From Kutzneria kofuensis (GTDB lineage: Bacteria; Actinomycetota; Actinomycetes; Mycobacteriales; Pseudonocardiaceae), in contig NZ_JACHIR010000001.1 of NCBI RefSeq assembly GCF_014203355.1, positions 1,428,038 to 1,492,037 on the forward strand: DNA of 64,000 nucleotides, written 5' to 3'. Position 1 is the first letter of the stretch. Each line of letters opens with the position of its first letter. The translations under genes were made by a program, and so were the position numbers. The notes below the pieces were generated by a model that was not told the DNA's origin, did no database searches, and worked only from the letters and a program-made list of their open reading frames with translations. Positions 1 to 64,000 of the stretch are shown here, piece by piece.

Positions 1-485
1 ACGTGATGGTCAACAATGCGGGCGCGGGCCCGATCTCACCGCTGGACGATCTCCGGGTCGACGAGTGGGACCAGATGGTCGACGTCAACGTCAAGGGCCT
101 GCTGCACGGGATCGCCGCCGCGCTGCCGGTGTTCCGGCGGCAGGGCGCCGGGCACTTCGTCACCACGGTGTCCACGGCCGCGTTCCGCATCGTGCCGGCG
201 ATGGCGGTCTACGCCGGCACGAAGTTCGCCCAGCGGGCCATCTGCGAGGGCCTGCGCCAGGAAGCCGGCGACGCGCTGCGGGTCACCACGGTCTTGCCCG
301 GCCCGATCGCCACCGCCTTCGGCGAGGCGTCGAGCAACCGTCACATCCGCGACCGGGTCACCCGGGAGCTGGGCCGGATCGCCATCGCCCCGGCCGCCGT
401 CGCCCGGGCCATCGCCTTCGCCATCGAGCAGCCCGCGGACGTCGAGATGAACGAGATCGTGGTGCGGCCGACGGCCCAGGCCTAG
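1..485 (+). CDS. SDR family oxidoreductase, 3' portion only
   Basis: This is the C-terminal 160 residues or so of a short-chain dehydrogenase/reductase; the N-terminal Rossmann glycine motif lies outside the window. The visible part has the conserved NNAG motif at its very start and the catalytic YxxxK as YAGTK, with the usual upstream Ser in VSTAA. The PGPIATAF loop after beta-6 is typical of classical SDRs. The ending is normal for a protein of about 230-250 residues, so only the beginning is missing. The substrate cannot be told from sequence. It is followed, after no gap, by the convergent end of a small regulator gene, so it ends its transcription unit here. Family assignment is firm and specific function unknown. 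Confidence 0.9.
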   Translation, partial: VMVNNAGAGPISPLDDLRVDEWDQMVDVNVKGLLHGIAAALPVFRRQGAGHFVTTVSTAAFRIVPAMAVYAGTKFAQRAICEGLRQEAGDALRVTTVLPGPIATAFGEASSNRHIRDRVTRELGRIAIAPAAVARAIAFAIEQPADVEMNEIVVRPTAQA

Positions 486-694
486 CCGTCCTTCTCCTTG
501 GGCTCCTTGGGCGGCCTTCCCCGACGGGGGATGCCGCCCACGCCGGACGGCATGCGGCCGGCGTCGACCAGGGCCTTGCGCAACAGGAACTCGATCTGGG
601 CGTTGGCGCTGCGCAGCTCGTCCGCCGCCCAGCGGGCCAGGGCGTCGTGGACGGCGGGATCCAACCTGAGCAACACGCCCTTGCGCTCGGCCAC
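482..694 (-). CDS. Ribbon-helix-helix (Arc-like) DNA-binding protein
   Basis: This 70-residue protein has the features of an Arc/CopG-type ribbon-helix-helix regulator: a short beta strand (VLLRLDP) followed by two helices containing RSANAQIEFLLRKAL. The RSxNxQIExLL pattern is the DNA-binding signature of the Arc-like DUF2274/HicB-antitoxin group. The tail is a basic, proline-rich stretch (RRGRPPKEPKEKDG). I chose the GTG at 694 because GAGGGGG sits just upstream; the frame is open further out to 727 but lacks a ribosome site there. No toxin gene is next to it. It is divergent from the lysozyme gene, and the shared upstream region contains two dyads that could be its operators. It may control itself and the lysozyme (inference). 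Confidence 0.8.
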   Translation of the reverse strand: MAERKGVLLRLDPAVHDALARWAADELRSANAQIEFLLRKALVDAGRMPSGVGGIPRRGRPPKEPKEKDG

Positions 695-712
695 GGCACC
701 CCCTCGACTGAC

Positions 713-762
713 GAGTGATACTGCCACTCTAGCATGTAGATATCACCTTCCCCGAAAGGTGA
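713..762. promoter_or_regulatory. Two dyads in the divergent RHH/lysozyme promoter region
   Basis: Positions 713-729 hold GAGTG-7 nt-CACTC, and 743-762 hold TCACCTT-6 nt-AAGGTGA, which is a perfect 7-bp inverted repeat. Both lie between the divergent starts at 694 (minus) and 864 (plus). Short dyads are typical ribbon-helix-helix targets. The role is inferred from position only. Confidence 0.4.
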
Positions 763-863
763 CTAATTCACCGAAACCCTGGTACGGCGGTTGCCGATCG
801 GCCACCATGCGATCAACGCGGCCGCACACCCCTGCCGGCCGCGCCGGACCTGGGGAGTCGCAG

Positions 864-1667
864 ATGCGCACCAGTCGAATCGCCGGTGTTGTCGCCGGCC
901 TGTTACTCATCACCACCGCAACGACCACCGTCACCGCGAACGCGGCCACCGACCCTGACGACCCGGCCCTGCACTGGGCCGGCTCGCAGGTGGCCAAGCA
1001 CGAGGGCGCCGGCGCCGCGGGCTTCGCGCCGCTGGCCGGCCTGCCCGGCCTCGACGTCAGCCACTACCAGGGCAACGTGGACTGGGCCTCGGTGGCGGCC
1101 AAGGGCGCGAAGTTCGCCTACGTCAAGGCCACCGAGGGCACGACCTACACCGACCCGACCTTCGCCCACCAGTACAACGGAAGCTACAACGCGGGCCTGA
1201 TCCGCGGCGCCTACCACTTCGCCCGGCCGAACCTGTCGAGCGGCGCCGCCCAGGCCGACTACTTCGTCGCCCACGGCGGCGGCTGGTCCAAGGACGGCAA
1301 GACGCTGCCGCCCATGCTGGACATCGAGTACGCGCCCAGCGGCGACCAGTGCTACGGCCTGAGCCAGGCCTCGATGCGCAGCTGGATCCAGGCGTTCAGC
1401 AACGAGGTGCACGCCAAGACCACGCGCTACGCCACCGTGTACACGACCACCGACTGGTGGACGAAGTGCACCGGCAACTGGAGCGGGCTGAGCCAGACCA
1501 ACCCGCTGTTCATCGCCCGCTACAGCAGCAGCCCCGGCACCCTGCCCGCGGGCTGGGCCACCTGGACGTTCTGGCAGTTCGCGGACTCCGGCACGTTCCC
1601 GGGCGACCAGGACCAGTTCAACGGCTCGGCGACCCGCCTGCTCGCCCTGGCCAACAACACCGCCTGA
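864..1667 (+). CDS. Secreted glycoside hydrolase family 25 lysozyme
   Basis: This is a 267-residue exported muramidase. The ATG at 864 has GGGGAG seven bases upstream and opens a classic signal peptide (MRTSR, a hydrophobic stretch, then TANAATD as the probable cleavage area near residue 28). The mature part is one GH25 barrel: GLDVSHYQGNVDW carries the first catalytic-region Asp, then YVKATEGTTYTDP, GAYHFARP and PPMLDIEYAP, where the DIE motif holds the catalytic acid. The end (WTFWQFAD) is typical. It should cleave beta-1,4 bonds in peptidoglycan outside the cell, either for wall remodelling or against competitors. There is no extra wall-binding domain. A 15-bp terminator follows immediately. 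Confidence 0.95.
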   Translation: MRTSRIAGVVAGLLLITTATTTVTANAATDPDDPALHWAGSQVAKHEGAGAAGFAPLAGLPGLDVSHYQGNVDWASVAAKGAKFAYVKATEGTTYTDPTFAHQYNGSYNAGLIRGAYHFARPNLSSGAAQADYFVAHGGGWSKDGKTLPPMLDIEYAPSGDQCYGLSQASMRSWIQAFSNEVHAKTTRYATVYTTTDWWTKCTGNWSGLSQTNPLFIARYSSSPGTLPAGWATWTFWQFADSGTFPGDQDQFNGSATRLLALANNTA

Positions 1668-1673
1668 GTGAGA

Positions 1674-1706
1674 CGGCAGGCCCCGCCCTGGGGGCGGGGC
1701 CTGCCG
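1674..1706. terminator. Bidirectional terminator hairpin
   Basis: A perfect 15-bp stem (1674-1688 with 1692-1706) encloses a 3-nt loop. It sits between the convergent ends of the lysozyme (1667) and the sedolisin gene (1714), so it can serve both. Confidence 0.85.
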
Positions 1707-1713
1707 CGGGGGC

Positions 1714-4700
1714 TCAGCAGGACACGGGTTTCAGGGCGAAGTCGGCGGTCACCGACCTGCCCTTGCTGATCTTCACCTGCCGGGTCTGCGGCTGCCAGCC
1801 GTCCCGCGCGACGATCAACGTCAGCGGGTTGTTCCGGTTGTCCAGCCACAGCACGTAATTCCCGTTGGCGTCGGTCTTGAGCGTGTACGACGCCGCCCAG
1901 GTGTCGATCTGCACGGTCGCGCCCGGGATCGGCGCCGCGCCGCCCTTGCAGGCCAGGCCGGTCACCGTGCCGGTGATCTTGCCCCAGGTCGCGGGCGGTT
2001 TCACCGTGAAGGTCACGGGAATCGCCGCGACCGGGTGCGGCACGACAGCGGCGACCTCCAGCGACGCCGTGTACGCCCCGGGCTGGGCGAGCGACGCGGC
2101 GTCCAGCTTCACGGTGAAGCTGGCCGACTTGCCGGGCGCGATCGTCACGGCGTTCTGCGGCGCGACGGACAGCCACGGGATCGACACGTACTCGCCGCAC
2201 TGGTCGTAACCGGGCAGCAGCTGGTCCTGCGTGGTCGGGCTGAAGCCGCCGGCCGAGCCGCCGATCCGGTAGAACCCGCAAGCGCTTGCGCCACGGAACA
2301 ACGTGGCGTTGGCGTTGGGCAGCGGGCTCCAGCTGTTGGTCGACGGGTCGTAGGCGTAGCCGGCGTTGGTGAGGCTGCCGTCCTGGATGCCGCCGGACAC
2401 CAGCAACTGTCCGTTCCCGACGGAGCTGGACGCCGCGAACACCGACACCGGCAGGCTGGCGATCGGCGACCAGACGCCGGTCGTGGTGTTCAGCCCGAAG
2501 CCGACGCCGACGTAGTCCAGGCCGCTCGCCCCGCCGGCGCAGTACAGCGTGCCGGCGATGGTGCCGCAGCTGGTCCAGCTCAACGCCTTCGGCAGCGACG
2601 GGCCGGCCGACCACGTGTTCGTCGCCGGGTCGTACACCTGGACGTCCGTGACACCGCAGGAATCCTGCAGGCAGCCGCCCACGACATAGACCTTGCCGCC
2701 GACCACCGCGCTGCCCATGGCGGAGTACGCCTTCGGCATCGGGGCGCCGGTCGTCCACGCGTTGGTGGCGGTGTCGTAGATCTCCAGGTCGCCGTTCGGC
2801 GGCCCGGACACGCCCCAGCCGCCGGCCAGGTAGACCTTGGTACCGATGGCGACGGCGAACGGGTTCTCGCGGGCCTCCTTGAGGTCGGCGATCGGCGACC
2901 AGGACTGGGTGCCCGGGTCGTAGACGTAGTTCTTCGTGGTCAGGTCAGTGCCGTTGAGGCCGGTGAACGAGTAGACCTTGCCGTTCACCGTGACGGCCGC
3001 GTTGTCCATGATCTTCGTCGGGTAGTCGGCGACGCTCTGCCACGACGCCGCGGCCGGCGTGGTGTCCGCGACGGCGGCGGTCTTCGCCTTGCCCAGCAAC
3101 GGACCGGTGCTGAAGTCACCCTTGACCTTCCGCAGCGGCGCGGAAACCTGGGCCGCCGGCGTGTAGCCGCCGGGCCGCGGATCGAGGCGGACGTCGGCCG
3201 GCGCGGTGCCGGTGTTGGTCACCTTGACCGTGGCGGTGGTGTTCCCCTGCCAGGCAACGCTCTTGCTGATCGCCGTGGTGTTCACGGTCAGCCGCGCCGA
3301 GTCCAGCGAGAAGTCCTGCGGCGTCACGCCGTCCGGCGTGATGGTGGCGGACGTGGTCGCCGTGACGTAGTTCGTCGCCGCCGCGCTGATCGGGTGCGTG
3401 CCGGTCTGCGTGGAGAAGAACCAGTACGAGCCGTCGCCACTGGTGGTGGTCTTGTCCGCCGGGTGGTCGACGCTGGTCACTGCCGCGCCGGCCAGCGGCA
3501 CGTTGGCGACCTTGTCGGTGACGTGCCCGGTGACGATGCCGCCGGGCGTCAGCGTGCAGGCGTGGTCGCCGACGAACACGTCATCGACCTCCCACCAGAA
3601 TCCGAAGTTCTCCTCCACGTAGTGGAACCGCACCTGCACCGCCGACTTGCCGGCCGCGGCCGGCAGCGGCAGGACCTGCTTGCCCGAGGCGTCCTGGGAG
3701 TTGTGCCGCCACACCGGTGTCCAGGTCGTGCCACCGTCCACCGTGTACTCGACGGAGGCGTTCATCGAGTCGCCGTACGCCTCGAAGTCGGTGCCGAAGG
3801 TCAGCGTGGGATTGGCGGCCGCGCTGAGGTCGTACACCGGGCTGGTCAGCGTGGTGTCCTGGTCACCACCCTCCAGGTTGCTCTCGGTGATGGCGAAGTT
3901 TCCGCTGCCGCCGGTGTTGTTGCTGCGGCGGCCGGGGTTGTCGAACTCCCACGGCCGGCTGCCGGGCACGGTGTTCTGCACGGTCCAACCGTCCGGAGTG
4001 GACGATCCGTCGAACGACTGGGTCGCGCCGCTGAACTTGTTGTCGTAGCCGGGCGCCCCGCAGGTCACCGGGTCGACCTTGATCGCCACGTCGTGGCCGA
4101 CGGCCGCCTTGCCGACCTGAACCTGTTGGGAATCCTGGAGGTAACCCGGATAGGCCGGATCGACCTGCACGGTGTAGGTGGCGCCCTGCGGCACGGTCAG
4201 CGTGTACCGGCCGCTGACCGGGTCGGTGTGCACGGCCGTCGTCGGCTGCCCGGCGACCTGCACCTGCGCCGCCAGCGGCCAGCCGTGGCCGGAACCGTCC
4301 CGCACCACACCGGAAACCGTGGTGGTCGGGATGGCCGCGAGGGTGAAGTTCTCGGTCACGGTCTGGCCGTCGCCGACCGCGACGCCGCTCACCGAAGCGT
4401 CTTCGTAGCCGAACTTGGTGGCGGTGGCGGTGTAGGTGCCGGCCGGCACGTCCAACGCGAAATGGCCGGCGGAGTCGGTGTTCGCGGACAGATCGCCGAT
4501 CTTCACCTGCGCGCCGGCCAGGGCCTTGCCGGTGTTGTCGGTCACCGTGCCGGTGACCGAGCCCGTTGGGCCGGCGGTGAAGGCGGCGATGCCGTTGGGC
4601 GTGCCGAGGCCGGTCGGGCCGTCGTAGCCGGGGCCGCCGGTGCACAGGTACGCCGGCGAGCACTTGCCGTTGGCGCCGCCGGCGACGTCGTTCAACGCCC

Positions 4701-5754
4701 GGGAATCCTTGTACGGGAAGGTGTTCGGGTACGAGCCGGCCGGCGGGGCGCCGGCGAGTGCGTACACGCCGGCGATGATCGGCGACGAGACGCTGGTGCC
4801 GCCCATCACCACCCAGCCGCCCTGCACGTAGACGGCGACCGGCGTGTTCAGGTCGGCGACCGCGGAGACGTCGGCGACGGTTCGGTTGGCGCAGCCGGAA
4901 TCCCGCTGGAACGCCGGCTTCGCCTCGTACGCCGAACAACCGCTGCCGCTGCCGCTCCACGCCGACTCGGTCCAGCCGCGTGCGCTGGCGTCACGCTGCA
5001 ACGACGTGCCGCCGACCGACGTGACGTGCGGCGACGAGGCCGGGAACTCCACGCCGTAGCCGTAGTCGCCGGCGCTGACCGTCATGACCACGCCCGGGTG
5101 GTCGTAGTAGGCGCTGTCGATCTCCAGCTCCGCCGGGTCCTCGTCGGCGCCGTAGCTGTTGGAGACGAACTTCGCGCCCAGCGCCACGGCCTCGTTCACC
5201 GCCGCGCCCATGTTCGGCACCTGCGGGTCGTCGGCCTCGACCAGGACGATGTGGCATCTCGGGCAGACCGCGGACACCATGTCCAGGTCCAGCGCCTCTT
5301 CGCGCTGCCAGGACGCGTTCTGCGCCGGATACTGCGTGCCGCCGCGCTGGTCGACGCGCTTGAAGCAGCCGTTGGCCGTGGTGCAGGGCGGCAGTCCGTA
5401 CTGCTGGCGGTAGATCGCCAGCTCCTCCTCGGCGTTCGGGTAGTCGTAGGCGTCGACGATCGCGACCGTCTGGCCCTCACCGGCGGTCGCCGACGGCAGG
5501 TTGTAAGCGCTTCCCAGGTCGGTCGGGCCGTAGCCGGCCGGCGCCGCGTTCGCGTGCACCCCGGCCGCACCCTTGACATCGGTGCGCTGCAGCGCGAAAC
5601 AGGTGACCTCGCCCGGTCTGGGTTTCTGCGGGCAGACGTGCTCGGCGGCCTGCGGCACCGGCGGCGCGGGAGCCGCGGCCGCCGCCGCGACCGGCGTCAG
5701 CGCGGCCGCAACGGCTGTCGCCACCACCGCGAGCAGCGTTCGTAGTGCGGGCAA
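1714..5754 (-). CDS. Secreted S53 sedolisin-like protease with CarboxypepD_reg and kelch domains
   Basis: This is a 1346-residue exported protein. I start it at the TTG at 5754: AAAGGA lies seven bases before it and a signal peptide follows directly (residues 1-28, ending in an Ala run), whereas the open frame upstream looks non-coding. Residues about 75-385 form the sedolisin domain, with the ExxxD pair at E152/D156, oxyanion Asp230 in SAGDYGYG and Ser321 in GGTSVSSP. The calcium-site region NDVAGGANGK follows, so all catalytic residues are present. Then come two carboxypeptidase-regulatory-like beta domains, a jelly-roll domain beginning near GAPGYDNKFSG, another regulatory-like domain, about five to six kelch repeats (for example AVAIGTKVYLAGG, GSAVVGGKVYVVGG) and a last regulatory-like domain. 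A long N-terminal propeptide typical of S53 enzymes is missing or very short. It is probably an extracellular protein degrader. Confidence 0.9.
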   Translation of the reverse strand: MPALRTLLAVVATAVAAALTPVAAAAAAPAPPVPQAAEHVCPQKPRPGEVTCFALQRTDVKGAAGVHANAAPAGYGPTDLGSAYNLPSATAGEGQTVAIVDAYDYPNAEEELAIYRQQYGLPPCTTANGCFKRVDQRGGTQYPAQNASWQREEALDLDMVSAVCPRCHIVLVEADDPQVPNMGAAVNEAVALGAKFVSNSYGADEDPAELEIDSAYYDHPGVVMTVSAGDYGYGVEFPASSPHVTSVGGTSLQRDASARGWTESAWSGSGSGCSAYEAKPAFQRDSGCANRTVADVSAVADLNTPVAVYVQGGWVVMGGTSVSSPIIAGVYALAGAPPAGSYPNTFPYKDSRALNDVAGGANGKCSPAYLCTGGPGYDGPTGLGTPNGIAAFTAGPTGSVTGTVTDNTGKALAGAQVKIGDLSANTDSAGHFALDVPAGTYTATATKFGYEDASVSGVAVGDGQTVTENFTLAAIPTTTVSGVVRDGSGHGWPLAAQVQVAGQPTTAVHTDPVSGRYTLTVPQGATYTVQVDPAYPGYLQDSQQVQVGKAAVGHDVAIKVDPVTCGAPGYDNKFSGATQSFDGSSTPDGWTVQNTVPGSRPWEFDNPGRRSNNTGGSGNFAITESNLEGGDQDTTLTSPVYDLSAAANPTLTFGTDFEAYGDSMNASVEYTVDGGTTWTPVWRHNSQDASGKQVLPLPAAAGKSAVQVRFHYVEENFGFWWEVDDVFVGDHACTLTPGGIVTGHVTDKVANVPLAGAAVTSVDHPADKTTTSGDGSYWFFSTQTGTHPISAAATNYVTATTSATITPDGVTPQDFSLDSARLTVNTTAISKSVAWQGNTTATVKVTNTGTAPADVRLDPRPGGYTPAAQVSAPLRKVKGDFSTGPLLGKAKTAAVADTTPAAASWQSVADYPTKIMDNAAVTVNGKVYSFTGLNGTDLTTKNYVYDPGTQSWSPIADLKEARENPFAVAIGTKVYLAGGWGVSGPPNGDLEIYDTATNAWTTGAPMPKAYSAMGSAVVGGKVYVVGGCLQDSCGVTDVQVYDPATNTWSAGPSLPKALSWTSCGTIAGTLYCAGGASGLDYVGVGFGLNTTTGVWSPIASLPVSVFAASSSVGNGQLLVSGGIQDGSLTNAGYAYDPSTNSWSPLPNANATLFRGASACGFYRIGGSAGGFSPTTQDQLLPGYDQCGEYVSIPWLSVAPQNAVTIAPGKSASFTVKLDAASLAQPGAYTASLEVAAVVPHPVAAIPVTFTVKPPATWGKITGTVTGLACKGGAAPIPGATVQIDTWAASYTLKTDANGNYVLWLDNRNNPLTLIVARDGWQPQTRQVKISKGRSVTADFALKPVSC

Positions 5755-5861
5755 CTGTGTGTCCTTTCGCTGGCGTGGCGGCCAACGATTCGGATCTTCG
5801 CACCCTGCCGTTGCGTAAAACCGGACAAGATGCGGACACCGTCCCGCAATTTTTTGATGCT

Positions 5862-5895
5862 TGACAGAAAAAGGGGCCGAACGGCTCAACCCCGA
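5862..5895 (-). terminator. Possible weak terminator after the biosynthetic operon
   Basis: Read on the minus strand, the stop codon of the lyase gene lies in a GGGG...CCCC foldback that is followed directly by TTTTT. The stem is short and imperfect, so this is only a possible end for the 12-gene operon. Confidence 0.35.
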
Positions 5896-7226
5896 TAGCG
5901 CCGCAGCACCCGATCCACCAGGGCGGGGGCGTCGCCGATGTAGTGCGCGGGGTCGAGCAGGTCGTCCAGCGGGAGCTCGGCCTCGATCTTGCCGGCGAGG
6001 ACCTCGCGCAGGGACTTCCCGGTGGCCGACGCCTCCCGGGACGCCTCGCCGAGCACCTTCTTCGCGACGGCCTTGCCCAGCACCGGAGCCAGGGCGACGT
6101 TGAGACGTTCGCTGACGATGCCGCCACCGGACAGGGCCAGGTTGGCGGCCATGCGATCGGGGAACACCTCCAAGCCCTCGAGCAGCTCAGCGGCGGTGAA
6201 GGCGGCGCCGCCGACCAGGCGGAGGGATTCGCGGAGCGGCTGCCACTCGGCGTGCCAAGCGCCGCCGGGGCGCTCGTCCTCGGCGACCATGCTGGCGGCC
6301 AGCACCGACACCTGGGCGGGCACCTGGCGGGCAGCGGTGACGATCAACGTCGCCAGCACGGGATTGCGCTTCTGGGGCATGGCCGACGAAGCGCCCCGGC
6401 CGTCGGCGGCGGGCTCGGCGACCTCGCCGATCTCCGTGCGGGACAGGACCTGCACGTCGATGCCGATCTTGCCGAGGGCGCCGGCGACGAACTGCACCAC
6501 GTTGCCGACGTCGACGATCGGGGTGCGCAGGGTGTGCCACGGGGCGACGGGTTCGGCGAGCCCGAGCTCCTCGGCGAAGGGGGCGACCAACGGCACACCG
6601 GCGTCGACGCCGGCCAGGCGGCCGTACTCCACATAGGCGGCAAGGGTTCCGGCGGCGCCGGCGAGCTCGGCCGGCAGCACCAGGGCTTCCAACCGGTCGA
6701 TGGAGTCCAACACGAGCGACAGCCAGCCGGCCGCCTTCAGGCCGAAGGTGGTGGGCACGGCGTGCTGGGTCAACGTCCGGCCGGCGATCAACGTCGTCCG
6801 GTGCTCGGCGGCGAGCCGGGCCAACGCGTCGGCGCAGCGGCGGAGGTCGGCCAACAGCAGGGACCGAACCCGTTGCACGACAAGCATGGTGGCGCTGTCG
6901 AGGATGTCCTGGCTGGTGGAGCCCCGATGCACGTACTCGGCAACCTCAGCCGGCACCAGCTTCATGAGCGCCGGTACGAAGGCGACAACCGGGTTGGCGG
7001 CCCCGCGCGAGGCGACCGCCAGTTCGACAACGTCCAACTGCTCGGCAGAGACGGCGGAGATGGCCCTGGCGGCGCTGTCGGGCACGACCCCGAGCCGGGC
7101 CTGGGCCCGGGCCAGGGCGGCCTCGACGTCGACCATGGCCCGCAGCCAAGCCTCGTCGTCGGTCTCTCCTGCCACGGGCGTGCCGGCCCAGGTCGGCGCC
7201 AGCAACCCAGCGTCGGTACCGGTCAC
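5886..7226 (-). CDS. CreD-like nitrosuccinate lyase (PcaB/adenylosuccinate lyase fold)
   Basis: The 446-residue product belongs to the fumarase/aspartase superfamily, nearest the 3-carboxy-cis,cis-muconate cycloisomerase branch. It has the signature loop SSAMPQKRNP and the catalytic-region motifs YVHRGSTSQDI and GRTLTQHAVPTTFG. In the nitrous-acid pathway of cremeomycin-type clusters, the enzyme CreD from this branch eliminates nitrite from nitrosuccinate to give fumarate. I assign that role because the gene starts with a GTGA overlap on the stop of a CreE-like flavoenzyme and lies in an operon that needs nitrite. The alternative is a true PcaB, since the pca operon at 39-44 kb lacks that gene, but the company it keeps argues against this. 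It would act in the cytoplasm as a tetramer, as its family does. Confidence 0.85.
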   Translation of the reverse strand: MTGTDAGLLAPTWAGTPVAGETDDEAWLRAMVDVEAALARAQARLGVVPDSAARAISAVSAEQLDVVELAVASRGAANPVVAFVPALMKLVPAEVAEYVHRGSTSQDILDSATMLVVQRVRSLLLADLRRCADALARLAAEHRTTLIAGRTLTQHAVPTTFGLKAAGWLSLVLDSIDRLEALVLPAELAGAAGTLAAYVEYGRLAGVDAGVPLVAPFAEELGLAEPVAPWHTLRTPIVDVGNVVQFVAGALGKIGIDVQVLSRTEIGEVAEPAADGRGASSAMPQKRNPVLATLIVTAARQVPAQVSVLAASMVAEDERPGGAWHAEWQPLRESLRLVGGAAFTAAELLEGLEVFPDRMAANLALSGGGIVSERLNVALAPVLGKAVAKKVLGEASREASATGKSLREVLAGKIEAELPLDDLLDPAHYIGDAPALVDRVLRRYRG

Positions 7227-9091
7227 GCCAGCCTCCCAACCACCGCCACCGGCATCGTCCGCACGGCCAGCGCGGCGCGCGCGATGGCGTCGGAATCCTC
7301 CAGCGTCACCGAGCCGACGCCGGGACGGATACCGGCGGCGGTCACCCAGTGAACGTACTCGGTGGGCACGCCGTAGGCGAACCGAGCGGGATGGGGCCGG
7401 TTGGTGGCGTCGATCACGTGATACGGGCGAGCGGTGACGGCGACGCCGCCGCTCTCGAACGACTCGGAGCCCTCGTCGGGGATGTGGAAGGAACGGCACT
7501 GCCCGGTGACCTTGAGGTACCGCAGCAGCGGATTGGCGCTGCGGTTGAGGTCGACGTCGGGGATCCGGGCCTCGATGAGCGTGGTGACGGCGATCGGCGG
7601 AGCCGGCACGGAGGTCGCGTCGACCATGAACGTCTCGCCCAGGCCGACCCGAACACCGGGGCCGAGCACGCGCAGCACGCCGGCCTCCAGCAGCGCGGTC
7701 ATCTCCTCGATCCGGCGCAGCGGCGGCCCGATGGACAGGAAGGCGTTGAACGGCGTGTACCAGCGGGCGAGTTCGTCACGGTAGGAGCCGCCGGTGATGC
7801 CGCCGTGGTCGACGACCATCCGGATCTCGTTGCGCAGGTCCCGAAGCGTGTCCAGTGCCGCCTTCAACGGGCTGGACACGTTGCCGCGCTTGGCCTCCCG
7901 CGCGTCGGAGCGCAGGTAGCCGAGCAGCCAGCGCTGGTAGTCGGCCTGGTCGGCGAACGCCTTCTCGCCGTACGGCTTGGCGATCCGCTCCCAGTTCCAG
8001 AGTTCTTCCGCCACCACGCCGAATCGAGCCAGCAGCTCGGAATCGTCCAGGCCGTCGCGAAGAGCTTCCACGTACAGCCGGGAGAACTCCGCAACCTGCG
8101 CCGGAGTCAGCCGGTCGGCCAGCAGCGTGGCGTAGTAGACGGCCCGGGCTTCCTTGTCGATCAACGGCCACACGTCACGCATGAACCGCACCCGACCGGA
8201 CTTTCGCAGCCGCTCGATCACCGACGGGGTGAGGAAGGCCGGCTGGTGCCGACCGACCTGACCCTTCTGGTTCTCGCCACGGGCGTGGTGCGGGACGCCA
8301 CGCCGGGATCCGGCATACAGCGCGGGTTCCAGACCGGAAGGGTGGTACACCAGCCCGTCCTCGGTGCGCTCGTAGCGGCCACCGCGGCCCTCGGTGAACA
8401 GCGCCAGGTAGTCGAAGAAGTTCAGCCCCAGCCCGCGCAGCGCCACCTTCTCCCCCGCCTCGATCCGGGACAGGTCCAGGTCCGCCGGGTTGCTCGGCGG
8501 AATGTAAGTCAGCCCCCGCTCCGCCGCGAAGTCCCGCAGCGTGGTCTCCTCGGCGGTCAGCACGACCGGCCCATGCCCCAACGCCAACACCACGGCGTCG
8601 AGATCGTCCACAGTGGACCCGTTCTTCAACCGCACGGTCTGCCGGCCATCAGGCTGGTCGTCGACGGCCACGGCGGTGCCCCGGTGCACCGTCACGTCGA
8701 CCTCGCCGTCAAGAAGCTGCGTGAACACCCACTCCAGGTAGTGGCCGTACAACGCGCGGCTCGGATACGTGTCCGGCCCGAGATCAGCGGCCTCGGCCCG
8801 CACGTGCTCCGGATACTCGTCGCCCACACCGCAAGCCCACTCGTACAGGCTCGGCCCCGGCACGACCGGGCCCTCCAGCGGGACGCTGTCGTCCGTGTAC
8901 AGGCTGACCTGCGACGCAACGGTGTTCATCAGCAGCGTGCCGGACTGGCTGATCCGCCACACACTGCCCGCGCCAGGCGGGTACGGGTCGATCACGTGCA
9001 CCGCGACCGGCACGCCCGGCGCCCGGTTGGCGATGATCCGTTCCAGCACGGACGTGCCGCGCGGACCGGCCCCGATGATGCAGATCCTCAC
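7223..9091 (-). CDS. CreE-like flavin monooxygenase making nitrosuccinate from aspartate
   Basis: This is a 622-residue FAD/NAD(P)-binding protein. It opens with the Rossmann motif GAGPRGTSVLERI, has a distinctive acidic/proline motif IDPYPPGAGSVWR, a second nucleotide-binding strand (VVLALGHGP) and GLGLNFFDYLALFTEGRGGRY. This is the PF13454-type family that includes CreE/FzmM nitrosuccinate synthases, which oxidise the aspartate amine to a nitro group with NADPH and O2. The family also has uncharacterised members, so the activity is inferred mainly from coupling to the CreD-like lyase (overlap 7223-7226) and the rest of the operon. The start GTG at 9091 overlaps the stop of the upstream SDR. 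A paralogue lies at 27575-29401 without a lyase partner. Confidence 0.85.
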   Translation of the reverse strand: MRICIIGAGPRGTSVLERIIANRAPGVPVAVHVIDPYPPGAGSVWRISQSGTLLMNTVASQVSLYTDDSVPLEGPVVPGPSLYEWACGVGDEYPEHVRAEAADLGPDTYPSRALYGHYLEWVFTQLLDGEVDVTVHRGTAVAVDDQPDGRQTVRLKNGSTVDDLDAVVLALGHGPVVLTAEETTLRDFAAERGLTYIPPSNPADLDLSRIEAGEKVALRGLGLNFFDYLALFTEGRGGRYERTEDGLVYHPSGLEPALYAGSRRGVPHHARGENQKGQVGRHQPAFLTPSVIERLRKSGRVRFMRDVWPLIDKEARAVYYATLLADRLTPAQVAEFSRLYVEALRDGLDDSELLARFGVVAEELWNWERIAKPYGEKAFADQADYQRWLLGYLRSDAREAKRGNVSSPLKAALDTLRDLRNEIRMVVDHGGITGGSYRDELARWYTPFNAFLSIGPPLRRIEEMTALLEAGVLRVLGPGVRVGLGETFMVDATSVPAPPIAVTTLIEARIPDVDLNRSANPLLRYLKVTGQCRSFHIPDEGSESFESGGVAVTARPYHVIDATNRPHPARFAYGVPTEYVHWVTAAGIRPGVGSVTLEDSDAIARAALAVRTMPVAVVGRLA

Positions 9092-10026
9092 CGTGAAACC
9101 TCCGACAGGGCCTGGCAGACACCGTCCTGCCAGCTCGGCACGGTCGGCCGCCAGCCGAACTCGGCCCGGGCCTTGGCGTTGGACGCGCCGCGCTGCCGGG
9201 TCTGCTGGAACGCCCCGTACCAGCCGAGCAGCCGCTCCCCCAGGTCGACGGGAACCCGCTTGGGCTCGGGCGCACCGAGCAGTTCGGCGTAACCGGGCAG
9301 CCAGGCATGGGCCGGCGCGGGCTCGTCGTCCACGATGTTGAACACGCCGGTTGCCGCATGCTCGACGGCCGACGCCGCCGCCAGGGCGGCGTCCCGGACG
9401 TGCAGGAACGACGTGAGCCCGGCGCCGTCGCCGACCAGCGGCAGCCGTCCGAGGTGCACCGCCTGCCCGATCGCGCCGGAGGCGTCGTAGAGCGTGTACT
9501 GGCCGTACAAACTGCCGTACCGCAACACGATCGGCGCGAGGTCGTCGGCCGCCAGCACCAAGCGCTCCAGCTCGGCGACGGCCTGGACGGTCATCGCCCA
9601 GGTCGCGTCCGGAGCGTCCACGAACAGCGGCGCATCCTCGCCCAGCACGGGATCACCGGAAGGCGTCGTGGCAAAGGCGATGCTCTGCGCCACGATGCGC
9701 CGCGCGCCGGCGGCACGGGCCGCGTCGACCAGGTTGGCCGTGCCGACGCGGCGCACGTGCGCGGTCCGCTCGAAGACCTCCCAACGGGTGTCGCCGCTGG
9801 CCGGTCGCAACGCCGTCACCTGGTGCACCACGACCTCCGGCCGCGCCGCGGCGACGGCGGCCGCCAGCCCGGGCGCGTCCAACAGGTCCGCGGCCACCAC
9901 GGCATCGGCGTCCACGTCCCGGGCGGAGCCGCGGGCCAGCGCGGTCACGTGGTGACCCGCCTTCCGCAGCAACGGAAGCAGCTCCCGCCCGATCACCCCG
10001 GTCGCACCGGCCAGCAGCACCCGCAT
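9088..10026 (-). CDS. Extended SDR lacking YxxxK; candidate diazo-to-hydride reductase
   Basis: This 312-residue protein has an NAD(P)-binding Rossmann fold with GATGVIG at residues 7-13 and the body of the NAD-dependent epimerase/dehydratase family (RRIVAQSIAF, IVLRYGSLYGQYT, FLHVRDAALA, FNIVDDEPAPA). Where family members have YxxxK, it reads TWAMTVQAVAELE, so the catalytic Tyr and Lys appear to be replaced (Lys by Gln). In ava/cma-type clusters a partner enzyme replaces the aryl diazo group with hydride from NADPH. Hydride addition to a diazonium needs no proton-relay Tyr, so this gene is my candidate for that step (inference). An alternative is an inactive or scaffold SDR. RBS GGAGGG is upstream, 3 nt separate it from the preceding gene, and it overlaps the CreE-like gene. 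Confidence 0.75.
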   Translation of the reverse strand: MRVLLAGATGVIGRELLPLLRKAGHHVTALARGSARDVDADAVVAADLLDAPGLAAAVAAARPEVVVHQVTALRPASGDTRWEVFERTAHVRRVGTANLVDAARAAGARRIVAQSIAFATTPSGDPVLGEDAPLFVDAPDATWAMTVQAVAELERLVLAADDLAPIVLRYGSLYGQYTLYDASGAIGQAVHLGRLPLVGDGAGLTSFLHVRDAALAAASAVEHAATGVFNIVDDEPAPAHAWLPGYAELLGAPEPKRVPVDLGERLLGWYGAFQQTRQRGASNAKARAEFGWRPTVPSWQDGVCQALSEVSR

Positions 10027-10029
10027 CTC

Positions 10030-10518
10030 TCAGCCTCTCCCTCCGACCCGCATCAGCAGGCGGCACGCGGGATCCCCGTGCCGCAGGCAGGCGGTCGCCC
10101 TGTTCTCGGTCAGCGTCACGCCGAGCCCGTCCGACCAGCCGGCGTGGATCTCGGTGCAGGGGCACCGGTATCCGTCCAGCGAGCCGGCCATCCGGACCAT
10201 CACCACGGCGAAGTTCTGCCGCATGGTCAGCTCCAGCAACTCGTCGTCGAGCGCCGTCACGCCGCCGTCCCGCAGCTCGTTCGGGAACATGATGTCGGCG
10301 CAGCGCTCGTACAGCTTGGCCAGCGTCGCCGAGTCGGCCTCCGCCACCGGCTCACCGTGCGCCCGCGCGACCTGCTTGCCCACGCGGGTGGCGACGAACC
10401 GCATCGCCTCGGCGTTGATCTCGTTGGCGACGTCCTGGCCGTAGCGGCTGGCGACCCCCTGGTACCAGCGGGCGTCGTGCAGCCACCACAGCCGGTACAC
10501 CTCCATCGGAGCCCCCAC
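10030..10518 (-). CDS. Small cysteine-containing protein, V4R/DUF6125-like, unknown role
   Basis: I do not recognise a characterised function. The 162-residue product starts with helices rich in aromatics (YRLWWLHDARWYQ) and ends with paired cysteines in RCPCTEIHAGW and ACLRHGDPACRL. The H-GDP-x-C ending resembles the 4-vinyl-reductase-like (V4R) small-molecule-binding fold and the DUF6125/ATC-hydrolase-like small proteins. A metal or ligand site built from these Cys and His residues is plausible. It lies between the diazotase-like ligase and the SDR, with a 2-nt gap to the first and 3 nt to the second, so it is surely co-expressed and probably acts on the amine, diazo or acyl intermediates. 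The GTG at 10518 follows GGGGAAG; an ATG at 10506 is possible. Confidence 0.7.
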   Translation of the reverse strand: MGAPMEVYRLWWLHDARWYQGVASRYGQDVANEINAEAMRFVATRVGKQVARAHGEPVAEADSATLAKLYERCADIMFPNELRDGGVTALDDELLELTMRQNFAVVMVRMAGSLDGYRCPCTEIHAGWSDGLGVTLTENRATACLRHGDPACRLLMRVGGRG

Positions 10519-10519
10519 G

Positions 10520-12187
10520 TCACTTCCCCTCGGCGCGCGCGACCAGCTCCTTGGCCCGTTCGCGCATCACCCGCTTGAGCACCTTACCGGTCACGCCGAC
10601 GGTGACGTCGGTGTAATCCATGCGCAGCGCCCTGGTCACGGGCGGGAATCCGTGCTGCGCCAGCACTTCGTTCACCCACGCGGTCAGGTCCTCCGCCGGG
10701 TCCTCGGCCCCCGCGAACTGCAACAACACGTAGGCCTCGCCGATGCCGTCGCCGTCCCAGTCGGCCTGCACGCCGTCCTCGACGATCGCCGTCACGGTGC
10801 AGTCGACGAGTTCCGGCCGGTTGGCCAGCAGCAGTTCCTCGGTGCGGGTGCTGAAGACGATGCCGTCCTTGGTGCGGATGGCGTCCGGGACCCGGTCGAG
10901 GTGGTAGAAGTTGCCCTCCTCGTCCTGGTACGACAGGTCGCCGGTGAGCCAGTAGCCGCCCAGCCGCAGCCGGTGCCAGGTGATGGAGTCGTTCCAGTAC
11001 CCGGGCGTCAGTGTCGGGGACTTGACGCCGAGCCGGCCGATCTCGCCGGGCGGCAGCGGGCGGCCGTCCTCGGACAGCACGGCCGCCTGGGCGAAGCTCA
11101 TCGGCTTGCCGATGCAGCGGCCGAACGAGGCGCTGCCGGGCTTGTGCCCGTTGTGGAAGATGGAGTAGCCGGTCTCCGAGGAGCCGAGGCCGTCGGTGAA
11201 CACCGAGCCGGGCACGCGGTGCGGCTTGAGGTCGGGGCCGATCTCCTCGTGGCTGCCCAGCCCCACCAACACCCGGATGTGCGCCTCGTGGGCCGCGTCG
11301 CCGGTGTTGTAGTACGCCTCGATGCTGGAAGTGTCCCACTGGGACAGATCGGCCGTGGCCATCTGCGCGTACGTGCCGGAGAAGCCGAAGACCGTGGTGG
11401 GCTTGAACTTCTGCACGGCGTCGAGCACGTCCTCGCCGCGCTGGCTGGACAGCATCATCACCGGCGAGCCGAGCAGCAGGCCGAACATCATCACCGACAT
11501 GGCGGCGTTGTGGTTGCCCGGCAACGCGACCAGCAGCCGGCCCATCGAGCCGCCGACGGACAGCTTGAGCCGGTGCAGCTGGGCGTACAGCAGCGTCTCG
11601 TGGGTGTGCGGCACGGCCTTGGGCATGCCCGTGGTGCCGGAGGAGTGCGAGATGATGATCGGGTCGGTCTTGTCGTGCCGGTACGGCCAGCCGGTCTTCG
11701 GCAGGTGCTCGCGGTGCTCCGGCCTGACGTCGTCCGCCGTGACCACGAAGCCGAGTTCCCCGCTCTGGGCCAGGGTTTCGTGCCGCTCGGCGTCGGTGAC
11801 CGCGCCGGAGGCGCCCTGCCGCCGGATGTACTCGCGGGCGATCTCGGGACGCAGCTTGGCGTTGGCGAAGGACGGGATCGCGCCGAGCGAGTTCACCGCC
11901 ATGAAGTTGATCGCGAACTCGGTGCTGGACGCGGTGAGCACGCCGACCACGTCGCGGGGCTTGATGCCCTTGCTGGCGTAGAAACCGGCGTAGGTCTCGA
12001 CGATCTCGTACAGCTCGCCGAGGGTGAGGACCTCGGGCCGGCTGCCGTCGGGGGCCTGCCAGGTGCCGTCGGTCCACAGCACCGGCTCGTCGAGCGGCCG
12101 CCCGTACGCCTTGATCCGGTGCAGCACGTTGCCGGCGCCGAGCTCGGTGTCCGCGTTGATCCGGGCGCGCTCTTCCTTGGTAATCAC
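10520..12187 (-). CDS. CreM/CmaA6-like ATP-dependent aryl diazotase (acyl-CoA ligase fold)
   Basis: This is a 555-residue ANL-superfamily enzyme. The P-loop is HSSGTTGMPKAVPHT, the A5 motif is GLGSSETG, the hinge Asp region is YWLTGDLSY and the C-terminal Lys lies in GVTGKVLKR, so it should adenylate. In cremeomycin, avenalumic-acid and p-coumaric-acid clusters an enzyme of this family uses ATP and nitrous acid to diazotise a 3-amino-4-hydroxyphenyl compound. The operon contains the genes for both substrates, and a separate ligase for starter loading, which leaves this one free for diazotisation. It could instead be a carboxylate ligase. The GTG start overlaps the stop of the KS-like gene (12184-12187). 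Confidence 0.85.
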   Translation of the reverse strand: MITKEERARINADTELGAGNVLHRIKAYGRPLDEPVLWTDGTWQAPDGSRPEVLTLGELYEIVETYAGFYASKGIKPRDVVGVLTASSTEFAINFMAVNSLGAIPSFANAKLRPEIAREYIRRQGASGAVTDAERHETLAQSGELGFVVTADDVRPEHREHLPKTGWPYRHDKTDPIIISHSSGTTGMPKAVPHTHETLLYAQLHRLKLSVGGSMGRLLVALPGNHNAAMSVMMFGLLLGSPVMMLSSQRGEDVLDAVQKFKPTTVFGFSGTYAQMATADLSQWDTSSIEAYYNTGDAAHEAHIRVLVGLGSHEEIGPDLKPHRVPGSVFTDGLGSSETGYSIFHNGHKPGSASFGRCIGKPMSFAQAAVLSEDGRPLPPGEIGRLGVKSPTLTPGYWNDSITWHRLRLGGYWLTGDLSYQDEEGNFYHLDRVPDAIRTKDGIVFSTRTEELLLANRPELVDCTVTAIVEDGVQADWDGDGIGEAYVLLQFAGAEDPAEDLTAWVNEVLAQHGFPPVTRALRMDYTDVTVGVTGKVLKRVMRERAKELVARAEGK

Positions 12188-12684
12188 TGCGGGTCCCTTT
12201 CCAGCAGGAGCGCTGACGCGCCGTCGGTGGTCGGTGGGGTGCGGCCGAGCAGCCGGTACGCGGCCGCCGTCCGCTCGTCGGCGGCCAGCTCGACGGTGAG
12301 CAGCAGCACGGCGTCCAGCTCGGGGTCGGCCAGCAGCAGGTCGGCGGTCTCCAGCGGATCGTCATCCACTGTGGACACACTGAGCAGTGGCCCGGTGAGG
12401 TCGAACTCGCGGCTGAGGAAGCCCAGCACGGCGTTGGCGGTGGCCTGCATGAACAGGATGGCGTTGTGCACCTGGCCGTCGACGAGCAGCCGGCTGGCCA
12501 GGCTGGTGGTGGTCGAGTCGCCGACCAGGCTGGCCACCACCACGGCCAGCCGGGAGCCGTCGAACTCCCGGCCGTGCAGGCACTGCGCCGCGGCGTGGTA
12601 GACGAGCGGGTTGAAGGCGGACTCGATGAAGCCCGGCACCGGGTCGAGGTCCCCGGCGACTTCGGCGTGAGCGACGGTGATCAC
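12184..12684 (-). CDS. Half-length ketosynthase-like protein (CLF-type partner)
   Basis: The product is only 166 residues and matches the N-terminal half of the ketosynthase fold (PF13723-like): QATANAVLGFLSREFDLTG is the helix before the active-site strand, and LSVSTVDDD stands where a KS has its catalytic Cys. The C-terminal half with the two His residues is absent. Full KS-beta or chain-length-factor subunits have about 350-420 residues. It directly follows the KS gene with a GTGA overlap, as CLFs do, so I infer a non-catalytic partner that completes or shapes the KS dimer. No frameshift remnant is visible, because the next gene begins at once, so it looks like a genuine short gene rather than decay. 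Confidence 0.75.
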   Translation of the reverse strand: MITVAHAEVAGDLDPVPGFIESAFNPLVYHAAAQCLHGREFDGSRLAVVVASLVGDSTTTSLASRLLVDGQVHNAILFMQATANAVLGFLSREFDLTGPLLSVSTVDDDPLETADLLLADPELDAVLLLTVELAADERTAAAYRLLGRTPPTTDGASALLLERDPQ

Positions 12685-13799
12685 GCCGCCTCCAGCAGGA
12701 TCGCGGTGTTCATGCCGCCGAACGCGGCGTTCAGCGACAACACGCGGTCGACGTGCGCCCGCCGCGGTCCCTCGGTCACGTAGTCGAGGTCGCAGGCCGG
12801 ATCCGGGGTGGTGTACCCGGCCGTGGGGGGCAGCACGCCGTCGAGCAGAGTCAGGAGGGACACCACGAATTCCACCGCGCCGGAGGCTTCGAGCATGTGG
12901 CCGGTGGTGCTCTTCGTCGAGCTGATCGGGGTGTCGGGGCCCACCGCCGCGCGCAGGCCGTTCGTCTCCGCGCCGTCGTTGGCCGGGGTCCCCGTGCCGT
13001 GCGCGTTGACGTAGTCCACTCCGGACACTCCCGCGCGGCGGAACGCCTGCGAGATGGCCGAAGCGATGCCTCTGCCCTCGGGATGGGGCTTGGCGATGTG
13101 GAAGGCGTCCGAGGCGACGCCGAAGCCGGTCATCCGGGCCAGCACGGTCGCGCCGCGCCGGGCGGCGTGCTCCGCGGACTCCAGCACGATGGCGGCGACG
13201 CCGTCACCGAGCAGCAAACCGGTTCTGTCCGCCGAAAACGGCCGGACGACGCCGTCCCGCGACAGGGTGCGACCGGAGTCGAACTTGGCCATGTTCTCCT
13301 CCTCGACCAGGTACGCGCCGGCGCACAGGGCCACGTCCTGGCGGCCGGCGGCGATCAGCCGCCAGCCGTGGATCAGCGCCGTCGCCGAGGCCACGCAGGC
13401 GTTGGTGAACGCCAGCCGTGGGCCGCGAAAACCCACCCGGTCGGCCAGCCTTGCGGCCAGCACGCCGGGAACACCGTCACCCGGGTCGAAATCCTGGCCC
13501 CGGGAGAACCGGGTCACCGACTTCCAGTCGCCGGCCGAGCCGAGCAGCGTCGCGGCCGGGGTGTCGGCCGCCAGGCCGGCCATGTCCACGGCGTCGTCGG
13601 CGCAGCCGCCGAGCACGTCGACCAGAGCGGGGTCGCCGGCCGCGGCGGCGGTCATCGGCGTCCGGAACGGCGTCGGGTCGAACCGGCGCGCCGGCGCGAA
13701 CACCTGCGTGCCGGTGAACACCCCGTCCCGCAACGCCTTCTCGCCCCAGCCGAACGCCGTGAACACACCGTACCCGGTGACGACGACCCCGCCGGTCAT
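12681..13799 (-). CDS. Type II beta-ketoacyl-ACP synthase (KS)
   Basis: The 372-residue condensing enzyme has the complete triad: Cys in TNACVASATAL, His in NAHGTGTPANDG and the K...H motif in SSTKSTTGHMLEASGA. The N-terminal VVVTGYGVFTAFG is typical of FabF-like KS subunits. It should condense an ACP-bound aryl starter with malonyl-ACP once or a few times. It lies between two ACP genes and a half-length KS-like partner, all overlapping by 4 nt, which is the organisation of a highly reducing type II PKS such as those of avenalumic acid or ishigamide. No malonyl transferase, ketoreductase or dehydratase is in the operon, so these must come from elsewhere. Confidence 0.9.
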   Translation of the reverse strand: MTGGVVVTGYGVFTAFGWGEKALRDGVFTGTQVFAPARRFDPTPFRTPMTAAAAGDPALVDVLGGCADDAVDMAGLAADTPAATLLGSAGDWKSVTRFSRGQDFDPGDGVPGVLAARLADRVGFRGPRLAFTNACVASATALIHGWRLIAAGRQDVALCAGAYLVEEENMAKFDSGRTLSRDGVVRPFSADRTGLLLGDGVAAIVLESAEHAARRGATVLARMTGFGVASDAFHIAKPHPEGRGIASAISQAFRRAGVSGVDYVNAHGTGTPANDGAETNGLRAAVGPDTPISSTKSTTGHMLEASGAVEFVVSLLTLLDGVLPPTAGYTTPDPACDLDYVTEGPRRAHVDRVLSLNAAFGGMNTAILLEAA

Positions 13800-14026
13800 G
13801 CCCGGACCCGGTTCAGGTAGGCGGTGATCCGGGCGACGGACGTGAACTCGTCCAGCTCGGAGTCGTCCGGGTCGGCGTCCACCCCGAAGCGGGTCTTCAC
13901 CTGGTGCAGCAGCCACACCAACGCCATCGAGTCGATCACCAGCTCGGCGTCGGACGGCAGGTCGGCCGGCAGGTCCGGGAAGATCCGCCGGTCGGCCAGC
14001 AGCTCCCGGACGTCCTGCTCGGTCAC
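13796..14026 (-). CDS. Acyl carrier protein (second ACP)
   Basis: The product is a 76-residue four-helix carrier protein with the phosphopantetheine site Ser in ELVIDSMALVWLL; DSM replaces the usual DSL. It begins with a GTGA overlap on the first ACP gene and its own stop overlaps the KS start, so the stoichiometry of ACP, ACP and KS is translationally tied. It differs clearly from the first ACP in sequence and size, which suggests one carries the starter and the other the extender or the growing chain (inference). Confidence 0.88.
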   Translation of the reverse strand: MTEQDVRELLADRRIFPDLPADLPSDAELVIDSMALVWLLHQVKTRFGVDADPDDSELDEFTSVARITAYLNRVRA

Positions 14027-14301
14027 TGGGCGGCCTTCCGTCGCACGATGTCGGCCGCCAGCTGGCCCAGCGTCATGGCGCCGATGGCCTCGATGTCGGT
14101 GTCCGGGATCTTCACCTCGAACTCCCGCTCCAGCCGCAGCGTGAGCTCGACCAGGCTGAGCGACTCCAGGTCGATGCCGCTGGTGCCGATCGGGCTGTCG
14201 TCGGTGATCTTGTCCCGGTCGATCGGCACGTTCATCTCACCGGCGAGCGTGCTCAGCACGAACTCGCGCACCTGCGCATCCTGCAGGGTGGTCGCGGTCA
14301 T
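14023..14301 (-). CDS. Acyl carrier protein (first ACP)
   Basis: The 92-residue carrier protein has the modified Ser in GIDLESLSLVELTLRLE. The acidic helix II (ERE FEVKIPDTDIEAIG) is normal for recognition by partner enzymes. The ATG at 14301 is preceded by GAGAGGAAC. A 59-nt gap separates it from the upstream ligase gene, the longest gap in the operon, so an internal promoter is possible. It is the likely acceptor of 3-amino-4-hydroxybenzoate from the neighbouring ligase (inference). Confidence 0.9.
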   Translation of the reverse strand: MTATTLQDAQVREFVLSTLAGEMNVPIDRDKITDDSPIGTSGIDLESLSLVELTLRLEREFEVKIPDTDIEAIGAMTLGQLAADIVRRKAAQ

Positions 14302-14360
14302 GTTCTCTCGTTCCTCTCAGGCATACCAGGCCGATCAGGCAGATCGGGCCGATCGGCAGA

Positions 14361-15734
14361 TCAGGCGGATCCGGAGACCAGCGCCGCCGCACGCAGCGCG
14401 CCGCGGTCGCGAATGAGCTTCCCGTTGGGGGTGCGGGGCAGCTTCGGCAGCACCCGCACCAGTTTCGGCACCTTGTAGTCGGCCAGGTGCTCGGCGCACC
14501 ACCGGACCATGTCCTCCGCGGTCAACTCACCGTCCGCGGTGGACACATAAGCCTCGATGACATCGCCGTGCACCAGCACCGCCTCCGACACCGAGGCGTG
14601 CCGGGTCAGCACGTCCTCGATCTCGTGCAGGTCGACCTTGAGCCCGCCGATCACCACGAGCGAGTCGCCCCGGCCGAGCAGCCGGACCGTGCCGTCCACG
14701 GTCAGCTCGGCCCGGTCCCTGGTCCGCAGCCAGCCGTCGACGTACCGGTCCTGGCCGTCGGCGGTGAGGTACGGCGTCGCCGGCAGCCGCACCTCGACCT
14801 CGCCGTCACGGATGCGCAGCAGGATGCCCGGGGTGGCCGGGCCGACGGTCGGCCGCAGCCGCCCGCTGACGTCCATCGCGATCACGCCGGTCTCGGTGGT
14901 GCCGTACGACTCGCCGACCCGCACCCCGTACACCTCGTGGAACCGGTCCGCGACGGCCGGCGGCATCAACTCGCCGCCGGAGACCGCGCACCGCAGTGAC
15001 GGCAGCACCGGCGGGTTCTCCGCGGTGGCCAGCAGCTCGTAGTGGAACGGCACGCCGAAGATCGCGCTGACCTCGTGCTGGGCGGCCGCCCGCAGGATGT
15101 CGGCGGCGGCCACCTTCGACGCGAACACCACGCCCACGCCGGCGAACAGCGAGTGCAGCAGCCCGGCGATCAGACCGAAGCTGTGCGCGGTCGAGCTCAG
15201 CAGCAGCACCCGCTCCCCCAGCGCCGGCATCCCGGTCAGCTGGTTGAACCGGCGGATCTCCTCGGCGATCGACGCCTCGGTGCGGCCGACCACCTTGGGC
15301 CGGCCGGTGGAGCCGGAGCTGAACTGGATCAGCCGGTGCTCGGTGGACGCCGGCAGGCCGTCGGCCCGCTTCTCGGTCACGAGCTCGTGCCGCGACCGGA
15401 AACTCAGCCGGGACCAGCCGGCCGCGCCGGCCCGGACCACGTGCTGCGGCCGGCACATCGCCCGCAGCTGCTCCACCTCGGCCGGCTTGAGCCGGTGATC
15501 CACGATCATCACCTGCGCGCCGAGCTGCCACAGCGCCAGCAACACCTCGATCTGGGTGAAGCTGGGCGGCACCTGCAGCGCGACGGTGCTGCCCTCGCGC
15601 ACGCCGGCCGAGGCGAACAGCGCCGCCTCCTGCCGCACCGCCTCGCGCAGTTCCCCGTGCGTCACAACGTGATCGGCGATCAGGTAGGGCAGGTCGTCGG
15701 GATGTTCGGACAACAGGTCGGAGACGAGCTGCAT
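14361..15734 (-). CDS. Aryl-acid adenylating ligase for starter loading
   Basis: This is a 457-residue ANL ligase with P-loop FSSGSTGRPKVVGRTE, A5 motif ESYGTTETG, hinge RTRDRAEL and terminal Lys in RTPNGKLIRD. It is shorter than CoA ligases, which is common for stand-alone adenylating enzymes that charge ACPs. Between the 3-amino-4-hydroxybenzoate genes and the first ACP, it most likely activates that acid and transfers it to an ACP thiol. Its start lies 3 nt after the GriH-like stop. A CoA product instead of an ACP thioester cannot be excluded. Confidence 0.85.
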   Translation of the reverse strand: MQLVSDLLSEHPDDLPYLIADHVVTHGELREAVRQEAALFASAGVREGSTVALQVPPSFTQIEVLLALWQLGAQVMIVDHRLKPAEVEQLRAMCRPQHVVRAGAAGWSRLSFRSRHELVTEKRADGLPASTEHRLIQFSSGSTGRPKVVGRTEASIAEEIRRFNQLTGMPALGERVLLLSSTAHSFGLIAGLLHSLFAGVGVVFASKVAAADILRAAAQHEVSAIFGVPFHYELLATAENPPVLPSLRCAVSGGELMPPAVADRFHEVYGVRVGESYGTTETGVIAMDVSGRLRPTVGPATPGILLRIRDGEVEVRLPATPYLTADGQDRYVDGWLRTRDRAELTVDGTVRLLGRGDSLVVIGGLKVDLHEIEDVLTRHASVSEAVLVHGDVIEAYVSTADGELTAEDMVRWCAEHLADYKVPKLVRVLPKLPRTPNGKLIRDRGALRAAALVSGSA

Positions 15735-15737
15735 GGC

Positions 15738-16820
15738 TCAGCTCTCCTTGCAGAACTCGCCGATCGGGATGCCGACGTGTCGCTTGTCGGTGGCGATGTA
15801 GCCGAGGAGCTCGTCGCCCTGCGCCAGCTCCGTGACGTTGCGCACCTTCGGCCCCGGGCCGAGCACCCGCACGTGCCAGTCGTCCTGCACGGTCAGGCTC
15901 ACCTCGACGCCGTCCTGCGAGTGCGCGGTGATCTGCAGCAGCGGGCGCGACTCCAGCTTCGCCCGGCCGACCACGACCCGGCGGGTGCGGCCCTCGGTGT
16001 TCACCGCCAACACGGTGCTGCCGGAGTGCAGCTCGCTCAGGTAGTTGGTGCGGTTGTCCGGGCCGAGCACGTACGAGTGCAGTGCGCCGGCGTTGACCCG
16101 GAACGGCCGGGTCGGCATGTACGGCAGCGGGTGCGTCTCGCTGACGCACAGGATGAAGCCGGACGAGTAGGAGCCGACCAGGATGCCCTCGTCCTGCTCG
16201 AAGTGCGAGCAGGTGTCGACGCAGACCCGGTCGCCGAGGCCGACGTGGTCGATGCGCTCCACCGTGAGGGTCGACAGCTGCAGGTCGTTGGTGCCGGCCT
16301 CGAGCAGCCGGGCCAGCTGGAACACCTCGTTGGCGTCACGCGGCGCGAGCAGCAGGCCGTCCGAGCCGTGTTCGAGGACGTCCAGCACGATGGTGGCTTC
16401 CTCGATGTCGCCGACGACACACACCAGCTTGCCGTCCGAGCGGTCGGCGGCCGCGATGACGATCTCCAGCGGGATCTTCGTGGGGTCGGTGAAGCTGACG
16501 ATGGTCCACGGCAGCCGGGCCGCCGCGGTGCAGGCCAGCTGCAGCGTCCGGTCGTCGCTGACCCGGACGAAGACCACGCCGGTGTGGCCGGCGGCGATCA
16601 GCCGGTCCAGCTGGTCGGCATCGTCGACCGTCGTCGTGACGAGGTCGGCGGTCCCCGACTCGGGGCCCAGCAACACCTTCTGCACGGTCGGCGGGAGCGT
16701 CGCCAGCAGCGCGGGGTCGTCCGAGACGACGCCGGCGATCCGGGCGTGCACGGCGGCCGCGACCACGGCCTCCAGCTGCGGCTGGGGAACGGTGCGCAGG
16801 TCGATCCAAGCGAATTTCAC
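15738..16820 (-). CDS. GriH-like 3-amino-4-hydroxybenzoate synthase (DHQ synthase II family)
   Basis: The 360-residue protein belongs to the archaeal-type 3-dehydroquinate synthase II family: it opens with KFAWIDLRTVP and ends in a typical beta-rich domain (VLGPGPKVRNVTEL, GDELLGYIATDKRHVG). In grixazone and cremeomycin clusters the homologue GriH cyclises and aminates the C7 product of GriI to 3-amino-4-hydroxybenzoic acid. A plain shikimate role is unlikely because actinomycetes use AroB. The GTG at 16820 overlaps the stop of the GriI-like gene as GTGA, so the two are coupled as in known clusters. Confidence 0.92.
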   Translation of the reverse strand: MKFAWIDLRTVPQPQLEAVVAAAVHARIAGVVSDDPALLATLPPTVQKVLLGPESGTADLVTTTVDDADQLDRLIAAGHTGVVFVRVSDDRTLQLACTAAARLPWTIVSFTDPTKIPLEIVIAAADRSDGKLVCVVGDIEEATIVLDVLEHGSDGLLLAPRDANEVFQLARLLEAGTNDLQLSTLTVERIDHVGLGDRVCVDTCSHFEQDEGILVGSYSSGFILCVSETHPLPYMPTRPFRVNAGALHSYVLGPDNRTNYLSELHSGSTVLAVNTEGRTRRVVVGRAKLESRPLLQITAHSQDGVEVSLTVQDDWHVRVLGPGPKVRNVTELAQGDELLGYIATDKRHVGIPIGEFCKES

Positions 16821-17620
16821 GCTGTCTCCAAGAGTTGGGCGGCGGCCTGGGCCGGGTGCAGCACGGCGGCGAGCTTGTTCATCAGGGAGCGGGGAGTCGG
16901 TGAGGTGAAGATCCGGCGGCCCACGGCGAGGCCGGCGCAGCCGGCGTCCAGCGCGGTGCGGGCGTAGTCGACCAGGCCCGAGCCGTCGGGGTCGGTGTCG
17001 GCAGCGGGGCCGCCGGCGACCAGCACCGGGATCGGGCAGCTGGCGGTCACCTCCGCCATCCGCTCGGCGGGCAGCGCCATCGACGTCTTGACGATGTCCG
17101 CGCCCAGGTCGGCGGCGATGTTGACGACGTGTGAGAGCACGGTGGGGTCGAACGAGCTTTCCATCCGCGGACCGCGGGCGTAGGCCATCGCGATCAGCGG
17201 CACGTTCCACACCTGGCACTGGCTGGCGACCGTGCCCAGGTCGGCCAGCTGCTTGGCCTCGGTGTCGGAGCCGACGTTGACGTGCACGCTGACCGCGTCC
17301 GCGCCCAGCCGCAGCGCGTCCTCCACGTCCCCGACGAGCACCTTGGCGTGCTGGTCGGCGGCATGCGACGTGCCGGCGGACAGGTGCACGACCAGCGCGC
17401 AGTCCTCCAGCAGCGCCGGGTCGATGGCCCGCATCCGTCCCTTGTGGACGATGATGGCGTCGGCCCCGCCGAGCACGACGGAGCGGATCAGCTCGTCCCA
17501 TTCCTCGTTGGGCACCACCGGCCCGTCCGACACGCTGTGGTCCAGCGGCACGAACAGGTGCCGGCCGTCCCCGGCGCGCGACAGGCGCCGGGTGCGGAAC
17601 GCCTTCCCGGGATCGGCCAC
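16817..17620 (-). CDS. GriI-like aldolase for 3-amino-4-hydroxybenzoate
   Basis: The 267-residue class I aldolase is of the DhnA/FbaB type (LFVPLDHSVSDGP near the start, GGADAIIVHKGRM, VSVHVNVGSD, and the Schiff-base Lys in GADIVKTSM). GriI joins aspartate semialdehyde and dihydroxyacetone phosphate into the C7 precursor of 3,4-AHBA, and the pairing with a GriH-like gene makes this assignment firm. I use the GTG at 17620 because AGGAGG lies 8 nt upstream; the earlier GTG at 17629 overlaps that ribosome site. It is the first gene of the operon, and 320 bp separate it from the divergent flavodoxin-like gene. Confidence 0.93.
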   Translation of the reverse strand: MADPGKAFRTRRLSRAGDGRHLFVPLDHSVSDGPVVPNEEWDELIRSVVLGGADAIIVHKGRMRAIDPALLEDCALVVHLSAGTSHAADQHAKVLVGDVEDALRLGADAVSVHVNVGSDTEAKQLADLGTVASQCQVWNVPLIAMAYARGPRMESSFDPTVLSHVVNIAADLGADIVKTSMALPAERMAEVTASCPIPVLVAGGPAADTDPDGSGLVDYARTALDAGCAGLAVGRRIFTSPTPRSLMNKLAAVLHPAQAAAQLLETA

Positions 17621-17629
17621 GGTGCGCAC

Positions 17630-17941
17630 CTCCTGTTCAAACGGTTCGGCGATCGATTGAATGATTGACGGTTAAACGAAGCCGAGACAACTAACAGATC
17701 GCGATAACTTCGCAGTTATGTCCGCCCAGAGATTGTTCCGATGATGGCTGACGTGAACTCTGATGAGACTTTGAAGAGTGTCTGCTATGAGCGGCGCGCG
17801 AGTTTGGTCAAGTGTCAAAGGTACGAACGTCCACGCAGGCAGACGGCCTATGGTTGACCTTGCGGGGCCTCGCTAGCATGGCTGACAGCGGGCCGGCAAC
17901 GGCCGTGCCGACGCATATTCTTCACATGATCGGAGTCGATC
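17630..17941. promoter_or_regulatory. Divergent control region of the biosynthetic cluster with a LysR-like dyad
   Basis: This 312-bp non-coding stretch is clearly richer in A+T than its surroundings. It separates the minus-strand operon from the plus-strand flavodoxin/MFS/LysR unit. At 17704-17719 it holds a perfect dyad, ATAACT-4 nt-AGTTAT, of the size LysR regulators use. The LysR gene at 20070 is the obvious candidate to bind it. No clear -10/-35 pair can be fixed by eye. Confidence 0.5.
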
Positions 17942-18544
17942 GTGGCATTTTCCGTGCACGTTGCGGTGGCATACCACGGCGGTGCAGGACACACGGCCAG
18001 ATTTGCCGGCGCCGTGCATGCCGGCGCCTCATCGGTGAGCGGCTGCGAATCGACGCTGGTCAGCGTGGACACGATCGACGAGGCGGGCTGGGCCGCCTTG
18101 GACGCCGCGCACGCCATCGTGTTCGGCGCGCCCACCTACATGGGCACCGCCTCGGCGGCGTTCCACGCGTTCGCCGAGAGCACGTCCCGGCGCTTCCTGC
18201 GGCAGACCTGGCACGACAAGCTCGCCGCCGGCTTCACCAACTCCGGCGACAAGGCCGGCGACAAGGCCTCGACGCTGGGCTACTTCCAGACGCTGGCGGC
18301 CCAGCACGGGATGACCTGGGTCAACCTCGGCCTGAAATCCGGCTGGAACACCGCGCGCGGCAGCGAACACGACATGAACCGGCTGGGCTTCCACGACGGC
18401 GCCGCCGCGCAGTCGTTGCTGGGCAGCCGGCCCGACGACGTGCACGCGGCCGACCTGGCCACCGCCGAGCACCTGGGCCGGCGCGTCGCCGAGCAGGCCA
18501 CGATCTTCGTCGCCGGCCGCGCGGCGCTGGCCCCGGTGTCGTGA
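17942..18544 (+). CDS. Flavodoxin-like NAD(P)H:quinone/flavin oxidoreductase
   Basis: The 200-residue protein has the flavodoxin-like fold of the WrbA/FMN-reductase type: VAVAYHGGAGHTARFAGAV is the phosphate-binding loop, FGAPTYMGTASAAF the flavin-contact loop and AAGFTNSGDKAGDK the third FMN segment. It may supply reduced flavin or reduce quinone-like compounds such as diazoquinones or aminophenol oxidation products (inference). It starts divergently to the biosynthetic operon with GGAG upstream of the GTG, and its stop overlaps the MFS exporter start (GTGA), so it probably serves the cluster. Confidence 0.85.
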   Translation: MAFSVHVAVAYHGGAGHTARFAGAVHAGASSVSGCESTLVSVDTIDEAGWAALDAAHAIVFGAPTYMGTASAAFHAFAESTSRRFLRQTWHDKLAAGFTNSGDKAGDKASTLGYFQTLAAQHGMTWVNLGLKSGWNTARGSEHDMNRLGFHDGAAAQSLLGSRPDDVHAADLATAEHLGRRVAEQATIFVAGRAALAPVS

Positions 18545-20058
18545 CCGTCACGGAGAATCCCGTTGTACGGCCCCGGATCTGGGCGGCCGTGCTGGGCGTC
18601 GCCGTGCTCGCGCAGACGGTGTCGGCGATGGACAGCTCGGTGCTCAACCTGGCCGTGAAGACCCTGGCCGACCCGGTGGCCGGGCTCGGCGCCGGCACCG
18701 GCGAGCTGGCCTGGGCGATCAGCGCCTACACCGTCGTGTACGCGGCGGCGATGTTCGCCGGCGGCGCGCTGGCCGACCGGTTCGGTCCGCGCTGGGCGTT
18801 GTGCGCCGGTCTCGTGGTGTTCATGGTCACGTCCACGGTGGCGGCGTTTTCGGTGACACCGCTGGAACTTGTGCTGTGCCGCGGCGGCATGGGCGTCGGT
18901 GCGGCGCTCATCACGCCGGCGACGCTGTCGGTGGCGCTGCGGGCGTCGCAGCCGGCGCAGCGGCCGAAGGCGGTGGCGATCTGGGCCTCGGCGGCCGCGG
19001 TCGGCCTGGCCATCGGCCCGATCGTCGGCGGCCTGCTGCTGAGCCGGTTGTGGTGGGGCTCGGTGTTTCTGCTCAACGTGCCCGTGACGCTGATCTGCCT
19101 GGTGGGTACCGCGTTGTGGGTGCCCCGGCTGCACGTCGCGCAGAAGCGGCCGCTGGACTGGCCGGGGCTCGTGCTGTCCTTCGGCGGCCTGCTCGGCGTG
19201 GTCTACGGCGTGATCCAGATCGGCGGCGACGTCGGCTGGGACTCGCCGTCCGTGCTGGCGCCGCTGCTCGCCGGCCTGCTGTTGCTGGCCGTGTTCGCCG
19301 TGCAGCAAAGCCGTTCCAAGGCACCGAGTTTCGACGTCCGGCTGTTCCTGCGGCGTCGGTTCGCCGGCGGCGGCCTGGTGCTGACCGTGGCCTTCTTCGG
19401 CATCACCGGGCAGCTGTTCTACGCCTCGTTCTATCTGCAGGACGTGCTGGGGTTGAGTCCGCTCGGCGCGGGGCTGGCGATCGCGCCGACCGCGGCCGGC
19501 ATCCTCGCCGGCAACCTGTGGGCGCCGGCCCTGGTGCGGCGCTGGTCGGTGCGCGGGGTCGCGTCCGTCGGCATGATCGTCACCGTCGGCACGCTCGCGT
19601 GCTACCTGGTGTTCGACGCCTCCACACCGATCGTCCTGTTCGGACTGATGATGCTGGTGCAGGGGTTTTCGATGGGCACGGTCGTGGTACCCGCGACCAG
19701 CGCGGCGATGGACGACCTGCCGGCCGAGCGCAGCGGCGCCGGCTCCGCCGTCACGTCCGGGCTGCGGCAGCTCGGCGGCACGCTCGGCATCGCCGTCGGC
19801 AGCACGATCCTGAGCGCCTGGTACCGATCCGGGCTCCGGCCCGCGCTGTCCGGGCTGCCGGACGATCTCGCACAACAGGCCCTCGGCTCGGCGCAGGCGG
19901 CGCTGTCCGTCGCCCGCGCGGCCGGTCGGCCCGAACTGGCGGAGGCCGCCACCTCCGCGTATCTGCACGCGATGCGGGTCACCGCCGGCACGAGCGCCGT
20001 CCTGTGCCTGAGCGGACTGGTCCTGATCGCCGTGTGTCTGGGTGGCACATCCGACTGA
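18541..20058 (+). CDS. MFS drug exporter, DHA2 (14-helix) type
   Basis: The 505-residue membrane protein has the DHA2/EmrB-QacA pattern: an N-terminal helix with MDSSVLNLAVKTL, motif A (GGALADRFGPRWAL), motif C region (IGPIVGGLLLSRLWW) and about 14 hydrophobic segments. The start GTG overlaps the flavodoxin-like stop by 4 nt. Located in the unit divergent from the biosynthetic operon, it is the likely efflux pump for the diazo, amino-aryl or cinnamate product. Proton antiport is the family mechanism. Confidence 0.92.
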   Translation: MTVTENPVVRPRIWAAVLGVAVLAQTVSAMDSSVLNLAVKTLADPVAGLGAGTGELAWAISAYTVVYAAAMFAGGALADRFGPRWALCAGLVVFMVTSTVAAFSVTPLELVLCRGGMGVGAALITPATLSVALRASQPAQRPKAVAIWASAAAVGLAIGPIVGGLLLSRLWWGSVFLLNVPVTLICLVGTALWVPRLHVAQKRPLDWPGLVLSFGGLLGVVYGVIQIGGDVGWDSPSVLAPLLAGLLLLAVFAVQQSRSKAPSFDVRLFLRRRFAGGGLVLTVAFFGITGQLFYASFYLQDVLGLSPLGAGLAIAPTAAGILAGNLWAPALVRRWSVRGVASVGMIVTVGTLACYLVFDASTPIVLFGLMMLVQGFSMGTVVVPATSAAMDDLPAERSGAGSAVTSGLRQLGGTLGIAVGSTILSAWYRSGLRPALSGLPDDLAQQALGSAQAALSVARAAGRPELAEAATSAYLHAMRVTAGTSAVLCLSGLVLIAVCLGGTSD

Positions 20059-20069
20059 GGGGAAGATCG

Positions 20070-21029
20070 ATGCAGGTCGAGTTGCGACATCTCCAGGTGA
20101 TCCAGTCCGTCGCGGACGCCGGCAGCATCAGCCGCGCGGCCGCGCAGCTACGGATCGCGCAGTCCGGCCTGACCGCGCAGGTGCAGCGGATCGAGCAGGA
20201 GCTCGGCGGCGCCCTGTTCCGCCGCACCCCGAGCGGTGTCGCGCTCACCGACCTCGGCCAACACGTCGTCGCGCGGGCGCGGGACGTGTTGGCGCAGTTC
20301 GACGACCTGGTGGAGAGCACGAAGGTGCTCGCGGTGCGGGACGAGCCGCCGGCCGCGATCCGGGTGTGCGGGCCGCTCGGCCCGATCACGCCGATGCTGG
20401 CCAGCGCCGTGCGCGAGCTGATGCCGGACCGGGAGCAGGTCACGCAGCTGGCCCACACCCCCGAGACCCTGAACGAGGTGCTGCACGCCTCCGACTTCGA
20501 CATCGCCGTCTACGGGCAGCAGCCGTCGGTGCCGGTTCAGCTGCCGGAGGGGTTGCGCACGCGCAATCTCGTCAACGAGACCGCCTACATCGGGCTGTCC
20601 GCGTCCCATCGGCTGGCCGACCGGATGGCGTTGCGGCTGGCCGATCTCGCCGACGAGGACTGGGTGCTGCCCAACGAGAAGCTGTCCGGGCTGACCACGT
20701 CGCTACGGCTGGCCTGCGAGGAGGCCGGCTTCACGCCGCGCTGCCGGCACCGCGGCGCGGACATGGCCACCGCGGCGATGATGGTCCGATGTGGACACGC
20801 CATCGCCGCGTTCTACCCCTCGGCCGTGACGGTGCCGGGCATGGTGCTGCGCCCGCTGGTGGGAAACCCGTTGCAGCGCACCATGCAGCTGGTGTGGCGG
20901 CCGACCTCCCCGGTCGCCGGGCTCGCGGACCTGGTGCACGCCAAGGTGGTCAAGCGCTACCAGACCCTGGTGCACGACCATCCCGTGTACGCCGCGTGGT
21001 GGGAGTCCGCCACCGCCGTCAGCCCGTGA
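20070..21029 (+). CDS. LysR family regulator, probable cluster regulator
   Basis: The 319-residue protein has an N-terminal winged helix (LRHLQVIQSVADAGSISRAA, AQSGLTAQVQRIEQELGGALFRR) and a LysR substrate-binding domain. The ATG at 20070 follows GAGGGGAAG, 11 nt after the MFS stop, so it is in one unit with the reductase and exporter. I infer that it senses a pathway metabolite and acts on the dyad at 17704-17719. Its end overlaps the convergent lipoprotein gene by 11 bp. Confidence 0.93.
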   Translation: MQVELRHLQVIQSVADAGSISRAAAQLRIAQSGLTAQVQRIEQELGGALFRRTPSGVALTDLGQHVVARARDVLAQFDDLVESTKVLAVRDEPPAAIRVCGPLGPITPMLASAVRELMPDREQVTQLAHTPETLNEVLHASDFDIAVYGQQPSVPVQLPEGLRTRNLVNETAYIGLSASHRLADRMALRLADLADEDWVLPNEKLSGLTTSLRLACEEAGFTPRCRHRGADMATAAMMVRCGHAIAAFYPSAVTVPGMVLRPLVGNPLQRTMQLVWRPTSPVAGLADLVHAKVVKRYQTLVHDHPVYAAWWESATAVSP

Positions 21030-21957
21030 AGCGGCCGTCGAACAGGATCTTCGCGACCTGGTTGTCGGTCGCCTGGCCCTCGTCGTAGCCGCCCTGCCCC
21101 TGCAGGCTGTTCATGACGGCCAGGGTGTACCGGGCGTCGGGGCCGACGAAGCCGACCGTGTTCATCACCCAGCCGCCCTGTTCCAGCGACCACCCGTCCT
21201 TGTTGCCCGGCTGCGCCGCCGGACCGGCTGCCCACACGCCCCACTGCTGGTCCGGCGCCACCGCGCGCAGCTGCCCGACGATGTAGTCGCGCAGGTCCGC
21301 CGGCAGCTTGGTCAGGACGTAGTTGATCAGCCCGTCGAGGTCGTCCGGCGTGCACTTCTGGAAGCCCCAGTAGGGGTAGAAGTTGCTGAAGCCCTTCTGC
21401 GGCTGGAGCGAGGTCATGCCGTAGCTCGGGAAGGCGTTGTTGAACGCCATGTGGTCGGCGCCCGCGTACTTGAACCAGAGCGAGTCCGCGGCCTTGTCGT
21501 CGGAGCTGTTGAGCATGCGCCGGATCAGTTCGCGGTCGTCCGCGGTCAGCTTGATCTGCCCGGCCCGGTCCCGCAGGAACAGGTTGACCGTCATCGCCAG
21601 CTTGATCGTGGACGCGGTCCAGACCAGGTCGCCGGCCTTGTCGTTGCGCCACACCTGGCCGGTCTGCCGGTCACGCAGCACGATGCCGGTCGCGCCCGGC
21701 CGCGTGGCGACGTACGCCTGCGCCTTCTGGATGCGCTGGCGCAGGTCGCAGTCGAAGTCCGTGCCCGGCGCCGGGCAGGTCGGGGTGGCGCTGGTGGTGG
21801 TCGCGGTCGTCGTCGACGACGTCGTGGAGTTCTTGAGGTCCTGCACGCTCGCGGTGACCGGTGGCAGCGCGGACTCCGGCACGCCGGCGTCGCCGCACGC
21901 GGCGACGACCAGGGCAGCAAGCAAGAGCGCGCACCCGCGCAGCGCCATTCGGATCAC
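21019..21957 (-). CDS. Lipoprotein serine hydrolase, class A beta-lactamase-like
   Basis: The 312-residue protein has a lipoprotein signal (MIRMALRGC, hydrophobic core, lipobox VAAC with Cys about residue 21), then a low-complexity Ser/Thr linker (TTSSTTTATTTSAT). The domain has the SxxK motif as STIK, an SDN-like SSDDK, and NKDG where penicillin-binding enzymes have KTG. The Asp in place of Thr makes true beta-lactamase activity doubtful. It is more likely a membrane-anchored serine hydrolase or peptidase. The long NAFPSYGMTSL region contains the insertion common in this actinobacterial subgroup. Confidence 0.85.
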   Translation of the reverse strand: MIRMALRGCALLLAALVVAACGDAGVPESALPPVTASVQDLKNSTTSSTTTATTTSATPTCPAPGTDFDCDLRQRIQKAQAYVATRPGATGIVLRDRQTGQVWRNDKAGDLVWTASTIKLAMTVNLFLRDRAGQIKLTADDRELIRRMLNSSDDKAADSLWFKYAGADHMAFNNAFPSYGMTSLQPQKGFSNFYPYWGFQKCTPDDLDGLINYVLTKLPADLRDYIVGQLRAVAPDQQWGVWAAGPAAQPGNKDGWSLEQGGWVMNTVGFVGPDARYTLAVMNSLQGQGGYDEGQATDNQVAKILFDGRFTG

Positions 21958-22027
21958 CAGTGCAGGCTAATGGGCGCGTGACCGCCCGTTGTTGACGGGC
22001 CGGGCACACTGTGGAAGCCTGGCCGAC

Positions 22028-22043
22028 ATTGGTCTAGTCCAAT
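22028..22043 (+). promoter_or_regulatory. DasR-type dre operator
   Basis: ATTGGTCTAGTCCAAT is a near-perfect dyad and matches the DasR responsive element core TGGTCTAGACCA at 11 of 12 positions. It lies 35 nt before the start of a GH3 beta-N-acetylhexosaminidase-type gene, exactly the kind of aminosugar gene that DasR represses until glucosamine-6-phosphate is present. A TTGACG box lies upstream at 21992-21997. Confidence 0.8.
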
Positions 22044-22078
22044 GGAACGTGATATCGGAACGTGGGAGGCGACGACCG

Positions 22079-23554
22079 GTGACGATCGCGCAGCGCAGCC
22101 CGGAACTGCTCCGCCTTGCCGACGCCGTGCTGCAGCCCGGCTTCGCCGGCACGACCCCGCCGGACTGGCTGCGTCGCCGGCTGGACGATGGCCTCGGCGG
22201 TGTCGTGCTGTTCTCCCGCAACATCGCCTCCGTCGAGCAGGTCGCCGCCCTGACCGCGACGCTGCGGGAGCACCGGCCGGACGTGCTCGTCGCCATCGAC
22301 GAGGAGGCCGGCGACGTGACCCGGCTGGAGGCCGCCACCGGCAGCAGCCGGCCCGGCAACCTCGCCCTCGGCGTCGTCGACGACACGCAGCTCACGGCGG
22401 AGTTGGCCCGCGGCCTCGGCCAGGACCTCGCCGCCGTCGGCGTCAACCTCGACTACGCGCCGAGCGGCGACGTCAACTCCAACCCCGACAACCCGGTCAT
22501 CGGCGTCCGGTCGTTCGGCGCCGACCCGTCCCTGGTGGCCCGGCAGACCGCCGCGTGGATCCGTGGGCTGCAGGCCGCCGGCGTCGCCGCGTGCGTCAAG
22601 CACTTCCCCGGGCACGGCGACACCGGCGTCGACTCGCACCTCGCGCTGCCCGAGATCACCGCCTCCGCCGAGGAGATGGCTCGCGTCGCGCTGCCGCCGT
22701 TCCGTGCCGCGTTCGAGGCCGGCGTGAAGTCGGTGATGTGCGGACACCTGATGGTTCCCGCCTACGACACCGAGTTCCCGGCCACGCTGTCGCGCCGGAT
22801 CCTGGTCGACCTGCTGCGCACGGAGCTGGGCTTCGACGGGTTGCTCGTCACCGACGCGTTGGAGATGAAGGCCGTGTCCGACCGGTGGGGGCTCACCGGG
22901 GCAGCCGTGCTGGCCATCGCCGCCGGTGCCGACGCGCTGTGCGTCGGCGGCGGGCTGTGCGACGAGGAGACCGCCACGGCGTTGCGGGACGCCCTCGTCG
23001 ACGCCGTCGCCTCCGGTGAGCTGCCGGAGGCCCGGTTGCGGGAGGCCGCCGGTCGGGTCGCCTCGTTGGCGTCGTGGGTCGGCACCGTGACGGATGATTC
23101 GCCTGCGGATCCGGCCATCGGCCTGGAGGCCGCTCGGCGGGCCATCCGCGTGACGGTGGCCCCCGGCGAGCGGTCGCTGCCGCTGTCCGCCGCCCCGCAC
23201 GTCGTCGAGTTCCGGCCGCAGATGAACCAGGCCGTCGACAGCTCCACGCCGTGGGGCCTCGGCGCTCCCCTGTCGGTTTTGATGCCCGGGACGACCGTGG
23301 CGGTGTTCACCCCGGCCGATGCCGAGGTCGACCTCGAACCGGCCGCCGGCCGACCGCTCGTGCTGGTGGTTCGGGACGCGCACCGGCATGCGTGGATGAG
23401 CAACGCCCTGGACCGGGTGTTGGCGGTCCGGCCCGACGCCGGCGTGGTGGAGATGGGGTTGCCGGACGGTCCCACGCGCGGGGCGTTCCACCTCGCCACG
23501 CACGGCGCCACCCGGGTCACCGGCCAGGCGGCCGCCGAGGTGCTGGCCGGCTGA
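22079..23554 (+). CDS. Glycoside hydrolase family 3, NagZ-like beta-N-acetylhexosaminidase
   Basis: The 491-residue protein has a GH3 N-terminal barrel with VVLFSRNIAS, the NagZ signature KHFPGHGDTGVDSH (His acting as acid/base with its Asp) and the nucleophile Asp in GLLVTDALEMKAV. There is no signal peptide, so it works in the cytoplasm, recycling GlcNAc-containing wall or chitin fragments. I start it at the GTG at 22079, which has GGGAGG 9 nt upstream; the dre operator just before it fits control by aminosugars. The C-terminal domain (from about residue 360) is a short GH3_C-like region. Confidence 0.9.
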   Translation: MTIAQRSPELLRLADAVLQPGFAGTTPPDWLRRRLDDGLGGVVLFSRNIASVEQVAALTATLREHRPDVLVAIDEEAGDVTRLEAATGSSRPGNLALGVVDDTQLTAELARGLGQDLAAVGVNLDYAPSGDVNSNPDNPVIGVRSFGADPSLVARQTAAWIRGLQAAGVAACVKHFPGHGDTGVDSHLALPEITASAEEMARVALPPFRAAFEAGVKSVMCGHLMVPAYDTEFPATLSRRILVDLLRTELGFDGLLVTDALEMKAVSDRWGLTGAAVLAIAAGADALCVGGGLCDEETATALRDALVDAVASGELPEARLREAAGRVASLASWVGTVTDDSPADPAIGLEAARRAIRVTVAPGERSLPLSAAPHVVEFRPQMNQAVDSSTPWGLGAPLSVLMPGTTVAVFTPADAEVDLEPAAGRPLVLVVRDAHRHAWMSNALDRVLAVRPDAGVVEMGLPDGPTRGAFHLATHGATRVTGQAAAEVLAG

Positions 23555-23576
23555 CCACCCGGGCTATTCTCCGGCC

Positions 23577-24221
23577 GTGGCCGAGCAGATGAGTGCCGAG
23601 GCGGTGTTGGCCGAGGCGCGGCGGGCGTTCTGGGTGATGGTGACGGCGCTGGCCGTGATCTGGGCGATACAGGTGGTCAACGCGCTGCTCGGTTACCACC
23701 TGAGCTACGAGTTCGGCGTGCAGGCGTGGAACCCGCTGTCGCTGCCGGAGGTGTTCACGGCCCCGTTCCTGCACTACGGCTGGGACCATATCGAGGGCAA
23801 CTCGGGGCCGCTGTTCATCTTCGGCTTCCTGGCGGCGTTCCGGGGCGTGCGGAAGTTCGTCAGCGTGACGGTGCTGATCATCGTCGTCAGCGGCCTGGGC
23901 GCGTGGCTGACGTCGGCGCCGGGCTCGGTGACGGCCGGGGCGAGCGGCGTGGTGTTCGGCTACTTCGGCTACATCATGGTGCGCGGCCTGTTCGACCGGC
24001 ACGGCATCGACATCGTCATCGGCGTGGTGATGGCGCTGTCCTTCGCCTACCAGTTCTCGGTGATCGTGCCGGGCACGCCGGGCGTCAGCTGGCAGGGCCA
24101 CCTGTTCGGCTTCGTCGCGGGCATCCTGGGCGGCTGGATCTTCCGCGAACGCCGGCCGAGGACGGCGGTCCCCGCCACGCCGAGCCTGACGTTGCCGGAC
24201 ACGCCGACTACTTCCCCGTGA
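23577..24221 (+). CDS. Rhomboid family intramembrane serine protease
   Basis: The 214-residue membrane protein has six helices. The catalytic Ser is in TAGASGVVFGYFG, the His in WQGHLFGFVAG, and the HxxxN motif appears as HIEGNSGPLF. It should cleave transmembrane substrates within the plasma membrane; the target is unknown. The start at GTG 23577 is the first in frame, with an ATG at 23589 as the alternative. It follows the GH3 gene by 22 nt and ends overlapping the convergent hydratase gene by 14 bp. Confidence 0.9.
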   Translation: MAEQMSAEAVLAEARRAFWVMVTALAVIWAIQVVNALLGYHLSYEFGVQAWNPLSLPEVFTAPFLHYGWDHIEGNSGPLFIFGFLAAFRGVRKFVSVTVLIIVVSGLGAWLTSAPGSVTAGASGVVFGYFGYIMVRGLFDRHGIDIVIGVVMALSFAYQFSVIVPGTPGVSWQGHLFGFVAGILGGWIFRERRPRTAVPATPSLTLPDTPTTSP

Positions 24222-24978
24222 ACACGGCCTTGCGCCGCTCGACGAACGACCGGACGCCCTCGGCGGCGTCGGCGCTGGTCAGCAGCGGCTGCAGGTCGGC
24301 GGAGAGCCGCGACAGGGCGCCGGAAGGATCGTCCAGGCCGGCACGGGCCGAGGCCAGGGTGGCCCGCACGCCGAGCGGGGCCTGGGCGGCGATCCGGCCG
24401 GCCAGCTCGATGGCCCGGTCGACCTGCCGGCCGGCCGGCACGACCTCCTGCACCAGCCCGATCCGGTACGCCTCGGCGGCGTCGAACTCGTCGCCGGTGA
24501 GCAGCCATCGCATGGCGTTGCCCCAGCCGGCGGCCTGCGGCATTCGCACGGTCGCCCCGCCGAACGGGTAGATGCCGCGCTGGATCTCGATCTGCCCGAA
24601 CCGGGTGTCCTCGGCCGCCACCCGCACGTCGGCGGCGAGCAGCAGCTCGATGCCCAGCGTCAGGCACCAGCCCTGGGCCGCGGCGACCAGCGGCTTCGTG
24701 CGTACGGGACCGGACACGCCCCACGGGTCGAGGGAACCCTCGGCGAAGGTCAGCCCGCCGGCGTTCAGCGTCGGCGCGACCTGGGCGAGATCGAAGCCGG
24801 TGGTGAAGTGGTCGCCGTGCGCGAACAGGACCCCCACCCACGCGTCGGAGTCGCGCTCCAGCTCGCCGTAGGCCGCCGCCAGCTCGGCGACCATGTCCGT
24901 GGTGAACGAGTTGCGCTTGTCCACCCGGTCCAGCCCGATCAGCAGCAGGTGCTCGCGACGTTCGACGGTGACCGACAT
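24208..24978 (-). CDS. Enoyl-CoA hydratase/isomerase (crotonase)
   Basis: The 256-residue crotonase has oxyanion-hole segments at HGDHFTTGFDLAQ and AAAQGWCLTLGIELLLAADVRVA. The first catalytic Glu position of ECH-1 (in the CGGGCE-like motif) reads TLGIELL and the second region reads IEIQRGIYPFGGA, so at least one acid residue is present. The substrate is uncertain. The ATG at 24978 is preceded by GGGAG. It stands alone and convergent with the rhomboid gene. Confidence 0.9.
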   Translation of the reverse strand: MSVTVERREHLLLIGLDRVDKRNSFTTDMVAELAAAYGELERDSDAWVGVLFAHGDHFTTGFDLAQVAPTLNAGGLTFAEGSLDPWGVSGPVRTKPLVAAAQGWCLTLGIELLLAADVRVAAEDTRFGQIEIQRGIYPFGGATVRMPQAAGWGNAMRWLLTGDEFDAAEAYRIGLVQEVVPAGRQVDRAIELAGRIAAQAPLGVRATLASARAGLDDPSGALSRLSADLQPLLTSADAAEGVRSFVERRKAVFTGK

Positions 24979-25122
24979 GGGAACTCCCGGGTGGCTGAGT
25001 TGCACTTTGAGACTCACTACTGAACCCGAGACGGACTCGCGCCGCAAGCCCGAGCGCAAAAGTGGGTGGGAAGCGTCACGACCGCGGGCCGTACGCCCGG
25101 TCGGCGTCGGCATACTGGCCGG

Positions 25123-26070
25123 GTGGTCAACCATCGCGAAGTAACGGTCAACGGCATCCAGATGCACATCGCCGAGCAGGGCACGGGGCCGCTGGTCCTG
25201 CTGCTGCACGGCTTCCCCGAGAGCTGGTACTCCTGGCGGCACCAGTTCCAGCCGCTGGCCGACGCCGGCTTCCACGTCGTCGCCCCGGACCAGCGCGGCT
25301 ACGCCGGCACGGACCGGCCGGACTCCGTCGGCGAATACACGCTGCTGCACCTGGTCGGCGACGTGATCGGCCTGATCCACGCCCTCGGCGAGCGCGAGGC
25401 CGTCGTCATCGGGCACGACTGGGGCGCGCCCGTCGCCTGGAACACCGCGCTGCTGCGGCCGGACATCATCCGCGGCGTCGCCGGCCTGAGCGTGCCGCCG
25501 ACGCGCCGCGCCCCGGCCAAGCCGCTCGGCCTGCTGGAACAGCGCTTCGGCAAGGGCTTCTACCAGATCTACTTCCAGGAGCCGGGCGTCGCCGACGCCG
25601 AGCTGGGCGCCGACCTGAAGGACACGTTCCGCCGCTTCCTGGTCGCCGCCTCCGGTGACGGCGCGGGCGCGGCCCCGGTCGTGCCGGACGGCGCGAAGGG
25701 CTTCCTGGACACGATGCCGTACCCGGAGACGCTGCCGTCCTGGCTGACCGAGGCCGACATCGACGCGTTCGCCGAGCAGTACCGGCGCAACGGCTTCACC
25801 GGCGGCCTGAACTGGTACCGCAACATCGACCGGAACTGGGAGCTGACCGCGGCCTGGGCCGACGCCCAGATCACGCCGCCCGCGTACTACATCACCGGCA
25901 CGAGGGACATCGTCCGCACCTTCGGCGCCCCCGGCTTCATCGAGAAGCTGCCGGAGCTCGTGCCGAACCTGCGCGGCGTGCTGGACCTGGACGGCTGCGG
26001 CCACTGGACGCAGCAGGAGCGTCCGGATGAGGTCAACGCGGCGCTGGTGGAATTCCTCAAGGGACTCTGA
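25123..26070 (+). CDS. Alpha/beta hydrolase, epoxide hydrolase type
   Basis: The 315-residue cytoplasmic enzyme has the HGFPESWYSWRHQ oxyanion motif, the nucleophile Asp in GHDWGAPVAW and the catalytic His in GCGHWTQQERP, which is the complete set for a soluble epoxide hydrolase. A lid domain with Tyr residues (WYRNID, AYYITG) is visible. The GTG at 25123 follows a TACTGG box by about 10 nt without a ribosome site, so a leaderless message is possible. The substrate cannot be deduced. Confidence 0.9.
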   Translation: MVNHREVTVNGIQMHIAEQGTGPLVLLLHGFPESWYSWRHQFQPLADAGFHVVAPDQRGYAGTDRPDSVGEYTLLHLVGDVIGLIHALGEREAVVIGHDWGAPVAWNTALLRPDIIRGVAGLSVPPTRRAPAKPLGLLEQRFGKGFYQIYFQEPGVADAELGADLKDTFRRFLVAASGDGAGAAPVVPDGAKGFLDTMPYPETLPSWLTEADIDAFAEQYRRNGFTGGLNWYRNIDRNWELTAAWADAQITPPAYYITGTRDIVRTFGAPGFIEKLPELVPNLRGVLDLDGCGHWTQQERPDEVNAALVEFLKGL

Positions 26071-26100
26071 ATCGATGTCCGGGCGTAGCCTGCAGTTCTG

Positions 26101-26883
26101 ATGGGCATCGTCCTCGCTGCGCTGGTCAGCCTGCTCGGCATCGGCATCGTCGGGCTGGTGAGCAGCGCGCGGGTCGTCAAGCAGTACGAGCGGGGCGTGG
26201 TGTTCCGGCTGGGCCGGGTGCGCGACGCCCCGCGCGGCCCCGGCCTCACCCTGCTGGCGCCGGTGCTGGACCGGATGCGCAAGGTGAGCACGCAGATCAT
26301 CTGTATGCCCGTGCCGGCGCAGGACGGCATCACCCGGGACAACGTCACCGTCCGGGTGGACGCGGTCGTCTACTTCTCCGTGGTGGACCCGGTCAGGGCG
26401 ATCGTCGAGGTGCAGGACTACCAGTTCGCGGTGTCGCAGGTGGCGCAGACCTCGCTGCGCTCCATCATCGGCAAGAGCGAGCTGGACGACCTGCTGTCCA
26501 ACCGGGAACGGCTCAACCAGGGGCTGGAGCTCATGATCGACAGCCCCGCGCTGGGCTGGGGCGTGCACATCGACCGGGTGGAGATCAAGGACGTCGCGCT
26601 GCCGGAGGCGATGAAGCGATCGATGTCACGTCAGGCCGAGGCGGAGCGGGAGCGGCGGGCCCGCGTCATCTCCGCGGACGGCGAGCTGCAGGCGTCGCAC
26701 AAGCTGGCGGAGGCCGCCTCGACCATGGCGGACACGCCGGCGGCGCTGCAGCTCCGGCTGTTGGAGACGGTGGTCGAGGTGGCCGCCGAGAAGAACTCGA
26801 CTCTGGTGCTGCCGTTCCCGGTGGAACTGTTGCGCTTCCTCGACCGTGCGACGGAGTACCGCTCGGCGAACGGCGGCACTTGA
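26101..26883 (+). CDS. SPFH/band-7 (slipin/stomatin-like) membrane protein
   Basis: The 260-residue protein has one N-terminal transmembrane helix (residues 2-22) followed by the SPFH domain: VKQYERGVVFRLGRV, GLTLLAPVLDRMRKV and DAVVYFSVVDPVRA. A C-terminal helical region with QAEAERERRARVISADGELQA is typical of stomatins, which oligomerise at the membrane. The usual NfeD partner is not adjacent. A TAGCCT box 10 nt before the ATG suggests a leaderless start. Confidence 0.92.
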   Translation: MGIVLAALVSLLGIGIVGLVSSARVVKQYERGVVFRLGRVRDAPRGPGLTLLAPVLDRMRKVSTQIICMPVPAQDGITRDNVTVRVDAVVYFSVVDPVRAIVEVQDYQFAVSQVAQTSLRSIIGKSELDDLLSNRERLNQGLELMIDSPALGWGVHIDRVEIKDVALPEAMKRSMSRQAEAERERRARVISADGELQASHKLAEAASTMADTPAALQLRLLETVVEVAAEKNSTLVLPFPVELLRFLDRATEYRSANGGT

Positions 26884-26898
26884 AAGGCGGGACTACCA

Positions 26899-27255
26899 TT
26901 GGTTGCCGTGACGGCATTCCCAGCTCGATCCCTCGATCCGGTCGCGGGCCTGCGTAGCGCGGTGGACGCCACCCTGACCGAACTGCTCTCCGCCAAGCCG
27001 GAGCCGGACCGGGTCTGCCCCGGCCTGTCTGCGGCCCTCACGGCCTGCGCCTTCGGCGAGGTCGTCGGCCTCGGCGACGCGCCGAGCCTGCTGCGCGCCG
27101 CGGTGGACCACGCCGACCACGAGGAATTCGCCGAGGCGCGGATGCTGCTCGTGGCCGGGCAGCACGTGTTGCGGGCCACGGCGACCCGCCGCGCGCTGGT
27201 GATTCCCGCCCGGCGCGACCCCGCGCCCGTGGAGGCCGCCGTCCCGGCCGGTTGA
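26899..27255 (+). CDS. Small hypothetical protein
   Basis: I do not recognise this protein. It is 118 residues if started at the TTG at 26899, or 115 from the GTG at 26908, and is mostly helical with alanine-rich segments (SLLRAAVDHADHEEFAEARMLLVAGQHVL). There is no signal peptide or membrane segment. It follows the slipin gene after 15 nt and may be co-transcribed with it. The coding status is supported by codon bias and the clean opposite-strand context. Confidence 0.6.
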   Translation: MVAVTAFPARSLDPVAGLRSAVDATLTELLSAKPEPDRVCPGLSAALTACAFGEVVGLGDAPSLLRAAVDHADHEEFAEARMLLVAGQHVLRATATRRALVIPARRDPAPVEAAVPAG

Positions 27256-27490
27256 TCTTTCCGGGGTGTCGCAACGCCTTCTCGAACGGCAGTGGCCCGC
27301 CCAGCGTCTCCGGGTCGGCGGTCACGTCGAACAGCGGCCGGTAGCCGGTCCGTAGGTACAGGCCGCGTGCCTCGGGCTGGCGCGGTCCGGTCGTGAGCCG
27401 GATTCGCGTGTAGCCGCGCCGGGCGGCCTCCAGCTCGCGGAACAGCGGCTGCGCCGCCGGGTCGGACGGCTTGGTGTGGACGAACTTCAC
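27256..27490 (-). pseudogene. Remnant of a GNAT acetyltransferase
   Basis: On the minus strand, about 78 codons from 27490 read like the C-terminal half of a GNAT N-acetyltransferase (RELEAARRGYTRIRLTTG, then EARGLYLRTGYRPL, and PLPFEKAL at the end). The N-terminal half with its acetyl-CoA site is missing, no ribosome site precedes the GTG at 27490, and the frame runs on past the natural end into the next gene's antisense. I read it as a decayed fragment. Confidence 0.55.
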
Positions 27491-27574
27491 GCCGCCAGTG
27501 CAGCGGAATTCCCCGTCCGGCGGCGGACTTCCCAGCAGCTGAGACGGGCCGATCACGCTGGCTACGCTGGATTC

Positions 27575-29401
27575 GTGACCACGCTGGTGTTCGTCGGAGC
27601 CGGGCCGCGCGCCACGGGCCTGCTCGAACGGATCGCCGCCAACCTGCCGGAGTTCCCGCAGGCGTTGGACATCCACCTCGTCGACCCGCATCCGCCCGGG
27701 GCCGGCCGGGTGTGGCGGCACGCGCAGTCGCCGCTGCTGCGGATGAACTCGATGGCCGAGGACGTCACGATGTTCACCGACGAGAGCGTGGTGTGCGAGG
27801 GCCCGATCCGGCCGGGGCCGTCGCTGTACGAGTGGGCTGAGCAGGTCCGCGCCGGCGGCCTGGACGATGAGGCGCTCACCGAACAGGTGCGAGCGTTGCG
27901 AGCAAACAGCTTTCCCACCCGGCAGCTTCAGAGTCGTTACCTGGAATGGGTTTTCGACACCGTCGTCAAGCAGCTGCCGGACACCGTCACGGTGACCGTG
28001 CACCCGACGACCGCGCTGAGCGTCACCGAGGGCCCCGACGGCCGGCAGCTCATCCCGCTGGCCGACGGTGAGACGTTGGCCGCGGACGTTGTCGTGCTGA
28101 CGCTCGGGCATCTTGACACGGAGCCCAGTGCGGCGCACCGGGAGTTGGCGAAGTACGCCGCCGACAACAACTTGCGGTACATCCCGCCGGAATACGCCGC
28201 CGACACCGACCTTTCCGTGATCCAGCCCGGCGAACACGTTGTGATGCGCGGATTCGGGCTGTCATTCATCGACCTGATGGTGCTGACGACCGAGGGGCGC
28301 GGCGGCCGGTTCGTCGAGGACTCCCCCGGTTCCCTGCGGTACGAGCCGTCGGGTCTGGAACCCGTGCTGCACGTGGGGTCGCGGCGTGGCGTGCCGTACC
28401 ACTCGAAGACCAACTACCGGCTGCTCGGCGGCCGCCCGCCGCTGCCGCGGTTCGTCACGCCCGACGTCATCGACGCGCTGCCGCAAGGCTGCGACTTCCG
28501 CACCGACGTGTGGCCGCTGGTGGCCAAGGAAGCTGCCTGGGCGTACTACCACGAGCTGTTCAACGGGCATCCCGAGCGGGTGCGGATGGACTGGGTCGAC
28601 TTCGACCGCTGGTTCTCGCCGCTGCCGTGGGGCAGCCCGATCCTCGACTCGCTGATCCAGCGGGCCGTCCCGTCGCCCGACGACCGGATCGACTTCGAGG
28701 CGCTGGACCACCCGCTGCGGGGACTGTCCGTCGGCGAGGACGAGTTGCAGGCCCGGCTCCGCGACTACATCGCCGCCGACATCGCCCGCCGCACCGACGA
28801 CCGGTTCAGCGCCGACCTCGGCGCGTTCTTCGGGCTGCTGTCCTGCTACGGCCAGCTCCAGCGGCTCACGTCGCTGCGGCCGGAGTCGCAGGTGCGGGAC
28901 CTCGACGGCTGGTGGCGGGGCTTCTTCAGCTTCATGGCCAGCGGCCCGCCCGACGACCGGCTCCGCCAGCTGCTGGCCCTGTCCGAGGCCGGCATCGTCC
29001 GCTTCCTCGGAGCCGACATGTGGGTCCGTGCCGAGGACGGCGTCTTCCGGGCCGGCGGCGGCACTTCGCCGGGGGTTGTCACCGCCACCGCCCTGGTCGA
29101 GGCGTACCAACCGAGCCCGTCGGTGCGGGAGAGCGGCTCCGCGTTGCTGCGGACCCTGGACGGCCTGGAGGAGATGCTCGTCGACGGCGACTACTCCGTG
29201 CGCACCGGCCTGCTGCGCATCTCCCCCGACGGTCGCATGATCACCGCCGCTGGGCTGCCACATCCCCGGCGCTTCGCCCTCGGGGCGTACTCCACCGAAC
29301 GCGCCGTGGCGGCATTCGCCCGTCCGCGCACCAACGCCCCGGCCTTCCGCCAGAACGACGCCACCGCCCGGGCCCTCCTGGCCACCCTCCGCCTGGTCTG
29401 A
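27575..29401 (+). CDS. Orphan CreE-type FAD/NAD(P)-binding monooxygenase paralogue
   Basis: The 608-residue flavoprotein is in the same family as the one at 7223-9091: GAGPRATGLLERIAANLP, DPHPPGAGRVWR, LTLGHLDTEPS, RGFGLSFIDLMVLTTEGRGGRF and GSRRGVPYHSK line up with matching motifs there. Unlike that copy it has no lyase gene beside it. It may be an N-oxygenase of another amine or a second source of nitro compounds (inference), and family members are often uncharacterised. The GTG at 27575 sits about 7 nt after a TACGCT box, suggesting a leaderless transcript. A long hairpin terminator follows. Confidence 0.85.
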   Translation: MTTLVFVGAGPRATGLLERIAANLPEFPQALDIHLVDPHPPGAGRVWRHAQSPLLRMNSMAEDVTMFTDESVVCEGPIRPGPSLYEWAEQVRAGGLDDEALTEQVRALRANSFPTRQLQSRYLEWVFDTVVKQLPDTVTVTVHPTTALSVTEGPDGRQLIPLADGETLAADVVVLTLGHLDTEPSAAHRELAKYAADNNLRYIPPEYAADTDLSVIQPGEHVVMRGFGLSFIDLMVLTTEGRGGRFVEDSPGSLRYEPSGLEPVLHVGSRRGVPYHSKTNYRLLGGRPPLPRFVTPDVIDALPQGCDFRTDVWPLVAKEAAWAYYHELFNGHPERVRMDWVDFDRWFSPLPWGSPILDSLIQRAVPSPDDRIDFEALDHPLRGLSVGEDELQARLRDYIAADIARRTDDRFSADLGAFFGLLSCYGQLQRLTSLRPESQVRDLDGWWRGFFSFMASGPPDDRLRQLLALSEAGIVRFLGADMWVRAEDGVFRAGGGTSPGVVTATALVEAYQPSPSVRESGSALLRTLDGLEEMLVDGDYSVRTGLLRISPDGRMITAAGLPHPRRFALGAYSTERAVAAFARPRTNAPAFRQNDATARALLATLRLV

Positions 29402-29403
29402 TC

Positions 29404-29458
29404 CGCTCGGAACGGACCATTCCTAAACTCCGAGTTGAGGAATGGTCCGTTCCGAGCG
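29404..29458. terminator. Long palindromic terminator
   Basis: Two perfect 21-nt arms (29404-29424 and 29438-29458) enclose a loop that itself contains AACTC/GAGTT. It begins 2 nt after the stop of the flavoprotein gene. The length is unusual for a simple terminator. Confidence 0.8.
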
Positions 29459-29504
29459 TCAGGGGCTTGACAGCCCGGGGGCGTGACGCGGCTCTACTGG
29501 TCGA

Positions 29505-29524
29505 CATACCGCCTGGTCGGTATG
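29505..29524. promoter_or_regulatory. TetR-type operator before the SDR/acyl-CoA dehydrogenase operon
   Basis: CATACCG-6 nt-CGGTATG is a perfect 7-bp dyad upstream of the SDR at 29565. Its core (TACCGNCYNGTCGGTA) is shared with the palindrome at 60051-60066, which lies next to a TetR operon. A TTGACA box occurs at 29467-29472. Confidence 0.65.
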
Positions 29525-29564
29525 CTCGCGGCACACACCCGCCGACCAGCTCAAGGAGGAGCAC

Positions 29565-30326
29565 GTGCCGGAGACGAGCCAACGGGTCGCCATCGTGACC
29601 GGAGCAGCCCGGGGAATCGGCGCCGCCACCGCGGTGCGGCTGGCCGCCGACGGCTTCGCCGTCGCCGTGCTCGACCTCGACGAGTCCGCCACCAAGCAGA
29701 CCGTCGACACCATCGTCGAGGCCGGTGGCCGGGCGATCGGCGTCGGCGCGGACGTCAGCGACGCCGAGCAGGTGCAGGCCGCGGTGGACCGGGTGGCGGC
29801 CGAACTGGGCGCGCCGACGGTCCTGGTCAACAACGCCGGCGTCACCAAGGACAACCTGATCTTCAAGATGTCCGAGGCCGACTGGGACACCGTGATGAAC
29901 GTGCACCTGCGCGGCTCGTTCCTGATGACCCGCGCGGTGCAGAAGCACATGACCGAGGCCAAGTGGGGCCGGATCGTCAACCTGTCCAGCACCTCGGCGC
30001 TGGGCAACCGCGGCCAGGTCAACTACTCGGCGGCCAAGGCCGGCCTGCAGGGCTTCACCAAGACCCTGGCCATCGAGCTGGGCAAGTTCAACGTCACCGC
30101 GAACGCCATCGCCCCCGGCTTCATCGCCACCGACATGACCGCGGCCACCGCCGAGCGGCTGGGCGTGGACTTCGAGGACTTCAAGACGATGGCGGCGCAG
30201 CAGATCCCGGTGGCCCGCGTCGGCGTGCCCGAGGACATCGCGCACACCGTCTCCTTCCTGGTCAGCGAGGGCGCCGGCTTCGTGTCCGGCCAGGTCATCT
30301 ACGTCGCCGGAGGCCCCCGTGACTGA
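29565..30326 (+). CDS. SDR, 3-oxoacyl reductase/3-hydroxyacyl-CoA dehydrogenase (FabG-like)
   Basis: The 253-residue classical SDR has TGAARGIG at the cofactor site, NNAG, catalytic Ser in NLSSTSA and YSAAK. The FabG-like ending VSGQVIYVAGG is present. The GTG at 29565 has a perfect AAGGAGGAG. It heads a four-gene operon with two acyl-CoA dehydrogenases and a MaoC hydratase, so it probably oxidises or reduces a 3-hydroxyacyl-CoA in a dedicated acyl-CoA degradation route. The TetR-like operator upstream suggests acyl-CoA-responsive repression. Confidence 0.92.
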   Translation: MPETSQRVAIVTGAARGIGAATAVRLAADGFAVAVLDLDESATKQTVDTIVEAGGRAIGVGADVSDAEQVQAAVDRVAAELGAPTVLVNNAGVTKDNLIFKMSEADWDTVMNVHLRGSFLMTRAVQKHMTEAKWGRIVNLSSTSALGNRGQVNYSAAKAGLQGFTKTLAIELGKFNVTANAIAPGFIATDMTAATAERLGVDFEDFKTMAAQQIPVARVGVPEDIAHTVSFLVSEGAGFVSGQVIYVAGGPRD

Positions 30327-31491
30327 CCTTGTCGCCAAGGTCGAGCAGTTCCTCGCCGAGCACCCGACCGCGGGCGCGGACCCCGTCGAGTGGCTGGGCG
30401 CGCGCTTCGACGCCGGCCTGGCCTGGGTGCACTTCCCCGTCGGCCTCGGTGGCCTGGGCGCGTCCCGGTCCGCGCAGCAGGCCGTGGACGAGGCGTTCCT
30501 GGCCGCGAACGCGCCGCAGCCCAACCCAGCCGCGCCGGTGATCGGCTACGGCATGGCCGCGCCGACCATCCTCAAGTTCGGCACCGACGAGCAGAAGCAG
30601 CGCTTCCTGCGCCCGCTGTACACCGGCGAGGAGGTGTGGTGCCAGCTGTTCAGCGAGCCCGGCGCCGGCTCCGACCTCGCCACCCTGGCCACCCGCGCGG
30701 TGCGCGACGGCGACGAGTGGATCGTCGACGGCCAGAAGGTGTGGACGACCATGGCGCACGTGGCCCGCTGGGCCATCCTGGTCGCGCGGACCGACCCGTC
30801 GCTGCCCAAGCACCAGGGCCTGAGCTACTTCGTCTGCGACATGACCGACCCGGGTGTGGACGTCCGGCCGCTGCGCCAGATCACCGGCGAGGCCGAGTTC
30901 AACGAGGTGTTCCTGTCCGGGGTGCGGATCCCGGACGCGCACCGGCTGGGCGCGGTGGGCGAGGGCTGGAAGGTCGCCACCACCACGCTGATGAACGAGC
31001 GCGTCACCATCGGCGCGCACGCCGCCGAGCGCGAGGACGGCCTGATCGGGGCCGTGGCCAAGACCTGGCGGGAGCGCCCCGAGCTGCGCACGCCCGGCCT
31101 GCACGACCGGCTGCTGCGGCTGTGGGTGGACGCCGAGGCGCTGCGGCTGACCGCGGAGCGGCTGCGCCAGGGCCTCGCCGCCGGCCAGCCCGGACCGGAG
31201 GGTTCGGCCGCCAAGCTCACCTTCGCCACGCTCAACCAGGCCGTCACCGGTCTGGACGTGGAGCTGCACGGCGAGGAGGGCCTGGCCTACAGCGACTGGA
31301 CCATGCGCCGGCCCAAGGACGCCGACTGGGCCAGCCGCGACGCCGGCTTCCGCTACCTGCGGATGAAGGGCAACTCCATCGAGGGCGGCACCTCGGAGAT
31401 CCTGCGCAACATCATCGCCGACCGCATCCTGCAGCTGCCCAAGGAGCCGCGCTCCGACGTCGACATTCCCTGGAAGGACCTGCCCCGATGA
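30319..31491 (+). CDS. Acyl-CoA dehydrogenase, first subunit
   Basis: The 390-residue flavoenzyme has the substrate/FAD motif LFSEPGAGSDLATL, VDGQKVWTT and the C-terminal KGNSIEGGTSEILRN with the catalytic-region Glu. It overlaps the SDR end by 8 nt. Pairs of unequal acyl-CoA dehydrogenases like this one and the next gene often form alpha2beta2 enzymes acting on sterol side-chain or other bulky acyl-CoAs in actinomycetes (family knowledge). The substrate here is unknown. Confidence 0.92.
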   Translation: MTDLVAKVEQFLAEHPTAGADPVEWLGARFDAGLAWVHFPVGLGGLGASRSAQQAVDEAFLAANAPQPNPAAPVIGYGMAAPTILKFGTDEQKQRFLRPLYTGEEVWCQLFSEPGAGSDLATLATRAVRDGDEWIVDGQKVWTTMAHVARWAILVARTDPSLPKHQGLSYFVCDMTDPGVDVRPLRQITGEAEFNEVFLSGVRIPDAHRLGAVGEGWKVATTTLMNERVTIGAHAAEREDGLIGAVAKTWRERPELRTPGLHDRLLRLWVDAEALRLTAERLRQGLAAGQPGPEGSAAKLTFATLNQAVTGLDVELHGEEGLAYSDWTMRRPKDADWASRDAGFRYLRMKGNSIEGGTSEILRNIIADRILQLPKEPRSDVDIPWKDLPR

Positions 31492-32579
31492 GCGACCTGC
31501 TGTACAGCGAGGTCGAGAACGACCTCCGCGCATCGGTCCGCGACCTGCTGACCGACCGGTCGCCGTGGACGTCGGTGTTGGCCCGGGTGGAGACCGACAA
31601 GCCCTACGACCTGGAGCTGTGGCGGACCCTGGCCGCCGAGATGGGCCTGGCCGGCCTGCTCGTGCCGGAGGATCTCGGCGGCGCCGGCGCTTCCGCCCGT
31701 GAGGTCGCTGTCGTGCTGGAGGAGCTGGGCCGCGCGGTGACGCCGACCCCGTTCCTGGGCAGTGCCGTACTGGCCACGAGCGCGCTGCTGGCTGCCGGCG
31801 ACACCGAGACCGTGGCGGAACTCGCTGCGGGGCAACGGATCGGCACCCTCGCGGTGCCGCTGACCACCGCGCCGCACGCGGACTTCCCGTCCTCGGTTCG
31901 GGTCGAGGACGGCAAGCTCACCGGCCGCGTCGGCAGCGTCGTGGACCTTGAGGTCGCCGATGTCGTTGTCGTGCCGGCGATCGGCGCCGACGGTCCCGAG
32001 CTGCACGTCGTGCCGACGGCGTCGGCGGGCGTCACCGTCACGCCGATCACGCCGCTGGACCTGACCCGGCGCATCGCGACGCTGGAGCTGGCGGGTGTGG
32101 AGTCCCGCAAGCTCAGCGGAGACGCCGCAACGGCTTTGAGGACCGCTCTCACCACCGGCGCCGGCCTGCTCGCGTCCGAGCAGCTCGGCGTGGCCCAGTG
32201 GTGCCTTGACGCGACCACCGAGTACGTCAGCACGCGGCACCAGTTCGGCCGGCCCATCGGCTCGTTCCAGGCACTCCGGCACCGGCTGGCCGACCTGTGG
32301 GCGTCGGTGTCCTCCGCGGTCGCCGTCTCCCGGGCCGCGGCCGACGCGCTGGCCACGGGGTCCGATGTGGACATTGCCGTCGCCGTGGCGGCGTCGTTCT
32401 GCTCCGAGCTGGCGGTGCACGCCGCCGAGGAGGCGCTGCAGCTGCACGGCGGCATCGGCATGACGTGGGAGCACCCGGTGCACCTGTACCTGGGCCGGGC
32501 CAAGAGCTCCGAGCTGGCGCTGGGCACCCCCGAGCGGCACCGCGACGCGCTGGCCACGCTCGTCGACCTGCCGGCCTGA
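31488..32579 (+). CDS. Acyl-CoA dehydrogenase, second subunit
   Basis: The 363-residue acyl-CoA dehydrogenase homologue has LLVPEDLGGAGAS near the N-terminus, TRHQFGRPIGSFQALRHRLADLW and LQLHGGIGMTWEHPVHLYLGRA. The catalytic Glu of the usual EGT motif is not evident, as in partner subunits of heteromeric ACADs. It overlaps the first subunit by ATGA, which supports a complex. Confidence 0.9.
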   Translation: MSDLLYSEVENDLRASVRDLLTDRSPWTSVLARVETDKPYDLELWRTLAAEMGLAGLLVPEDLGGAGASAREVAVVLEELGRAVTPTPFLGSAVLATSALLAAGDTETVAELAAGQRIGTLAVPLTTAPHADFPSSVRVEDGKLTGRVGSVVDLEVADVVVVPAIGADGPELHVVPTASAGVTVTPITPLDLTRRIATLELAGVESRKLSGDAATALRTALTTGAGLLASEQLGVAQWCLDATTEYVSTRHQFGRPIGSFQALRHRLADLWASVSSAVAVSRAAADALATGSDVDIAVAVAASFCSELAVHAAEEALQLHGGIGMTWEHPVHLYLGRAKSSELALGTPERHRDALATLVDLPA

Positions 32580-32600
32580 TCGCCAGACAAGGAGTGAGCG

Positions 32601-33053
32601 ATGCGCGTGTTCGCCGGCCTCGACGAGGTGAAGGCCGCCAAGGGTGAGGAGCTGGGCAGCAGCGACTGGCACCTGGTGACGCAGGAACAGGTCAACCTGT
32701 TCGCCGACGCCACCGAGGACCACCAGTGGATCCACGTCGACCTGGAGAAGGCCGCCAAGGGTCCGTTCGGCGGTCCGGTGGCGCACGGCTACCTGACGCT
32801 GAGCATGCTGGCCAAGTTCTCCGGCCAGCTGTGGCGGGTGGACGGGCTGTCGATGGCCGTCAACTACGGGCTGAACAAGGTCCGCTTCCCGCAGCCGGTG
32901 CTGGTGGGCAAGCGGATCCGGGCCCACGGCCGGCTGCTCGACGTCGCCGAGAACAAGATGGGCCTGCAGGTGACGGTGCAGATCACCGTGGAGATCGAGG
33001 GCGAGGACAAGCCCGGCTGCGTGGCCGAGTCGCTGGCGCTGTTGGTGCCGTAA
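32601..33053 (+). CDS. MaoC-like (R)-specific enoyl-CoA hydratase
   Basis: The 150-residue single hotdog-domain protein has the hydratase motif FADATEDHQWIHVD, carrying the catalytic Asp and His, followed by GPFGGPVAHGYLTLSM. It should hydrate the 2-enoyl-CoA produced by the preceding dehydrogenases, and the SDR would oxidise the result. It lies 21 nt after them with AAGGAGTGAG as ribosome site and is the last gene of the unit. Confidence 0.92.
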   Translation: MRVFAGLDEVKAAKGEELGSSDWHLVTQEQVNLFADATEDHQWIHVDLEKAAKGPFGGPVAHGYLTLSMLAKFSGQLWRVDGLSMAVNYGLNKVRFPQPVLVGKRIRAHGRLLDVAENKMGLQVTVQITVEIEGEDKPGCVAESLALLVP

Positions 33054-33104
33054 AAGTCACGGATCGGAAACTCCGGCGGCGGCGTCCACGTCCGGCTGGG
33101 ACAG

Positions 33105-33139
33105 TGCTCCGACGGCGGGACAGGCCCGCCGTCGGAGCA
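33105..33139. terminator. Terminator hairpin after the MaoC gene
   Basis: A perfect 15-bp stem (33105-33119 with 33125-33139) and a 5-nt loop follow the MaoC gene and end 14 nt before the next start. Confidence 0.8.
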
Positions 33140-33153
33140 TCCGGAGCAGCGCA

Positions 33154-33540
33154 GTGAACTACGACCAGACGGCATCCAGCGGCATCAGCCCGGCCGTCGC
33201 GATCATCCTCGCCCTCGTCTACGTCGCCGTGATCGTGTTCGAGATCGCGGCGTACTGGAAGGTCTTCGAGAAGGCCGGCCGCCCCGGCTGGGGCGCGATC
33301 ATCCCGATCTACAACCTGTACCTGCTGCTGAAGGTGGCGGGCCGGCCCGGCTGGTGGCTGATCCTCTACATCATCCCGCTGGTCAACATCGTCATCCACC
33401 TGATCGTCTCGCTGGACGTGGGCCGCAACTTCGGCAAGGGCACCGGCTTCTCGGTGATCGGCCTGTGGATCTTCAGCCCCATCGGCTTCCCCATCCTGGG
33501 CTTCGGCAGCGCCCGGTACCAGGGTCCGCGGGCCGCGTGA
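33154..33540 (+). CDS. DUF5684-type small membrane protein
   Basis: The 128-residue protein has three hydrophobic helices and the aromatic/glycine pattern YWKVFEKAGRPGWGAIIPIYN and AGRPGWWLILYIIPLVN that defines the DUF5684 family, sometimes found with signal peptidases. Function is unknown. The GTG start has GGAGCAGC upstream, right behind a terminator, so read-through or a promoter inside the hairpin region would be needed. Confidence 0.85.
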   Translation: MNYDQTASSGISPAVAIILALVYVAVIVFEIAAYWKVFEKAGRPGWGAIIPIYNLYLLLKVAGRPGWWLILYIIPLVNIVIHLIVSLDVGRNFGKGTGFSVIGLWIFSPIGFPILGFGSARYQGPRAA

Positions 33541-33581
33541 GTTCGCTCGGTCATCGCCCGTTTCCTTTGTAGGATCGGGCG

Positions 33582-34379
33582 ATGACCGATGTCGTGCTGG
33601 CGGAGAACACCGACGGGGTGCTGCTGCTCACCCTGAACCGGCCGGAGAAGCTGAACGCGTGGACGCCGGCGATGGAGGAACAGTTCTTCGGCGCGCTCGC
33701 CACCGCCGACTCCGATCCGTCCGTGCGGGCGATCGTGGTCACCGGCGCCGGGCGCGGCTTCTGCGCCGGGGCCGACCTGACCGCCCTGGGCGCGGTCGAC
33801 CCGTCCGCCATCACCGAGGCGGACATCCATCCCAGTGGCAAGCCCATCACCTACGCCCTGTCCCTGCGCAAGCCGGTGATCGCCGCCGTCAACGGCCCCA
33901 CCGCCGGCATCGGCCTCGTCATCGCCCTCTACTGCGACGTCCGGTTCGCCGCCGCGGACGCCAAGTTCACCACCGCCTTCTCCCGGCGCGGTCTGATCGC
34001 CGAGCACGGCATCGCCTGGCAGCTGCCCCGGCTCGTCGGCGTCAGCCGGGCCATGGATCTGTTGCTGTCCAGTCGAATCCTGCTCGGCGAGGAGGCCGGC
34101 CGGATCGGTCTCGTCGACCATGTCCTGCCCGTCGACGAGGTGCTGCCGGCCGCTCTGGCGTACGCCCGTGATCTCGCCGAGAACTGTTCCCCGCAGTCGA
34201 TGGCCATCATCAAGCGGCAGGTTCTGCGGGCGCTCGAGTCCGATTTGGACTCCTCGCGGCGGGAAGCCGTCGAGCTGATGCTGGCCTCGTTCGGCGGCGA
34301 GGACTTCCGCGAGGGCGTGCGGAGCCACCTGGAGCGCCGGCAGCCGGCGTTCCGACCGCTTGACCCTGACACCGTGTGA
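33582..34379 (+). CDS. Enoyl-CoA hydratase
   Basis: The 265-residue crotonase has GRGFCAGADLTAL and AAVNGPTAGIGLVIALYCDVRFA as oxyanion segments and FSRRGLIAEHGIAWQLPRLVG with a catalytic-region Glu. The ATG lies about 7 nt after a TAGGAT box, indicating a likely leaderless transcript. It is followed after 21 nt by a MerR gene. The substrate is unknown. Confidence 0.9.
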   Translation: MTDVVLAENTDGVLLLTLNRPEKLNAWTPAMEEQFFGALATADSDPSVRAIVVTGAGRGFCAGADLTALGAVDPSAITEADIHPSGKPITYALSLRKPVIAAVNGPTAGIGLVIALYCDVRFAAADAKFTTAFSRRGLIAEHGIAWQLPRLVGVSRAMDLLLSSRILLGEEAGRIGLVDHVLPVDEVLPAALAYARDLAENCSPQSMAIIKRQVLRALESDLDSSRREAVELMLASFGGEDFREGVRSHLERRQPAFRPLDPDTV

Positions 34380-34400
34380 GCTCGTAGACCTGACCGCATC

Positions 34401-35222
34401 ATGTTCAGCATCGGAGACTTCGCCCGGCTGGGGCTCGTGTCGGTCCGCATGTTGCGGCACTACGACGGCATCGGGCTGCTGCCGCCCGCCCGTGTCGACG
34501 ACGCCACCGGCTACCGGTGGTACGCCGCCGACCAGCTGCCTCGGCTCAACCGGATCGTCGCGCTGCGCAAGCTCGGCTTCAGCCTGCACCAGGTGGCCGA
34601 GCTGCTCGACGACACCGTCAGCGTCGAGCAGCTGCACGGCATGCTGCGGCTGCGCCGCGCCGAGCTCGCCGCCCAGGTCGCCGCCGACAGTGCCCGGCTG
34701 GCCCAGGTCGAGGCCCGTCTCCGCAGCATCGAGAGGGAGGGCAAGATGCCGTCGGTCGACGTTGTGCTCAAGAAGGTTCCGCCGGTTCGGGTGGCCGAGC
34801 TGACCGCGCTCGCCGCCAGCTACGAGCCGGAGGACATCGGGCCGGTGATCCAGCCCCTGTACGCCCGCGTGGAGGCCGAGCTGGCCCGGTCCGGGCTGAC
34901 CGTCTCCGGGCCCGGGATCGCTTACTACGAGGACGTTCCGGACGGCGTGCTGGTGCACGCCGCCGTGCAGGTCTCGGGTGAGGTCACCGGGGACACCGAG
35001 TTGCAGGTCACCTTCCTGCCCGGCCTGCCGGAGGCCGCCACCGCCGTGCACCACGGTCCGATGTCCGAGTCCGGGACCGCCTTCAACGAGCTGGCCCGCT
35101 GGCTCACCGACAACGGCTACCGGGGTGGGCAGTACGCCCGCGAGGTGTACCTGCACTGCCCGCCGAACGTCGAGCAGCAGGGGTGGATCACCGAGCTCCA
35201 GATCCCCGTCACCCGGGGCTGA
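34401..35222 (+). CDS. MerR family regulator with GyrI-like effector domain
   Basis: The 273-residue protein has an N-terminal MerR winged helix (FSIGDFARLGLVSVRMLRHYDGIGLLPP, shown in part) with RWYAADQLPRL, a dimerising coiled coil at about residues 80-115 and a C-terminal GyrI/BmrR-like ligand domain. Such proteins activate efflux or metabolic genes on binding hydrophobic cations. Its target is unknown, and the neighbour is a hydratase. Confidence 0.9.
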   Translation: MFSIGDFARLGLVSVRMLRHYDGIGLLPPARVDDATGYRWYAADQLPRLNRIVALRKLGFSLHQVAELLDDTVSVEQLHGMLRLRRAELAAQVAADSARLAQVEARLRSIEREGKMPSVDVVLKKVPPVRVAELTALAASYEPEDIGPVIQPLYARVEAELARSGLTVSGPGIAYYEDVPDGVLVHAAVQVSGEVTGDTELQVTFLPGLPEAATAVHHGPMSESGTAFNELARWLTDNGYRGGQYAREVYLHCPPNVEQQGWITELQIPVTRG

Positions 35223-35314
35223 AGGGGTGGCTGGTCGTGGCCCGCCGCCACGTGACCACGACCAGTCACTCCACAGAGTGTGTCCGTCCTGGCACACTCC
35301 GGCAATGCTCCACT

Positions 35315-35328
35315 TGGAAGCGCTCTCA
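35315..35328 (+). promoter_or_regulatory. CebR/LacI-type operator-like box
   Basis: TGGAAGCGCTCTCA matches the actinomycete CebR box TGGGAGCGCTCCCA at 12 of 14 positions. It lies between convergent genes, so it does not sit in front of any present gene. It may be a relic of a lost sugar-regulated gene. Confidence 0.4.
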
Positions 35329-35394
35329 TCGCCCGGTTTAGGCCGAACGGCCGACGACATCTTTCACGGGATCCATTAACGCCGGCCCCAACCC

Positions 35395-35440
35395 CCGCGA
35401 GTCACGCTCTCCGGCACACCGAATGTCGGTTTCCGGCAGC
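35395..35440. repeat. Dispersed 44-nt repeat element, single arm
   Basis: This stretch is nearly identical to each arm of the inverted pair at 60912-61003 (shared cores CGAGTCACGCTCT and CACACCGAATGT, then GGTTTCCGGCA). Both loci are gaps between convergent genes. Confidence 0.75.
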
Positions 35441-35454
35441 CCGGAGACGCCACC

Positions 35455-35495
35455 TGCGCTTCCCGCTCACGTTCAGACGCCAAGTGGGAAGCGCA
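35455..35495. terminator. Hairpin at the 3' end of the GH27 gene
   Basis: TGCGCTTCCC (35455-35464) pairs with GGGAAGCGCA (35486-35495) over a 21-nt loop. It lies 19 nt beyond the stop of the alpha-galactosidase gene on the minus strand. Confidence 0.5.
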
Positions 35496-35513
35496 TGTGG
35501 CAACAACGGCGCG

Positions 35514-37763
35514 CTAGTTGGTGCTGAACCCCGAGAAGTCCACCTCGGCGGTTGTCCGCGGCGCGTGGGAAATCGCGTACACGCCGACGTCCTGCGTCGC
35601 GGCGGCGGAAGGCACGTCGCCGGTGCCGACGAGGTTCCAGGTGGTGCCATCGGTGGAGTAGTAGCCGCTGAACGTCGTCCCACTCCGCACAAGCTTCAGC
35701 CACGCCGGGTAGACCGCCGACGCAACGGAGGCCTGCTGGTCGAGCAGACCGTCGCCGTCGCTGTCCCAGTCGAGCAGGAAGCCGTTGCCCGGCGTCTCGG
35801 CGAGGATCACGTGCCCGGCGCCGGCGTTGGCGTTGGTGATGTCGTTGCGCACCATGATGCCGGCCTTGGCCCACACATTGGTGTCGGACTGGGAGTCGAT
35901 CTTCACCACCGTGGTGGAACCGTCGTGTTCCTTGCCGGGCAGGTACATCGCGCCGTACTCGTTGACGCTGCCCCACAGGTCCGCGCCCTGCGCCTGAATG
36001 CCGAGCCGGTCACCGACCTGACTGAACTGCGCGGTGGTGGAGGCGAACGTCTGGTAGGGACCGGTCACGGGATGGTTGACGGTCGTGGAGTCGGCGGCGG
36101 CGAGCTCACCGGAACCGCCCACCAGATACCGGAAATCAGCAGTGGCTTTGACCGAGGTCGTGGTGAACAGGTTGTCGGACGCGGGAATCGCCACCGTGAA
36201 CGGAACCCTGATCTTCTCGCCGGGCCACACGATCTGCCGCGTCGGCACCGACGCCGGCGTCACCGAGGCGCCGGAAGAAGCCTTCAACGCAAGGGAAACG
36301 TTGCGCACCGGGGTGGAGCCGTTGTCCACGAACTCCAGGACGCCGGTCCGCTTCAGGCTGTCCGACCCGGCCGCATCCCACGTCAGCGACACGGAGGTGT
36401 TCGGCTTCGCACCGAGGTCCACGTGGTGCAGAGCGCGAACCCGGTACAGGGCAACGCCATGAGCCGGCACGTCAACCGAGATCGTGCCGGTCGACTCCGT
36501 CTTCTCACGGCTCCACAGGTCCTGCAGCGAGTAGTCGGCGGCCCGCGGCAGCCCCAGCGCGGCGGCAGTGGTCGACACGGCGCGCGGGGCGGCGGCGGTG
36601 TTGAACAGGCCGACGATCACGTCGCCGTTCGTCTCCTTCTTGGCGAACACCTGGGTGTCCGCGTCGCCGGAGATCCGCTTGGCGTCGATGCCGTCCTGGT
36701 CCACCGCCAGCACGTCTTCGTTGCGCAGCAAGGAAAGGTCGGTCGGGTCCAGGTGCGTGAGGTCCGTGCCGAGGAACAGCGGCGACGCGGCCAGCGACCA
36801 CAGGCTCAGCTGCGTCTTGCGCTCATCCAGCGTCAGGCCGTTGTTGGCGCCGTTGCCGATCTCCACCGAGTCGTAGTCGTTGAACCCGGCCGGCCCGCCG
36901 TACGGGGCCCAGTCGGCGACCTGGTCGAAGCGCGAGGCCACCGAGGCCCACGAGGTCAGCGGGAAGCTCGAGTCGTTGGCGCCGCAGTAGCACTCCACGT
37001 CGCCGCCGGTGCGCCAGCCGTCGGCGAGGTCCTGCCACGCCTTGGCGTTGTTGATGTCCAGGTTGTTGGACAGCTCCAGGTGGATCTTGCGGCCGGTGTT
37101 CCGCAGCGCCTCCGACCACGCCTGCACGTCCTGGATGTCCTGCGTGCCGACGCCGTCCAGCTTCAGGTAGTCCACGCCCCAGGACGCGAACTGCTTGGCC
37201 CAGCCGTCGATGAACGCCTGCGCGCCGGGCTTGGTGAAGTCGATGCCGACCATGCCGCCGCAGTTGTAGTTGGCCTCGTTGTACGACGTGGCGATGTCGG
37301 CGGCGTGATAGGGCGTGCCCTCGATGGCGGTGTTCTGCTCGACGGCCTGCTTGGCGATGCCGGGTGTCATGTACAGGCCGAACTTCAGGCCGAGGGAGTG
37401 CACGTAGTCGGCGGTGGCCTGGATGCCGCTCTTCGCGCCCTGCGCCGGGAACTTGGTCGAGTCGATCACCCAGCGGCCGTACTGGTCCACGTTCGGCCCC
37501 TGGGCGCCGGGGCACTGGTACCAGAAGTCGTCGATGTTGACGTACTGATAGCCGAGCCGGGTCAGGCCACTGTCCTTCATGGCCTTGGCCTGCGCCTCGA
37601 TGATCGCGGCGGTCGGGTTCTTGCGGACGAAGCTCCAACTGCTCCAGCCCATCGGCGGCTTCACCGTCGGCGCGCTGTCGGCGGCGGCCGTCGGGGCCGT
37701 CACGGCCAGACCCGTGATCATCAGCAGCCCGGCTAACGCCGCGGTCAGGACACGTTTTGCCAT
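35514..37763 (-). CDS. Secreted GH27 alpha-galactosidase with C-terminal beta domains
   Basis: The 749-residue exported enzyme has a signal peptide ending near residue 27 (TAPTAAADS). The GH27 barrel opens with PPMGWSSWSF, has the nucleophile Asp in VDYLKLDGVG and the acid/base Asp in FNDYDSVEIG. A C-terminal antiparallel domain (residues about 330-420), an Ig-like domain rich in Val/Thr and a last DUF1349/LamG-like beta-sandwich with WDSDGDGLLD follow. It should release alpha-galactose from plant polysaccharides. The ATG at 37763 has GGAAGGAAG upstream; the frame extends further but without signal or ribosome site. Confidence 0.93.
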   Translation of the reverse strand: MAKRVLTAALAGLLMITGLAVTAPTAAADSAPTVKPPMGWSSWSFVRKNPTAAIIEAQAKAMKDSGLTRLGYQYVNIDDFWYQCPGAQGPNVDQYGRWVIDSTKFPAQGAKSGIQATADYVHSLGLKFGLYMTPGIAKQAVEQNTAIEGTPYHAADIATSYNEANYNCGGMVGIDFTKPGAQAFIDGWAKQFASWGVDYLKLDGVGTQDIQDVQAWSEALRNTGRKIHLELSNNLDINNAKAWQDLADGWRTGGDVECYCGANDSSFPLTSWASVASRFDQVADWAPYGGPAGFNDYDSVEIGNGANNGLTLDERKTQLSLWSLAASPLFLGTDLTHLDPTDLSLLRNEDVLAVDQDGIDAKRISGDADTQVFAKKETNGDVIVGLFNTAAAPRAVSTTAAALGLPRAADYSLQDLWSREKTESTGTISVDVPAHGVALYRVRALHHVDLGAKPNTSVSLTWDAAGSDSLKRTGVLEFVDNGSTPVRNVSLALKASSGASVTPASVPTRQIVWPGEKIRVPFTVAIPASDNLFTTTSVKATADFRYLVGGSGELAAADSTTVNHPVTGPYQTFASTTAQFSQVGDRLGIQAQGADLWGSVNEYGAMYLPGKEHDGSTTVVKIDSQSDTNVWAKAGIMVRNDITNANAGAGHVILAETPGNGFLLDWDSDGDGLLDQQASVASAVYPAWLKLVRSGTTFSGYYSTDGTTWNLVGTGDVPSAAATQDVGVYAISHAPRTTAEVDFSGFSTN

Positions 37764-37920
37764 GCGTCGGCTTCCTTCCACCCCGGTGTGAAAGCGGCAC
37801 GATTCCGCCCATAACCGAACGGAATCGAACACGACTCGCCAGAGCTCACCAAACGCGCTGACAGGTGTCAAGAGCGGGCAAGGCCGCCGACAGTCCGTCC
37901 CGGCCTGGTTGCCCGAAGAA

Positions 37921-38703
37921 TCAGCGGGCGGTACGGATCATCTCGCCGAGGCGGTACACCATGCGGGAGCCGTCGCCCGGCGAGACCGTCGCCCAGTCCT
38001 GGCCGTCGCGGCCACGCGCGACGACGCTGTAGTACCGCCCGGCCGCGTTGTCGAACCAGCTCATGCCGGGCAGCCGGCGCACCCGGCCGCGCTCGTCGTA
38101 CAGGCCGACGCCGATCTGCCCGAGCCGCAACACCTCCGGCTCCAGCATGGTCGCCAACGCCTTCTGCTGGTCCTTCGACACCGACGCCGCCGTGCGCCGC
38201 GTGACGGCCACCGGCTGCGGCACCGCGTGCCGGCCCTCGCCGCCCACCAGGCTCGCCGGCAGCGAGATCTCCTGTCCCGGGCCGGCTTTCGTCGGCGGCA
38301 GCAGGCTGATGATGCTCGCCGCCAGCGCCGTGTCCCGCGTCCACTCCAGCCGGACCATCTGTCCTTCCTGGACCATCAGCACGGCGTCGCGCCCCCGCGC
38401 CGCCGCGGCCGCGCGCAGCATCGACGACGACGCGTCGCGCACGTCGACCGTGGAGATGGTGTCCAGCTGGATGTGCGGGCGCGCCACCAGCGCCATCGCC
38501 GCCGCGATCGGCTGCGCCACCCGCCCCCGCTCGGTCACGCCGCGCTCCTCGAGATCGGCGTGCACGGCGGCGCGGATACGCGACCGCTCCTCATAGGTCT
38601 CCCCGTAGCTGGGGATCTGGAACGGATACGGCGTCGACCCGAGCCGCAGCTCCTCCCAGAGGATGTCGAACGCGGCCAGCGAGACAGTGACGATCGGTGA
38701 CAT
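37921..38703 (-). CDS. ESX secretion-associated protein, EspG family
   Basis: The 260-residue protein has the EspG-type fold: it opens with VTVSLAAFDILWEELRLG, followed by alternating helices and strands and the DGQDWATVSPGDGSRMVYRL ending typical of this family. EspG proteins are cytosolic chaperones of type VII substrates. No ESX core or WXG100 gene is nearby, so it is an isolated paralogue. The start may be the ATG at 38703 or a GTG slightly inside. It is divergent from the pca operon. Confidence 0.85.
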   Translation of the reverse strand: MSPIVTVSLAAFDILWEELRLGSTPYPFQIPSYGETYEERSRIRAAVHADLEERGVTERGRVAQPIAAAMALVARPHIQLDTISTVDVRDASSSMLRAAAAARGRDAVLMVQEGQMVRLEWTRDTALAASIISLLPPTKAGPGQEISLPASLVGGEGRHAVPQPVAVTRRTAASVSKDQQKALATMLEPEVLRLGQIGVGLYDERGRVRRLPGMSWFDNAAGRYYSVVARGRDGQDWATVSPGDGSRMVYRLGEMIRTAR

Positions 38704-38786
38704 CGACCCTCAAGTTACCGCACCTCGCGCCCCCACACGGGTGGAACGGGCGACTCACATTGACTCCCCCGCCCGCGCCGCAGTAT

Positions 38787-38801
38787 GTTCGGAGAGAGAA
38801 C
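38787..38801. promoter_or_regulatory. IclR-type dyad before the pca operon
   Basis: GTTC-7 nt-GAAC lies about 50 nt upstream of the first pca gene, and a further CGAAC half-site follows at 38816-38820. An IclR regulator gene ends the operon, and PcaR-type proteins bind such dyads. Confidence 0.45.
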
Positions 38802-38849
38802 CGATGTGCGCATTACGAACATCCAGGACCAGTTATCCGGAGGGCGGAG

Positions 38850-39647
38850 ATGGCTCGGATCGGGACCCTCGCGGAGGGGGTGGCGGCGGTCGTCCACGAC
38901 GGCGACACGGTGGCGTTCGAGGGCTTCACGCACCTCATCCCGTTCGCCGCGGGGCACGAGGTGATCCGGCAGCGGATCCGGAACCTCACGCTGGTCAGGA
39001 TGACCCCGGACGTGCTCTACGACCAGCTCATCGGCGCCGGCTGCGCGCGCAAGCTGGTGTTCTCCTGGGGCGGCAACCCGGGCGTCGGCTCGCTGCACCG
39101 GTTCCGCGACGCCGTGCAGCACGACTGGCCGGCGCCGCTGGAGCTGGAGGAGCACAGCCACGCCGGCATGGCCAACCGCTACGTCGCCGCCGCGTCCGGG
39201 CTGCCGTTCGCGGTGCTGCGCGGCTACCGCGGCACCGACCTGCCGGCGCAGACCGACAACATCAAGCCGATCACCTGCCCGTTCACCGGCGAGGTGCTGA
39301 CCGCGGTGCCGGCGCTGCAGCTGGACTCCGCGGTCATTCACGCGCAACGCGCCGACAGCCAGGGCAACGTGCAGCTGTGGGGCATCACCGGCGTGCAGAA
39401 GGAGGCGGTGCTGGCCGCCACCCGATCGCTGGTCACCGTCGAGGAGATCGTCGACGAGCTGGAGCCGGTGCCCGGCGCGGTCGTGCTGCCGTCCTGGGCG
39501 GTCGGCCACGTCGCCGCCGTGCCGGGCGGCTCGCACCCCTCCTACGCCGCCGGGTATTCCGTGCGGGACAACGACTTCTATCAGGAGTGGGACGAGATCA
39601 GCCGGGACCGGGACGAGTTCACGCGCTGGCTGGAGGACCTGAAGTGA
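38850..39647 (+). CDS. pcaI: 3-oxoadipate CoA-transferase subunit A
   Basis: The 265-residue protein is a class I CoA-transferase alpha subunit (VHDGDTVAFEGFTHLIPFAAGHEV, VFSWGGNPGVGSLHRF, QLDSAVIHAQRADSQGNVQLWG). It transfers CoA from succinyl-CoA to 3-oxoadipate. The ATG at 38850 has GGAGGGCGGAG upstream. It is the first gene of a pca operon and is followed by the beta subunit after a 64-nt spacer that contains a small dispersed repeat. Confidence 0.92.
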   Translation: MARIGTLAEGVAAVVHDGDTVAFEGFTHLIPFAAGHEVIRQRIRNLTLVRMTPDVLYDQLIGAGCARKLVFSWGGNPGVGSLHRFRDAVQHDWPAPLELEEHSHAGMANRYVAAASGLPFAVLRGYRGTDLPAQTDNIKPITCPFTGEVLTAVPALQLDSAVIHAQRADSQGNVQLWGITGVQKEAVLAATRSLVTVEEIVDELEPVPGAVVLPSWAVGHVAAVPGGSHPSYAAGYSVRDNDFYQEWDEISRDRDEFTRWLEDLK

Positions 39648-39680
39648 GCGAGCTTGCGAGCGAACCATTGAACACAGGGA
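39644..39680 (+). repeat. Short intergenic repeat, copy 1
   Basis: The unit GTGAgCGAGCTTGCGAG continues with CGAACCATTGAACACAG and starts on the stop codon of pcaI. A second copy with four or five changes lies at 42361-42395, on the stop codon of pcaH. Confidence 0.7.
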
Positions 39681-39711
39681 CGCTGCTCGCGCTGCCGACG
39701 AAGGAGGCAGC

Positions 39712-40461
39712 GTGAGCTACACCGCCGACGAGATGATGACCGTCGCCGCGGCGCGGGCGCTGGCCGACGGCGTCGTCTGCTTCGTGGGCATCGGCCTGCC
39801 CAGCACCGCCGCCAACCTGGCCCGCCGCACCCACGCCCCCGGCCTGGTGCTGGTGTACGAGTCGGGCACGCTGGGCGCGAAGCCGGACCGGCTGCCGCTG
39901 TCCATCGGGGACGGCATCCTGGCCGAGACCGCGGACGCGGTGATCGGCGTGCCCGAGGTGTTCAACTACTGGCTGCAGCCGGGCCGGATCGACGTCGGCT
40001 TCCTCGGCGCCGCCCAGATCGACAGGTACGGCAACATCAACACCACCGTGATCGGCGGCGACTACCGCAACCCCAAGGTGCGGCTGCCCGGCGCGGGCGG
40101 CGCGCCGGAGATCGCGGCCTCCTGCAAGGAGGTCGTCGTGGTGGTGCGGCAGAGCCAGCGGGCCTTCGTGGACCGGGTCGACTTCGTCACCTCGTTCGGC
40201 TTCGGCCGCGGTCCCGGTGAGCGGGAGGCGCTCGGCCTGCGCGGCGGCGGCCCGCGCCGGATCATCACCGATCTCGGTGTGCTGCAACCGGATCCGCAGA
40301 CCTGCGAGTTCGTGCTCACCCACCTGCACCCGGGGGTCGAGCTGGCCGACGTGAAGGCCGCCACCGGGTGGGATCTCGCGGTCTCCCCCGACCTGAGCCG
40401 GTCGGCGGCGCCGACCGAGGAGGAGCTGTCCGTGCTGCGTGCCCTGAAGGCGGCGTCATGA
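39712..40461 (+). CDS. pcaJ: 3-oxoadipate CoA-transferase subunit B
   Basis: The 249-residue beta subunit has VLVYESGTLGAKP with the catalytic Glu region, GAAQIDRYGNINTTVIG and RRIITDLGVL. It pairs with the preceding subunit. The GTG at 39712 has a perfect AAGGAGG, and its end overlaps the thiolase start by ATGA. Confidence 0.92.
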   Translation: MSYTADEMMTVAAARALADGVVCFVGIGLPSTAANLARRTHAPGLVLVYESGTLGAKPDRLPLSIGDGILAETADAVIGVPEVFNYWLQPGRIDVGFLGAAQIDRYGNINTTVIGGDYRNPKVRLPGAGGAPEIAASCKEVVVVVRQSQRAFVDRVDFVTSFGFGRGPGEREALGLRGGGPRRIITDLGVLQPDPQTCEFVLTHLHPGVELADVKAATGWDLAVSPDLSRSAAPTEEELSVLRALKAAS

Positions 40462-41639
40462 CCACCGACGTGTTCATCGCGGACGCCGTCCGCACCCCGA
40501 TCGGCAAGTACGCGGGCGGACTGGCCAAGGTCCGCCCGGACGACCTGGCCGCGAGCACGCTGAAGTCGTTGCTGGAGCGCAACGGCAACCTCGACCCGAC
40601 CCGCATCGACGACGTGGTGCTCGGCGACGCCAACGGGGCCGGCGAGGACAACCGGGACGTGGCCCGGATGGCGACTCTGTTGGCCGGGCTGCCCACATCG
40701 GTGCCGGGCAGCACGGTCAACCGGCTGTGCGGGTCCGGCATGGAGGCCGTGATCGGTGCGTCCCGGGCGGTCGCGGTCGGCGACGCCTCGATCTGCGTGG
40801 CCGGCGGCGTGGAGTCGATGACCCGGGCCCCGTGGGTGCTGCCCAAGCCCGACCACGCCTTCGACCGCGCGCACGAGACGCTGCACTCCACCACCCTGGG
40901 CTGGCGCATGGTCAACCCGGCCATGCCCGACCAGTGGACCGTCAGCCTGGGCGAGGCCACCGAGATCCTGGCCGAGAAGTACGGCATCGGCCGCGCGGCG
41001 CAGGACGTGTTCGCCGAGGCCAGCCACCACAAGGCCGCGGCCGCCTGGGAGAAGGGCGTGTTCGCGGACGAGATCGTGCAGGTGCCGGGGGCGCCGCTGG
41101 AGCGGGACGAGAACATCCGCCCCGACACCTCCGTCGAGAAGCTGGCCAAGCTCAAGCCGGCGTTCCGTCCGGACGGCACCATCACCGGCGGCAACGCGTC
41201 CCCGCTCAACGACGGCGCCGCCGCGCTCATCGTCGCCGACCAGGCCGGCATCGACTCGTTCGGCGGCCGGCCGCTGGCCCGCATCGCCGCCCGCGCCGTG
41301 CACGCCGTGGAGCCGCAGTTCTTCGGCATCGGCCCGGTCGAGGCCGCGCACCGGGCGCTGGCCCGGGCCGGCATCGGCTGGTCCGACCTGAGCGTGGTCG
41401 AGCTCAACGAGGCCTTCGCCGCCCAGTCGCTGGCCTGCCTGTCGCTGTGGCCCGAACTCGACCCGGCCATCGTCAACCCCAACGGCGGCGCCATCGCCAT
41501 CGGCCACCCGCTCGGCTGCTCCGGGGCGCGCATCCTCGGCTCGCTGGCGTGGGAGCTGCACCGCCGCGGCGGCGGGTGGGGGCTGGCCGCCATCTGCATC
41601 GGCGTCGGCCAGGGCCTGGCCGTCGTCCTCGAAGCGTGA
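40458..41639 (+). CDS. pcaF: 3-oxoadipyl-CoA thiolase
   Basis: The 393-residue thiolase has the nucleophilic Cys in VNRLCGSGMEAV, the His in NPNGGAIAIGHPLGCSGAR and the second Cys in AICIGVGQG. It cleaves 3-oxoadipyl-CoA to succinyl-CoA and acetyl-CoA, the last step of the beta-ketoadipate pathway. The ATGA overlap with pcaJ and the pca genes downstream fix the assignment. Confidence 0.93.
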   Translation: MTTDVFIADAVRTPIGKYAGGLAKVRPDDLAASTLKSLLERNGNLDPTRIDDVVLGDANGAGEDNRDVARMATLLAGLPTSVPGSTVNRLCGSGMEAVIGASRAVAVGDASICVAGGVESMTRAPWVLPKPDHAFDRAHETLHSTTLGWRMVNPAMPDQWTVSLGEATEILAEKYGIGRAAQDVFAEASHHKAAAAWEKGVFADEIVQVPGAPLERDENIRPDTSVEKLAKLKPAFRPDGTITGGNASPLNDGAAALIVADQAGIDSFGGRPLARIAARAVHAVEPQFFGIGPVEAAHRALARAGIGWSDLSVVELNEAFAAQSLACLSLWPELDPAIVNPNGGAIAIGHPLGCSGARILGSLAWELHRRGGGWGLAAICIGVGQGLAVVLEA

Positions 41640-41650
41640 AGGAGAAGCCG

Positions 41651-42364
41651 GTGAAACTTCCGCACTACGCGCCCGACACCGAGTCGCACCCGCCCAACTC
41701 CAGCGAGCCCTACCGGTCCAGCGTGCTGCGCGCCCCGCACCGGCCGCTGCAGCTCATCCCGCAGCACCTCACCGAGGTCACCGGGCCGCTGCTGGGCCTG
41801 GACCGGGTCGGCGAGCTCGACCACGACCTGACCCGGCAGCACATCGGCGAGCCGCTGGGCGAGCGGATCATCGTCAGCGGGCGGGTGCTGGACGCCAACA
41901 GCCGGCCGGTGCCGAACACGCTCGTCGAGGTGTGGCAGGCCAACTCGGCCGGGCGGTACGCGCACGACCGGGACCGGCACGACGCGCCGCTGGACCCCAA
42001 CTTCAGCGGCGTCGGCCGGTGCGTCACCGACGCCCAGGGCAACTACCGGTTCGTCACGATCAAGCCCGGCGCCTACCCGTGGCGCAACCACGACAACGCC
42101 TGGCGGCCCGCGCACATCCACTTCTCCCTGTTCGGCCGGTCCTTCACGCAGCGGCTGATCACCCAGATGTACTTCCCCGGCGACCCGCTGTTCCCGTTCG
42201 ACCCGATCTTCAACTCGGTGCGCGACGAGAAGGCCCGGCAGCGCCTGATCTCCCGGTTCGACCTGGAGACCACCCAGCCGGAGTGGGCGCTGTCGTACAA
42301 GTTCGACATCGTGCTGCGGGGCAGCGACGCGTCGGTGTTCGAGGACGAGGAGGAAGACGAGTGA
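41651..42364 (+). CDS. pcaH: Protocatechuate 3,4-dioxygenase beta subunit
   Basis: The 237-residue subunit carries the non-haem Fe(III) ligands: Tyr in KPGAYPWRN and the two His residues in RPAHIHFSLFG. The intradiol dioxygenase core VSGRVLDANSRPVPNTLVEVWQ is present. With the next gene it opens the protocatechuate ring to 3-carboxy-cis,cis-muconate. GTG 41651 has AAGGAGAAG upstream. The C-terminus is an acidic tail (EDEEEDE). Confidence 0.95.
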   Translation: MKLPHYAPDTESHPPNSSEPYRSSVLRAPHRPLQLIPQHLTEVTGPLLGLDRVGELDHDLTRQHIGEPLGERIIVSGRVLDANSRPVPNTLVEVWQANSAGRYAHDRDRHDAPLDPNFSGVGRCVTDAQGNYRFVTIKPGAYPWRNHDNAWRPAHIHFSLFGRSFTQRLITQMYFPGDPLFPFDPIFNSVRDEKARQRLISRFDLETTQPEWALSYKFDIVLRGSDASVFEDEEEDE

Positions 42365-42395
42365 CCGAGCTTGCGAGGGCACCATTCAGCACAGC
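42361..42395 (+). repeat. Short intergenic repeat, copy 2
   Basis: GTGAcCGAGCTTGCGAG with the following CACCATT and CACAG matches the copy at 39644-39680 and also starts exactly on a stop codon, here that of pcaH. Confidence 0.7.
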
Positions 42396-42437
42396 GGCCT
42401 TGGTCGCAGAGTCGCCGAGCGCCAGCGAGGTGGGGCT

Positions 42438-42992
42438 GTGACCACCCCCTCCCAGACGGTCGGCCCGTTCTTCGCGCTGCCGAACGGACTGCCCTGGCCC
42501 GACGGCCCCGAGGTGGTCGCCGAGGGCACGCCCGGCGCTGTGGTCATCCGTGGCACGGTCTACGACGGCGCCGGCGACCCCGTGCCCGACGCCATGATCG
42601 AGACCTGGCAGGCCAGCCCCACCGGCCGCTTCGACCACCCCGACGACCCGCGCGGCGCCGTCGACGAGGGCTTCCGCGGCTTCGGCCGGTCCGCCACCGA
42701 CGCCGAGGGCCGGTTCTGGCTCCGCACCGTCAAACCCGGCGCGCTGCCCACCCCCGACGGCGGCGCCGAGGCCCCGCACATCGACGTCACCGTGCTCGCC
42801 CGCGGCCTGCTGCAGCGACTCGTCACCCGCATCTACTGGCCGGACGAGGAGCAGGCCAACGCCACCGACCCCGTGCTCGCCGCCGTGCCGGCCGAGCTGC
42901 GGCACACTCTCATCGCCGAGCGGGTGGGCGACGAGCTCCATTTCGACATCCGCCTCCAGGGCGACGGGGAAACCGTCTTCTTCGAGCTGTGA
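42438..42992 (+). CDS. pcaG: Protocatechuate 3,4-dioxygenase alpha subunit
   Basis: The 184-residue subunit has the typical opening TPSQTVGPFFALPNGLPW, the intradiol fold (GTVYDGAGDPVPDAMIETWQ) and no iron ligands, as expected for alpha. It ends 7 nt before the pcaL start. In most actinomycete pca operons pcaB stands at this point, and here it is absent. Confidence 0.94.
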   Translation: MTTPSQTVGPFFALPNGLPWPDGPEVVAEGTPGAVVIRGTVYDGAGDPVPDAMIETWQASPTGRFDHPDDPRGAVDEGFRGFGRSATDAEGRFWLRTVKPGALPTPDGGAEAPHIDVTVLARGLLQRLVTRIYWPDEEQANATDPVLAAVPAELRHTLIAERVGDELHFDIRLQGDGETVFFEL

Positions 42993-42999
42993 GGGACTC

Positions 43000-44082
43000 G
43001 TGACGGACTACCGGTGGGCCGGTGCCCCCGACGGGCCGGTGCTGGTCGTCGGCAACTCGCTCGGCGCCGATGCCCGGATGTGGCGGGAACAGCTGCCCGC
43101 GCTCGGCGAGAAGCTGCGCCTGCTGCTGATCGACCACCCCGGACACGGTGACGCGGCGGCGGTGCCGGGGCTCGACACCATCGACAAATTGGGCGAGCGG
43201 GCGCTGAGTCTGCTCGACGAGGCCGGTGTGGACCGGGCCCACTACCTGGGGCTGTCGCTGGGCGGCATGGTCGGCCTGTGGTTGGCGGCCAACGCGCCCG
43301 ACCGCATCGACCGGCTGGCGGTGTGCTGCACGACGGCGTACTTCGGCACGCCGTCGGCGTGGCGGGAGCGGGCGGCGGCGGTGCGGGCCGGCGGCACGGC
43401 GTCGATCGCCGAGCAGGTGGTGGACCGCTGGGTCACCGCCGACTACGGCGACCGGTCCTGGCTGGTCGACATGCTGTCCGGGATGGACGGCGAGGGCTAC
43501 GCGGCGTGCTGCGACGCCCTGGCGGAGCTGGACCTGCGGGACGCGCTGCCGTCGATCGCGGCGCCGACGCTGGTGGTGGCCGGCGACGCGGACCGGGCGA
43601 CGCCGGTCGAGCACGGGCAGGCCATCGCCGACGCCATCCCCGGCGCACGGCTGGCCATCGTGCCGGGGGCGCACTTCGCCCCGCTGGAATCACCCGATGT
43701 GGTGACTCCGTTGCTGGTGGAGCACTTCACCTCGGTGCGCCGGCAGGTGCTGGGCGACGCCCACGTGGACCGCGCGCAGGCGGCGACCACCCCGTTCACC
43801 GCCGACTTCCAGGACTTCATCAGCCGCTACGCGTGGGGCGACATCTGGACCCGGCCCGGCCTGGACCGGCGCACCCGCAGCGCGATCACGCTGGCCATGC
43901 TCGCCACCCTGCAGCACGAGGAGGAGCTGGCGATGCACGTGCGGGCCGCGCTGCGCAACGGGATGACCGTCGAGGAGATCAAGGAGGTGCTGCTTCAGGT
44001 CGCGGTCTACGCCGGCGTGCCCACGGCGAACCGGGCGTTCCGGATCGCCGACCGGGTGCTGTCTACCCTGGACACACCATGA
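43000..44082 (+). CDS. pcaL: Fused 3-oxoadipate enol-lactonase / 4-carboxymuconolactone decarboxylase
   Basis: The 360-residue fusion has an alpha/beta-hydrolase domain (residues about 1-240; nucleophile Ser in LGLSLGGMVG, His in VPGAHFAPLES) and a C-terminal CMD domain (about 245-360; LDRRTRSAITLAMLATLQHEEELAMHVRA, shown in parts, and KEVLLQVAVYAGVP). The fusion is characteristic of actinomycetes. It carries out the two steps that follow the missing PcaB reaction. Its stop overlaps the IclR gene start. Confidence 0.95.
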   Translation: MTDYRWAGAPDGPVLVVGNSLGADARMWREQLPALGEKLRLLLIDHPGHGDAAAVPGLDTIDKLGERALSLLDEAGVDRAHYLGLSLGGMVGLWLAANAPDRIDRLAVCCTTAYFGTPSAWRERAAAVRAGGTASIAEQVVDRWVTADYGDRSWLVDMLSGMDGEGYAACCDALAELDLRDALPSIAAPTLVVAGDADRATPVEHGQAIADAIPGARLAIVPGAHFAPLESPDVVTPLLVEHFTSVRRQVLGDAHVDRAQAATTPFTADFQDFISRYAWGDIWTRPGLDRRTRSAITLAMLATLQHEEELAMHVRAALRNGMTVEEIKEVLLQVAVYAGVPTANRAFRIADRVLSTLDTP

Positions 44083-44867
44083 CCGACACCGAGCCAACAC
44101 CGCGAGGCAGCGCGTTCGTCCAGTCCCTTGAGCGGGGACTGGCGGTGATCCGCGCCTTCGACGCCGAGCACGACGAGCTGACGCTCAGCGACGTCGCCCG
44201 CAGCACCGGACTCACCCGGGCCGCCGCCCGCCGGTTCCTGCACACCCTGGTCGAACTGGGCTACATGCGCACCGACGGCCGGCTGTTCGCGCTGCGGCCG
44301 CGCATCCTGGAGCTGGGCTACGCCTACCTGTCCAGCATGGGCCTGCCCGAGGTGGCGCAGCCGCACCTGGAAACCCTGGTGTCCCAGGTGCACGAGTCCA
44401 GCTCGGTGTCCGTGCTGGACGGCGAGGACGTCGTGTACGTGGCCCGCGTGCCGACGAAGCGGATCATGACCGTGACCATCGCGGTCGGCACCCGGTTCCC
44501 GGCCTACGCCACCTCGATGGGCCGGGTGCTGCTGGCCGCGCAGCCCGACGACTGGCTGGACGAGTACCTGGCCAAGGCCGACCTGCGGCCGCTGACCCGG
44601 TACACGACGGTCGAGGAACGGCTGCTGCGCGCGATTCTCGACCAGGTCCGCGACCAGGGCTGGGCCCTGGTCGACCAGGAGTTGGAGGAGGGGCTGCGGT
44701 CGATCGCGGTGCCCGTCCACGATCCGGACGGTGCCGTGGTGGCCGCGGTGAACGTGTCGGCGCACGCCAGCCGCGGCAGTTCCGACAGCATCCGCGAGGA
44801 ACTGTTGCCGCATCTGCGCACCGCCGCCGCGGCCATCGAACACGATCTGCGCGGCAGTCGCCGCTGA
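44079..44867 (+). CDS. pcaR: IclR family regulator of protocatechuate catabolism
   Basis: The 262-residue protein has an IclR winged helix (VQSLERGLAVIRAFD, LTLSDVARSTGLTRAAARRFL) and the effector domain with SVSVLDGEDVVYVARV and FPAYATSMGRVLLA. It is translationally coupled to pcaL by ATGA, as in other actinomycete pca operons, and likely acts on the dyad at 38787-38801 in response to protocatechuate or 3-oxoadipate (inference). Confidence 0.93.
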   Translation: MTDTEPTPRGSAFVQSLERGLAVIRAFDAEHDELTLSDVARSTGLTRAAARRFLHTLVELGYMRTDGRLFALRPRILELGYAYLSSMGLPEVAQPHLETLVSQVHESSSVSVLDGEDVVYVARVPTKRIMTVTIAVGTRFPAYATSMGRVLLAAQPDDWLDEYLAKADLRPLTRYTTVEERLLRAILDQVRDQGWALVDQELEEGLRSIAVPVHDPDGAVVAAVNVSAHASRGSSDSIREELLPHLRTAAAAIEHDLRGSRR

Positions 44868-44946
44868 GGATTCGGCGGAACGGGCGCGTCCGTTCGATGG
44901 AATGGCGCGCCCGGAATGCCGGTTGAAACAACCGAAACAACACGAA

Positions 44947-44973
44947 AGGCCCGCCACCGAAGGTGACGGGCCT
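44947..44973. terminator. Terminator between pcaR and the cold-shock gene
   Basis: A 12-bp stem (44947-44958 with 44962-44973, one mismatch) lies between the convergent ends of pcaR and cspA. Confidence 0.75.
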
Positions 44974-45000
44974 CGCTCAGCCGAACCTGGTCAGCCGATC

Positions 45001-45204
45001 TCAGATCGCACGCACGCCCATGGCCTGCGGGCCCTTCTGGCCCTGCCCGACCTCGAACTCGACCTTCTGGTTCTCCTCCAGGGTACGGAAGCCGTTGCCC
45101 TGGATCTCCGAGTAGTGCACGAAAACGTCAGCGCCACCATCGGAAGGGGCGATGAAGCCGAAGCCCTTCTCCGAGTTGAACCACTTGACGGTGCCCTGAG
45201 CCAC
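45001..45204 (-). CDS. cspA: Cold-shock protein, CspA family
   Basis: The 67-residue cold-shock domain protein has RNP1 as KGFGFI and RNP2 as VFVHY, preceded by the usual [11 protein letters not shown]. It binds single-stranded RNA and DNA as an RNA chaperone. The GTG at 45204 is preceded by GAGGAGAT. The upstream non-coding region (45205-45556, shared with the divergent GH30 gene) allows a long 5' leader, common for cold-shock genes. Confidence 0.97.
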
Positions 45205-45438
45205 TGATCTATCTCCTCAAACAGGTACTACGTCTCGCCGCAACCACGACGGTACGGGTCTGATCGCGGACGGGGGACTTCACCCGGTTCCCTGCGAGGA
45301 GGACCACCGCCCGCGACTTCTTCCGCGAGCGTGGATACGACACGAACACAGAATGCGACCGCAGACAGTCAACCACACCGAGTGCGCGAGGTGGAAGCCC
45401 GCCACCCGGACAGGTGTGACCGGTGGCACTTTTCCCCC

Positions 45439-45467
45439 TTGACGCGACTAGAGTTCGCCACTTAAAT
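45439..45467 (+). promoter_or_regulatory. Promoter of the GH30 gene
   Basis: TTGACG (45439-45444) and TTAAAT (45462-45467) are separated by exactly 17 bp, a vegetative-type pattern, about 90 nt upstream of the GTG at 45557. The rest of the 352-bp region 45205-45556 shows no gene. Confidence 0.65.
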
Positions 45468-45556
45468 CATGACCCGAAATAAGGTGTGACGCGCGCACCG
45501 CCACCGAGCCTCACACACCGACGGACCCTGCGAACCTGTCGAACCGAGGTGCTGCC

Positions 45557-47404
45557 GTGCGACCAACGCTGCTCGTCGTGCCCCTGTTACTCGTGGCTGC
45601 AATGATGGCCACCCCGGCCGCCAACGCCGCCAACGAGTCCGTCAACGTCTGGCTGACCACCACCAACGACTCCGGTGGCCGCAACGTCACCAGAGGCCTG
45701 CAACAGCAGTCCCCGATCAGTTTCACCGCCGGCACCGGGTCCGGCCAGCAGACCATCACGGTCGACGAGAACACCCGGTACCAGCAGTTCGAGGGCGCCG
45801 GCGCGTCGTTCACCGACACCGCCGCGTACCTGATGAACTCCAGCGGCGCGCTGTCCGCGGCCACCCGCAACGCCACCATGCAGAAGCTGTTCGACCCGGT
45901 CAACGGCATCGGCCTGAGCTTCCTGCGCAACCCCATGGGCGCGTCCGACCTGGCCCGCTACAGCTACACCTACGACGACGGCGCCGCCGACCCCAACCTC
46001 AACAACTTCAGCCTGTCGCACGACATGGTCGACGTCATCCCGCTGACCAAGCAGGCCAAGCAGCTCAACCCGCAGCTGAAGGTCATGGGCTCGCCGTGGA
46101 CCGCGCCGCCGTGGATGAAGGACAACAACTCCTACATCCAGGGCTGGCTGCAGTCGCAGTACTACCCGGCCTACGCGCAGTACTTCGTCAAGTACATCCA
46201 GGGCTACGCCGCCCAGGGCATCCCGATCGACTACGTCTCCGAGCAGAACGAGCCGACGGTCGGCGGCAACTACCCCGGCATGAACTGGAACGGCGACGGC
46301 CTGGCCTACTTCGCCAAGAACAACCTGCTGCCCGCCCTGCACAACGCCGGGCTGTCGACCAAGGTGCTGGCGCTGGACTGGAACTGGAGCACCTACAACT
46401 CCTTCGGCGCGCCCACCCTCAACGACGCGTCGATCCGCAACGACCCGAACTTCGGCGGCGTCGCGTGGCACGGCTACGACAACCCGAACCAGGGCAACGC
46501 CGGCGAGCAGACGACGATCCACAACCAGTACCCGTCGGTGAACGCCTACGACACCGAGCACTCCGGCGGCACCTGGATCGGCAACCAGCAGGCCGAGGAC
46601 ATGAACAACATCATCGACTACACCCGCAACTGGGGTCGTAGCGTGGTGAAGTGGAGCCTCGCCGTCGACGAGCACATGGGCCCGCACAACGGCGGCTGCG
46701 ACGTCTGCACCGGCCTGGTCACCGTGCACCAGAACGACAACCGGGGCCAGGTCGACTACACCGTCGAGTACTACGACATGGGCCAGCTGACGAAGTTCGT
46801 CAAGCCGGGCGCCACCCGCATCGCCTCCAACGACGGCGCCGTGCGCAACGTCGCGTGGATCAACCCGGACGGCTCCAAGGCCCTGGTGGCCTACAACGGT
46901 TCCGGCAGCGCGCAGAGCGTGCGGGTCAACTGGGGCAACGAGTCCTTCACCTACTCGATCCCGGCGGCCACCAGCGCCACGTTCACCTGGACCGGCACGC
47001 AGGGCGGCGGCACCACCCCGCCGCCGGGCGGCCACACCATCACCGGCATCGGCGGCAAGTGCGTCGACGTGGCCGGCGCGAACTCCGCCAACGGCACCCA
47101 GGTGCAGCTCTACACCTGCAACGGCACCGCGGCGCAGACGTGGACCCAGTCCGGCAGCTCGCTGCAGGCGCTGGGCAAGTGCCTGGACGTGGCCGGCGCC
47201 GGCACGGCCAACGGCACCAAGGTCCAGTTGTACGACTGCAACGGGTCCGGGGCCCAGCAGTGGACCCAGAACGCGCAGCACGAACTGGTCAACACCGGCT
47301 CCGGCAAATGCCTGGACGCCACCAACCAGAGTTCGGCCGACGGCACCCCGCTGCAGATCTGGACCTGCGCCGGCACCGCCAACCAGCAGTGGACGCTCAA
47401 CTGA
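45557..47404 (+). CDS. Secreted GH30 glycosidase with ricin-type lectin module
   Basis: The 615-residue exported protein has a signal peptide (residues 1-24, ending ANAAN). The GH30 barrel shows QQFEGAGASFTDTAAY, KVMGSPWTAPPWMK, acid/base Glu in YVSEQNEPTVGG and nucleophile Glu in AYDTEHSGGTW, followed by the side beta-domain. A TPPPG linker leads to a ricin-B beta-trefoil (residues about 492-615) with three QxW repeats. Family members cleave glucosylceramide, beta-1,6-glucan or xylan; this sequence resembles the glucosylceramidase/beta-1,6-glucanase branch. The lectin would anchor it to polysaccharide. Confidence 0.93.
   Translation: MRPTLLVVPLLLVAAMMATPAANAANESVNVWLTTTNDSGGRNVTRGLQQQSPISFTAGTGSGQQTITVDENTRYQQFEGAGASFTDTAAYLMNSSGALSAATRNATMQKLFDPVNGIGLSFLRNPMGASDLARYSYTYDDGAADPNLNNFSLSHDMVDVIPLTKQAKQLNPQLKVMGSPWTAPPWMKDNNSYIQGWLQSQYYPAYAQYFVKYIQGYAAQGIPIDYVSEQNEPTVGGNYPGMNWNGDGLAYFAKNNLLPALHNAGLSTKVLALDWNWSTYNSFGAPTLNDASIRNDPNFGGVAWHGYDNPNQGNAGEQTTIHNQYPSVNAYDTEHSGGTWIGNQQAEDMNNIIDYTRNWGRSVVKWSLAVDEHMGPHNGGCDVCTGLVTVHQNDNRGQVDYTVEYYDMGQLTKFVKPGATRIASNDGAVRNVAWINPDGSKALVAYNGSGSAQSVRVNWGNESFTYSIPAATSATFTWTGTQGGGTTPPPGGHTITGIGGKCVDVAGANSANGTQVQLYTCNGTAAQTWTQSGSSLQALGKCLDVAGAGTANGTKVQLYDCNGSGAQQWTQNAQHELVNTGSGKCLDATNQSSADGTPLQIWTCAGTANQQWTLN
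47035..47401 (+). repeat. Ricin-lectin module, repeat copy A
   Basis: This coding segment of the GH30 gene is almost the same as 48661-49030 of the GH18 gene; over about 123 residues I count roughly seven to eight differences. Confidence 0.9.
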
Positions 47405-47675
47405 CGTCCTGATCGCCCGAATTCTCCGTCCCGGCTCGTCGCGCGTTCCGCCCGCGACGCGCCGGGACGGTTCCAGCATTCCAAAAACCGCCCCTGACCT
47501 GCGGTTTTACGTCCGAACGCCCTATTGATCGGTGCCCGATCGGTCGGTATAAATACCGCACGGAATCGACACGTGTTCTTCACCGCCGTCGCCGCTCGCG
47601 TGCCTTTCCGGGAAATGCCGGATATCCACCCCTGCCTGCACGATCCGGCCGTGCAATACCCGTAGGAGATCGACC

Positions 47676-49034
47676 ATGCGCATCACAAGGACGAGAGCGG
47701 TGCTGGCGGCCGCGCTGCCGGTGGCGGCGTCCGCGGCCATGCTGGCCGGCTCACCGGCCGCGACGGCGGCCCCGGCCGCGGGTGCGGCCTTCCCTGCCCA
47801 CTACTCCGCCCCCTACCTGCAGATCAGCGGGGGCACCGTCGGCGACATGCAGGCCGACCTGAGCGCCACCGGCACGAAGTTCTACACGCTGGCGTTCCTC
47901 ACCCCCAACGGCGGCTGCAACCAGGTGTGGGAGGCCGACTCCGGCAACGGCGTCGGCGGCTTCAAGAGCCAGATCACCGCGATCCAGAACGCGGGCGGCA
48001 ACGTGATCCCGTCCTTCGGCGGCGCCGAGGGCGGCGAGGTCGCGCAGACCTGCACCAACGTGTCCAACCTGACCGCCGCGTACGCGAACGTGGTCAACAC
48101 GTACGGCACGCCGCGGCTGGACTTCGACATCGAGGGCAGTGTCATCAGGGACACCGCCTCCAACGCCCGGCGCGACCAGGCACTCGCGGCGCTGCAGGCG
48201 CAGAACCCGGCCGTGCAGGTCGACTTCACGCTCGGCGTCGGCTCCGACGGCCTCGAGGGCGACCAGATCAACCTGCTCAACGACGCCAAGGCCAAGGGCG
48301 TGAAGATCAGCGTCATCAACCTGATGGTGATGGACTTCTACGACGGCCAGCCGGTGATCAACGACGCGCTGTCCGCCGCCCGCAACGCGGCCAACCAGAT
48401 CTCCAGCATGTTCGGCATCTCCACCGCGGCGGCGTACGCCAAGATGGGGCTCACGCCGATCGCCGGCCGCAACGACGACGGCGCGATGTTCAGCCAGGCC
48501 GACGCGCAGACCCTGGAGACCTTCGCCGCCCAGAACGGCGTGCAGGAGCTGGCGTTCTGGGAGGTCGACGGCTACGACAAGGGCACCGGCTACGCCTACT
48601 CCCGGACCTTCAACCAGATCACCGGTGGCGGCACCACGCCTCCGCCGCCCCCGCCCGGCAACACCATCACCGGGATCGGCGGCAAGTGCGTCGACGTGGC
48701 CGGGGCGAACTCCGCCAACGGCACCCAGGTGCAGCTCTACACCTGCAACGGCACCGCCGCGCAGACCTGGGCCCACTCCGGCAACAGCTTCCAGGCCCTC
48801 GGCAAGTGCCTGGACGTGGCCGGCGCCGGCACCGCCAACGGCACCAAGGTGCAGCTGTACGACTGCAACGGCACCGGGGCCCAGCAGTGGACCCAGAACG
48901 CGCAACACGAGCTCGTGAACACCGGCTCCGGCAAGTGCCTGGACGCCACCAACCAGAGCTCCGCCGACGGCACCCCGCTGCAGATCTGGACCTGCGCCGG
49001 CACCGCCAACCAGCAGTGGACCGTCAACTCCTGA
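47676..49034 (+). CDS. Secreted GH18 chitinase-like enzyme with ricin-type lectin module
   Basis: The 452-residue exported protein has a signal peptide (1-30), a GH18 barrel with GGNVIPSFGGAEGGE as the SxGG-type motif and PRLDFDIEG carrying the catalytic Glu of DxxDxDxE, and the conserved NLMVMDFY. After a proline-rich linker comes a beta-trefoil lectin nearly identical to that of the GH30 protein. It should hydrolyse chitin or related beta-1,4-GlcNAc polymers. The ATG has AGGAGATCGACC upstream. The gap before it (47405-47675) contains the 14-bp dyad CGGTATAAATACCG at 47545-47558. Confidence 0.93.
   Translation: MRITRTRAVLAAALPVAASAAMLAGSPAATAAPAAGAAFPAHYSAPYLQISGGTVGDMQADLSATGTKFYTLAFLTPNGGCNQVWEADSGNGVGGFKSQITAIQNAGGNVIPSFGGAEGGEVAQTCTNVSNLTAAYANVVNTYGTPRLDFDIEGSVIRDTASNARRDQALAALQAQNPAVQVDFTLGVGSDGLEGDQINLLNDAKAKGVKISVINLMVMDFYDGQPVINDALSAARNAANQISSMFGISTAAAYAKMGLTPIAGRNDDGAMFSQADAQTLETFAAQNGVQELAFWEVDGYDKGTGYAYSRTFNQITGGGTTPPPPPPGNTITGIGGKCVDVAGANSANGTQVQLYTCNGTAAQTWAHSGNSFQALGKCLDVAGAGTANGTKVQLYDCNGTGAQQWTQNAQHELVNTGSGKCLDATNQSSADGTPLQIWTCAGTANQQWTVNS
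48661..49030 (+). repeat. Ricin-lectin module, repeat copy B
   Basis: This is the counterpart of 47035-47401, 1.6 kb downstream in the same orientation. Confidence 0.9.
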
Positions 49035-49049
49035 GGTGACCGCGAGACG

Positions 49050-49081
49050 AAGGGGCCTGCCAACGCCAGGGCAGGCCCCTT
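49050..49081. terminator. Terminator after the GH18 gene
   Basis: A perfect 12-bp stem (49050-49061 with 49070-49081) with an 8-nt loop is followed by a T-rich stretch. It also precedes the convergent stop at 49087. Confidence 0.88.
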
Positions 49082-49086
49082 TCCCT

Positions 49087-50049
49087 TCAGCCGAAAGGCT
49101 GCTCCCTCGCGCAGGCGGTCCGCGCGAGCACGCCGAGGCCCTCGACCGAGGTGGCGGGGCCGATGTCCCGGGGCAGGACCGACAGCCGTGAGGCGACGTC
49201 GTTGGCGTCGCACGCGTCGGGCACGTTGTACTCGGCCTGCAGTTCGCGGTAGCGGGCCTGGAACCTGATGGCGGCCTCCTTTCCCACGTGGTTCAGCAGG
49301 ATGTCGTCGAAGGAGTTCCGGGGCCACGGGCTCTGCTCGTGCGGCAGCCGGAAGCCTTCCTCGCCCGGGTGCGGCGGCCCGATCCGCTCCTCCGGCACCT
49401 CCACGTCGTACCAGCGGATCACTTCCCCGTTCTCCGCGATGAACCACGACGTCGTCGAGTCCCCGTAGCTCCTGAGGTACAGGTGCGCCGCGCCGAACCG
49501 GCGGCTCAGCTCGGCGCACCTGTCCCGGCGCACGACCCGATGCGCGGCCTCGTCGGCCCACATCTGCTTGACCTCGTACGGATCGTCCTCGCCGGGCGGG
49601 AGCGTGCCCCGCGTGTGGTGGTCCGCCGACGGCTCGCCGAACACCAGGGTCCACCCGTTCAGCACCGGGCTGACGTAGATCCGGCCGCACCGGCCGTGCT
49701 CCTCGCCGTGCCGGAACCAGTCGTACCGCCACGCCAGGCGTCCCATGCGCATCGTCACCGGCACCGGCGACGACAGCCCGAACGCATCGAGCACGGCCGC
49801 CCGGTCACTGGTGGGCAAGGCGTACCAGAACTCGCATTCGTTCAGCGGCAACGGTTTCTCCGCCGGAACCAGCGCCGCATCGAACGGCTCGTCGAGCGCG
49901 GCGAGCACGGCCAGCGCCGCCTCCCGCAGCGACGGCTCCGACAGCGCCTCGCGTACGGCAGTCAGCTCCGCCGGCCCGATGTTCCGCAGGGACAACACGT
50001 TGTAGTCCCCGTCGGCGGCGATCTGGCTCAACAGCTCGACAACGTCCAC
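49087..50049 (-). CDS. Hypothetical protein, SMI1/SUKH-like neighbourhood unknown
   Basis: I do not recognise a named family. From the GTG at 50049 it has 320 residues and no signal peptide. The N-terminal 60 residues are helical; the middle (FWYALPTSDRAAVLD, GRIYVSPVLNGWTLVFGEPS) reads as a compact alpha/beta domain, and WYDVEVPEERIG occurs near residue 220. The segment HLYLRSYGDSTTSWFIAENGEVIRW resembles immunity-type or beta-propeller-edge proteins often seen in actinomycete genomes. Codon use is normal. It does not share an operon with the permease, which starts its 3' end 17 nt away. Confidence 0.75.
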   Translation of the reverse strand: MDVVELLSQIAADGDYNVLSLRNIGPAELTAVREALSEPSLREAALAVLAALDEPFDAALVPAEKPLPLNECEFWYALPTSDRAAVLDAFGLSSPVPVTMRMGRLAWRYDWFRHGEEHGRCGRIYVSPVLNGWTLVFGEPSADHHTRGTLPPGEDDPYEVKQMWADEAAHRVVRRDRCAELSRRFGAAHLYLRSYGDSTTSWFIAENGEVIRWYDVEVPEERIGPPHPGEEGFRLPHEQSPWPRNSFDDILLNHVGKEAAIRFQARYRELQAEYNVPDACDANDVASRLSVLPRDIGPATSVEGLGVLARTACAREQPFG

Positions 50050-50066
50050 GCGCGAACTATAGAAAC

Positions 50067-51584
50067 CTAGATCTCGACGGTGTGCTTGGGTCCCGTGAAC
50101 CACTTGCGGGCCGAGGCGAACCACCAGATGGCGATGAGCAGGACCAGACCGCCGACGGCGAGCGGGGCGTAGTTGACGGCGGTCCAGCTGAAGCCGGCGT
50201 CGCCGGGAACGCCGGCGGGGACGGTGGGCAGGATGAAGTACACCGAGATGATGACGATCTCGACGATGGCGGTCCAGCACATCCACTTGTAGTTGCGGCC
50301 GAGGGTCCACGGGCCGGGCACGAACGACGAACCGGCCCGCAGGCGCAGGGCGATGGGGATGAGGAAGGCCAGGTACAGGCCGATCACCGCCACCGACACC
50401 ACGGCGTAGAAGGCGGTGGGCACGCCGGCGGAGCTCTTGTACAGGGCGGGCAGGGTCAGCACCAGGCCGGCGACGCACGCGCCGATGACGGCGTTGACGG
50501 GAACCCGGTTGGAGTTGAGGCGGGACCACAGGCGGTGGCCGGGAACGGCGCCGTCACGGCTGAAGGCGTAGGCCATCCGGGAGGTGCTGGTCACGCAGCT
50601 CATGCCGCAGAAGAACTGGCCGATGGCCGAGATGCCGACGACGACGATGGCCAGGTTGGAGTTCAGCGCGGTGGTGATGATCGAGCCGACGAAGCCGGCC
50701 TGCTTGTTGATCTCGTCGACGTGGGTGGCGGCGAACAGGAAGGCCAGCAACAGGACCCAGCCGCCGATGGCGGAGTACAGAATGGACTGCCAGATGCCCC
50801 GGGCGGCGGTGCGGGCGGCGCCCTTGGTCTCCTCGGAGATGTGCGCGCACGCGTCGAAGCCGGTGATGGTGTACTGGGTGAGCAGGAAACCCAGCGGCAG
50901 CACGTAGAACCAGTAGGTGCCGTCGGAGAAGCCGGAATTGTTGATCCGCTCGGTGAACACGAACGAGAAGCTCTGGTGCGAGGTCGGCGCGAACGCCAGG
51001 ATGGCCACCACCGCGACCACGCCGACGACGTGCCAGTACACGGACACGTTGTTCAGCAACGCCACCAGGTGGCTGCCGAAGATGTTGATCAGAGCGTGCA
51101 GCGCCAGCACGATCACGAAGATGACGAAGATCTGGTTGAGCGTCCCCTCCCAACCGGAGTCCACAAGGGACAGGAAGAACGAGATGAACGTGGCGCAGCC
51201 GTAGTCGACCGACGCCGTCACGGCCACCAGCCCGACCAGGTTGAGCCAGCCGGTGAACCAGCCGTGCACGGGACGGCCCAACCGCGACGCCCACCAGTAG
51301 ATGCCGCCGGCGGTCGGGAACGCGGACACCAGCTCGGACATGCACAACCCGATGATCAGGATGAACGCCGAGATCACCGGCCAGCCCCAGGAGATGGCCA
51401 CGGGGCCGCCGTTGTTCCAGGCCTGCCCGAATGTGGTGAAGCACCCGGACAGGATGGAGATGATGGAGAAGGAGATGGCGAAGTTGGAGAAGCCGCTCCA
51501 CGTCCGGCGCAGCTCCTGTCGGTAGCCCAGTCGCGCCAGGGTCTTCGCGTCGTCGTCGATGTTGTCGTCGACCTGCTCGCTCAC
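50067..51584 (-). CDS. APC family amino-acid/amine permease
   Basis: The 505-residue membrane protein has about 12 helices and the APC signature near the start: WSGFSNFAISFSIISILSG and MSELVSAFPTAGGIYWWASRL. GFDACAHISEETKGAARTAARG is a conserved loop of BAT1/GABA-permease members. The GTG has GGAGGTAG upstream and lies 2 nt after the stop of the phosphotransferase gene, so both form one unit divergent from a dimethylglycine-dehydrogenase-like gene. The substrate may be an amine related to choline or betaine (inference). Confidence 0.92.
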   Translation of the reverse strand: MSEQVDDNIDDDAKTLARLGYRQELRRTWSGFSNFAISFSIISILSGCFTTFGQAWNNGGPVAISWGWPVISAFILIIGLCMSELVSAFPTAGGIYWWASRLGRPVHGWFTGWLNLVGLVAVTASVDYGCATFISFFLSLVDSGWEGTLNQIFVIFVIVLALHALINIFGSHLVALLNNVSVYWHVVGVVAVVAILAFAPTSHQSFSFVFTERINNSGFSDGTYWFYVLPLGFLLTQYTITGFDACAHISEETKGAARTAARGIWQSILYSAIGGWVLLLAFLFAATHVDEINKQAGFVGSIITTALNSNLAIVVVGISAIGQFFCGMSCVTSTSRMAYAFSRDGAVPGHRLWSRLNSNRVPVNAVIGACVAGLVLTLPALYKSSAGVPTAFYAVVSVAVIGLYLAFLIPIALRLRAGSSFVPGPWTLGRNYKWMCWTAIVEIVIISVYFILPTVPAGVPGDAGFSWTAVNYAPLAVGGLVLLIAIWWFASARKWFTGPKHTVEI

Positions 51585-51586
51585 GG

Positions 51587-52492
51587 CTACCTCCGCACGG
51601 TGTCCAGCAACTCTCCCAACCCGCGGTCGCCGAGATCGCTCAGCGCCCGCCCCCACTTCGCGGCCGCCTCGGCGGCGTAGTCGAAGTCGGCCGCGGCCCG
51701 GCCGCCGAGAAGTCCACTGTGGACGCGGAACCAGAGCGTCCAGGTCACGTTGGACATCGTCAGGTACAGGCGCACCCGGGCGAGCAGTTGGTCGGTCAGC
51801 GCGGCGCCGAAGTACGCGGCGGCCAGGCGCGTCACGCCGTCGACGTCCAGCAGCGCCTCGGCGGCGATGTCCCCCAGCTCGAAACACGGGTCGTTCTGCC
51901 CGGACAGCTGGTAGTCGACGATGCGAACCCGGTCGCCGTCGGCGATGAAGTTCTCGGCCAGCAGGTCGTTGTGGCACGGCACCCGCGGCAGCGGGCGGGC
52001 GGACAGCGCCTCCCGGATCCTCGCCACCAGCGGCAGCTGTTCGGCGTAGCCGTCGGGCAGCCCGAGCCCGTGCCGGTCGCACAGCGCGAGGAACTCGGCG
52101 AGCTTGTCGAAGATGTCGAACTCGTTGCCGAACGGCCGCCCGGAGTGCAGCCGCCGGCAGGCCGCGGCGATCCCCTCCAGCCGGCACGGCACGTCCGCCG
52201 CCGACAGCGTCACGCCGTCCACGTACTCCAGCACCAGAGCATGCTGGTCGGGCAGCACGCGCAGCACCCGCGGCCCGGCGCCGGTCTCGGCGGCCAGCAC
52301 GGTGTTGGCGATCTCCTGGTCCATCGACACGCCCAGGCCCGCCTCGGTGACGGCCGGGTCGAGCACCCGCAGCACGAACCGCCGTCCGCCGGCGTCCACC
52401 CGCACCACCCGGTGGCTCAGCCCGCCCTTGATCACGGTCAGCTCGACGGGCCCGGCGAACTCGGGCACCCGGGCGACGATCTCGTCCAGCAT
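51587..52492 (-). CDS. Choline/ethanolamine-kinase-like phosphotransferase
   Basis: The 301-residue kinase-fold protein has the Brenner-type motif VPCHNDLLAENFI and the metal-site region RIVDYQLSGQNDPCFELGD, which is characteristic of the choline/ethanolamine kinase branch of the APH family. The ATG at 52492 follows GGGAGGCG. It is co-transcribed with an APC permease and divergent from a methylamine-type dehydrogenase, so a methylated amino alcohol is a sensible substrate (inference). Confidence 0.88.
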   Translation of the reverse strand: MLDEIVARVPEFAGPVELTVIKGGLSHRVVRVDAGGRRFVLRVLDPAVTEAGLGVSMDQEIANTVLAAETGAGPRVLRVLPDQHALVLEYVDGVTLSAADVPCRLEGIAAACRRLHSGRPFGNEFDIFDKLAEFLALCDRHGLGLPDGYAEQLPLVARIREALSARPLPRVPCHNDLLAENFIADGDRVRIVDYQLSGQNDPCFELGDIAAEALLDVDGVTRLAAAYFGAALTDQLLARVRLYLTMSNVTWTLWFRVHSGLLGGRAAADFDYAAEAAAKWGRALSDLGDRGLGELLDTVRR

Positions 52493-52582
52493 CCGATCGC
52501 CTCCCCGCGCCGCGACAAACGTGATCAGCAAGTGTCGGCCCGTGGCTGGCCAGCGTCAACCCGATGCGGTAACAAGGGCGTC

Positions 52583-55033
52583 GTGGCAGCTGACAGGGCA
52601 CTTCCCGACCGGGCCAGGATCGTGATCATCGGTGGCGGTGTGGGTGGCGCCAGCGTCGCCTACCACCTCGCCCAGCTGGGCGAACGCGACGTGGTCGTGG
52701 TCGACCGCGACGAACTGACCAGCGGCTCGACCTTCCACTCGGCCGGACTGGTCGGCCAGCTGCGCGCCGATCCGACGCTGACCAGGATGAACCAGTACTC
52801 CGCGCAGCTGTACGCCGAGTTGCAGGCCGGTGAACATCCGCCCGGCTGGGTGGAGTGCGGCGGCATCCGGTTGGCCTGCACCCCGGACCGGATGGCCGAG
52901 GTGCGCCGGCAGATCGGCTGGGCCCGGGCGTTCGGCGTGCCGCTGGAGGAGATCAGCGCCGACCAGGCCCGCGAGCTGTTCCCACTGATGAGCACCGAGG
53001 GCGTGCTCGGCGGCTCGTACCTGCCGACCGACGGCTACGTGGACCCCTCACAGCTGGCCTACTCGCTCGCCGCCGGGGCCCGCAAGGGCGGCGTGCGCAT
53101 CCACCAGCACACCCGCGTCACCGGCATCGACGTCGTCAGGGGCCGCGTCACCAAGGTCCGCACCGACAAGGGCGACATCGAGGCGGAGGTCGTCGTCAAC
53201 TGCGGCGGCATGTACGCGGCCGAGATCGGCCGGCTGGCCGGCGTGCGGATCCCGATCGTGCCGATGTCCCACCAGTACGTGGTCACGGAGCCGGTGCGCG
53301 AGCGGGACGGCACGCACCTGCCGACGCTGCGCGACCCGGACAACCTGGTGTACTGGCGGGAGGAGGTCGACGGGCTGCTGATGGGCGGCTACGAGCGCGA
53401 CTCCCGCGCCTGGTCGCTCGACGGCGCCGGGCTGGACCGGATTCCCCATGACTTCAACGGAAAGCTGCTCGCCGCCGACTGGGAGCGGTTCGCCGAGATC
53501 AGCGAGAACGCCGCGATGCGCGTGCCGGTGATGGCCGACCTGGGCATCCGCAAGCTGATCAACGGGCCGGAGGGCTTCACCCCGGACAACGAGTTCTGCC
53601 TGGGCGAGACCGAGATCGGCGGCTTCTTCGTGGCGGCCGGCTTCTGCGCGCACGGCATCGCCGGCGCGGGCGGCATCGGCAAGGTGGTGGCCGAGTGGAT
53701 CGTGGCCGGCGAGGCCCAGCTAGACGTGTCCCATATGGACATTCGCCGGTTCGGCCGGCAGTACCGGTCGCCGTCCTACACGCTGGCCCGGGTCACCGAG
53801 AACTACGAGACGTACTACGACATCCCGTTCCCGCACCGGCAGCGCTCGGCCGGCCGGCCGCTGCGGGTGTCGCCGGTGTACGGCTGGCACGCCCAGCAGC
53901 AGGCCCACTTCAGCGAGAAGTCCGGCTGGGAGCGGGTGGACTACTACCAGAACAACATGTACGGCGGCGACGACTTCATGCAGCCGCGTGGCTGGGCCGG
54001 CATGGGCTGGTCGCCGGCGATCGTCGCGGAGCACCGCGGCACCCGCGCGGCGGCCGGACTGTTCGACGAGTCCTCGTTCGCCAAGATCGAGGTGTCCGGG
54101 CCGGGCGCGGCGAAGCTGCTGAGTTGGTTGTGCGACAACGACGTCGACCGCGAGGTCGGCAGCGTCACCTACACCCAGGCGCTGAACTCGCGCGGCGGCA
54201 TCGAGTGCGACTTCACCGTGACGCGGCTGGAGGAACAGGTCTTCATGATCGTCACGGGCACCGCGTACGGCTCGCGGGACCTGACCTGGCTGCGCCGGCA
54301 CGCCCCGGACAACGGCTCGGTGCGGATCACCGACATCACCGGCCAGTACACGTGTTTCGCCCTGTGGGGCCCGAATTCCCGCGACATCCTGGCCCAGCTG
54401 ACGCCGGCCGCGCTGGACAACGAGGCGTTCCCGTACATGACGGCGCGGCAGATCACCGTCGGCGACGTGCCGCTGACCGCGCAGCGGGTGACGTTCGTCG
54501 GCGAACTGGGCTGGGAGTTCTACGCCTCCGCCGAGTACGGCGCCGCGCTGTGGTCGACGCTGTGGGAGTACGGCCAGGACCACGGGCTGATCGCCGCCGG
54601 GTACAAGGCGATCGACAGCATGCGGCTGGAGAAGGGTTACCGGCTCTGGGGTTCCGACCTCACCCCGGACCACAATCCGTTCGAGGCGGGGTTGGGCTTC
54701 TGCGTCAAGAAGGACAAGCCGTTCCTGGGTCAGGAAGCCCTGTTGACGGCCAAGGAGCGTGGCATCACCCGCCGGCTGCGCTGCCTGACGCTGAACGAGC
54801 CGCACGCGGTGCCGCTGGGCGGCGAGCCGGTGCGGATCGGTGGTGAGGTCGTCGGGCGCGTCACCTCCGGCGGTTTCGGCTACACGGTGGACAAGCCCAT
54901 CGCGTTCGCCTACCTGCCGGCGAACACGCCGATCGGCGCCGACCTCTCGGTGGAGTTGTTCGGCGAATGGGTCAACGGCGTGGTGGCACGGGATCCGCTG
55001 TTCGACCCGAAGGGCGAGCGGGTCAGGGCCTGA
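52583..55033 (+). CDS. Dimethylglycine/sarcosine dehydrogenase-like flavoprotein with GcvT domain
   Basis: The 816-residue protein has an N-terminal DAO domain (VIIGGGVGGASVAYHLAQLG; the His in STFHSAGLVG corresponds to the covalent FAD site of this family), an FAO_M linker domain and a C-terminal GcvT folate domain (residues about 430-816: GLFDESSFAKIEVSG, GELGWEFYASAEYG, YRLWGSDLTPDHNPFEAGL). It should demethylate a methylated glycine or related amine and pass formaldehyde to tetrahydrofolate. The GTG at 52583 lacks a ribosome site and may be leaderless. Confidence 0.93.
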   Translation: MAADRALPDRARIVIIGGGVGGASVAYHLAQLGERDVVVVDRDELTSGSTFHSAGLVGQLRADPTLTRMNQYSAQLYAELQAGEHPPGWVECGGIRLACTPDRMAEVRRQIGWARAFGVPLEEISADQARELFPLMSTEGVLGGSYLPTDGYVDPSQLAYSLAAGARKGGVRIHQHTRVTGIDVVRGRVTKVRTDKGDIEAEVVVNCGGMYAAEIGRLAGVRIPIVPMSHQYVVTEPVRERDGTHLPTLRDPDNLVYWREEVDGLLMGGYERDSRAWSLDGAGLDRIPHDFNGKLLAADWERFAEISENAAMRVPVMADLGIRKLINGPEGFTPDNEFCLGETEIGGFFVAAGFCAHGIAGAGGIGKVVAEWIVAGEAQLDVSHMDIRRFGRQYRSPSYTLARVTENYETYYDIPFPHRQRSAGRPLRVSPVYGWHAQQQAHFSEKSGWERVDYYQNNMYGGDDFMQPRGWAGMGWSPAIVAEHRGTRAAAGLFDESSFAKIEVSGPGAAKLLSWLCDNDVDREVGSVTYTQALNSRGGIECDFTVTRLEEQVFMIVTGTAYGSRDLTWLRRHAPDNGSVRITDITGQYTCFALWGPNSRDILAQLTPAALDNEAFPYMTARQITVGDVPLTAQRVTFVGELGWEFYASAEYGAALWSTLWEYGQDHGLIAAGYKAIDSMRLEKGYRLWGSDLTPDHNPFEAGLGFCVKKDKPFLGQEALLTAKERGITRRLRCLTLNEPHAVPLGGEPVRIGGEVVGRVTSGGFGYTVDKPIAFAYLPANTPIGADLSVELFGEWVNGVVARDPLFDPKGERVRA

Positions 55034-55043
55034 GAGCCGTTAA

Positions 55044-55108
55044 CAGTCAAGGGGTCCGCGGGGGTTAACCCCCGAATCCCTTGACTGGTCTGGTCCTCCT
55101 GGTATCTG
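55044..55108. promoter_or_regulatory. Nested dyad and promoter before the secreted peptidase
   Basis: CAGTCAAGGG (55044-55053) and CCCTTGACTG (55078-55087) form a perfect dyad that encloses a second palindrome at 55060-55073 (GGGGGTTAACCCCC). The right arm contains TTGACT (55081-55086), and TATCTG follows at 55103-55108 with a 16-bp spacer. The same structure can also terminate the preceding gene. Confidence 0.6.
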
Positions 55109-55140
55109 TGGTGGCAGCCACGTACTGAGGGGAATCACAA

Positions 55141-56628
55141 ATGAAGACATTACGAGCAGCGCTCGCGCTGCCGGTGGTGGCGCTCGCCGCCATGTCGACG
55201 GCCGTGCCCGCGAACGCGGCGCCGGCGCAGCAGACCCCGACGATCACCTGGGCGCCCTGTGCGCAGGATGCGACCGTCGACTGCGGCAAGCTCGTCCTCC
55301 CGATCAACTGGGACAACCCGGGGGACGGCACGTTCACGCTGGCCCTGGCCCGCCGCAAGGCCAAGGTGCCCAGTGAGCGCATCGGCTCGCTGGTGTTCGA
55401 CCCGGGCGGCCCCGGCGGCCCGGGCGTGGCCACGCTGCTCGCCAGCCCGGACATGTTCTCGCCGCAGCTGATGGACCGGTTCGACGTCATCGGCTTCGAC
55501 CCGCGCGGCGTGGGCCAGAGCCAGGCCGTCAAGTGCGACAGCTCGGTTCTCGGCCAGGCCCCGACCGACGCCCCGGACACGCCCAAGGGCTACGCGGACG
55601 CGGTGGCGTTCCGCAAGAAGCTGGTGGACGACTGCCGCAAGGTCAGCGGGCCGCTGATCGACCACGTGGACAACATCAGCGTGGTCAAGGACATCGACGC
55701 GATCCGGGCCGGGCTGGGCGAGAAGAAGCTGACCTACTACGGCGTCTCCTACGGCACGCTGATGGGCCAGCAGTACGCCGAGATGTTCCCCGACCACGTG
55801 CGGGCACTGGCGCTGGACAGCAACATGGACCACAGCCAGAACACCACCGGCTTCCTCGCCACCGAGGCGCAGACCGACGAGGACGCCTTCCAGGAGTTCG
55901 TGAAGTGGTGCGACCGTGACGCCACCTGCGTGCTGCACGGCCAGGACGTCAACGCGCTGTTCAACCAGCTCTACGCCAGGGCGCAGGCCGGCACGCTGGT
56001 CGACCCGAACAGCGGGCGGCCGATCACCCCGGACCAGCTCTCGGACTTCCCGGTCGGCTACCTGTACGGGCCGGCGTGGCAGTACCTGGCCCAGGACCTC
56101 AAGGCGCTGGCCGACGGCAAGCCCGCCTTCGGCCCCAAGGCCGACACGCAGGTCCCCGTGTACTTCCCGTTCGCGTTCTGCTCGGACTGGAAGTTCGACC
56201 TGCCCAACGCCGCCTCGGTCGCGGCGCAGCGGCGCATCGACAACAGGATCGCGCCGACGCTGCGGATCTCCGGCATCGGCTGGGGCGCGGCGACCGGCTG
56301 CATCGGCACCACCAAGGTGGCCAACCCGCAGCACCCGTACCGGGTCCACGGCACGCCGCCGATCCTGATCGTGGGCGGCAAGCACGACCCGGCGACCCCG
56401 TACGCGTGGTCGGTCGGCGCGGCCAGCCAGATCCGCAACTCCACGCTGCTCACCTACGACGGCTGGGGCCACGGACAGTACTTCAAGAGCCCGTGCGTGG
56501 TGGACGCCACCGACCAGTACCTGATCTCGGGAAAGATGCCGGCCAGGGGCACGCACTGCCCGGCGGTGCCGCCGGACACCACCGGCTTCGCCGGCCAGCA
56601 CTCTCCGTTGCCCGCCACCGGCTTCTGA
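55141..56628 (+). CDS. Secreted alpha/beta-hydrolase, tripeptidyl aminopeptidase type
   Basis: The 495-residue exported enzyme has a signal peptide (1-26, ending ANAAP). The hydrolase core shows DPGGPGGPG as oxyanion loop, the nucleophile Ser in YGVSYGTLMGQQ, the Asp in VGGKHDPATPY and the His in DGWGHGQY. A TAP-like C-terminal domain is present. It is of the SlpD/E-type mycelium-associated peptidases that remove N-terminal peptides outside the cell. The ATG has GAGGGGAATC upstream. Confidence 0.93.
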   Translation: MKTLRAALALPVVALAAMSTAVPANAAPAQQTPTITWAPCAQDATVDCGKLVLPINWDNPGDGTFTLALARRKAKVPSERIGSLVFDPGGPGGPGVATLLASPDMFSPQLMDRFDVIGFDPRGVGQSQAVKCDSSVLGQAPTDAPDTPKGYADAVAFRKKLVDDCRKVSGPLIDHVDNISVVKDIDAIRAGLGEKKLTYYGVSYGTLMGQQYAEMFPDHVRALALDSNMDHSQNTTGFLATEAQTDEDAFQEFVKWCDRDATCVLHGQDVNALFNQLYARAQAGTLVDPNSGRPITPDQLSDFPVGYLYGPAWQYLAQDLKALADGKPAFGPKADTQVPVYFPFAFCSDWKFDLPNAASVAAQRRIDNRIAPTLRISGIGWGAATGCIGTTKVANPQHPYRVHGTPPILIVGGKHDPATPYAWSVGAASQIRNSTLLTYDGWGHGQYFKSPCVVDATDQYLISGKMPARGTHCPAVPPDTTGFAGQHSPLPATGF

Positions 56629-56965
56629 GCGGTGGAAGTCCGCCCGTCGCGAAGGGACACCCGTGAGGACGACGGTCGTCCTGGCGCCGGCCGCCGACTG
56701 CCGTCGGCGCAGCGGGCCGCTGGTTCCGTTGCGTGCCAACGGAACTGCGGCGCGGTGCCACCGGCCGGGTCCTGACGTGACGACGAGGGGCTCCCGTGGT
56801 CACGGGAGCCCCTCCGCGTCACGCGACGATGCCGAACTCCGGCTCCTGCATCGGATTCCCCTCCCCAGGCCCCGAACGGGGCACGTGGAGAAGTATCGCG
56901 GCCGGCGGGCGAGCTCCGACAGGCCCGGTAATGCCCATCCGGCATGGGTAAGTTCGCCCATGCCG
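56629..56965. terminator. Intergenic region with strong terminator (56785-56814)
   Basis: No convincing gene lies in these 337 bp. A perfect 14-bp stem (56785-56798 with 56801-56814) marks termination of the peptidase gene. Open frames that run through this hairpin on either strand look like chance. Confidence 0.75.
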
Positions 56966-57604
56966 TCAGCAGGTGTCGGCGGGCCCCAGCCCGTGCCGCT
57001 TGGCGTACTCGACGGCCTCGGCCCGGTTCTGCAGCCCGACCTTGGTGTAGGCGTGGTTGAGATGGGTCTTCACGGTCGCCTCGCTGACGTTGAGCCGGCG
57101 GGCGATCTCCGCGTTGGTCAGGCCGGCGGCGACCAGCCGCAGCACGTCGGCCTCGCGGGCGGTCAGCTCGCCCCGGTGGTCACGGCCGACCGGGCGTCTC
57201 GGCGTGCCGGCGCCAGCGCCGGCGACGACCGCGCGCAGGGCGCGGATCACGGTGTCGCGGTCGGCCGTCGGCGGCAGCCAGCCGGCCGCGCCGGCCTGCA
57301 GCGCCGGCAGCACCTGGTCGTTGGTCGCGGGCACCACCGCGATCACGATCACCGCGGTCGCCGGGTGCTCGGCGCGGACCGCGCGGGTCAGTTCGACCGG
57401 GTCTCCGCCGGGCAGCGCCAGGCCGAGCAGCAGCACATCGGGTCGGAGCCGGTCCAGGAGCGGGGGTACCTGGGCATGGTGCGTCGCCGTGCCGACCACG
57501 GCGACGCCGGGTAAGTGCCCGAGCGCGGCGTCCAGGCCGGATCTGACCGGCGCGCGGTCCTCGGCGACCACGACGCGCACGATCGGGGTGTCCAAAGCCG
57601 TCAT
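56966..57604 (-). CDS. NarL/LuxR-type regulator with degenerate receiver domain
   Basis: The 212-residue protein has a receiver-like N-terminus and a C-terminal LuxR helix-turn-helix (LTAREADVLRLVAAGLTNAEIA, ATVKTHLNHAYTKVGLQNR, shown in parts). The acidic pocket reads VVVAEDRAP, but the phosphoacceptor site is LLLGLALPGG, with Gly where Asp is expected. It is therefore unlikely to be activated by phosphorylation. No histidine kinase is adjacent. The ATG at 57604 was chosen because it opens the first receiver strand with normal spacing. Confidence 0.88.
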   Translation of the reverse strand: MTALDTPIVRVVVAEDRAPVRSGLDAALGHLPGVAVVGTATHHAQVPPLLDRLRPDVLLLGLALPGGDPVELTRAVRAEHPATAVIVIAVVPATNDQVLPALQAGAAGWLPPTADRDTVIRALRAVVAGAGAGTPRRPVGRDHRGELTAREADVLRLVAAGLTNAEIARRLNVSEATVKTHLNHAYTKVGLQNRAEAVEYAKRHGLGPADTC

Positions 57605-57667
57605 GGGCAAATGATGGTATGCCCACCCGTCTCGCACCCAGCATTCGGCGTCAGTTGTGCCGGAAGG

Positions 57668-58267
57668 TCAGGTCGCCAAGGCCGCCAGCACGAAATCGGC
57701 GATCTCGGCCCCCAGTTGCTCGGGCGACTTGGGGCCGTCCGGCCGATACCAGGTCGGCAATTGGTTCACCACGCCGAGCGCGATCAGCACGGCCGTGTCG
57801 GCCGGCACCACCGAGCTGAACTCGCCGGAGGCCTGCGCCTTGGCGATGACGTCCCGGAACGTGCGCTGGTAGCGGCGGCGGTCGGCGCGGAACGCCGCCA
57901 TCCGCTCGGAGTCCAGCTTGTGCATCTCCCGCACGAACACCGCCGTCTCGTCGATGCGGGCCGCGGTCGTGACGACGAGGTTGACCATGATGGCCCGGAC
58001 CGTCTCCTTGGCGCTGGCGCCCTCGGCGATGATCCGGTCCAGGTCGGCGGTCTGCAGCCCGATCAGCGAGTGGTAGATCTCGTAGAGCAGGTCGTCCTTG
58101 GAGTCGAAGTAGTGGTAGAGCGCGCCCTTGGTCACCTCGGCGTGCGACACCACCTCCTGCACGGTGGTGGCGTCGAAGCCCTTCTCCGCGAACAGCTTCA
58201 CCGCCGCGCGCAGGATGCGGCTCTCCATCGGGGTCAGCTCGCCGCGCCCCTGCGATGCCTTGGTCAC
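57668..58267 (-). CDS. TetR family regulator, acyl-CoA type
   Basis: The 199-residue protein has a TetR helix-turn-helix (ILRAAVKLFAEKGFDATTVQ, VTKGALYHYFDSKDDLLYE) and an all-helical ligand domain like that of KstR2-type regulators. It is the third gene after an SDR and an LLM oxidoreductase on the minus strand. It probably binds the palindrome at 60051-60066 and the related site at 29505-29524 (inference). Confidence 0.92.
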   Translation of the reverse strand: MTKASQGRGELTPMESRILRAAVKLFAEKGFDATTVQEVVSHAEVTKGALYHYFDSKDDLLYEIYHSLIGLQTADLDRIIAEGASAKETVRAIMVNLVVTTAARIDETAVFVREMHKLDSERMAAFRADRRRYQRTFRDVIAKAQASGEFSSVVPADTAVLIALGVVNQLPTWYRPDGPKSPEQLGAEIADFVLAALAT

Positions 58268-58293
58268 GCTCCCACCCTCACTCTCTGGCCCAA

Positions 58294-59244
58294 TCAGGGA
58301 CGGCCCAGCGCCCTGACCACGTCGAACTGGTCGGCGCCGGTCGGCAACACCATGATCGCCGGAGTGTCCAGGCCGTGCTCGACGTACTCCTGAACCCGCT
58401 CGCGGCAGCGGTCCAGGCTGCCATGCACGACCAGGTCGTCCACCACGTGGTCCGGGATCGCCGCGTTGGCGCCCTTGCGGTCGCCGGCCGCCCACAGCCG
58501 GTGCATCTCGGTCAGGTCCTCGCCGCGGCCGAGCCAGTCGTGGAACGCCGCGTAGGCCGGCACGGTCAGGTAGCTGCTGATCAGCATCCGGCCCAGGGCC
58601 CGTGCCGCGGCCACGTCGTCCGTCGGGCACACGAAGACCCGCGCCACCAGCTCCTTGCCGGCGCCCAGCTCGGCCCGCACCTTCGGCACGTCCGTCGGCG
58701 CGAGCCAGTTCGTGATCGCGCCGTCGGCCTCCTTGGCCGCCAGCCGCAGCATGCCCGGGCGCAGCGCCGCCAGCATGACCTGCGGCGGCTGCTCCGGCGT
58801 CCGCTCCAGCTTGAACCGGCTGACCTTGAACGAGCCGAAGTCGCCGTCCACCTTCTCGCCGGCCAGCGCCGGCTTGAGGAACCGGAGCGTGTCGCGGACG
58901 TGCGCGAACGGCTCGGTGAACTCGCGGGCGTTCCAGCCCTGCACGATCACCGGCGAGCTCGAGCCGATGCCCAGCGTGAACCGGCCCGGCGCGAGCTCGG
59001 CGATGGTCGCCGCCTGCATGGCCAGCAGGCCGGGGCCGCGGGTGTAGACCGGGGCGATGGCCGTGCCCAGGCGCAGCGTCGGCGCCCACTCCGCGGCCAG
59101 CGCCAGCGGCGTGAACGCGTCCGTGCCGGCCGTCTCGGCCGACCACACGTCGGTGTAGCCCAGGTCGGGCAGGGACTTGACCAGGTCGCGCTGCGCCGGC
59201 AGCGGGATGCCGGCCAGCGGCAGGGTGATTCCCCAACGACTCAT
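58294..59244 (-). CDS. LLM-class F420-dependent oxidoreductase
   Basis: The 316-residue luciferase-like protein has GITLPLAGIP at the N-terminus, the cofactor region LGTAIAPVYTRGPGLLAMQAATI and LGIGSSSPVIVQGW, typical of F420-using members in actinomycetes. It starts 3 nt after the upstream SDR stop. The substrate, probably a lipid- or sterol-like ketone or alcohol, is unknown. Confidence 0.9.
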   Translation of the reverse strand: MSRWGITLPLAGIPLPAQRDLVKSLPDLGYTDVWSAETAGTDAFTPLALAAEWAPTLRLGTAIAPVYTRGPGLLAMQAATIAELAPGRFTLGIGSSSPVIVQGWNAREFTEPFAHVRDTLRFLKPALAGEKVDGDFGSFKVSRFKLERTPEQPPQVMLAALRPGMLRLAAKEADGAITNWLAPTDVPKVRAELGAGKELVARVFVCPTDDVAAARALGRMLISSYLTVPAYAAFHDWLGRGEDLTEMHRLWAAGDRKGANAAIPDHVVDDLVVHGSLDRCRERVQEYVEHGLDTPAIMVLPTGADQFDVVRALGRP

Positions 59245-59247
59245 GCC

Positions 59248-60012
59248 TCACACCACCAGCGGACGGACGGAGGCGCCACCGTCGACGACCAGTGTCTGGC
59301 CGGTCATCCAGGACGAGTCGTCGGTGGCCAGGAAGACGGCCGCCTTCGCGATGTCCTCCGGCTCGCCGATGCGGCCCAGCGGCAGCGCCTTGTTGATGCG
59401 GTCCTCGTGGTTCTCCCACAGCGCGCGGGCCAGCTGGGTGCGCACCACGCCGGGGGCGATTGCGTTCACCCGGGTGGTGGGGGCCAGCTCCATGGCGAAC
59501 TGCCGGGTCAGGTGGATGACCGCCGCCTTGGTGGCGTTGTAGTAGCCGATGCCGATCTCCGGCTCCAGGCCGCCCAGCGAGGCGATGTTGATGACCGAGC
59601 CGCCGTTGGCCGACATCGAGGCCTTCCACACCAGGCTCGTCCACAGCACGATGGACAGCTGGTTGACCTGCACGATCTTCTCCGCGCGGGGCACGTCCAG
59701 GTCCACCATCGGGCCGAAGTAGGGGTTCGTGGCGGCGTTGTTGACCAGGACGTCGACGCTGCCGAACTCGGCGACCGCTGCCTCCACGCACGCCTTGGCC
59801 TGCTCCTGCTCGCCCACGTGGGCGGCCTTGGCCAGCACCTTCGCGCCCGGCTGCGCCTCGAGCAGCTCCGCCGCCACCTGGTCGAGGGAGTCCTGCTTGC
59901 GTGACGACAGCACCACGTTGGCGCCCTGCGCCGCCAGTGCGAACGCGATCGCCTTGCCGATGCCGCGGGATGCGCCGGTGATCAGCGCGGTCTTGCCGGT
60001 CAGACCTGACAT
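59248..60012 (-). CDS. SDR family oxidoreductase
   Basis: The 254-residue classical SDR has TGASRGIGKAIA, NNAA(T) at the adenine-contact turn in place of NNAG, Ser in NIASLGG and YYNATK as the catalytic YxxxK-type segment. It is the first gene of the unit with the LLM enzyme and TetR regulator. CAGGAG lies upstream of the ATG, and the operator palindrome is 39 nt ahead of it. Confidence 0.92.
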   Translation of the reverse strand: MSGLTGKTALITGASRGIGKAIAFALAAQGANVVLSSRKQDSLDQVAAELLEAQPGAKVLAKAAHVGEQEQAKACVEAAVAEFGSVDVLVNNAATNPYFGPMVDLDVPRAEKIVQVNQLSIVLWTSLVWKASMSANGGSVINIASLGGLEPEIGIGYYNATKAAVIHLTRQFAMELAPTTRVNAIAPGVVRTQLARALWENHEDRINKALPLGRIGEPEDIAKAAVFLATDDSSWMTGQTLVVDGGASVRPLVV

Positions 60013-60050
60013 CTTCGTCGCTCCTGAGGTCGGGTGACCCCACGGTACAA

Positions 60051-60066
60051 TACCGACCAGTCGGTA
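60051..60066. promoter_or_regulatory. TetR-type palindromic operator
   Basis: TACCGACCAGTCGGTA is a perfect palindrome apart from its centre. It lies between the divergent SDR genes starting at 60012 and 60117 and shares its core with 29505-29524. Confidence 0.75.
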
Positions 60067-60116
60067 CGCAGTCTTCGGGCTGTGTCGTTGGTCGTTCGGG
60101 CGAGGAGGTCGTCGGC

Positions 60117-60908
60117 ATGCAGGTGCGCGACAGCGTGGTCGTGGTGACCGGAGCCGGTCGGGGAATCGGGGCGGCGCTGGCCCGCCGGTTCGCCGCCGAG
60201 GGCGCCGCCGGCATCGTCGTGTCCGACATCGACGGCGACTCCGCCGCCGCCGTGGCCGCCTCTCTGGATTCGCGTGCCGTCGCCGTGGCCGCCGACGTCA
60301 CCGATGCCGCCCAGGTGGCTTCGTTGGTCGCCGCTGCGGAGAAGGAGTTCGGCCCGGTCGACCTGTTCTGCTCCAACGCCGGCGTCGCCTTCGGCCGGGG
60401 CATGGACGCCTCACCGGCCGACTGGGCGGTGAACCTCAACGTCAACGTCATGGCTCACGTGCACGCCGCGAACGCCGCCTTGCCGTCGATGCTGCAAAGG
60501 GGGCGCGGCTACTTCCTCAACACCGCCTCCGCCGCCGGCCTGCTGATGGCTCCCGGCGACGCGCCGTACACCGTGTCCAAGCACGCCGCCGTCGCCTTCG
60601 CGGAGTGGCTTTCGGTGACCTACGGCGACCAGGGCGTCAAGGTCAGCGTCCTGTGCCCCATGGGCGTTCGGACCGACATGCTCATGCCCGGCATCGAACA
60701 GGGCGAGGTCTCCGCCCTGGCGGTGGCCGCCTCCGGCGACATCCTCGAACCCGACCACGTCGCCGGCGTCGTCGTGGAGGGCCTCGCCGCGGAGAGGTTC
60801 CACATCCTGCCGCACCCCGAGGTCGCCACCTTCGTCCAGCGCAAGGCCGCCGACGTCGACCGCTGGCTCACCGGCATGCGCCGCGCCACCGCCCAACTCC
60901 CCCACTGA
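60117..60908 (+). CDS. SDR family oxidoreductase
   Basis: The 263-residue SDR has TGAGRGIGAALA, CSNAG, Ser in NTASAAG and YTVSK. The ATG at 60117 has GAGGAGG upstream. It is divergent from the other SDR with the shared operator between them, so both are probably derepressed together. The extended helix after the active site (PGIEQGEVSALAVAASG) is common in lipid-active members. Confidence 0.92.
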   Translation: MQVRDSVVVVTGAGRGIGAALARRFAAEGAAGIVVSDIDGDSAAAVAASLDSRAVAVAADVTDAAQVASLVAAAEKEFGPVDLFCSNAGVAFGRGMDASPADWAVNLNVNVMAHVHAANAALPSMLQRGRGYFLNTASAAGLLMAPGDAPYTVSKHAAVAFAEWLSVTYGDQGVKVSVLCPMGVRTDMLMPGIEQGEVSALAVAASGDILEPDHVAGVVVEGLAAERFHILPHPEVATFVQRKAADVDRWLTGMRRATAQLPH

Positions 60909-60911
60909 CCC

Positions 60912-61003
60912 CGGCGAGTCACGCTCTCAAGCACCCCGAATGTAGGTTTCGGGCACCTGCCGGAAACCTACATTCGGTGTGTCCCAGAGCGTGACTCGCC
61001 GAG
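60912..61003. repeat. Inverted pair of the dispersed 44-nt repeat
   Basis: Two 44-nt arms (about 60913-60956 and 60960-61003) are inverted and differ at about eight positions. Each is close to the single copy at 35395-35440. The pair fills the gap between convergent genes and can fold into a long hairpin, so it may also end transcription from both sides. Confidence 0.85.
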
Positions 61004-61009
61004 GTTGTG

Positions 61010-63079
61010 TCAGCCCAGTGACCGCTTGAGGAAGTCGACCTGGAGCAGGAGGAGGTTCTCGGCGACCTGCTCCTGCGGGGTCATGTGGGTGACGCCGGAC
61101 AGCGGCAGCACGGTGTGCGGGCGGCCCGCCGCCAGCAGGGCGGAGCTGAGGCGGAGGGTGTGGGCGGCGACGACGTTGTCGTCGGCCAGGCCGTGGATGA
61201 TCATCAGGTCCCGGCTGAGCTTGGGGGCGTCCTCGATGAGCGAATTGGCGTCGTAGACCTCGGGCCGCTCGTCGGGGTGGCCCAGGTAGCGCTCGGTGTA
61301 ATGGGTGTCGTAGAGCCGCCAGTCGGTGACGGGGGCGCCGGCGATGCCGGCACGGAAGACGTCGGGCCGCCGCAGCACAGCCAGAGCCGAGAGGTAGCCG
61401 CCGTAGGACCACCCGCGGATGGCGACGCGCTCCAGGTCCAGGAAGGGGAACTGAGCGGCGGCGGCGTGCAGGGCGTCGACCTGGTCGTCGAGGGTGGCGC
61501 CGGCGAAGTCGAGGTGGATGGCCCGCTCCCAGACGGGCCCCCGGCCGGGCGTGCCCCGACCGTCGACGACAAGCACGGCGAAACCCTGGTCGGCCAACCA
61601 CTGCGAGGCGGTGAAGGCGTTCCGCGTCTGCACGACCCGCTGCGCATGCGGGCCGCCGTACGGGTCGAGCAGCACGGGCAGCTTGCCCTCGACGTAGCCG
61701 GTGGGCAGCAGCAACGCGCCCCGCAGGCCCCGCTCCCCCAGCTCCAGCAGCCGCACGTTCGGCGTGATCGACGGCGTCTCGGCGATGGAGGCTATCTCGC
61801 CGACCTTGGCGTCACCCCGGAACACCTCGGCGACGGTGCCGAAGAAGCCCAGGCCGGTGCTCAGCCGCACGGTGACGTCGCCGCCCCGGGCGACCCCGTG
61901 CACGCCGTCGTCGACGGACAGCCGCTCGACGCCGTCCTTGCGCACTCGGTACGTGTGGATCTGCGTGGGGTCGTCCTCGGACGCCCGGACCAGGATGTCT
62001 TCGGTCGTCACTGAAGCCACGGAGCGTACTTGCAAGCCGGAGTCGGTCAACGCCTCGTCGTCCACGACCAGCCGCCAGGCCCCGTCGATGGCGGCGATCC
62101 GCACCAGCCGACCGTCCTTGGTCCACGCCGGCACGCCCGGCATGATGTCGACCCAGTTCGGGTCGGTCTCCTCGTGCAGCACGGTCGTCGCGCCGGTGTC
62201 GGGATCCACCGCCAGGATCCGCTGCGTCCGCTGGTCCCGGGTCTGCACCAGCAGCAGCGGCGCCCCACCCGACGACCAGTGTGCGGTCGCCACGTACGGG
62301 AACTCGGCTCGGTCCCAGTCCACGTCGACCCGAGAGCCGTCGAGGCCCAGCACCGCCAGGCTGACGTCGGCGTTGGCCGTGCCCGCGGCCGGGTAGGCGA
62401 TCTCGGCCGGCGCCGTTCCCGGGTTGGCCGGGTCGGCGATGTGCCAGCGCTGCACCGGCTTGTTGTCGACGCGGGCGGCCAGCAGCCGCTCCCCGTCCGG
62501 CGCCCACCAGTAGCCGCGGTACCGGTCCATCTCCTCGGCGGCGATGAACTCGGCGACGCCCCACGTCACCTCGTCGCCGTCCGGCACGGCCAGCGCCCGG
62601 TCGCCGGTGCCGTCCACGCCGACCACCCGCAGCTCGCCGGCCGCCACGGCGTACGCGACGTGGCGGCCGGTCGGGTCGGGCCGGGGGTCGATCACCGGGC
62701 CGGGGGTGGCCAGCTCGGCGGTCGTGCCGGCGGCCAGGTCGGTCACGTGCACCTTGCCGGACAACGCGAACGCCGCCACGGTCAGCGCCGAGTCGGTGGC
62801 ATAGCCGACGACACCGGCGGCCGACTCGCGGGTGCGCTCCCGCCGGGCCCGCTCCTCCGGCGACAGCTCCTCGTTGTCGGCGCAGGGGTCGAACAGCGGC
62901 GTCTCCCGCCCGCTCTCGACGTCCAGGCTCCACAGGCCGGTGCGACGGTCGGTGCCCGACGCGGAGCGGAGGAACAGCACCCGGGATCCGTCCGGTGCGA
63001 CGGTGAACGCCCTGGGCACGCCCAGCGAGAATCGCTGCGTGCGGGCTTGCTGGCGGGGAAAGGACAGTTCAGCGGTCAC
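61010..63079 (-). CDS. S9 family prolyl oligopeptidase/dipeptidyl-peptidase IV-like
   Basis: The 689-residue protein has an N-terminal beta-propeller (repeats such as GRHVAYAVAAGELRVVGVDG) with the EE motif AAEEMDRYRGYWW that binds the substrate N-terminus in DPP-IV. A C-terminal alpha/beta-hydrolase domain follows, with Ser in RGWSYGGYLS, Asp in HGLADDNV and His in SGVTHM. There is no signal peptide, so it is probably a cytoplasmic dipeptidyl peptidase. Confidence 0.94.
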   Translation of the reverse strand: MTAELSFPRQQARTQRFSLGVPRAFTVAPDGSRVLFLRSASGTDRRTGLWSLDVESGRETPLFDPCADNEELSPEERARRERTRESAAGVVGYATDSALTVAAFALSGKVHVTDLAAGTTAELATPGPVIDPRPDPTGRHVAYAVAAGELRVVGVDGTGDRALAVPDGDEVTWGVAEFIAAEEMDRYRGYWWAPDGERLLAARVDNKPVQRWHIADPANPGTAPAEIAYPAAGTANADVSLAVLGLDGSRVDVDWDRAEFPYVATAHWSSGGAPLLLVQTRDQRTQRILAVDPDTGATTVLHEETDPNWVDIMPGVPAWTKDGRLVRIAAIDGAWRLVVDDEALTDSGLQVRSVASVTTEDILVRASEDDPTQIHTYRVRKDGVERLSVDDGVHGVARGGDVTVRLSTGLGFFGTVAEVFRGDAKVGEIASIAETPSITPNVRLLELGERGLRGALLLPTGYVEGKLPVLLDPYGGPHAQRVVQTRNAFTASQWLADQGFAVLVVDGRGTPGRGPVWERAIHLDFAGATLDDQVDALHAAAAQFPFLDLERVAIRGWSYGGYLSALAVLRRPDVFRAGIAGAPVTDWRLYDTHYTERYLGHPDERPEVYDANSLIEDAPKLSRDLMIIHGLADDNVVAAHTLRLSSALLAAGRPHTVLPLSGVTHMTPQEQVAENLLLLQVDFLKRSLG

Positions 63080-63142
63080 AGCCGCTGACCCTATCCGGCC
63101 GCACCCCGGTCACGCCGCCGCGATGTTGGGCACACGGGGCGC

Positions 63143-63601
63143 TCACGCCCCGGCGACCTCGGCGTAGCCGCGCAGAATCCCGGCCCAGCCGCCGTCGCCG
63201 TTCACGCCGGTGGCGACCGCCTCCCAGTTGTCGCCGTGCCGCTCGAAGTGCCGGTGCTCCAGCTCGACCCGGGTCACGTCGGGGCCCTCGGCGATGAACC
63301 GGACCTCCACCTCGCTGGCCCTGGCCGGGTCCGGGTCGTACGCCCACTCGCCGTTGAGGTGCCAGCTGACCACCACGCGGTTCGGCGGGTCGTAGACCAG
63401 GACGCTGCCCCAGTCGCACTCGCTGCCGTCGACGCCACGCTCGTACCAGCGGCCACCCTCCCGCTGCTCCAGGATGGCCTCGGCCATGTCGGCCTTGCCG
63501 ATGTGGTGCGAGGACGGCCACCAGGTGGCGAACCCGGCGGTGAAGACCTTGAAGGCGTGCTGCTGTCCGGCCTTGACGGTGACGGTCTTGACGACGCTCA
63601 T
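63143..63601 (-). CDS. AHSA1/SRPBCC domain protein
   Basis: The 152-residue protein has the START-like fold: KAGQQHAFKVFTAGFATWWP, GGRWYERG, DPPNRVVVSWHLN and a long C-terminal helix (WAGILRGYAEVAG). Such proteins bind hydrophobic ligands. It overlaps the ArsR stop by ATGA, a standard ArsR-AHSA1 pair. Confidence 0.92.
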   Translation of the reverse strand: MSVVKTVTVKAGQQHAFKVFTAGFATWWPSSHHIGKADMAEAILEQREGGRWYERGVDGSECDWGSVLVYDPPNRVVVSWHLNGEWAYDPDPARASEVEVRFIAEGPDVTRVELEHRHFERHGDNWEAVATGVNGDGGWAGILRGYAEVAGA

Positions 63602-63918
63602 GACGGCTCCTCGGGTGTGTTCTCGACGGCGGCCGCGTAGGCGGCCAGTGCGCGGTCCCACACCAGGTCCAGGTAGGCGCGCAGCGCGGCGACCCCGCTG
63701 GGGTCGACCCGGTAGAGGCGCCTGGTGCCGACGGCGTCGTCGATCACCAGCCCGGCCTCCTTGAGCACCTTGAGGTGTTGGGACACGGCCGGACGGCTGA
63801 TCGGCAGCTCGCGGGCGAGTTCGCCGACCGCCTTGGGCCCGGTGGCGACCAGCTCGAACACTGCCCGCCGGGTGGGGTCCCCGAGCGCGCCGAGCCCGTC
63901 GGTTCGGTAAGTCGCCAC
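63598..63918 (-). CDS. ArsR family regulator
   Basis: The 106-residue winged-helix regulator has ALGDPTRRAVFELVA and the recognition helix ISRPAVSQHLKVLKEAGLV. It lacks the Cys metal sites of ArsR/SmtB sensors, so it responds to something other than metal. The GTG at 63918 lies inside a dyad that is its probable operator. Confidence 0.93.
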   Translation of the reverse strand: MATYRTDGLGALGDPTRRAVFELVATGPKAVGELARELPISRPAVSQHLKVLKEAGLVIDDAVGTRRLYRVDPSGVAALRAYLDLVWDRALAAYAAAVENTPEEPS

Positions 63919-63940
63919 GAACCGTAAGCTACGACTTACC
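63906..63940. promoter_or_regulatory. Autoregulatory operator dyad of the ArsR gene
   Basis: GGTAAGTCG (63906-63914) and CGACTTACC (63932-63940) are perfect inverted arms 17 nt apart that span the ArsR start. An inner GTAAG/CTTAC pair is at 63924-63939. Confidence 0.65.
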
Positions 63941-63969
63941 GATGCTCTCCGTCAAGTAGTGTGCGCGAT

Positions 63970-64000
63970 GTGCAGCGGTTCATCACCGGTCCGGCCGTGG
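63970..64000 (+). CDS. Possible start of the next gene
   Basis: A GTG at 63970 opens a frame that reads MQRFITGPAV to the window edge. It follows a TAGTGT box and is divergent from the ArsR gene. Too little is visible to name it. Confidence 0.25.
   Translation, partial: MQRFITGPAV

Follow-up and report, generated by a model that had tools for sequence, protein, structure and literature searches.

Organization of the locus

In the 64,000-nucleotide stretch of the Kutzneria kofuensis genome analysed here (the window), a minus-strand operon of twelve genes at 5886–17629 lies beside three divergent plus-strand genes at 17942–21029. A first-pass annotation had listed the operon as aldolase, DHQ-synthase-II-like enzyme, ligase, two acyl carrier proteins (ACPs), ketosynthase (KS), half KS, second ligase, small Cys protein, SDR, CreE-like flavoenzyme and CreD-like lyase, and gene calls and domain matches bear this order out. 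The divergent exporter and reductase that it described are also present, but it overlooked a divergent LysR gene; its extent, 5886–20058, is right for the operon and leaves out that gene, cmaR. Third-position GC makes eleven of the operon genes stand out, cmaH being the exception because its longest frame overruns. With start codons picked in this analysis, 4-base overlaps form seven of the eleven junctions, and cmaD begins ~90 codons into its longest frame. A single 748-aa gene at 17812–20058 was considered and rejected: its MFS domain begins at residue 265, its first part overlaps cmaG in another frame, and cmaF starts at 18541. The full set of twelve operon genes was found in 18 of 34 compared loci, some of the others being cut short; the cma-type gene set recurs in relatives and is therefore not due to chance.

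Two genes would supply the 3-amino-4-hydroxybenzoate (3,4-AHBA) starter. The DhnA/GriI-type aldolase CmaI (16817–17629), predicted to take the first step, matches PF01791 (157 bits), passes NF005556 (295.6 against a cut-off of 241) and shares 79% global identity with its homologue in K. viridogrisea (locus L031). CmaH (15738–16820), a DHQ-synthase-II-like 3,4-AHBA synthase of the GriH/AvaH type, passes NF002625 (537 against 375) and, at 371 bits, is the sole PF01959 match in the genome at E≤0.001. The ligase CmaA1 (14361–15734; PF00501 and PF13193; 75% identity to L031) is assigned to transfer of 3,4-AHBA to the starter ACP. CmaA2 (14023–14301), the ACP to which the literature gives the malonyl extender, scores above the PF00550 cut-off and has its attachment serine in DLESLSLVEL, and the putative starter ACP CmaA3 (13796–14026) falls slightly below it (19.6 against 20.8) and carries Trp38 and His41, two positions that PMC10777205 names for CmaA3. 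The KS, CmaA4 (12681–13799; PF00109/PF02801), retains a Cys-His-His active site in the motifs NACVAS, HGTGT and KSTTGH. It is followed by a putative half-size chain-length factor (CLF), CmaA5 (12184–12684).

The remaining operon genes encode an ANL-fold ATP-dependent diazotase, CmaA6 (10520–12187); a small conserved Cys-rich protein, CmaB (10030–10518); an SDR, CmaA7 (9088–10026), predicted to be the NADPH-dependent reductase that replaces the diazo group with hydride; a CreE-type FAD aspartate N-monooxygenase (nitrosuccinate synthase), CmaE (7223–9091; PF13454); and CmaD (5886–7226), by sequence a CreD-type nitrosuccinate lyase. CmaE matches PDB 8cp2 ('FAD-binding protein') over residues 2–610 with 665 bits, and an NCBIfam search at 0.001 returned no model for it. 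On the divergent strand, CmaG (17942–18544) is a WrbA-like flavodoxin/FMN-reductase oxidoreductase (PF03358, 34.3 against a cut-off of 24), CmaF (18541–20058) a DHA2-type MFS exporter (PF07690; TIGR00711 at 212 bits, slightly below its cut-off of 230.2) and CmaR (20073–21029) a LysR regulator with PF00126 and PF03466 above their cut-offs. Nothing in the cluster was recognised as a dehydratase or thioesterase.

Relationship to known clusters

All fifteen genes agree in content, order and orientation with the published table of the K. albida cma cluster, which makes p-coumaric acid by diazotization-dependent deamination (PMC10777205). The present locus comes from another Kutzneria species, and identities were taken against K. 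viridogrisea as a stand-in: 63–86% globally for the twelve operon proteins, and 76, 60 and 65% locally for G, F and R. For 11 of 12 genes, identities between this stand-in and an ava-type locus (L047) came within ~3 points of the published cma/ava values (A5, 35 and published 35.4; E, 57 and 57.6; D, 65 and 64.7), A3 being the exception (43 and 51.9). Published work on the K. albida cluster has shown its product, loading by A1 and the reaction of A6 (PMC10777205); the reductase kinetics in the literature are from AvaA7. The cluster is a new copy of a known pathway, closely related to a cluster that has been expressed and assayed. The chemistry proposed in the first-pass annotation (a 3,4-AHBA starter, a reducing type II PKS, aspartate-derived nitrous acid, a diazotase and loss of the amino group) has been reported or proposed for the orthologous cma cluster (PMC10777205).

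The ava cluster of Streptomyces sp. RI-77, which makes avenalumic acid (Kawai 2022, as cited in PMC10777205), shares the operon I-H-A1-A2-A3-A4-A5-A6-B-A7-E-D and an avaF-type exporter; the present cluster differs in having cmaG and cmaR and no avaA8-like FabG gene. With the window's own FabG-like gene (29565–30326) as query, no FabG homologue was found in positions 1–24000 at 1e-8, and four of the eight Streptomyces-group loci that lack cmaG contain one. A cmaG-like flavoprotein and a cmaR-like LysR gene together with absence of avaA8 place the locus with the cma type.

The cremeomycin (cre) cluster shares the 3,4-AHBA genes, the CreE/CreD nitrite pathway and a ligase-fold diazotase. Cremeomycin keeps its diazo group, whereas here A7 is present for its removal; the cre cluster is not known to contain a PKS.

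Diazotase and reductase

The second ligase had been read as a diazotase, and the curated model agrees: CmaA6 scores 1089.4 against NF058622 (AvaA6-type diazotase; cut-off 975). It is 86% identical globally to the K. viridogrisea protein, which is in turn identical over 553 residues to PDB 8ztz/9ijf. CmaA7 likewise passes NF058621 (AvaA7-type denitrifying reductase; 493.5 against 400). A stable diazo or amino end product (3-diazo- or 3-aminocoumaric acid, which other genes might tailor) is very improbable here, since A7 is present and intact; E and D are open frames as well, and the flanking genes scanned, one encoding a kelch protein and one weakly beta-lactamase-like, are not tailoring enzymes. 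Such end points may nevertheless exist in the family: three relatives (L037, L054 and L055) have clusters that stop after B, with no A7, E or D, although of the 195 diazotase positions invariant in the other 29 sequences they retain 191, 192 and 195.

A half-size chain-length factor

CmaA5 has 166 aa where the KS has 372, and lacks the full-length KS-like form of a canonical type II CLF. The K. viridogrisea stand-in has a 175-aa form, in contrast to 263–312 aa in ava-type loci. Among 18 relatives, 16 match the KS N-terminal domain and 10 weakly match AmcG at E≤1, AmcG being the short KS partner in cispentacin synthesis (PMC10698177); A5 of the window itself gave no AmcG match, a best Pfam match of only E=0.011 and no NCBIfam match. 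Neither A5 nor B, searched singly against PDB sequences, had a match at E≤1, and an A5 profile gave weak PDB matches only, mostly to KSs (best E 0.075). When the short CLF and its own KS were compared as profiles, the match was too weak to be of use (E 0.04, probability ~1%). By the KS-domain matches of its relatives, A5 resembles the N-terminal KS lobe. In cispentacin synthesis, AmcF/AmcG likewise pair a KS with a partner lacking part of the CLF fold, but the starter, the product and the proposed role in cyclisation differ (PMC10698177).

In a partly resolved CLF tree, the window sequence groups with Kutzneria and Lentzea rows and the other 24 rows are separate (support 92/95); the root is unsure because a distant row (L061), on a very long branch, joins the group that holds the window sequence. 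The probable chain-length assignment rests on this grouping and on gene content. The first-pass annotation had allowed a cinnamate- or an avenalumate-like acid, or a stable diazo compound. Of these the cinnamate, p-coumaric acid, is favoured because the locus is of the cmaG/cmaR rather than the avaA8 type and its CLF falls with the Kutzneria/Lentzea rows, which include the reference. Avenalumic acid, or another chain length from at least two extensions, seems quite improbable. At aligned positions, core proteins share 53–73% identity with their counterparts in two ava-type loci (L040 and L041; starter ACP A3, 49–50%), and both amino acids are substrates of CmaA6 in vitro (PMC10777205), but cmaG and cmaR are present, FabG is absent, and the CLF is of the short Kutzneria/Lentzea kind instead of the 263–312-aa form of Streptomyces ava-type loci. 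Furthermore, in one relative (L050) a p-hydroxycinnamoyl-CoA hydratase/lyase gene (422.6 bits against a cut-off of 276) occupies the usual place of the divergent genes, which fits a hydroxycinnamate product.

CmaB has 61 invariant columns in 18 sequences, including C73, C119, C121, C144 and C152. We considered it as the missing thioesterase or dehydratase; at E≤1 it weakly matches DUF6125 in 18 of 18 sequences and ATC_hydrolase in 13 of 18, the window copy at E 0.0093 and 0.018, respectively. A tyrosine ammonia-lyase route to p-coumarate was also considered: three genes of the aromatic-lyase family occur in the genome, and a scan of two of them put one above the cut-off for histidine ammonia-lyase and the second above no cut-off.

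Lyase identity and nitrite supply

CmaD scores 598 against the nitrosuccinate lyase model NF052556 (cut-off 650, not passed) and 361 against the PcaB model TIGR02426 (cut-off 355.75, passed). All six Kutzneria CmaD proteins scored, that of K. viridogrisea included, lie below the NF052556 cut-off (586.7–609.5), and a lyase on another contig of a Kutzneria MAG (G225) passes it at 749.6. Two orphan lyases without CreE also pass, so the cut-off does not separate the lyase from PcaB, and we rejected it as a test for D. CmaD residues E35, H100, D107, H231 and R319, mapped by position onto ScCreD numbering in this analysis, fit the published nitrosuccinate-lyase fingerprint E49/H118/D125/H253/R341 (PMC13411527) and are invariant in 13 of 13 sequences. 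Pseudomonas putida PcaB carries this fingerprint too (PMC13411527), which therefore does not exclude PcaB for D.

A residue in the SS-loop differs between CreE-adjacent and pca-operon lyases. All 30 CreE-adjacent lyases, the window's included, read SSAMPQK, with Gln, and all nine PcaB proteins of pca operons read SSxxPHK, with His; five orphan lyases with no CreE beside them are mixed (Gln in L103, L114 and L127). This criterion was found in this analysis and is not in print. As a sequence feature, the Gln supports nitrite production in this cluster. That D is instead PcaB (3-carboxymuconate cycloisomerase), leaving the cluster without its own nitrite source, is highly improbable: its scores on the two models, a pca operon that lacks pcaB and a genome search at 1e-30 in which cmaD was the sole PcaB-family gene agree with that identity, but cmaD overlaps cmaE by 4 bases, the lyase tree groups it with CreE-partnered lyases, and its SS-loop has Gln where the pca-operon enzymes have His.

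Accepting D as a nitrosuccinate lyase leaves room for a second function. The pca operon lies 18 kb away without pcaB, and cmaD is the only PcaB-family gene (six of seven Kutzneria genomes; the seventh, a MAG, gave no pcaH hit). We raise it as a doubtful but possible reading that Kutzneria CmaD both releases nitrite for the diazotase and performs the missing PcaB step of the protocatechuate (beta-ketoadipate) operon. At 1e-40, NF052556 had no hit in 37 of 390 genomes.

Proposed pathway and implications

The locus is very probably a cma-type cluster for p-coumaric acid, judged by its sequence. CmaI and CmaH would make 3,4-AHBA, which A1 would load onto ACP A3; A4 and the short CLF A5 would add one malonyl unit donated by ACP A2. 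Keto reduction may fall to CmaG or a host FabG; CmaG has been proposed as the ketoreductase in the literature, where this is unproven, and the role would be unusual for a WrbA-like flavoprotein. Dehydration by a host fatty-acid dehydratase and release would give 3-aminocoumaric acid. E and D would derive nitrous acid from aspartate, A6 would diazotise the amine with ATP and nitrous acid, A7 would replace the diazo group with hydride from NADPH, and F would export the product. What the sequences show directly is which genes are present and in what order, their orthology, the conservation of active-site motifs and that of the palindrome; we infer that the chemistry is the same in this species, that a single extension takes place, and what CmaG, the host enzymes and R with its site do.

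That palindrome, ATAAC-N6-GTTAT (17704–17719), lies in the divergent promoter upstream of the operon. With at most one mismatch it occurs in all 22 loci that carry R and in 1 of the 10 that lack it; the window has one copy against 0.03 expected, and the 10.4-Mb genome contains no further exact copy. It is a likely switch site and candidate CmaR operator, through which R would govern both divergent units.

The palindrome makes testable which DNA site CmaR binds, and the half-size CLF does the same for how chain length is held to one extension. Curated models confuse nitrosuccinate lyases with PcaB here, and the one-residue Gln/His rule may help to part them, mixed orphans notwithstanding. If CmaD does serve the pca operon, a catabolic step in Kutzneria would now depend on a secondary-metabolite gene.

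A close orthologue of the published cma cluster

Twelve consecutive minus-strand genes form an operon at 5886-17629, with 4-base overlaps at seven of the eleven junctions (starts as chosen). Divergent from it are a 200-residue flavodoxin/FMN-reductase-like gene (cmaG, 17942-18544), an MFS exporter (cmaF, 18541-20058) and a LysR regulator (cmaR, 20073-21029), all on contig C1:1428038-1492037 of a 10.4-Mb genome. The content and order of the genes are those listed in the first-pass annotation, which ended too early and left out the LysR gene. The K. albida cma cluster has the identical fifteen genes in identical order: cmaR, cmaF, cmaG, then cmaI-H-A1-A2-A3-A4-A5-A6-B-A7-E-D (PMC10777205). Expressed in S. 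albus, cma yields p-coumaric acid; loading of 3,4-AHBA by CmaA1 and diazotization by CmaA6 were shown, and kinetics were given for AvaA7 (PMC10777205).

The named loci include no K. albida record, and the K. viridogrisea locus (L031) was used as a stand-in because its A6 is identical to PDB 8ztz/9ijf over 553 residues, entries that we infer to be K. albida CmaA6, and because its comparison with the ava-type locus L047 gave values that differ by no more than about 3 points from the published cma/ava identities in 11 of 12 genes (the exception is A3, at 43 against 51.9). Identity of the window's twelve operon proteins to those of K. viridogrisea is 63-86%, with local identities of 76% for G, 60% for F and 65% for R. 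The diazotase shares 95% identity with its counterpart in Kutzneria sp. 744, our ground for assigning the genome to Kutzneria. The cluster is closely orthologous to one that has been published and assayed, and most likely makes p-coumaric acid; the first-pass finding is real, and its reading as a diazotization cluster correct in outline.

Among the core enzymes, A6 and A7 score above the curated AvaA6 and AvaA7 cut-offs, and the ketosynthase has its Cys-His-His motifs. CmaE matches PDB 8cp2 ('FAD-binding protein'), which we take to be CreE, across residues 2-610 of 622. The acyl carrier protein A3 has the Trp38/His41 pair linked in CmaA3 to starter loading (PMC10777205); A2 has neither Trp nor His. 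The CmaB family (10030-10518 in the window) has five invariant cysteines. Of 18 members, 13 show weak similarity to L-2-amino-thiazoline-4-carboxylate hydrolase (best 4e-6), a hint that CmaB might supply the otherwise missing release or dehydration function.

Directly downstream of cmaD, a 1391-residue protein with kelch and carboxypeptidase-regulatory-like domains is encoded at 1714-5889, as at the same place in four other Kutzneria loci (L028-L030, L049). A second CreE-like flavoenzyme (27476-29401; 641 residues, 37% identical to cmaE) has no adjoining PcaB/CreD-type lyase gene. Genomes G222 and G226 also have such copies (38-40% identity to cmaE), at about 30 kb or less from the cluster.

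Distribution and subtypes

Of 390 genomes in the taxonomic family, 22 contain an AvaA6-type diazotase scoring above cut-off, including all seven listed Kutzneria genomes, our own among them. Across the 34 loci compared (L046 and L062 being one contig), 18 have all twelve operon genes; several of the others run into contig ends and may have E and D beyond them. Loci with cmaG and cmaR occur in Kutzneria, Lentzea, Umezawaea, Amycolatopsis and two Streptomyces; those without are of the Streptomyces group (L038-L044 and L047), four with a FabG homologue nearby. These types agree with the two subtypes of PMC10777205, the exceptions being L050, which lacks G, F and R, and L059, with G downstream and R absent. 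At the usual site of cmaG/F/R, L050 encodes a p-hydroxycinnamoyl-CoA hydratase/lyase (15529-16356) adjoining the cma-type operon.

Three clusters (L037, L054, L055) stop after B, without A7, E and D, and have a well-conserved diazotase; they may stop at the amino or diazo acid. At 1e-40 the A7 model matched nothing in the L037 and L054 genomes and had a sole match, under cut-off, in G202, the genome of L055. A search of G202 for CreE homologues at 1e-20 was negative, and L037's genome has some (best 54%). More distant are L061, whose diazotase (40% identical) has its own KS, CLF, ACPs and CreE, and L060, with a diazotase (57%) adjoining CreE and an opposite strand that matches the ligase and KS just weakly.

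A half-size chain-length factor

The window's A5 has 166 residues. The remaining six Kutzneria loci and a Lentzea locus encode 165-175, most other cmaG-type loci 181-207 and eight ava-type Streptomyces-group loci 263-312; L055 (313) and L059 (262) have long forms despite cmaG. By itself the window's A5 is barely detectable (Pfam E 0.011; nothing in NCBIfam), and 16 of 18 relatives match the KS N-terminal domain (best 2.3e-7). AmcG, a KS partner said in PMC10698177 to miss part of the CLF fold, is matched by ten of the 18 (best 3.4e-4). The short form is probably functional, since that of K. viridogrisea is nearly as short and heterologous expression of the cma cluster succeeds. CmaA5 size is not taken up in the main text of PMC10777205, and a limited literature search for half-sized or truncated CLFs added nothing.

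A candidate CmaR operator

The intergenic region 17630-17941 holds a palindrome, ATAACTTCGCAGTTAT (17704-17719), of the pattern ATAAC-N6-GTTAT. Tolerating one mismatch among the ten arm bases, we found this pattern upstream of gene I in all 22 LysR-bearing loci, 19 of them with an exact match, and in one of the ten that lack the regulator (L050, one mismatch). A one-strand scan of 32 loci (650,651 bases) returned it 23 times, always upstream of gene I; the window has one match against 0.03 expected. The exact pattern is single-copy in our genome, and among the other genomes in a search of eight the number of exact copies reaches three, save G164, with none and a one-mismatch copy. We infer that CmaR binds this palindrome. 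The word operator is absent from the main text of PMC10777205, the only paper returned by a search for cmaR and LysR.

CmaD and a pca operon without pcaB

Profile models leave CmaD ambiguous, at 598 for nitrosuccinate lyase (cut-off 650) and 361 for PcaB (cut-off 355.75). The former cut-off is unusable as a test, because it also rejects K. viridogrisea D and admits two orphan lyases that lack CreE. CmaD has the nitrating fingerprint published in PMC13411527, as seen in its accessible portion (residue mapping made here). SSAMPQK occurs in 30 of 30 lyases adjoining a CreE gene (20 from cma/ava clusters, ten elsewhere, many of them close relatives) and SSxxPHK in 9 of 9 within pca operons; five lyases that adjoin neither include both residues, His at L102 and L113 and Gln at L103, L114 and L127. 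The window's CmaD has Gln at this position. Neither our limited literature search nor the accessible portion of PMC13411527 contained this Gln/His rule.

About 18 kb from the cluster lies a pca operon (38697-44867) in which pcaH, pcaG, pcaDC and pcaR exceed curated cut-offs, and pcaI, pcaJ and pcaF are named from Pfam matches and position (the pcaF model score is under cut-off). It lacks pcaB, the end of pcaG (42992) being followed directly by the start of pcaDC (43000). A genome search for the PcaB family at 1e-30 recovered cmaD alone, and the nitrosuccinate-lyase model gave two other matches at 1e-5, both below 60 bits. Six of seven Kutzneria genomes, our own included (G000, G221-G224, G226), combine a pcaB-less pca operon with a cmaD-type lyase only, as do a Lentzea-group genome (G247) and an Amycolatopsis-group genome (G143); the seventh Kutzneria genome (G225, a 4.7-Mb MAG) has a PcaB-family gene and no pcaH match.

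A less likely reading is that CmaD does two jobs, making nitrite for the diazotase and serving as the missing PcaB. One enzyme could cross from one reaction to the other, since P. putida PcaB has 2% of CreD hydronitration activity (PMC13411527). Among 24 genomes checked for both families, 23 have pcaH, with a PcaB-family gene beside it in 11 (G383 and G248 judged by coordinates alone); all 12 others have a CreD-clade lyase elsewhere (clade from the tree), a co-occurrence that is no association test in a sample chosen for having the diazotase. In three of the 12 (G086, G202, G105) this lyase has no CreE in the surrounding stretch, and two carry the PcaB-type His (L102, L113) and one Gln (L103). 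Against a double role, Kutzneria cmaD has the Gln typical of nitrosuccinate lyases, and of 134 canonical PcaB positions just one is retained by the pcaB-less group while mostly lost from the other; one shows the reverse. An unrelated enzyme could instead fill the pcaB gap.

The operator, the short CLF, the lyase residue and the pcaB gap were not found described in the literature searched, a limited search, most so for the pcaB gap; they are modest, testable additions.
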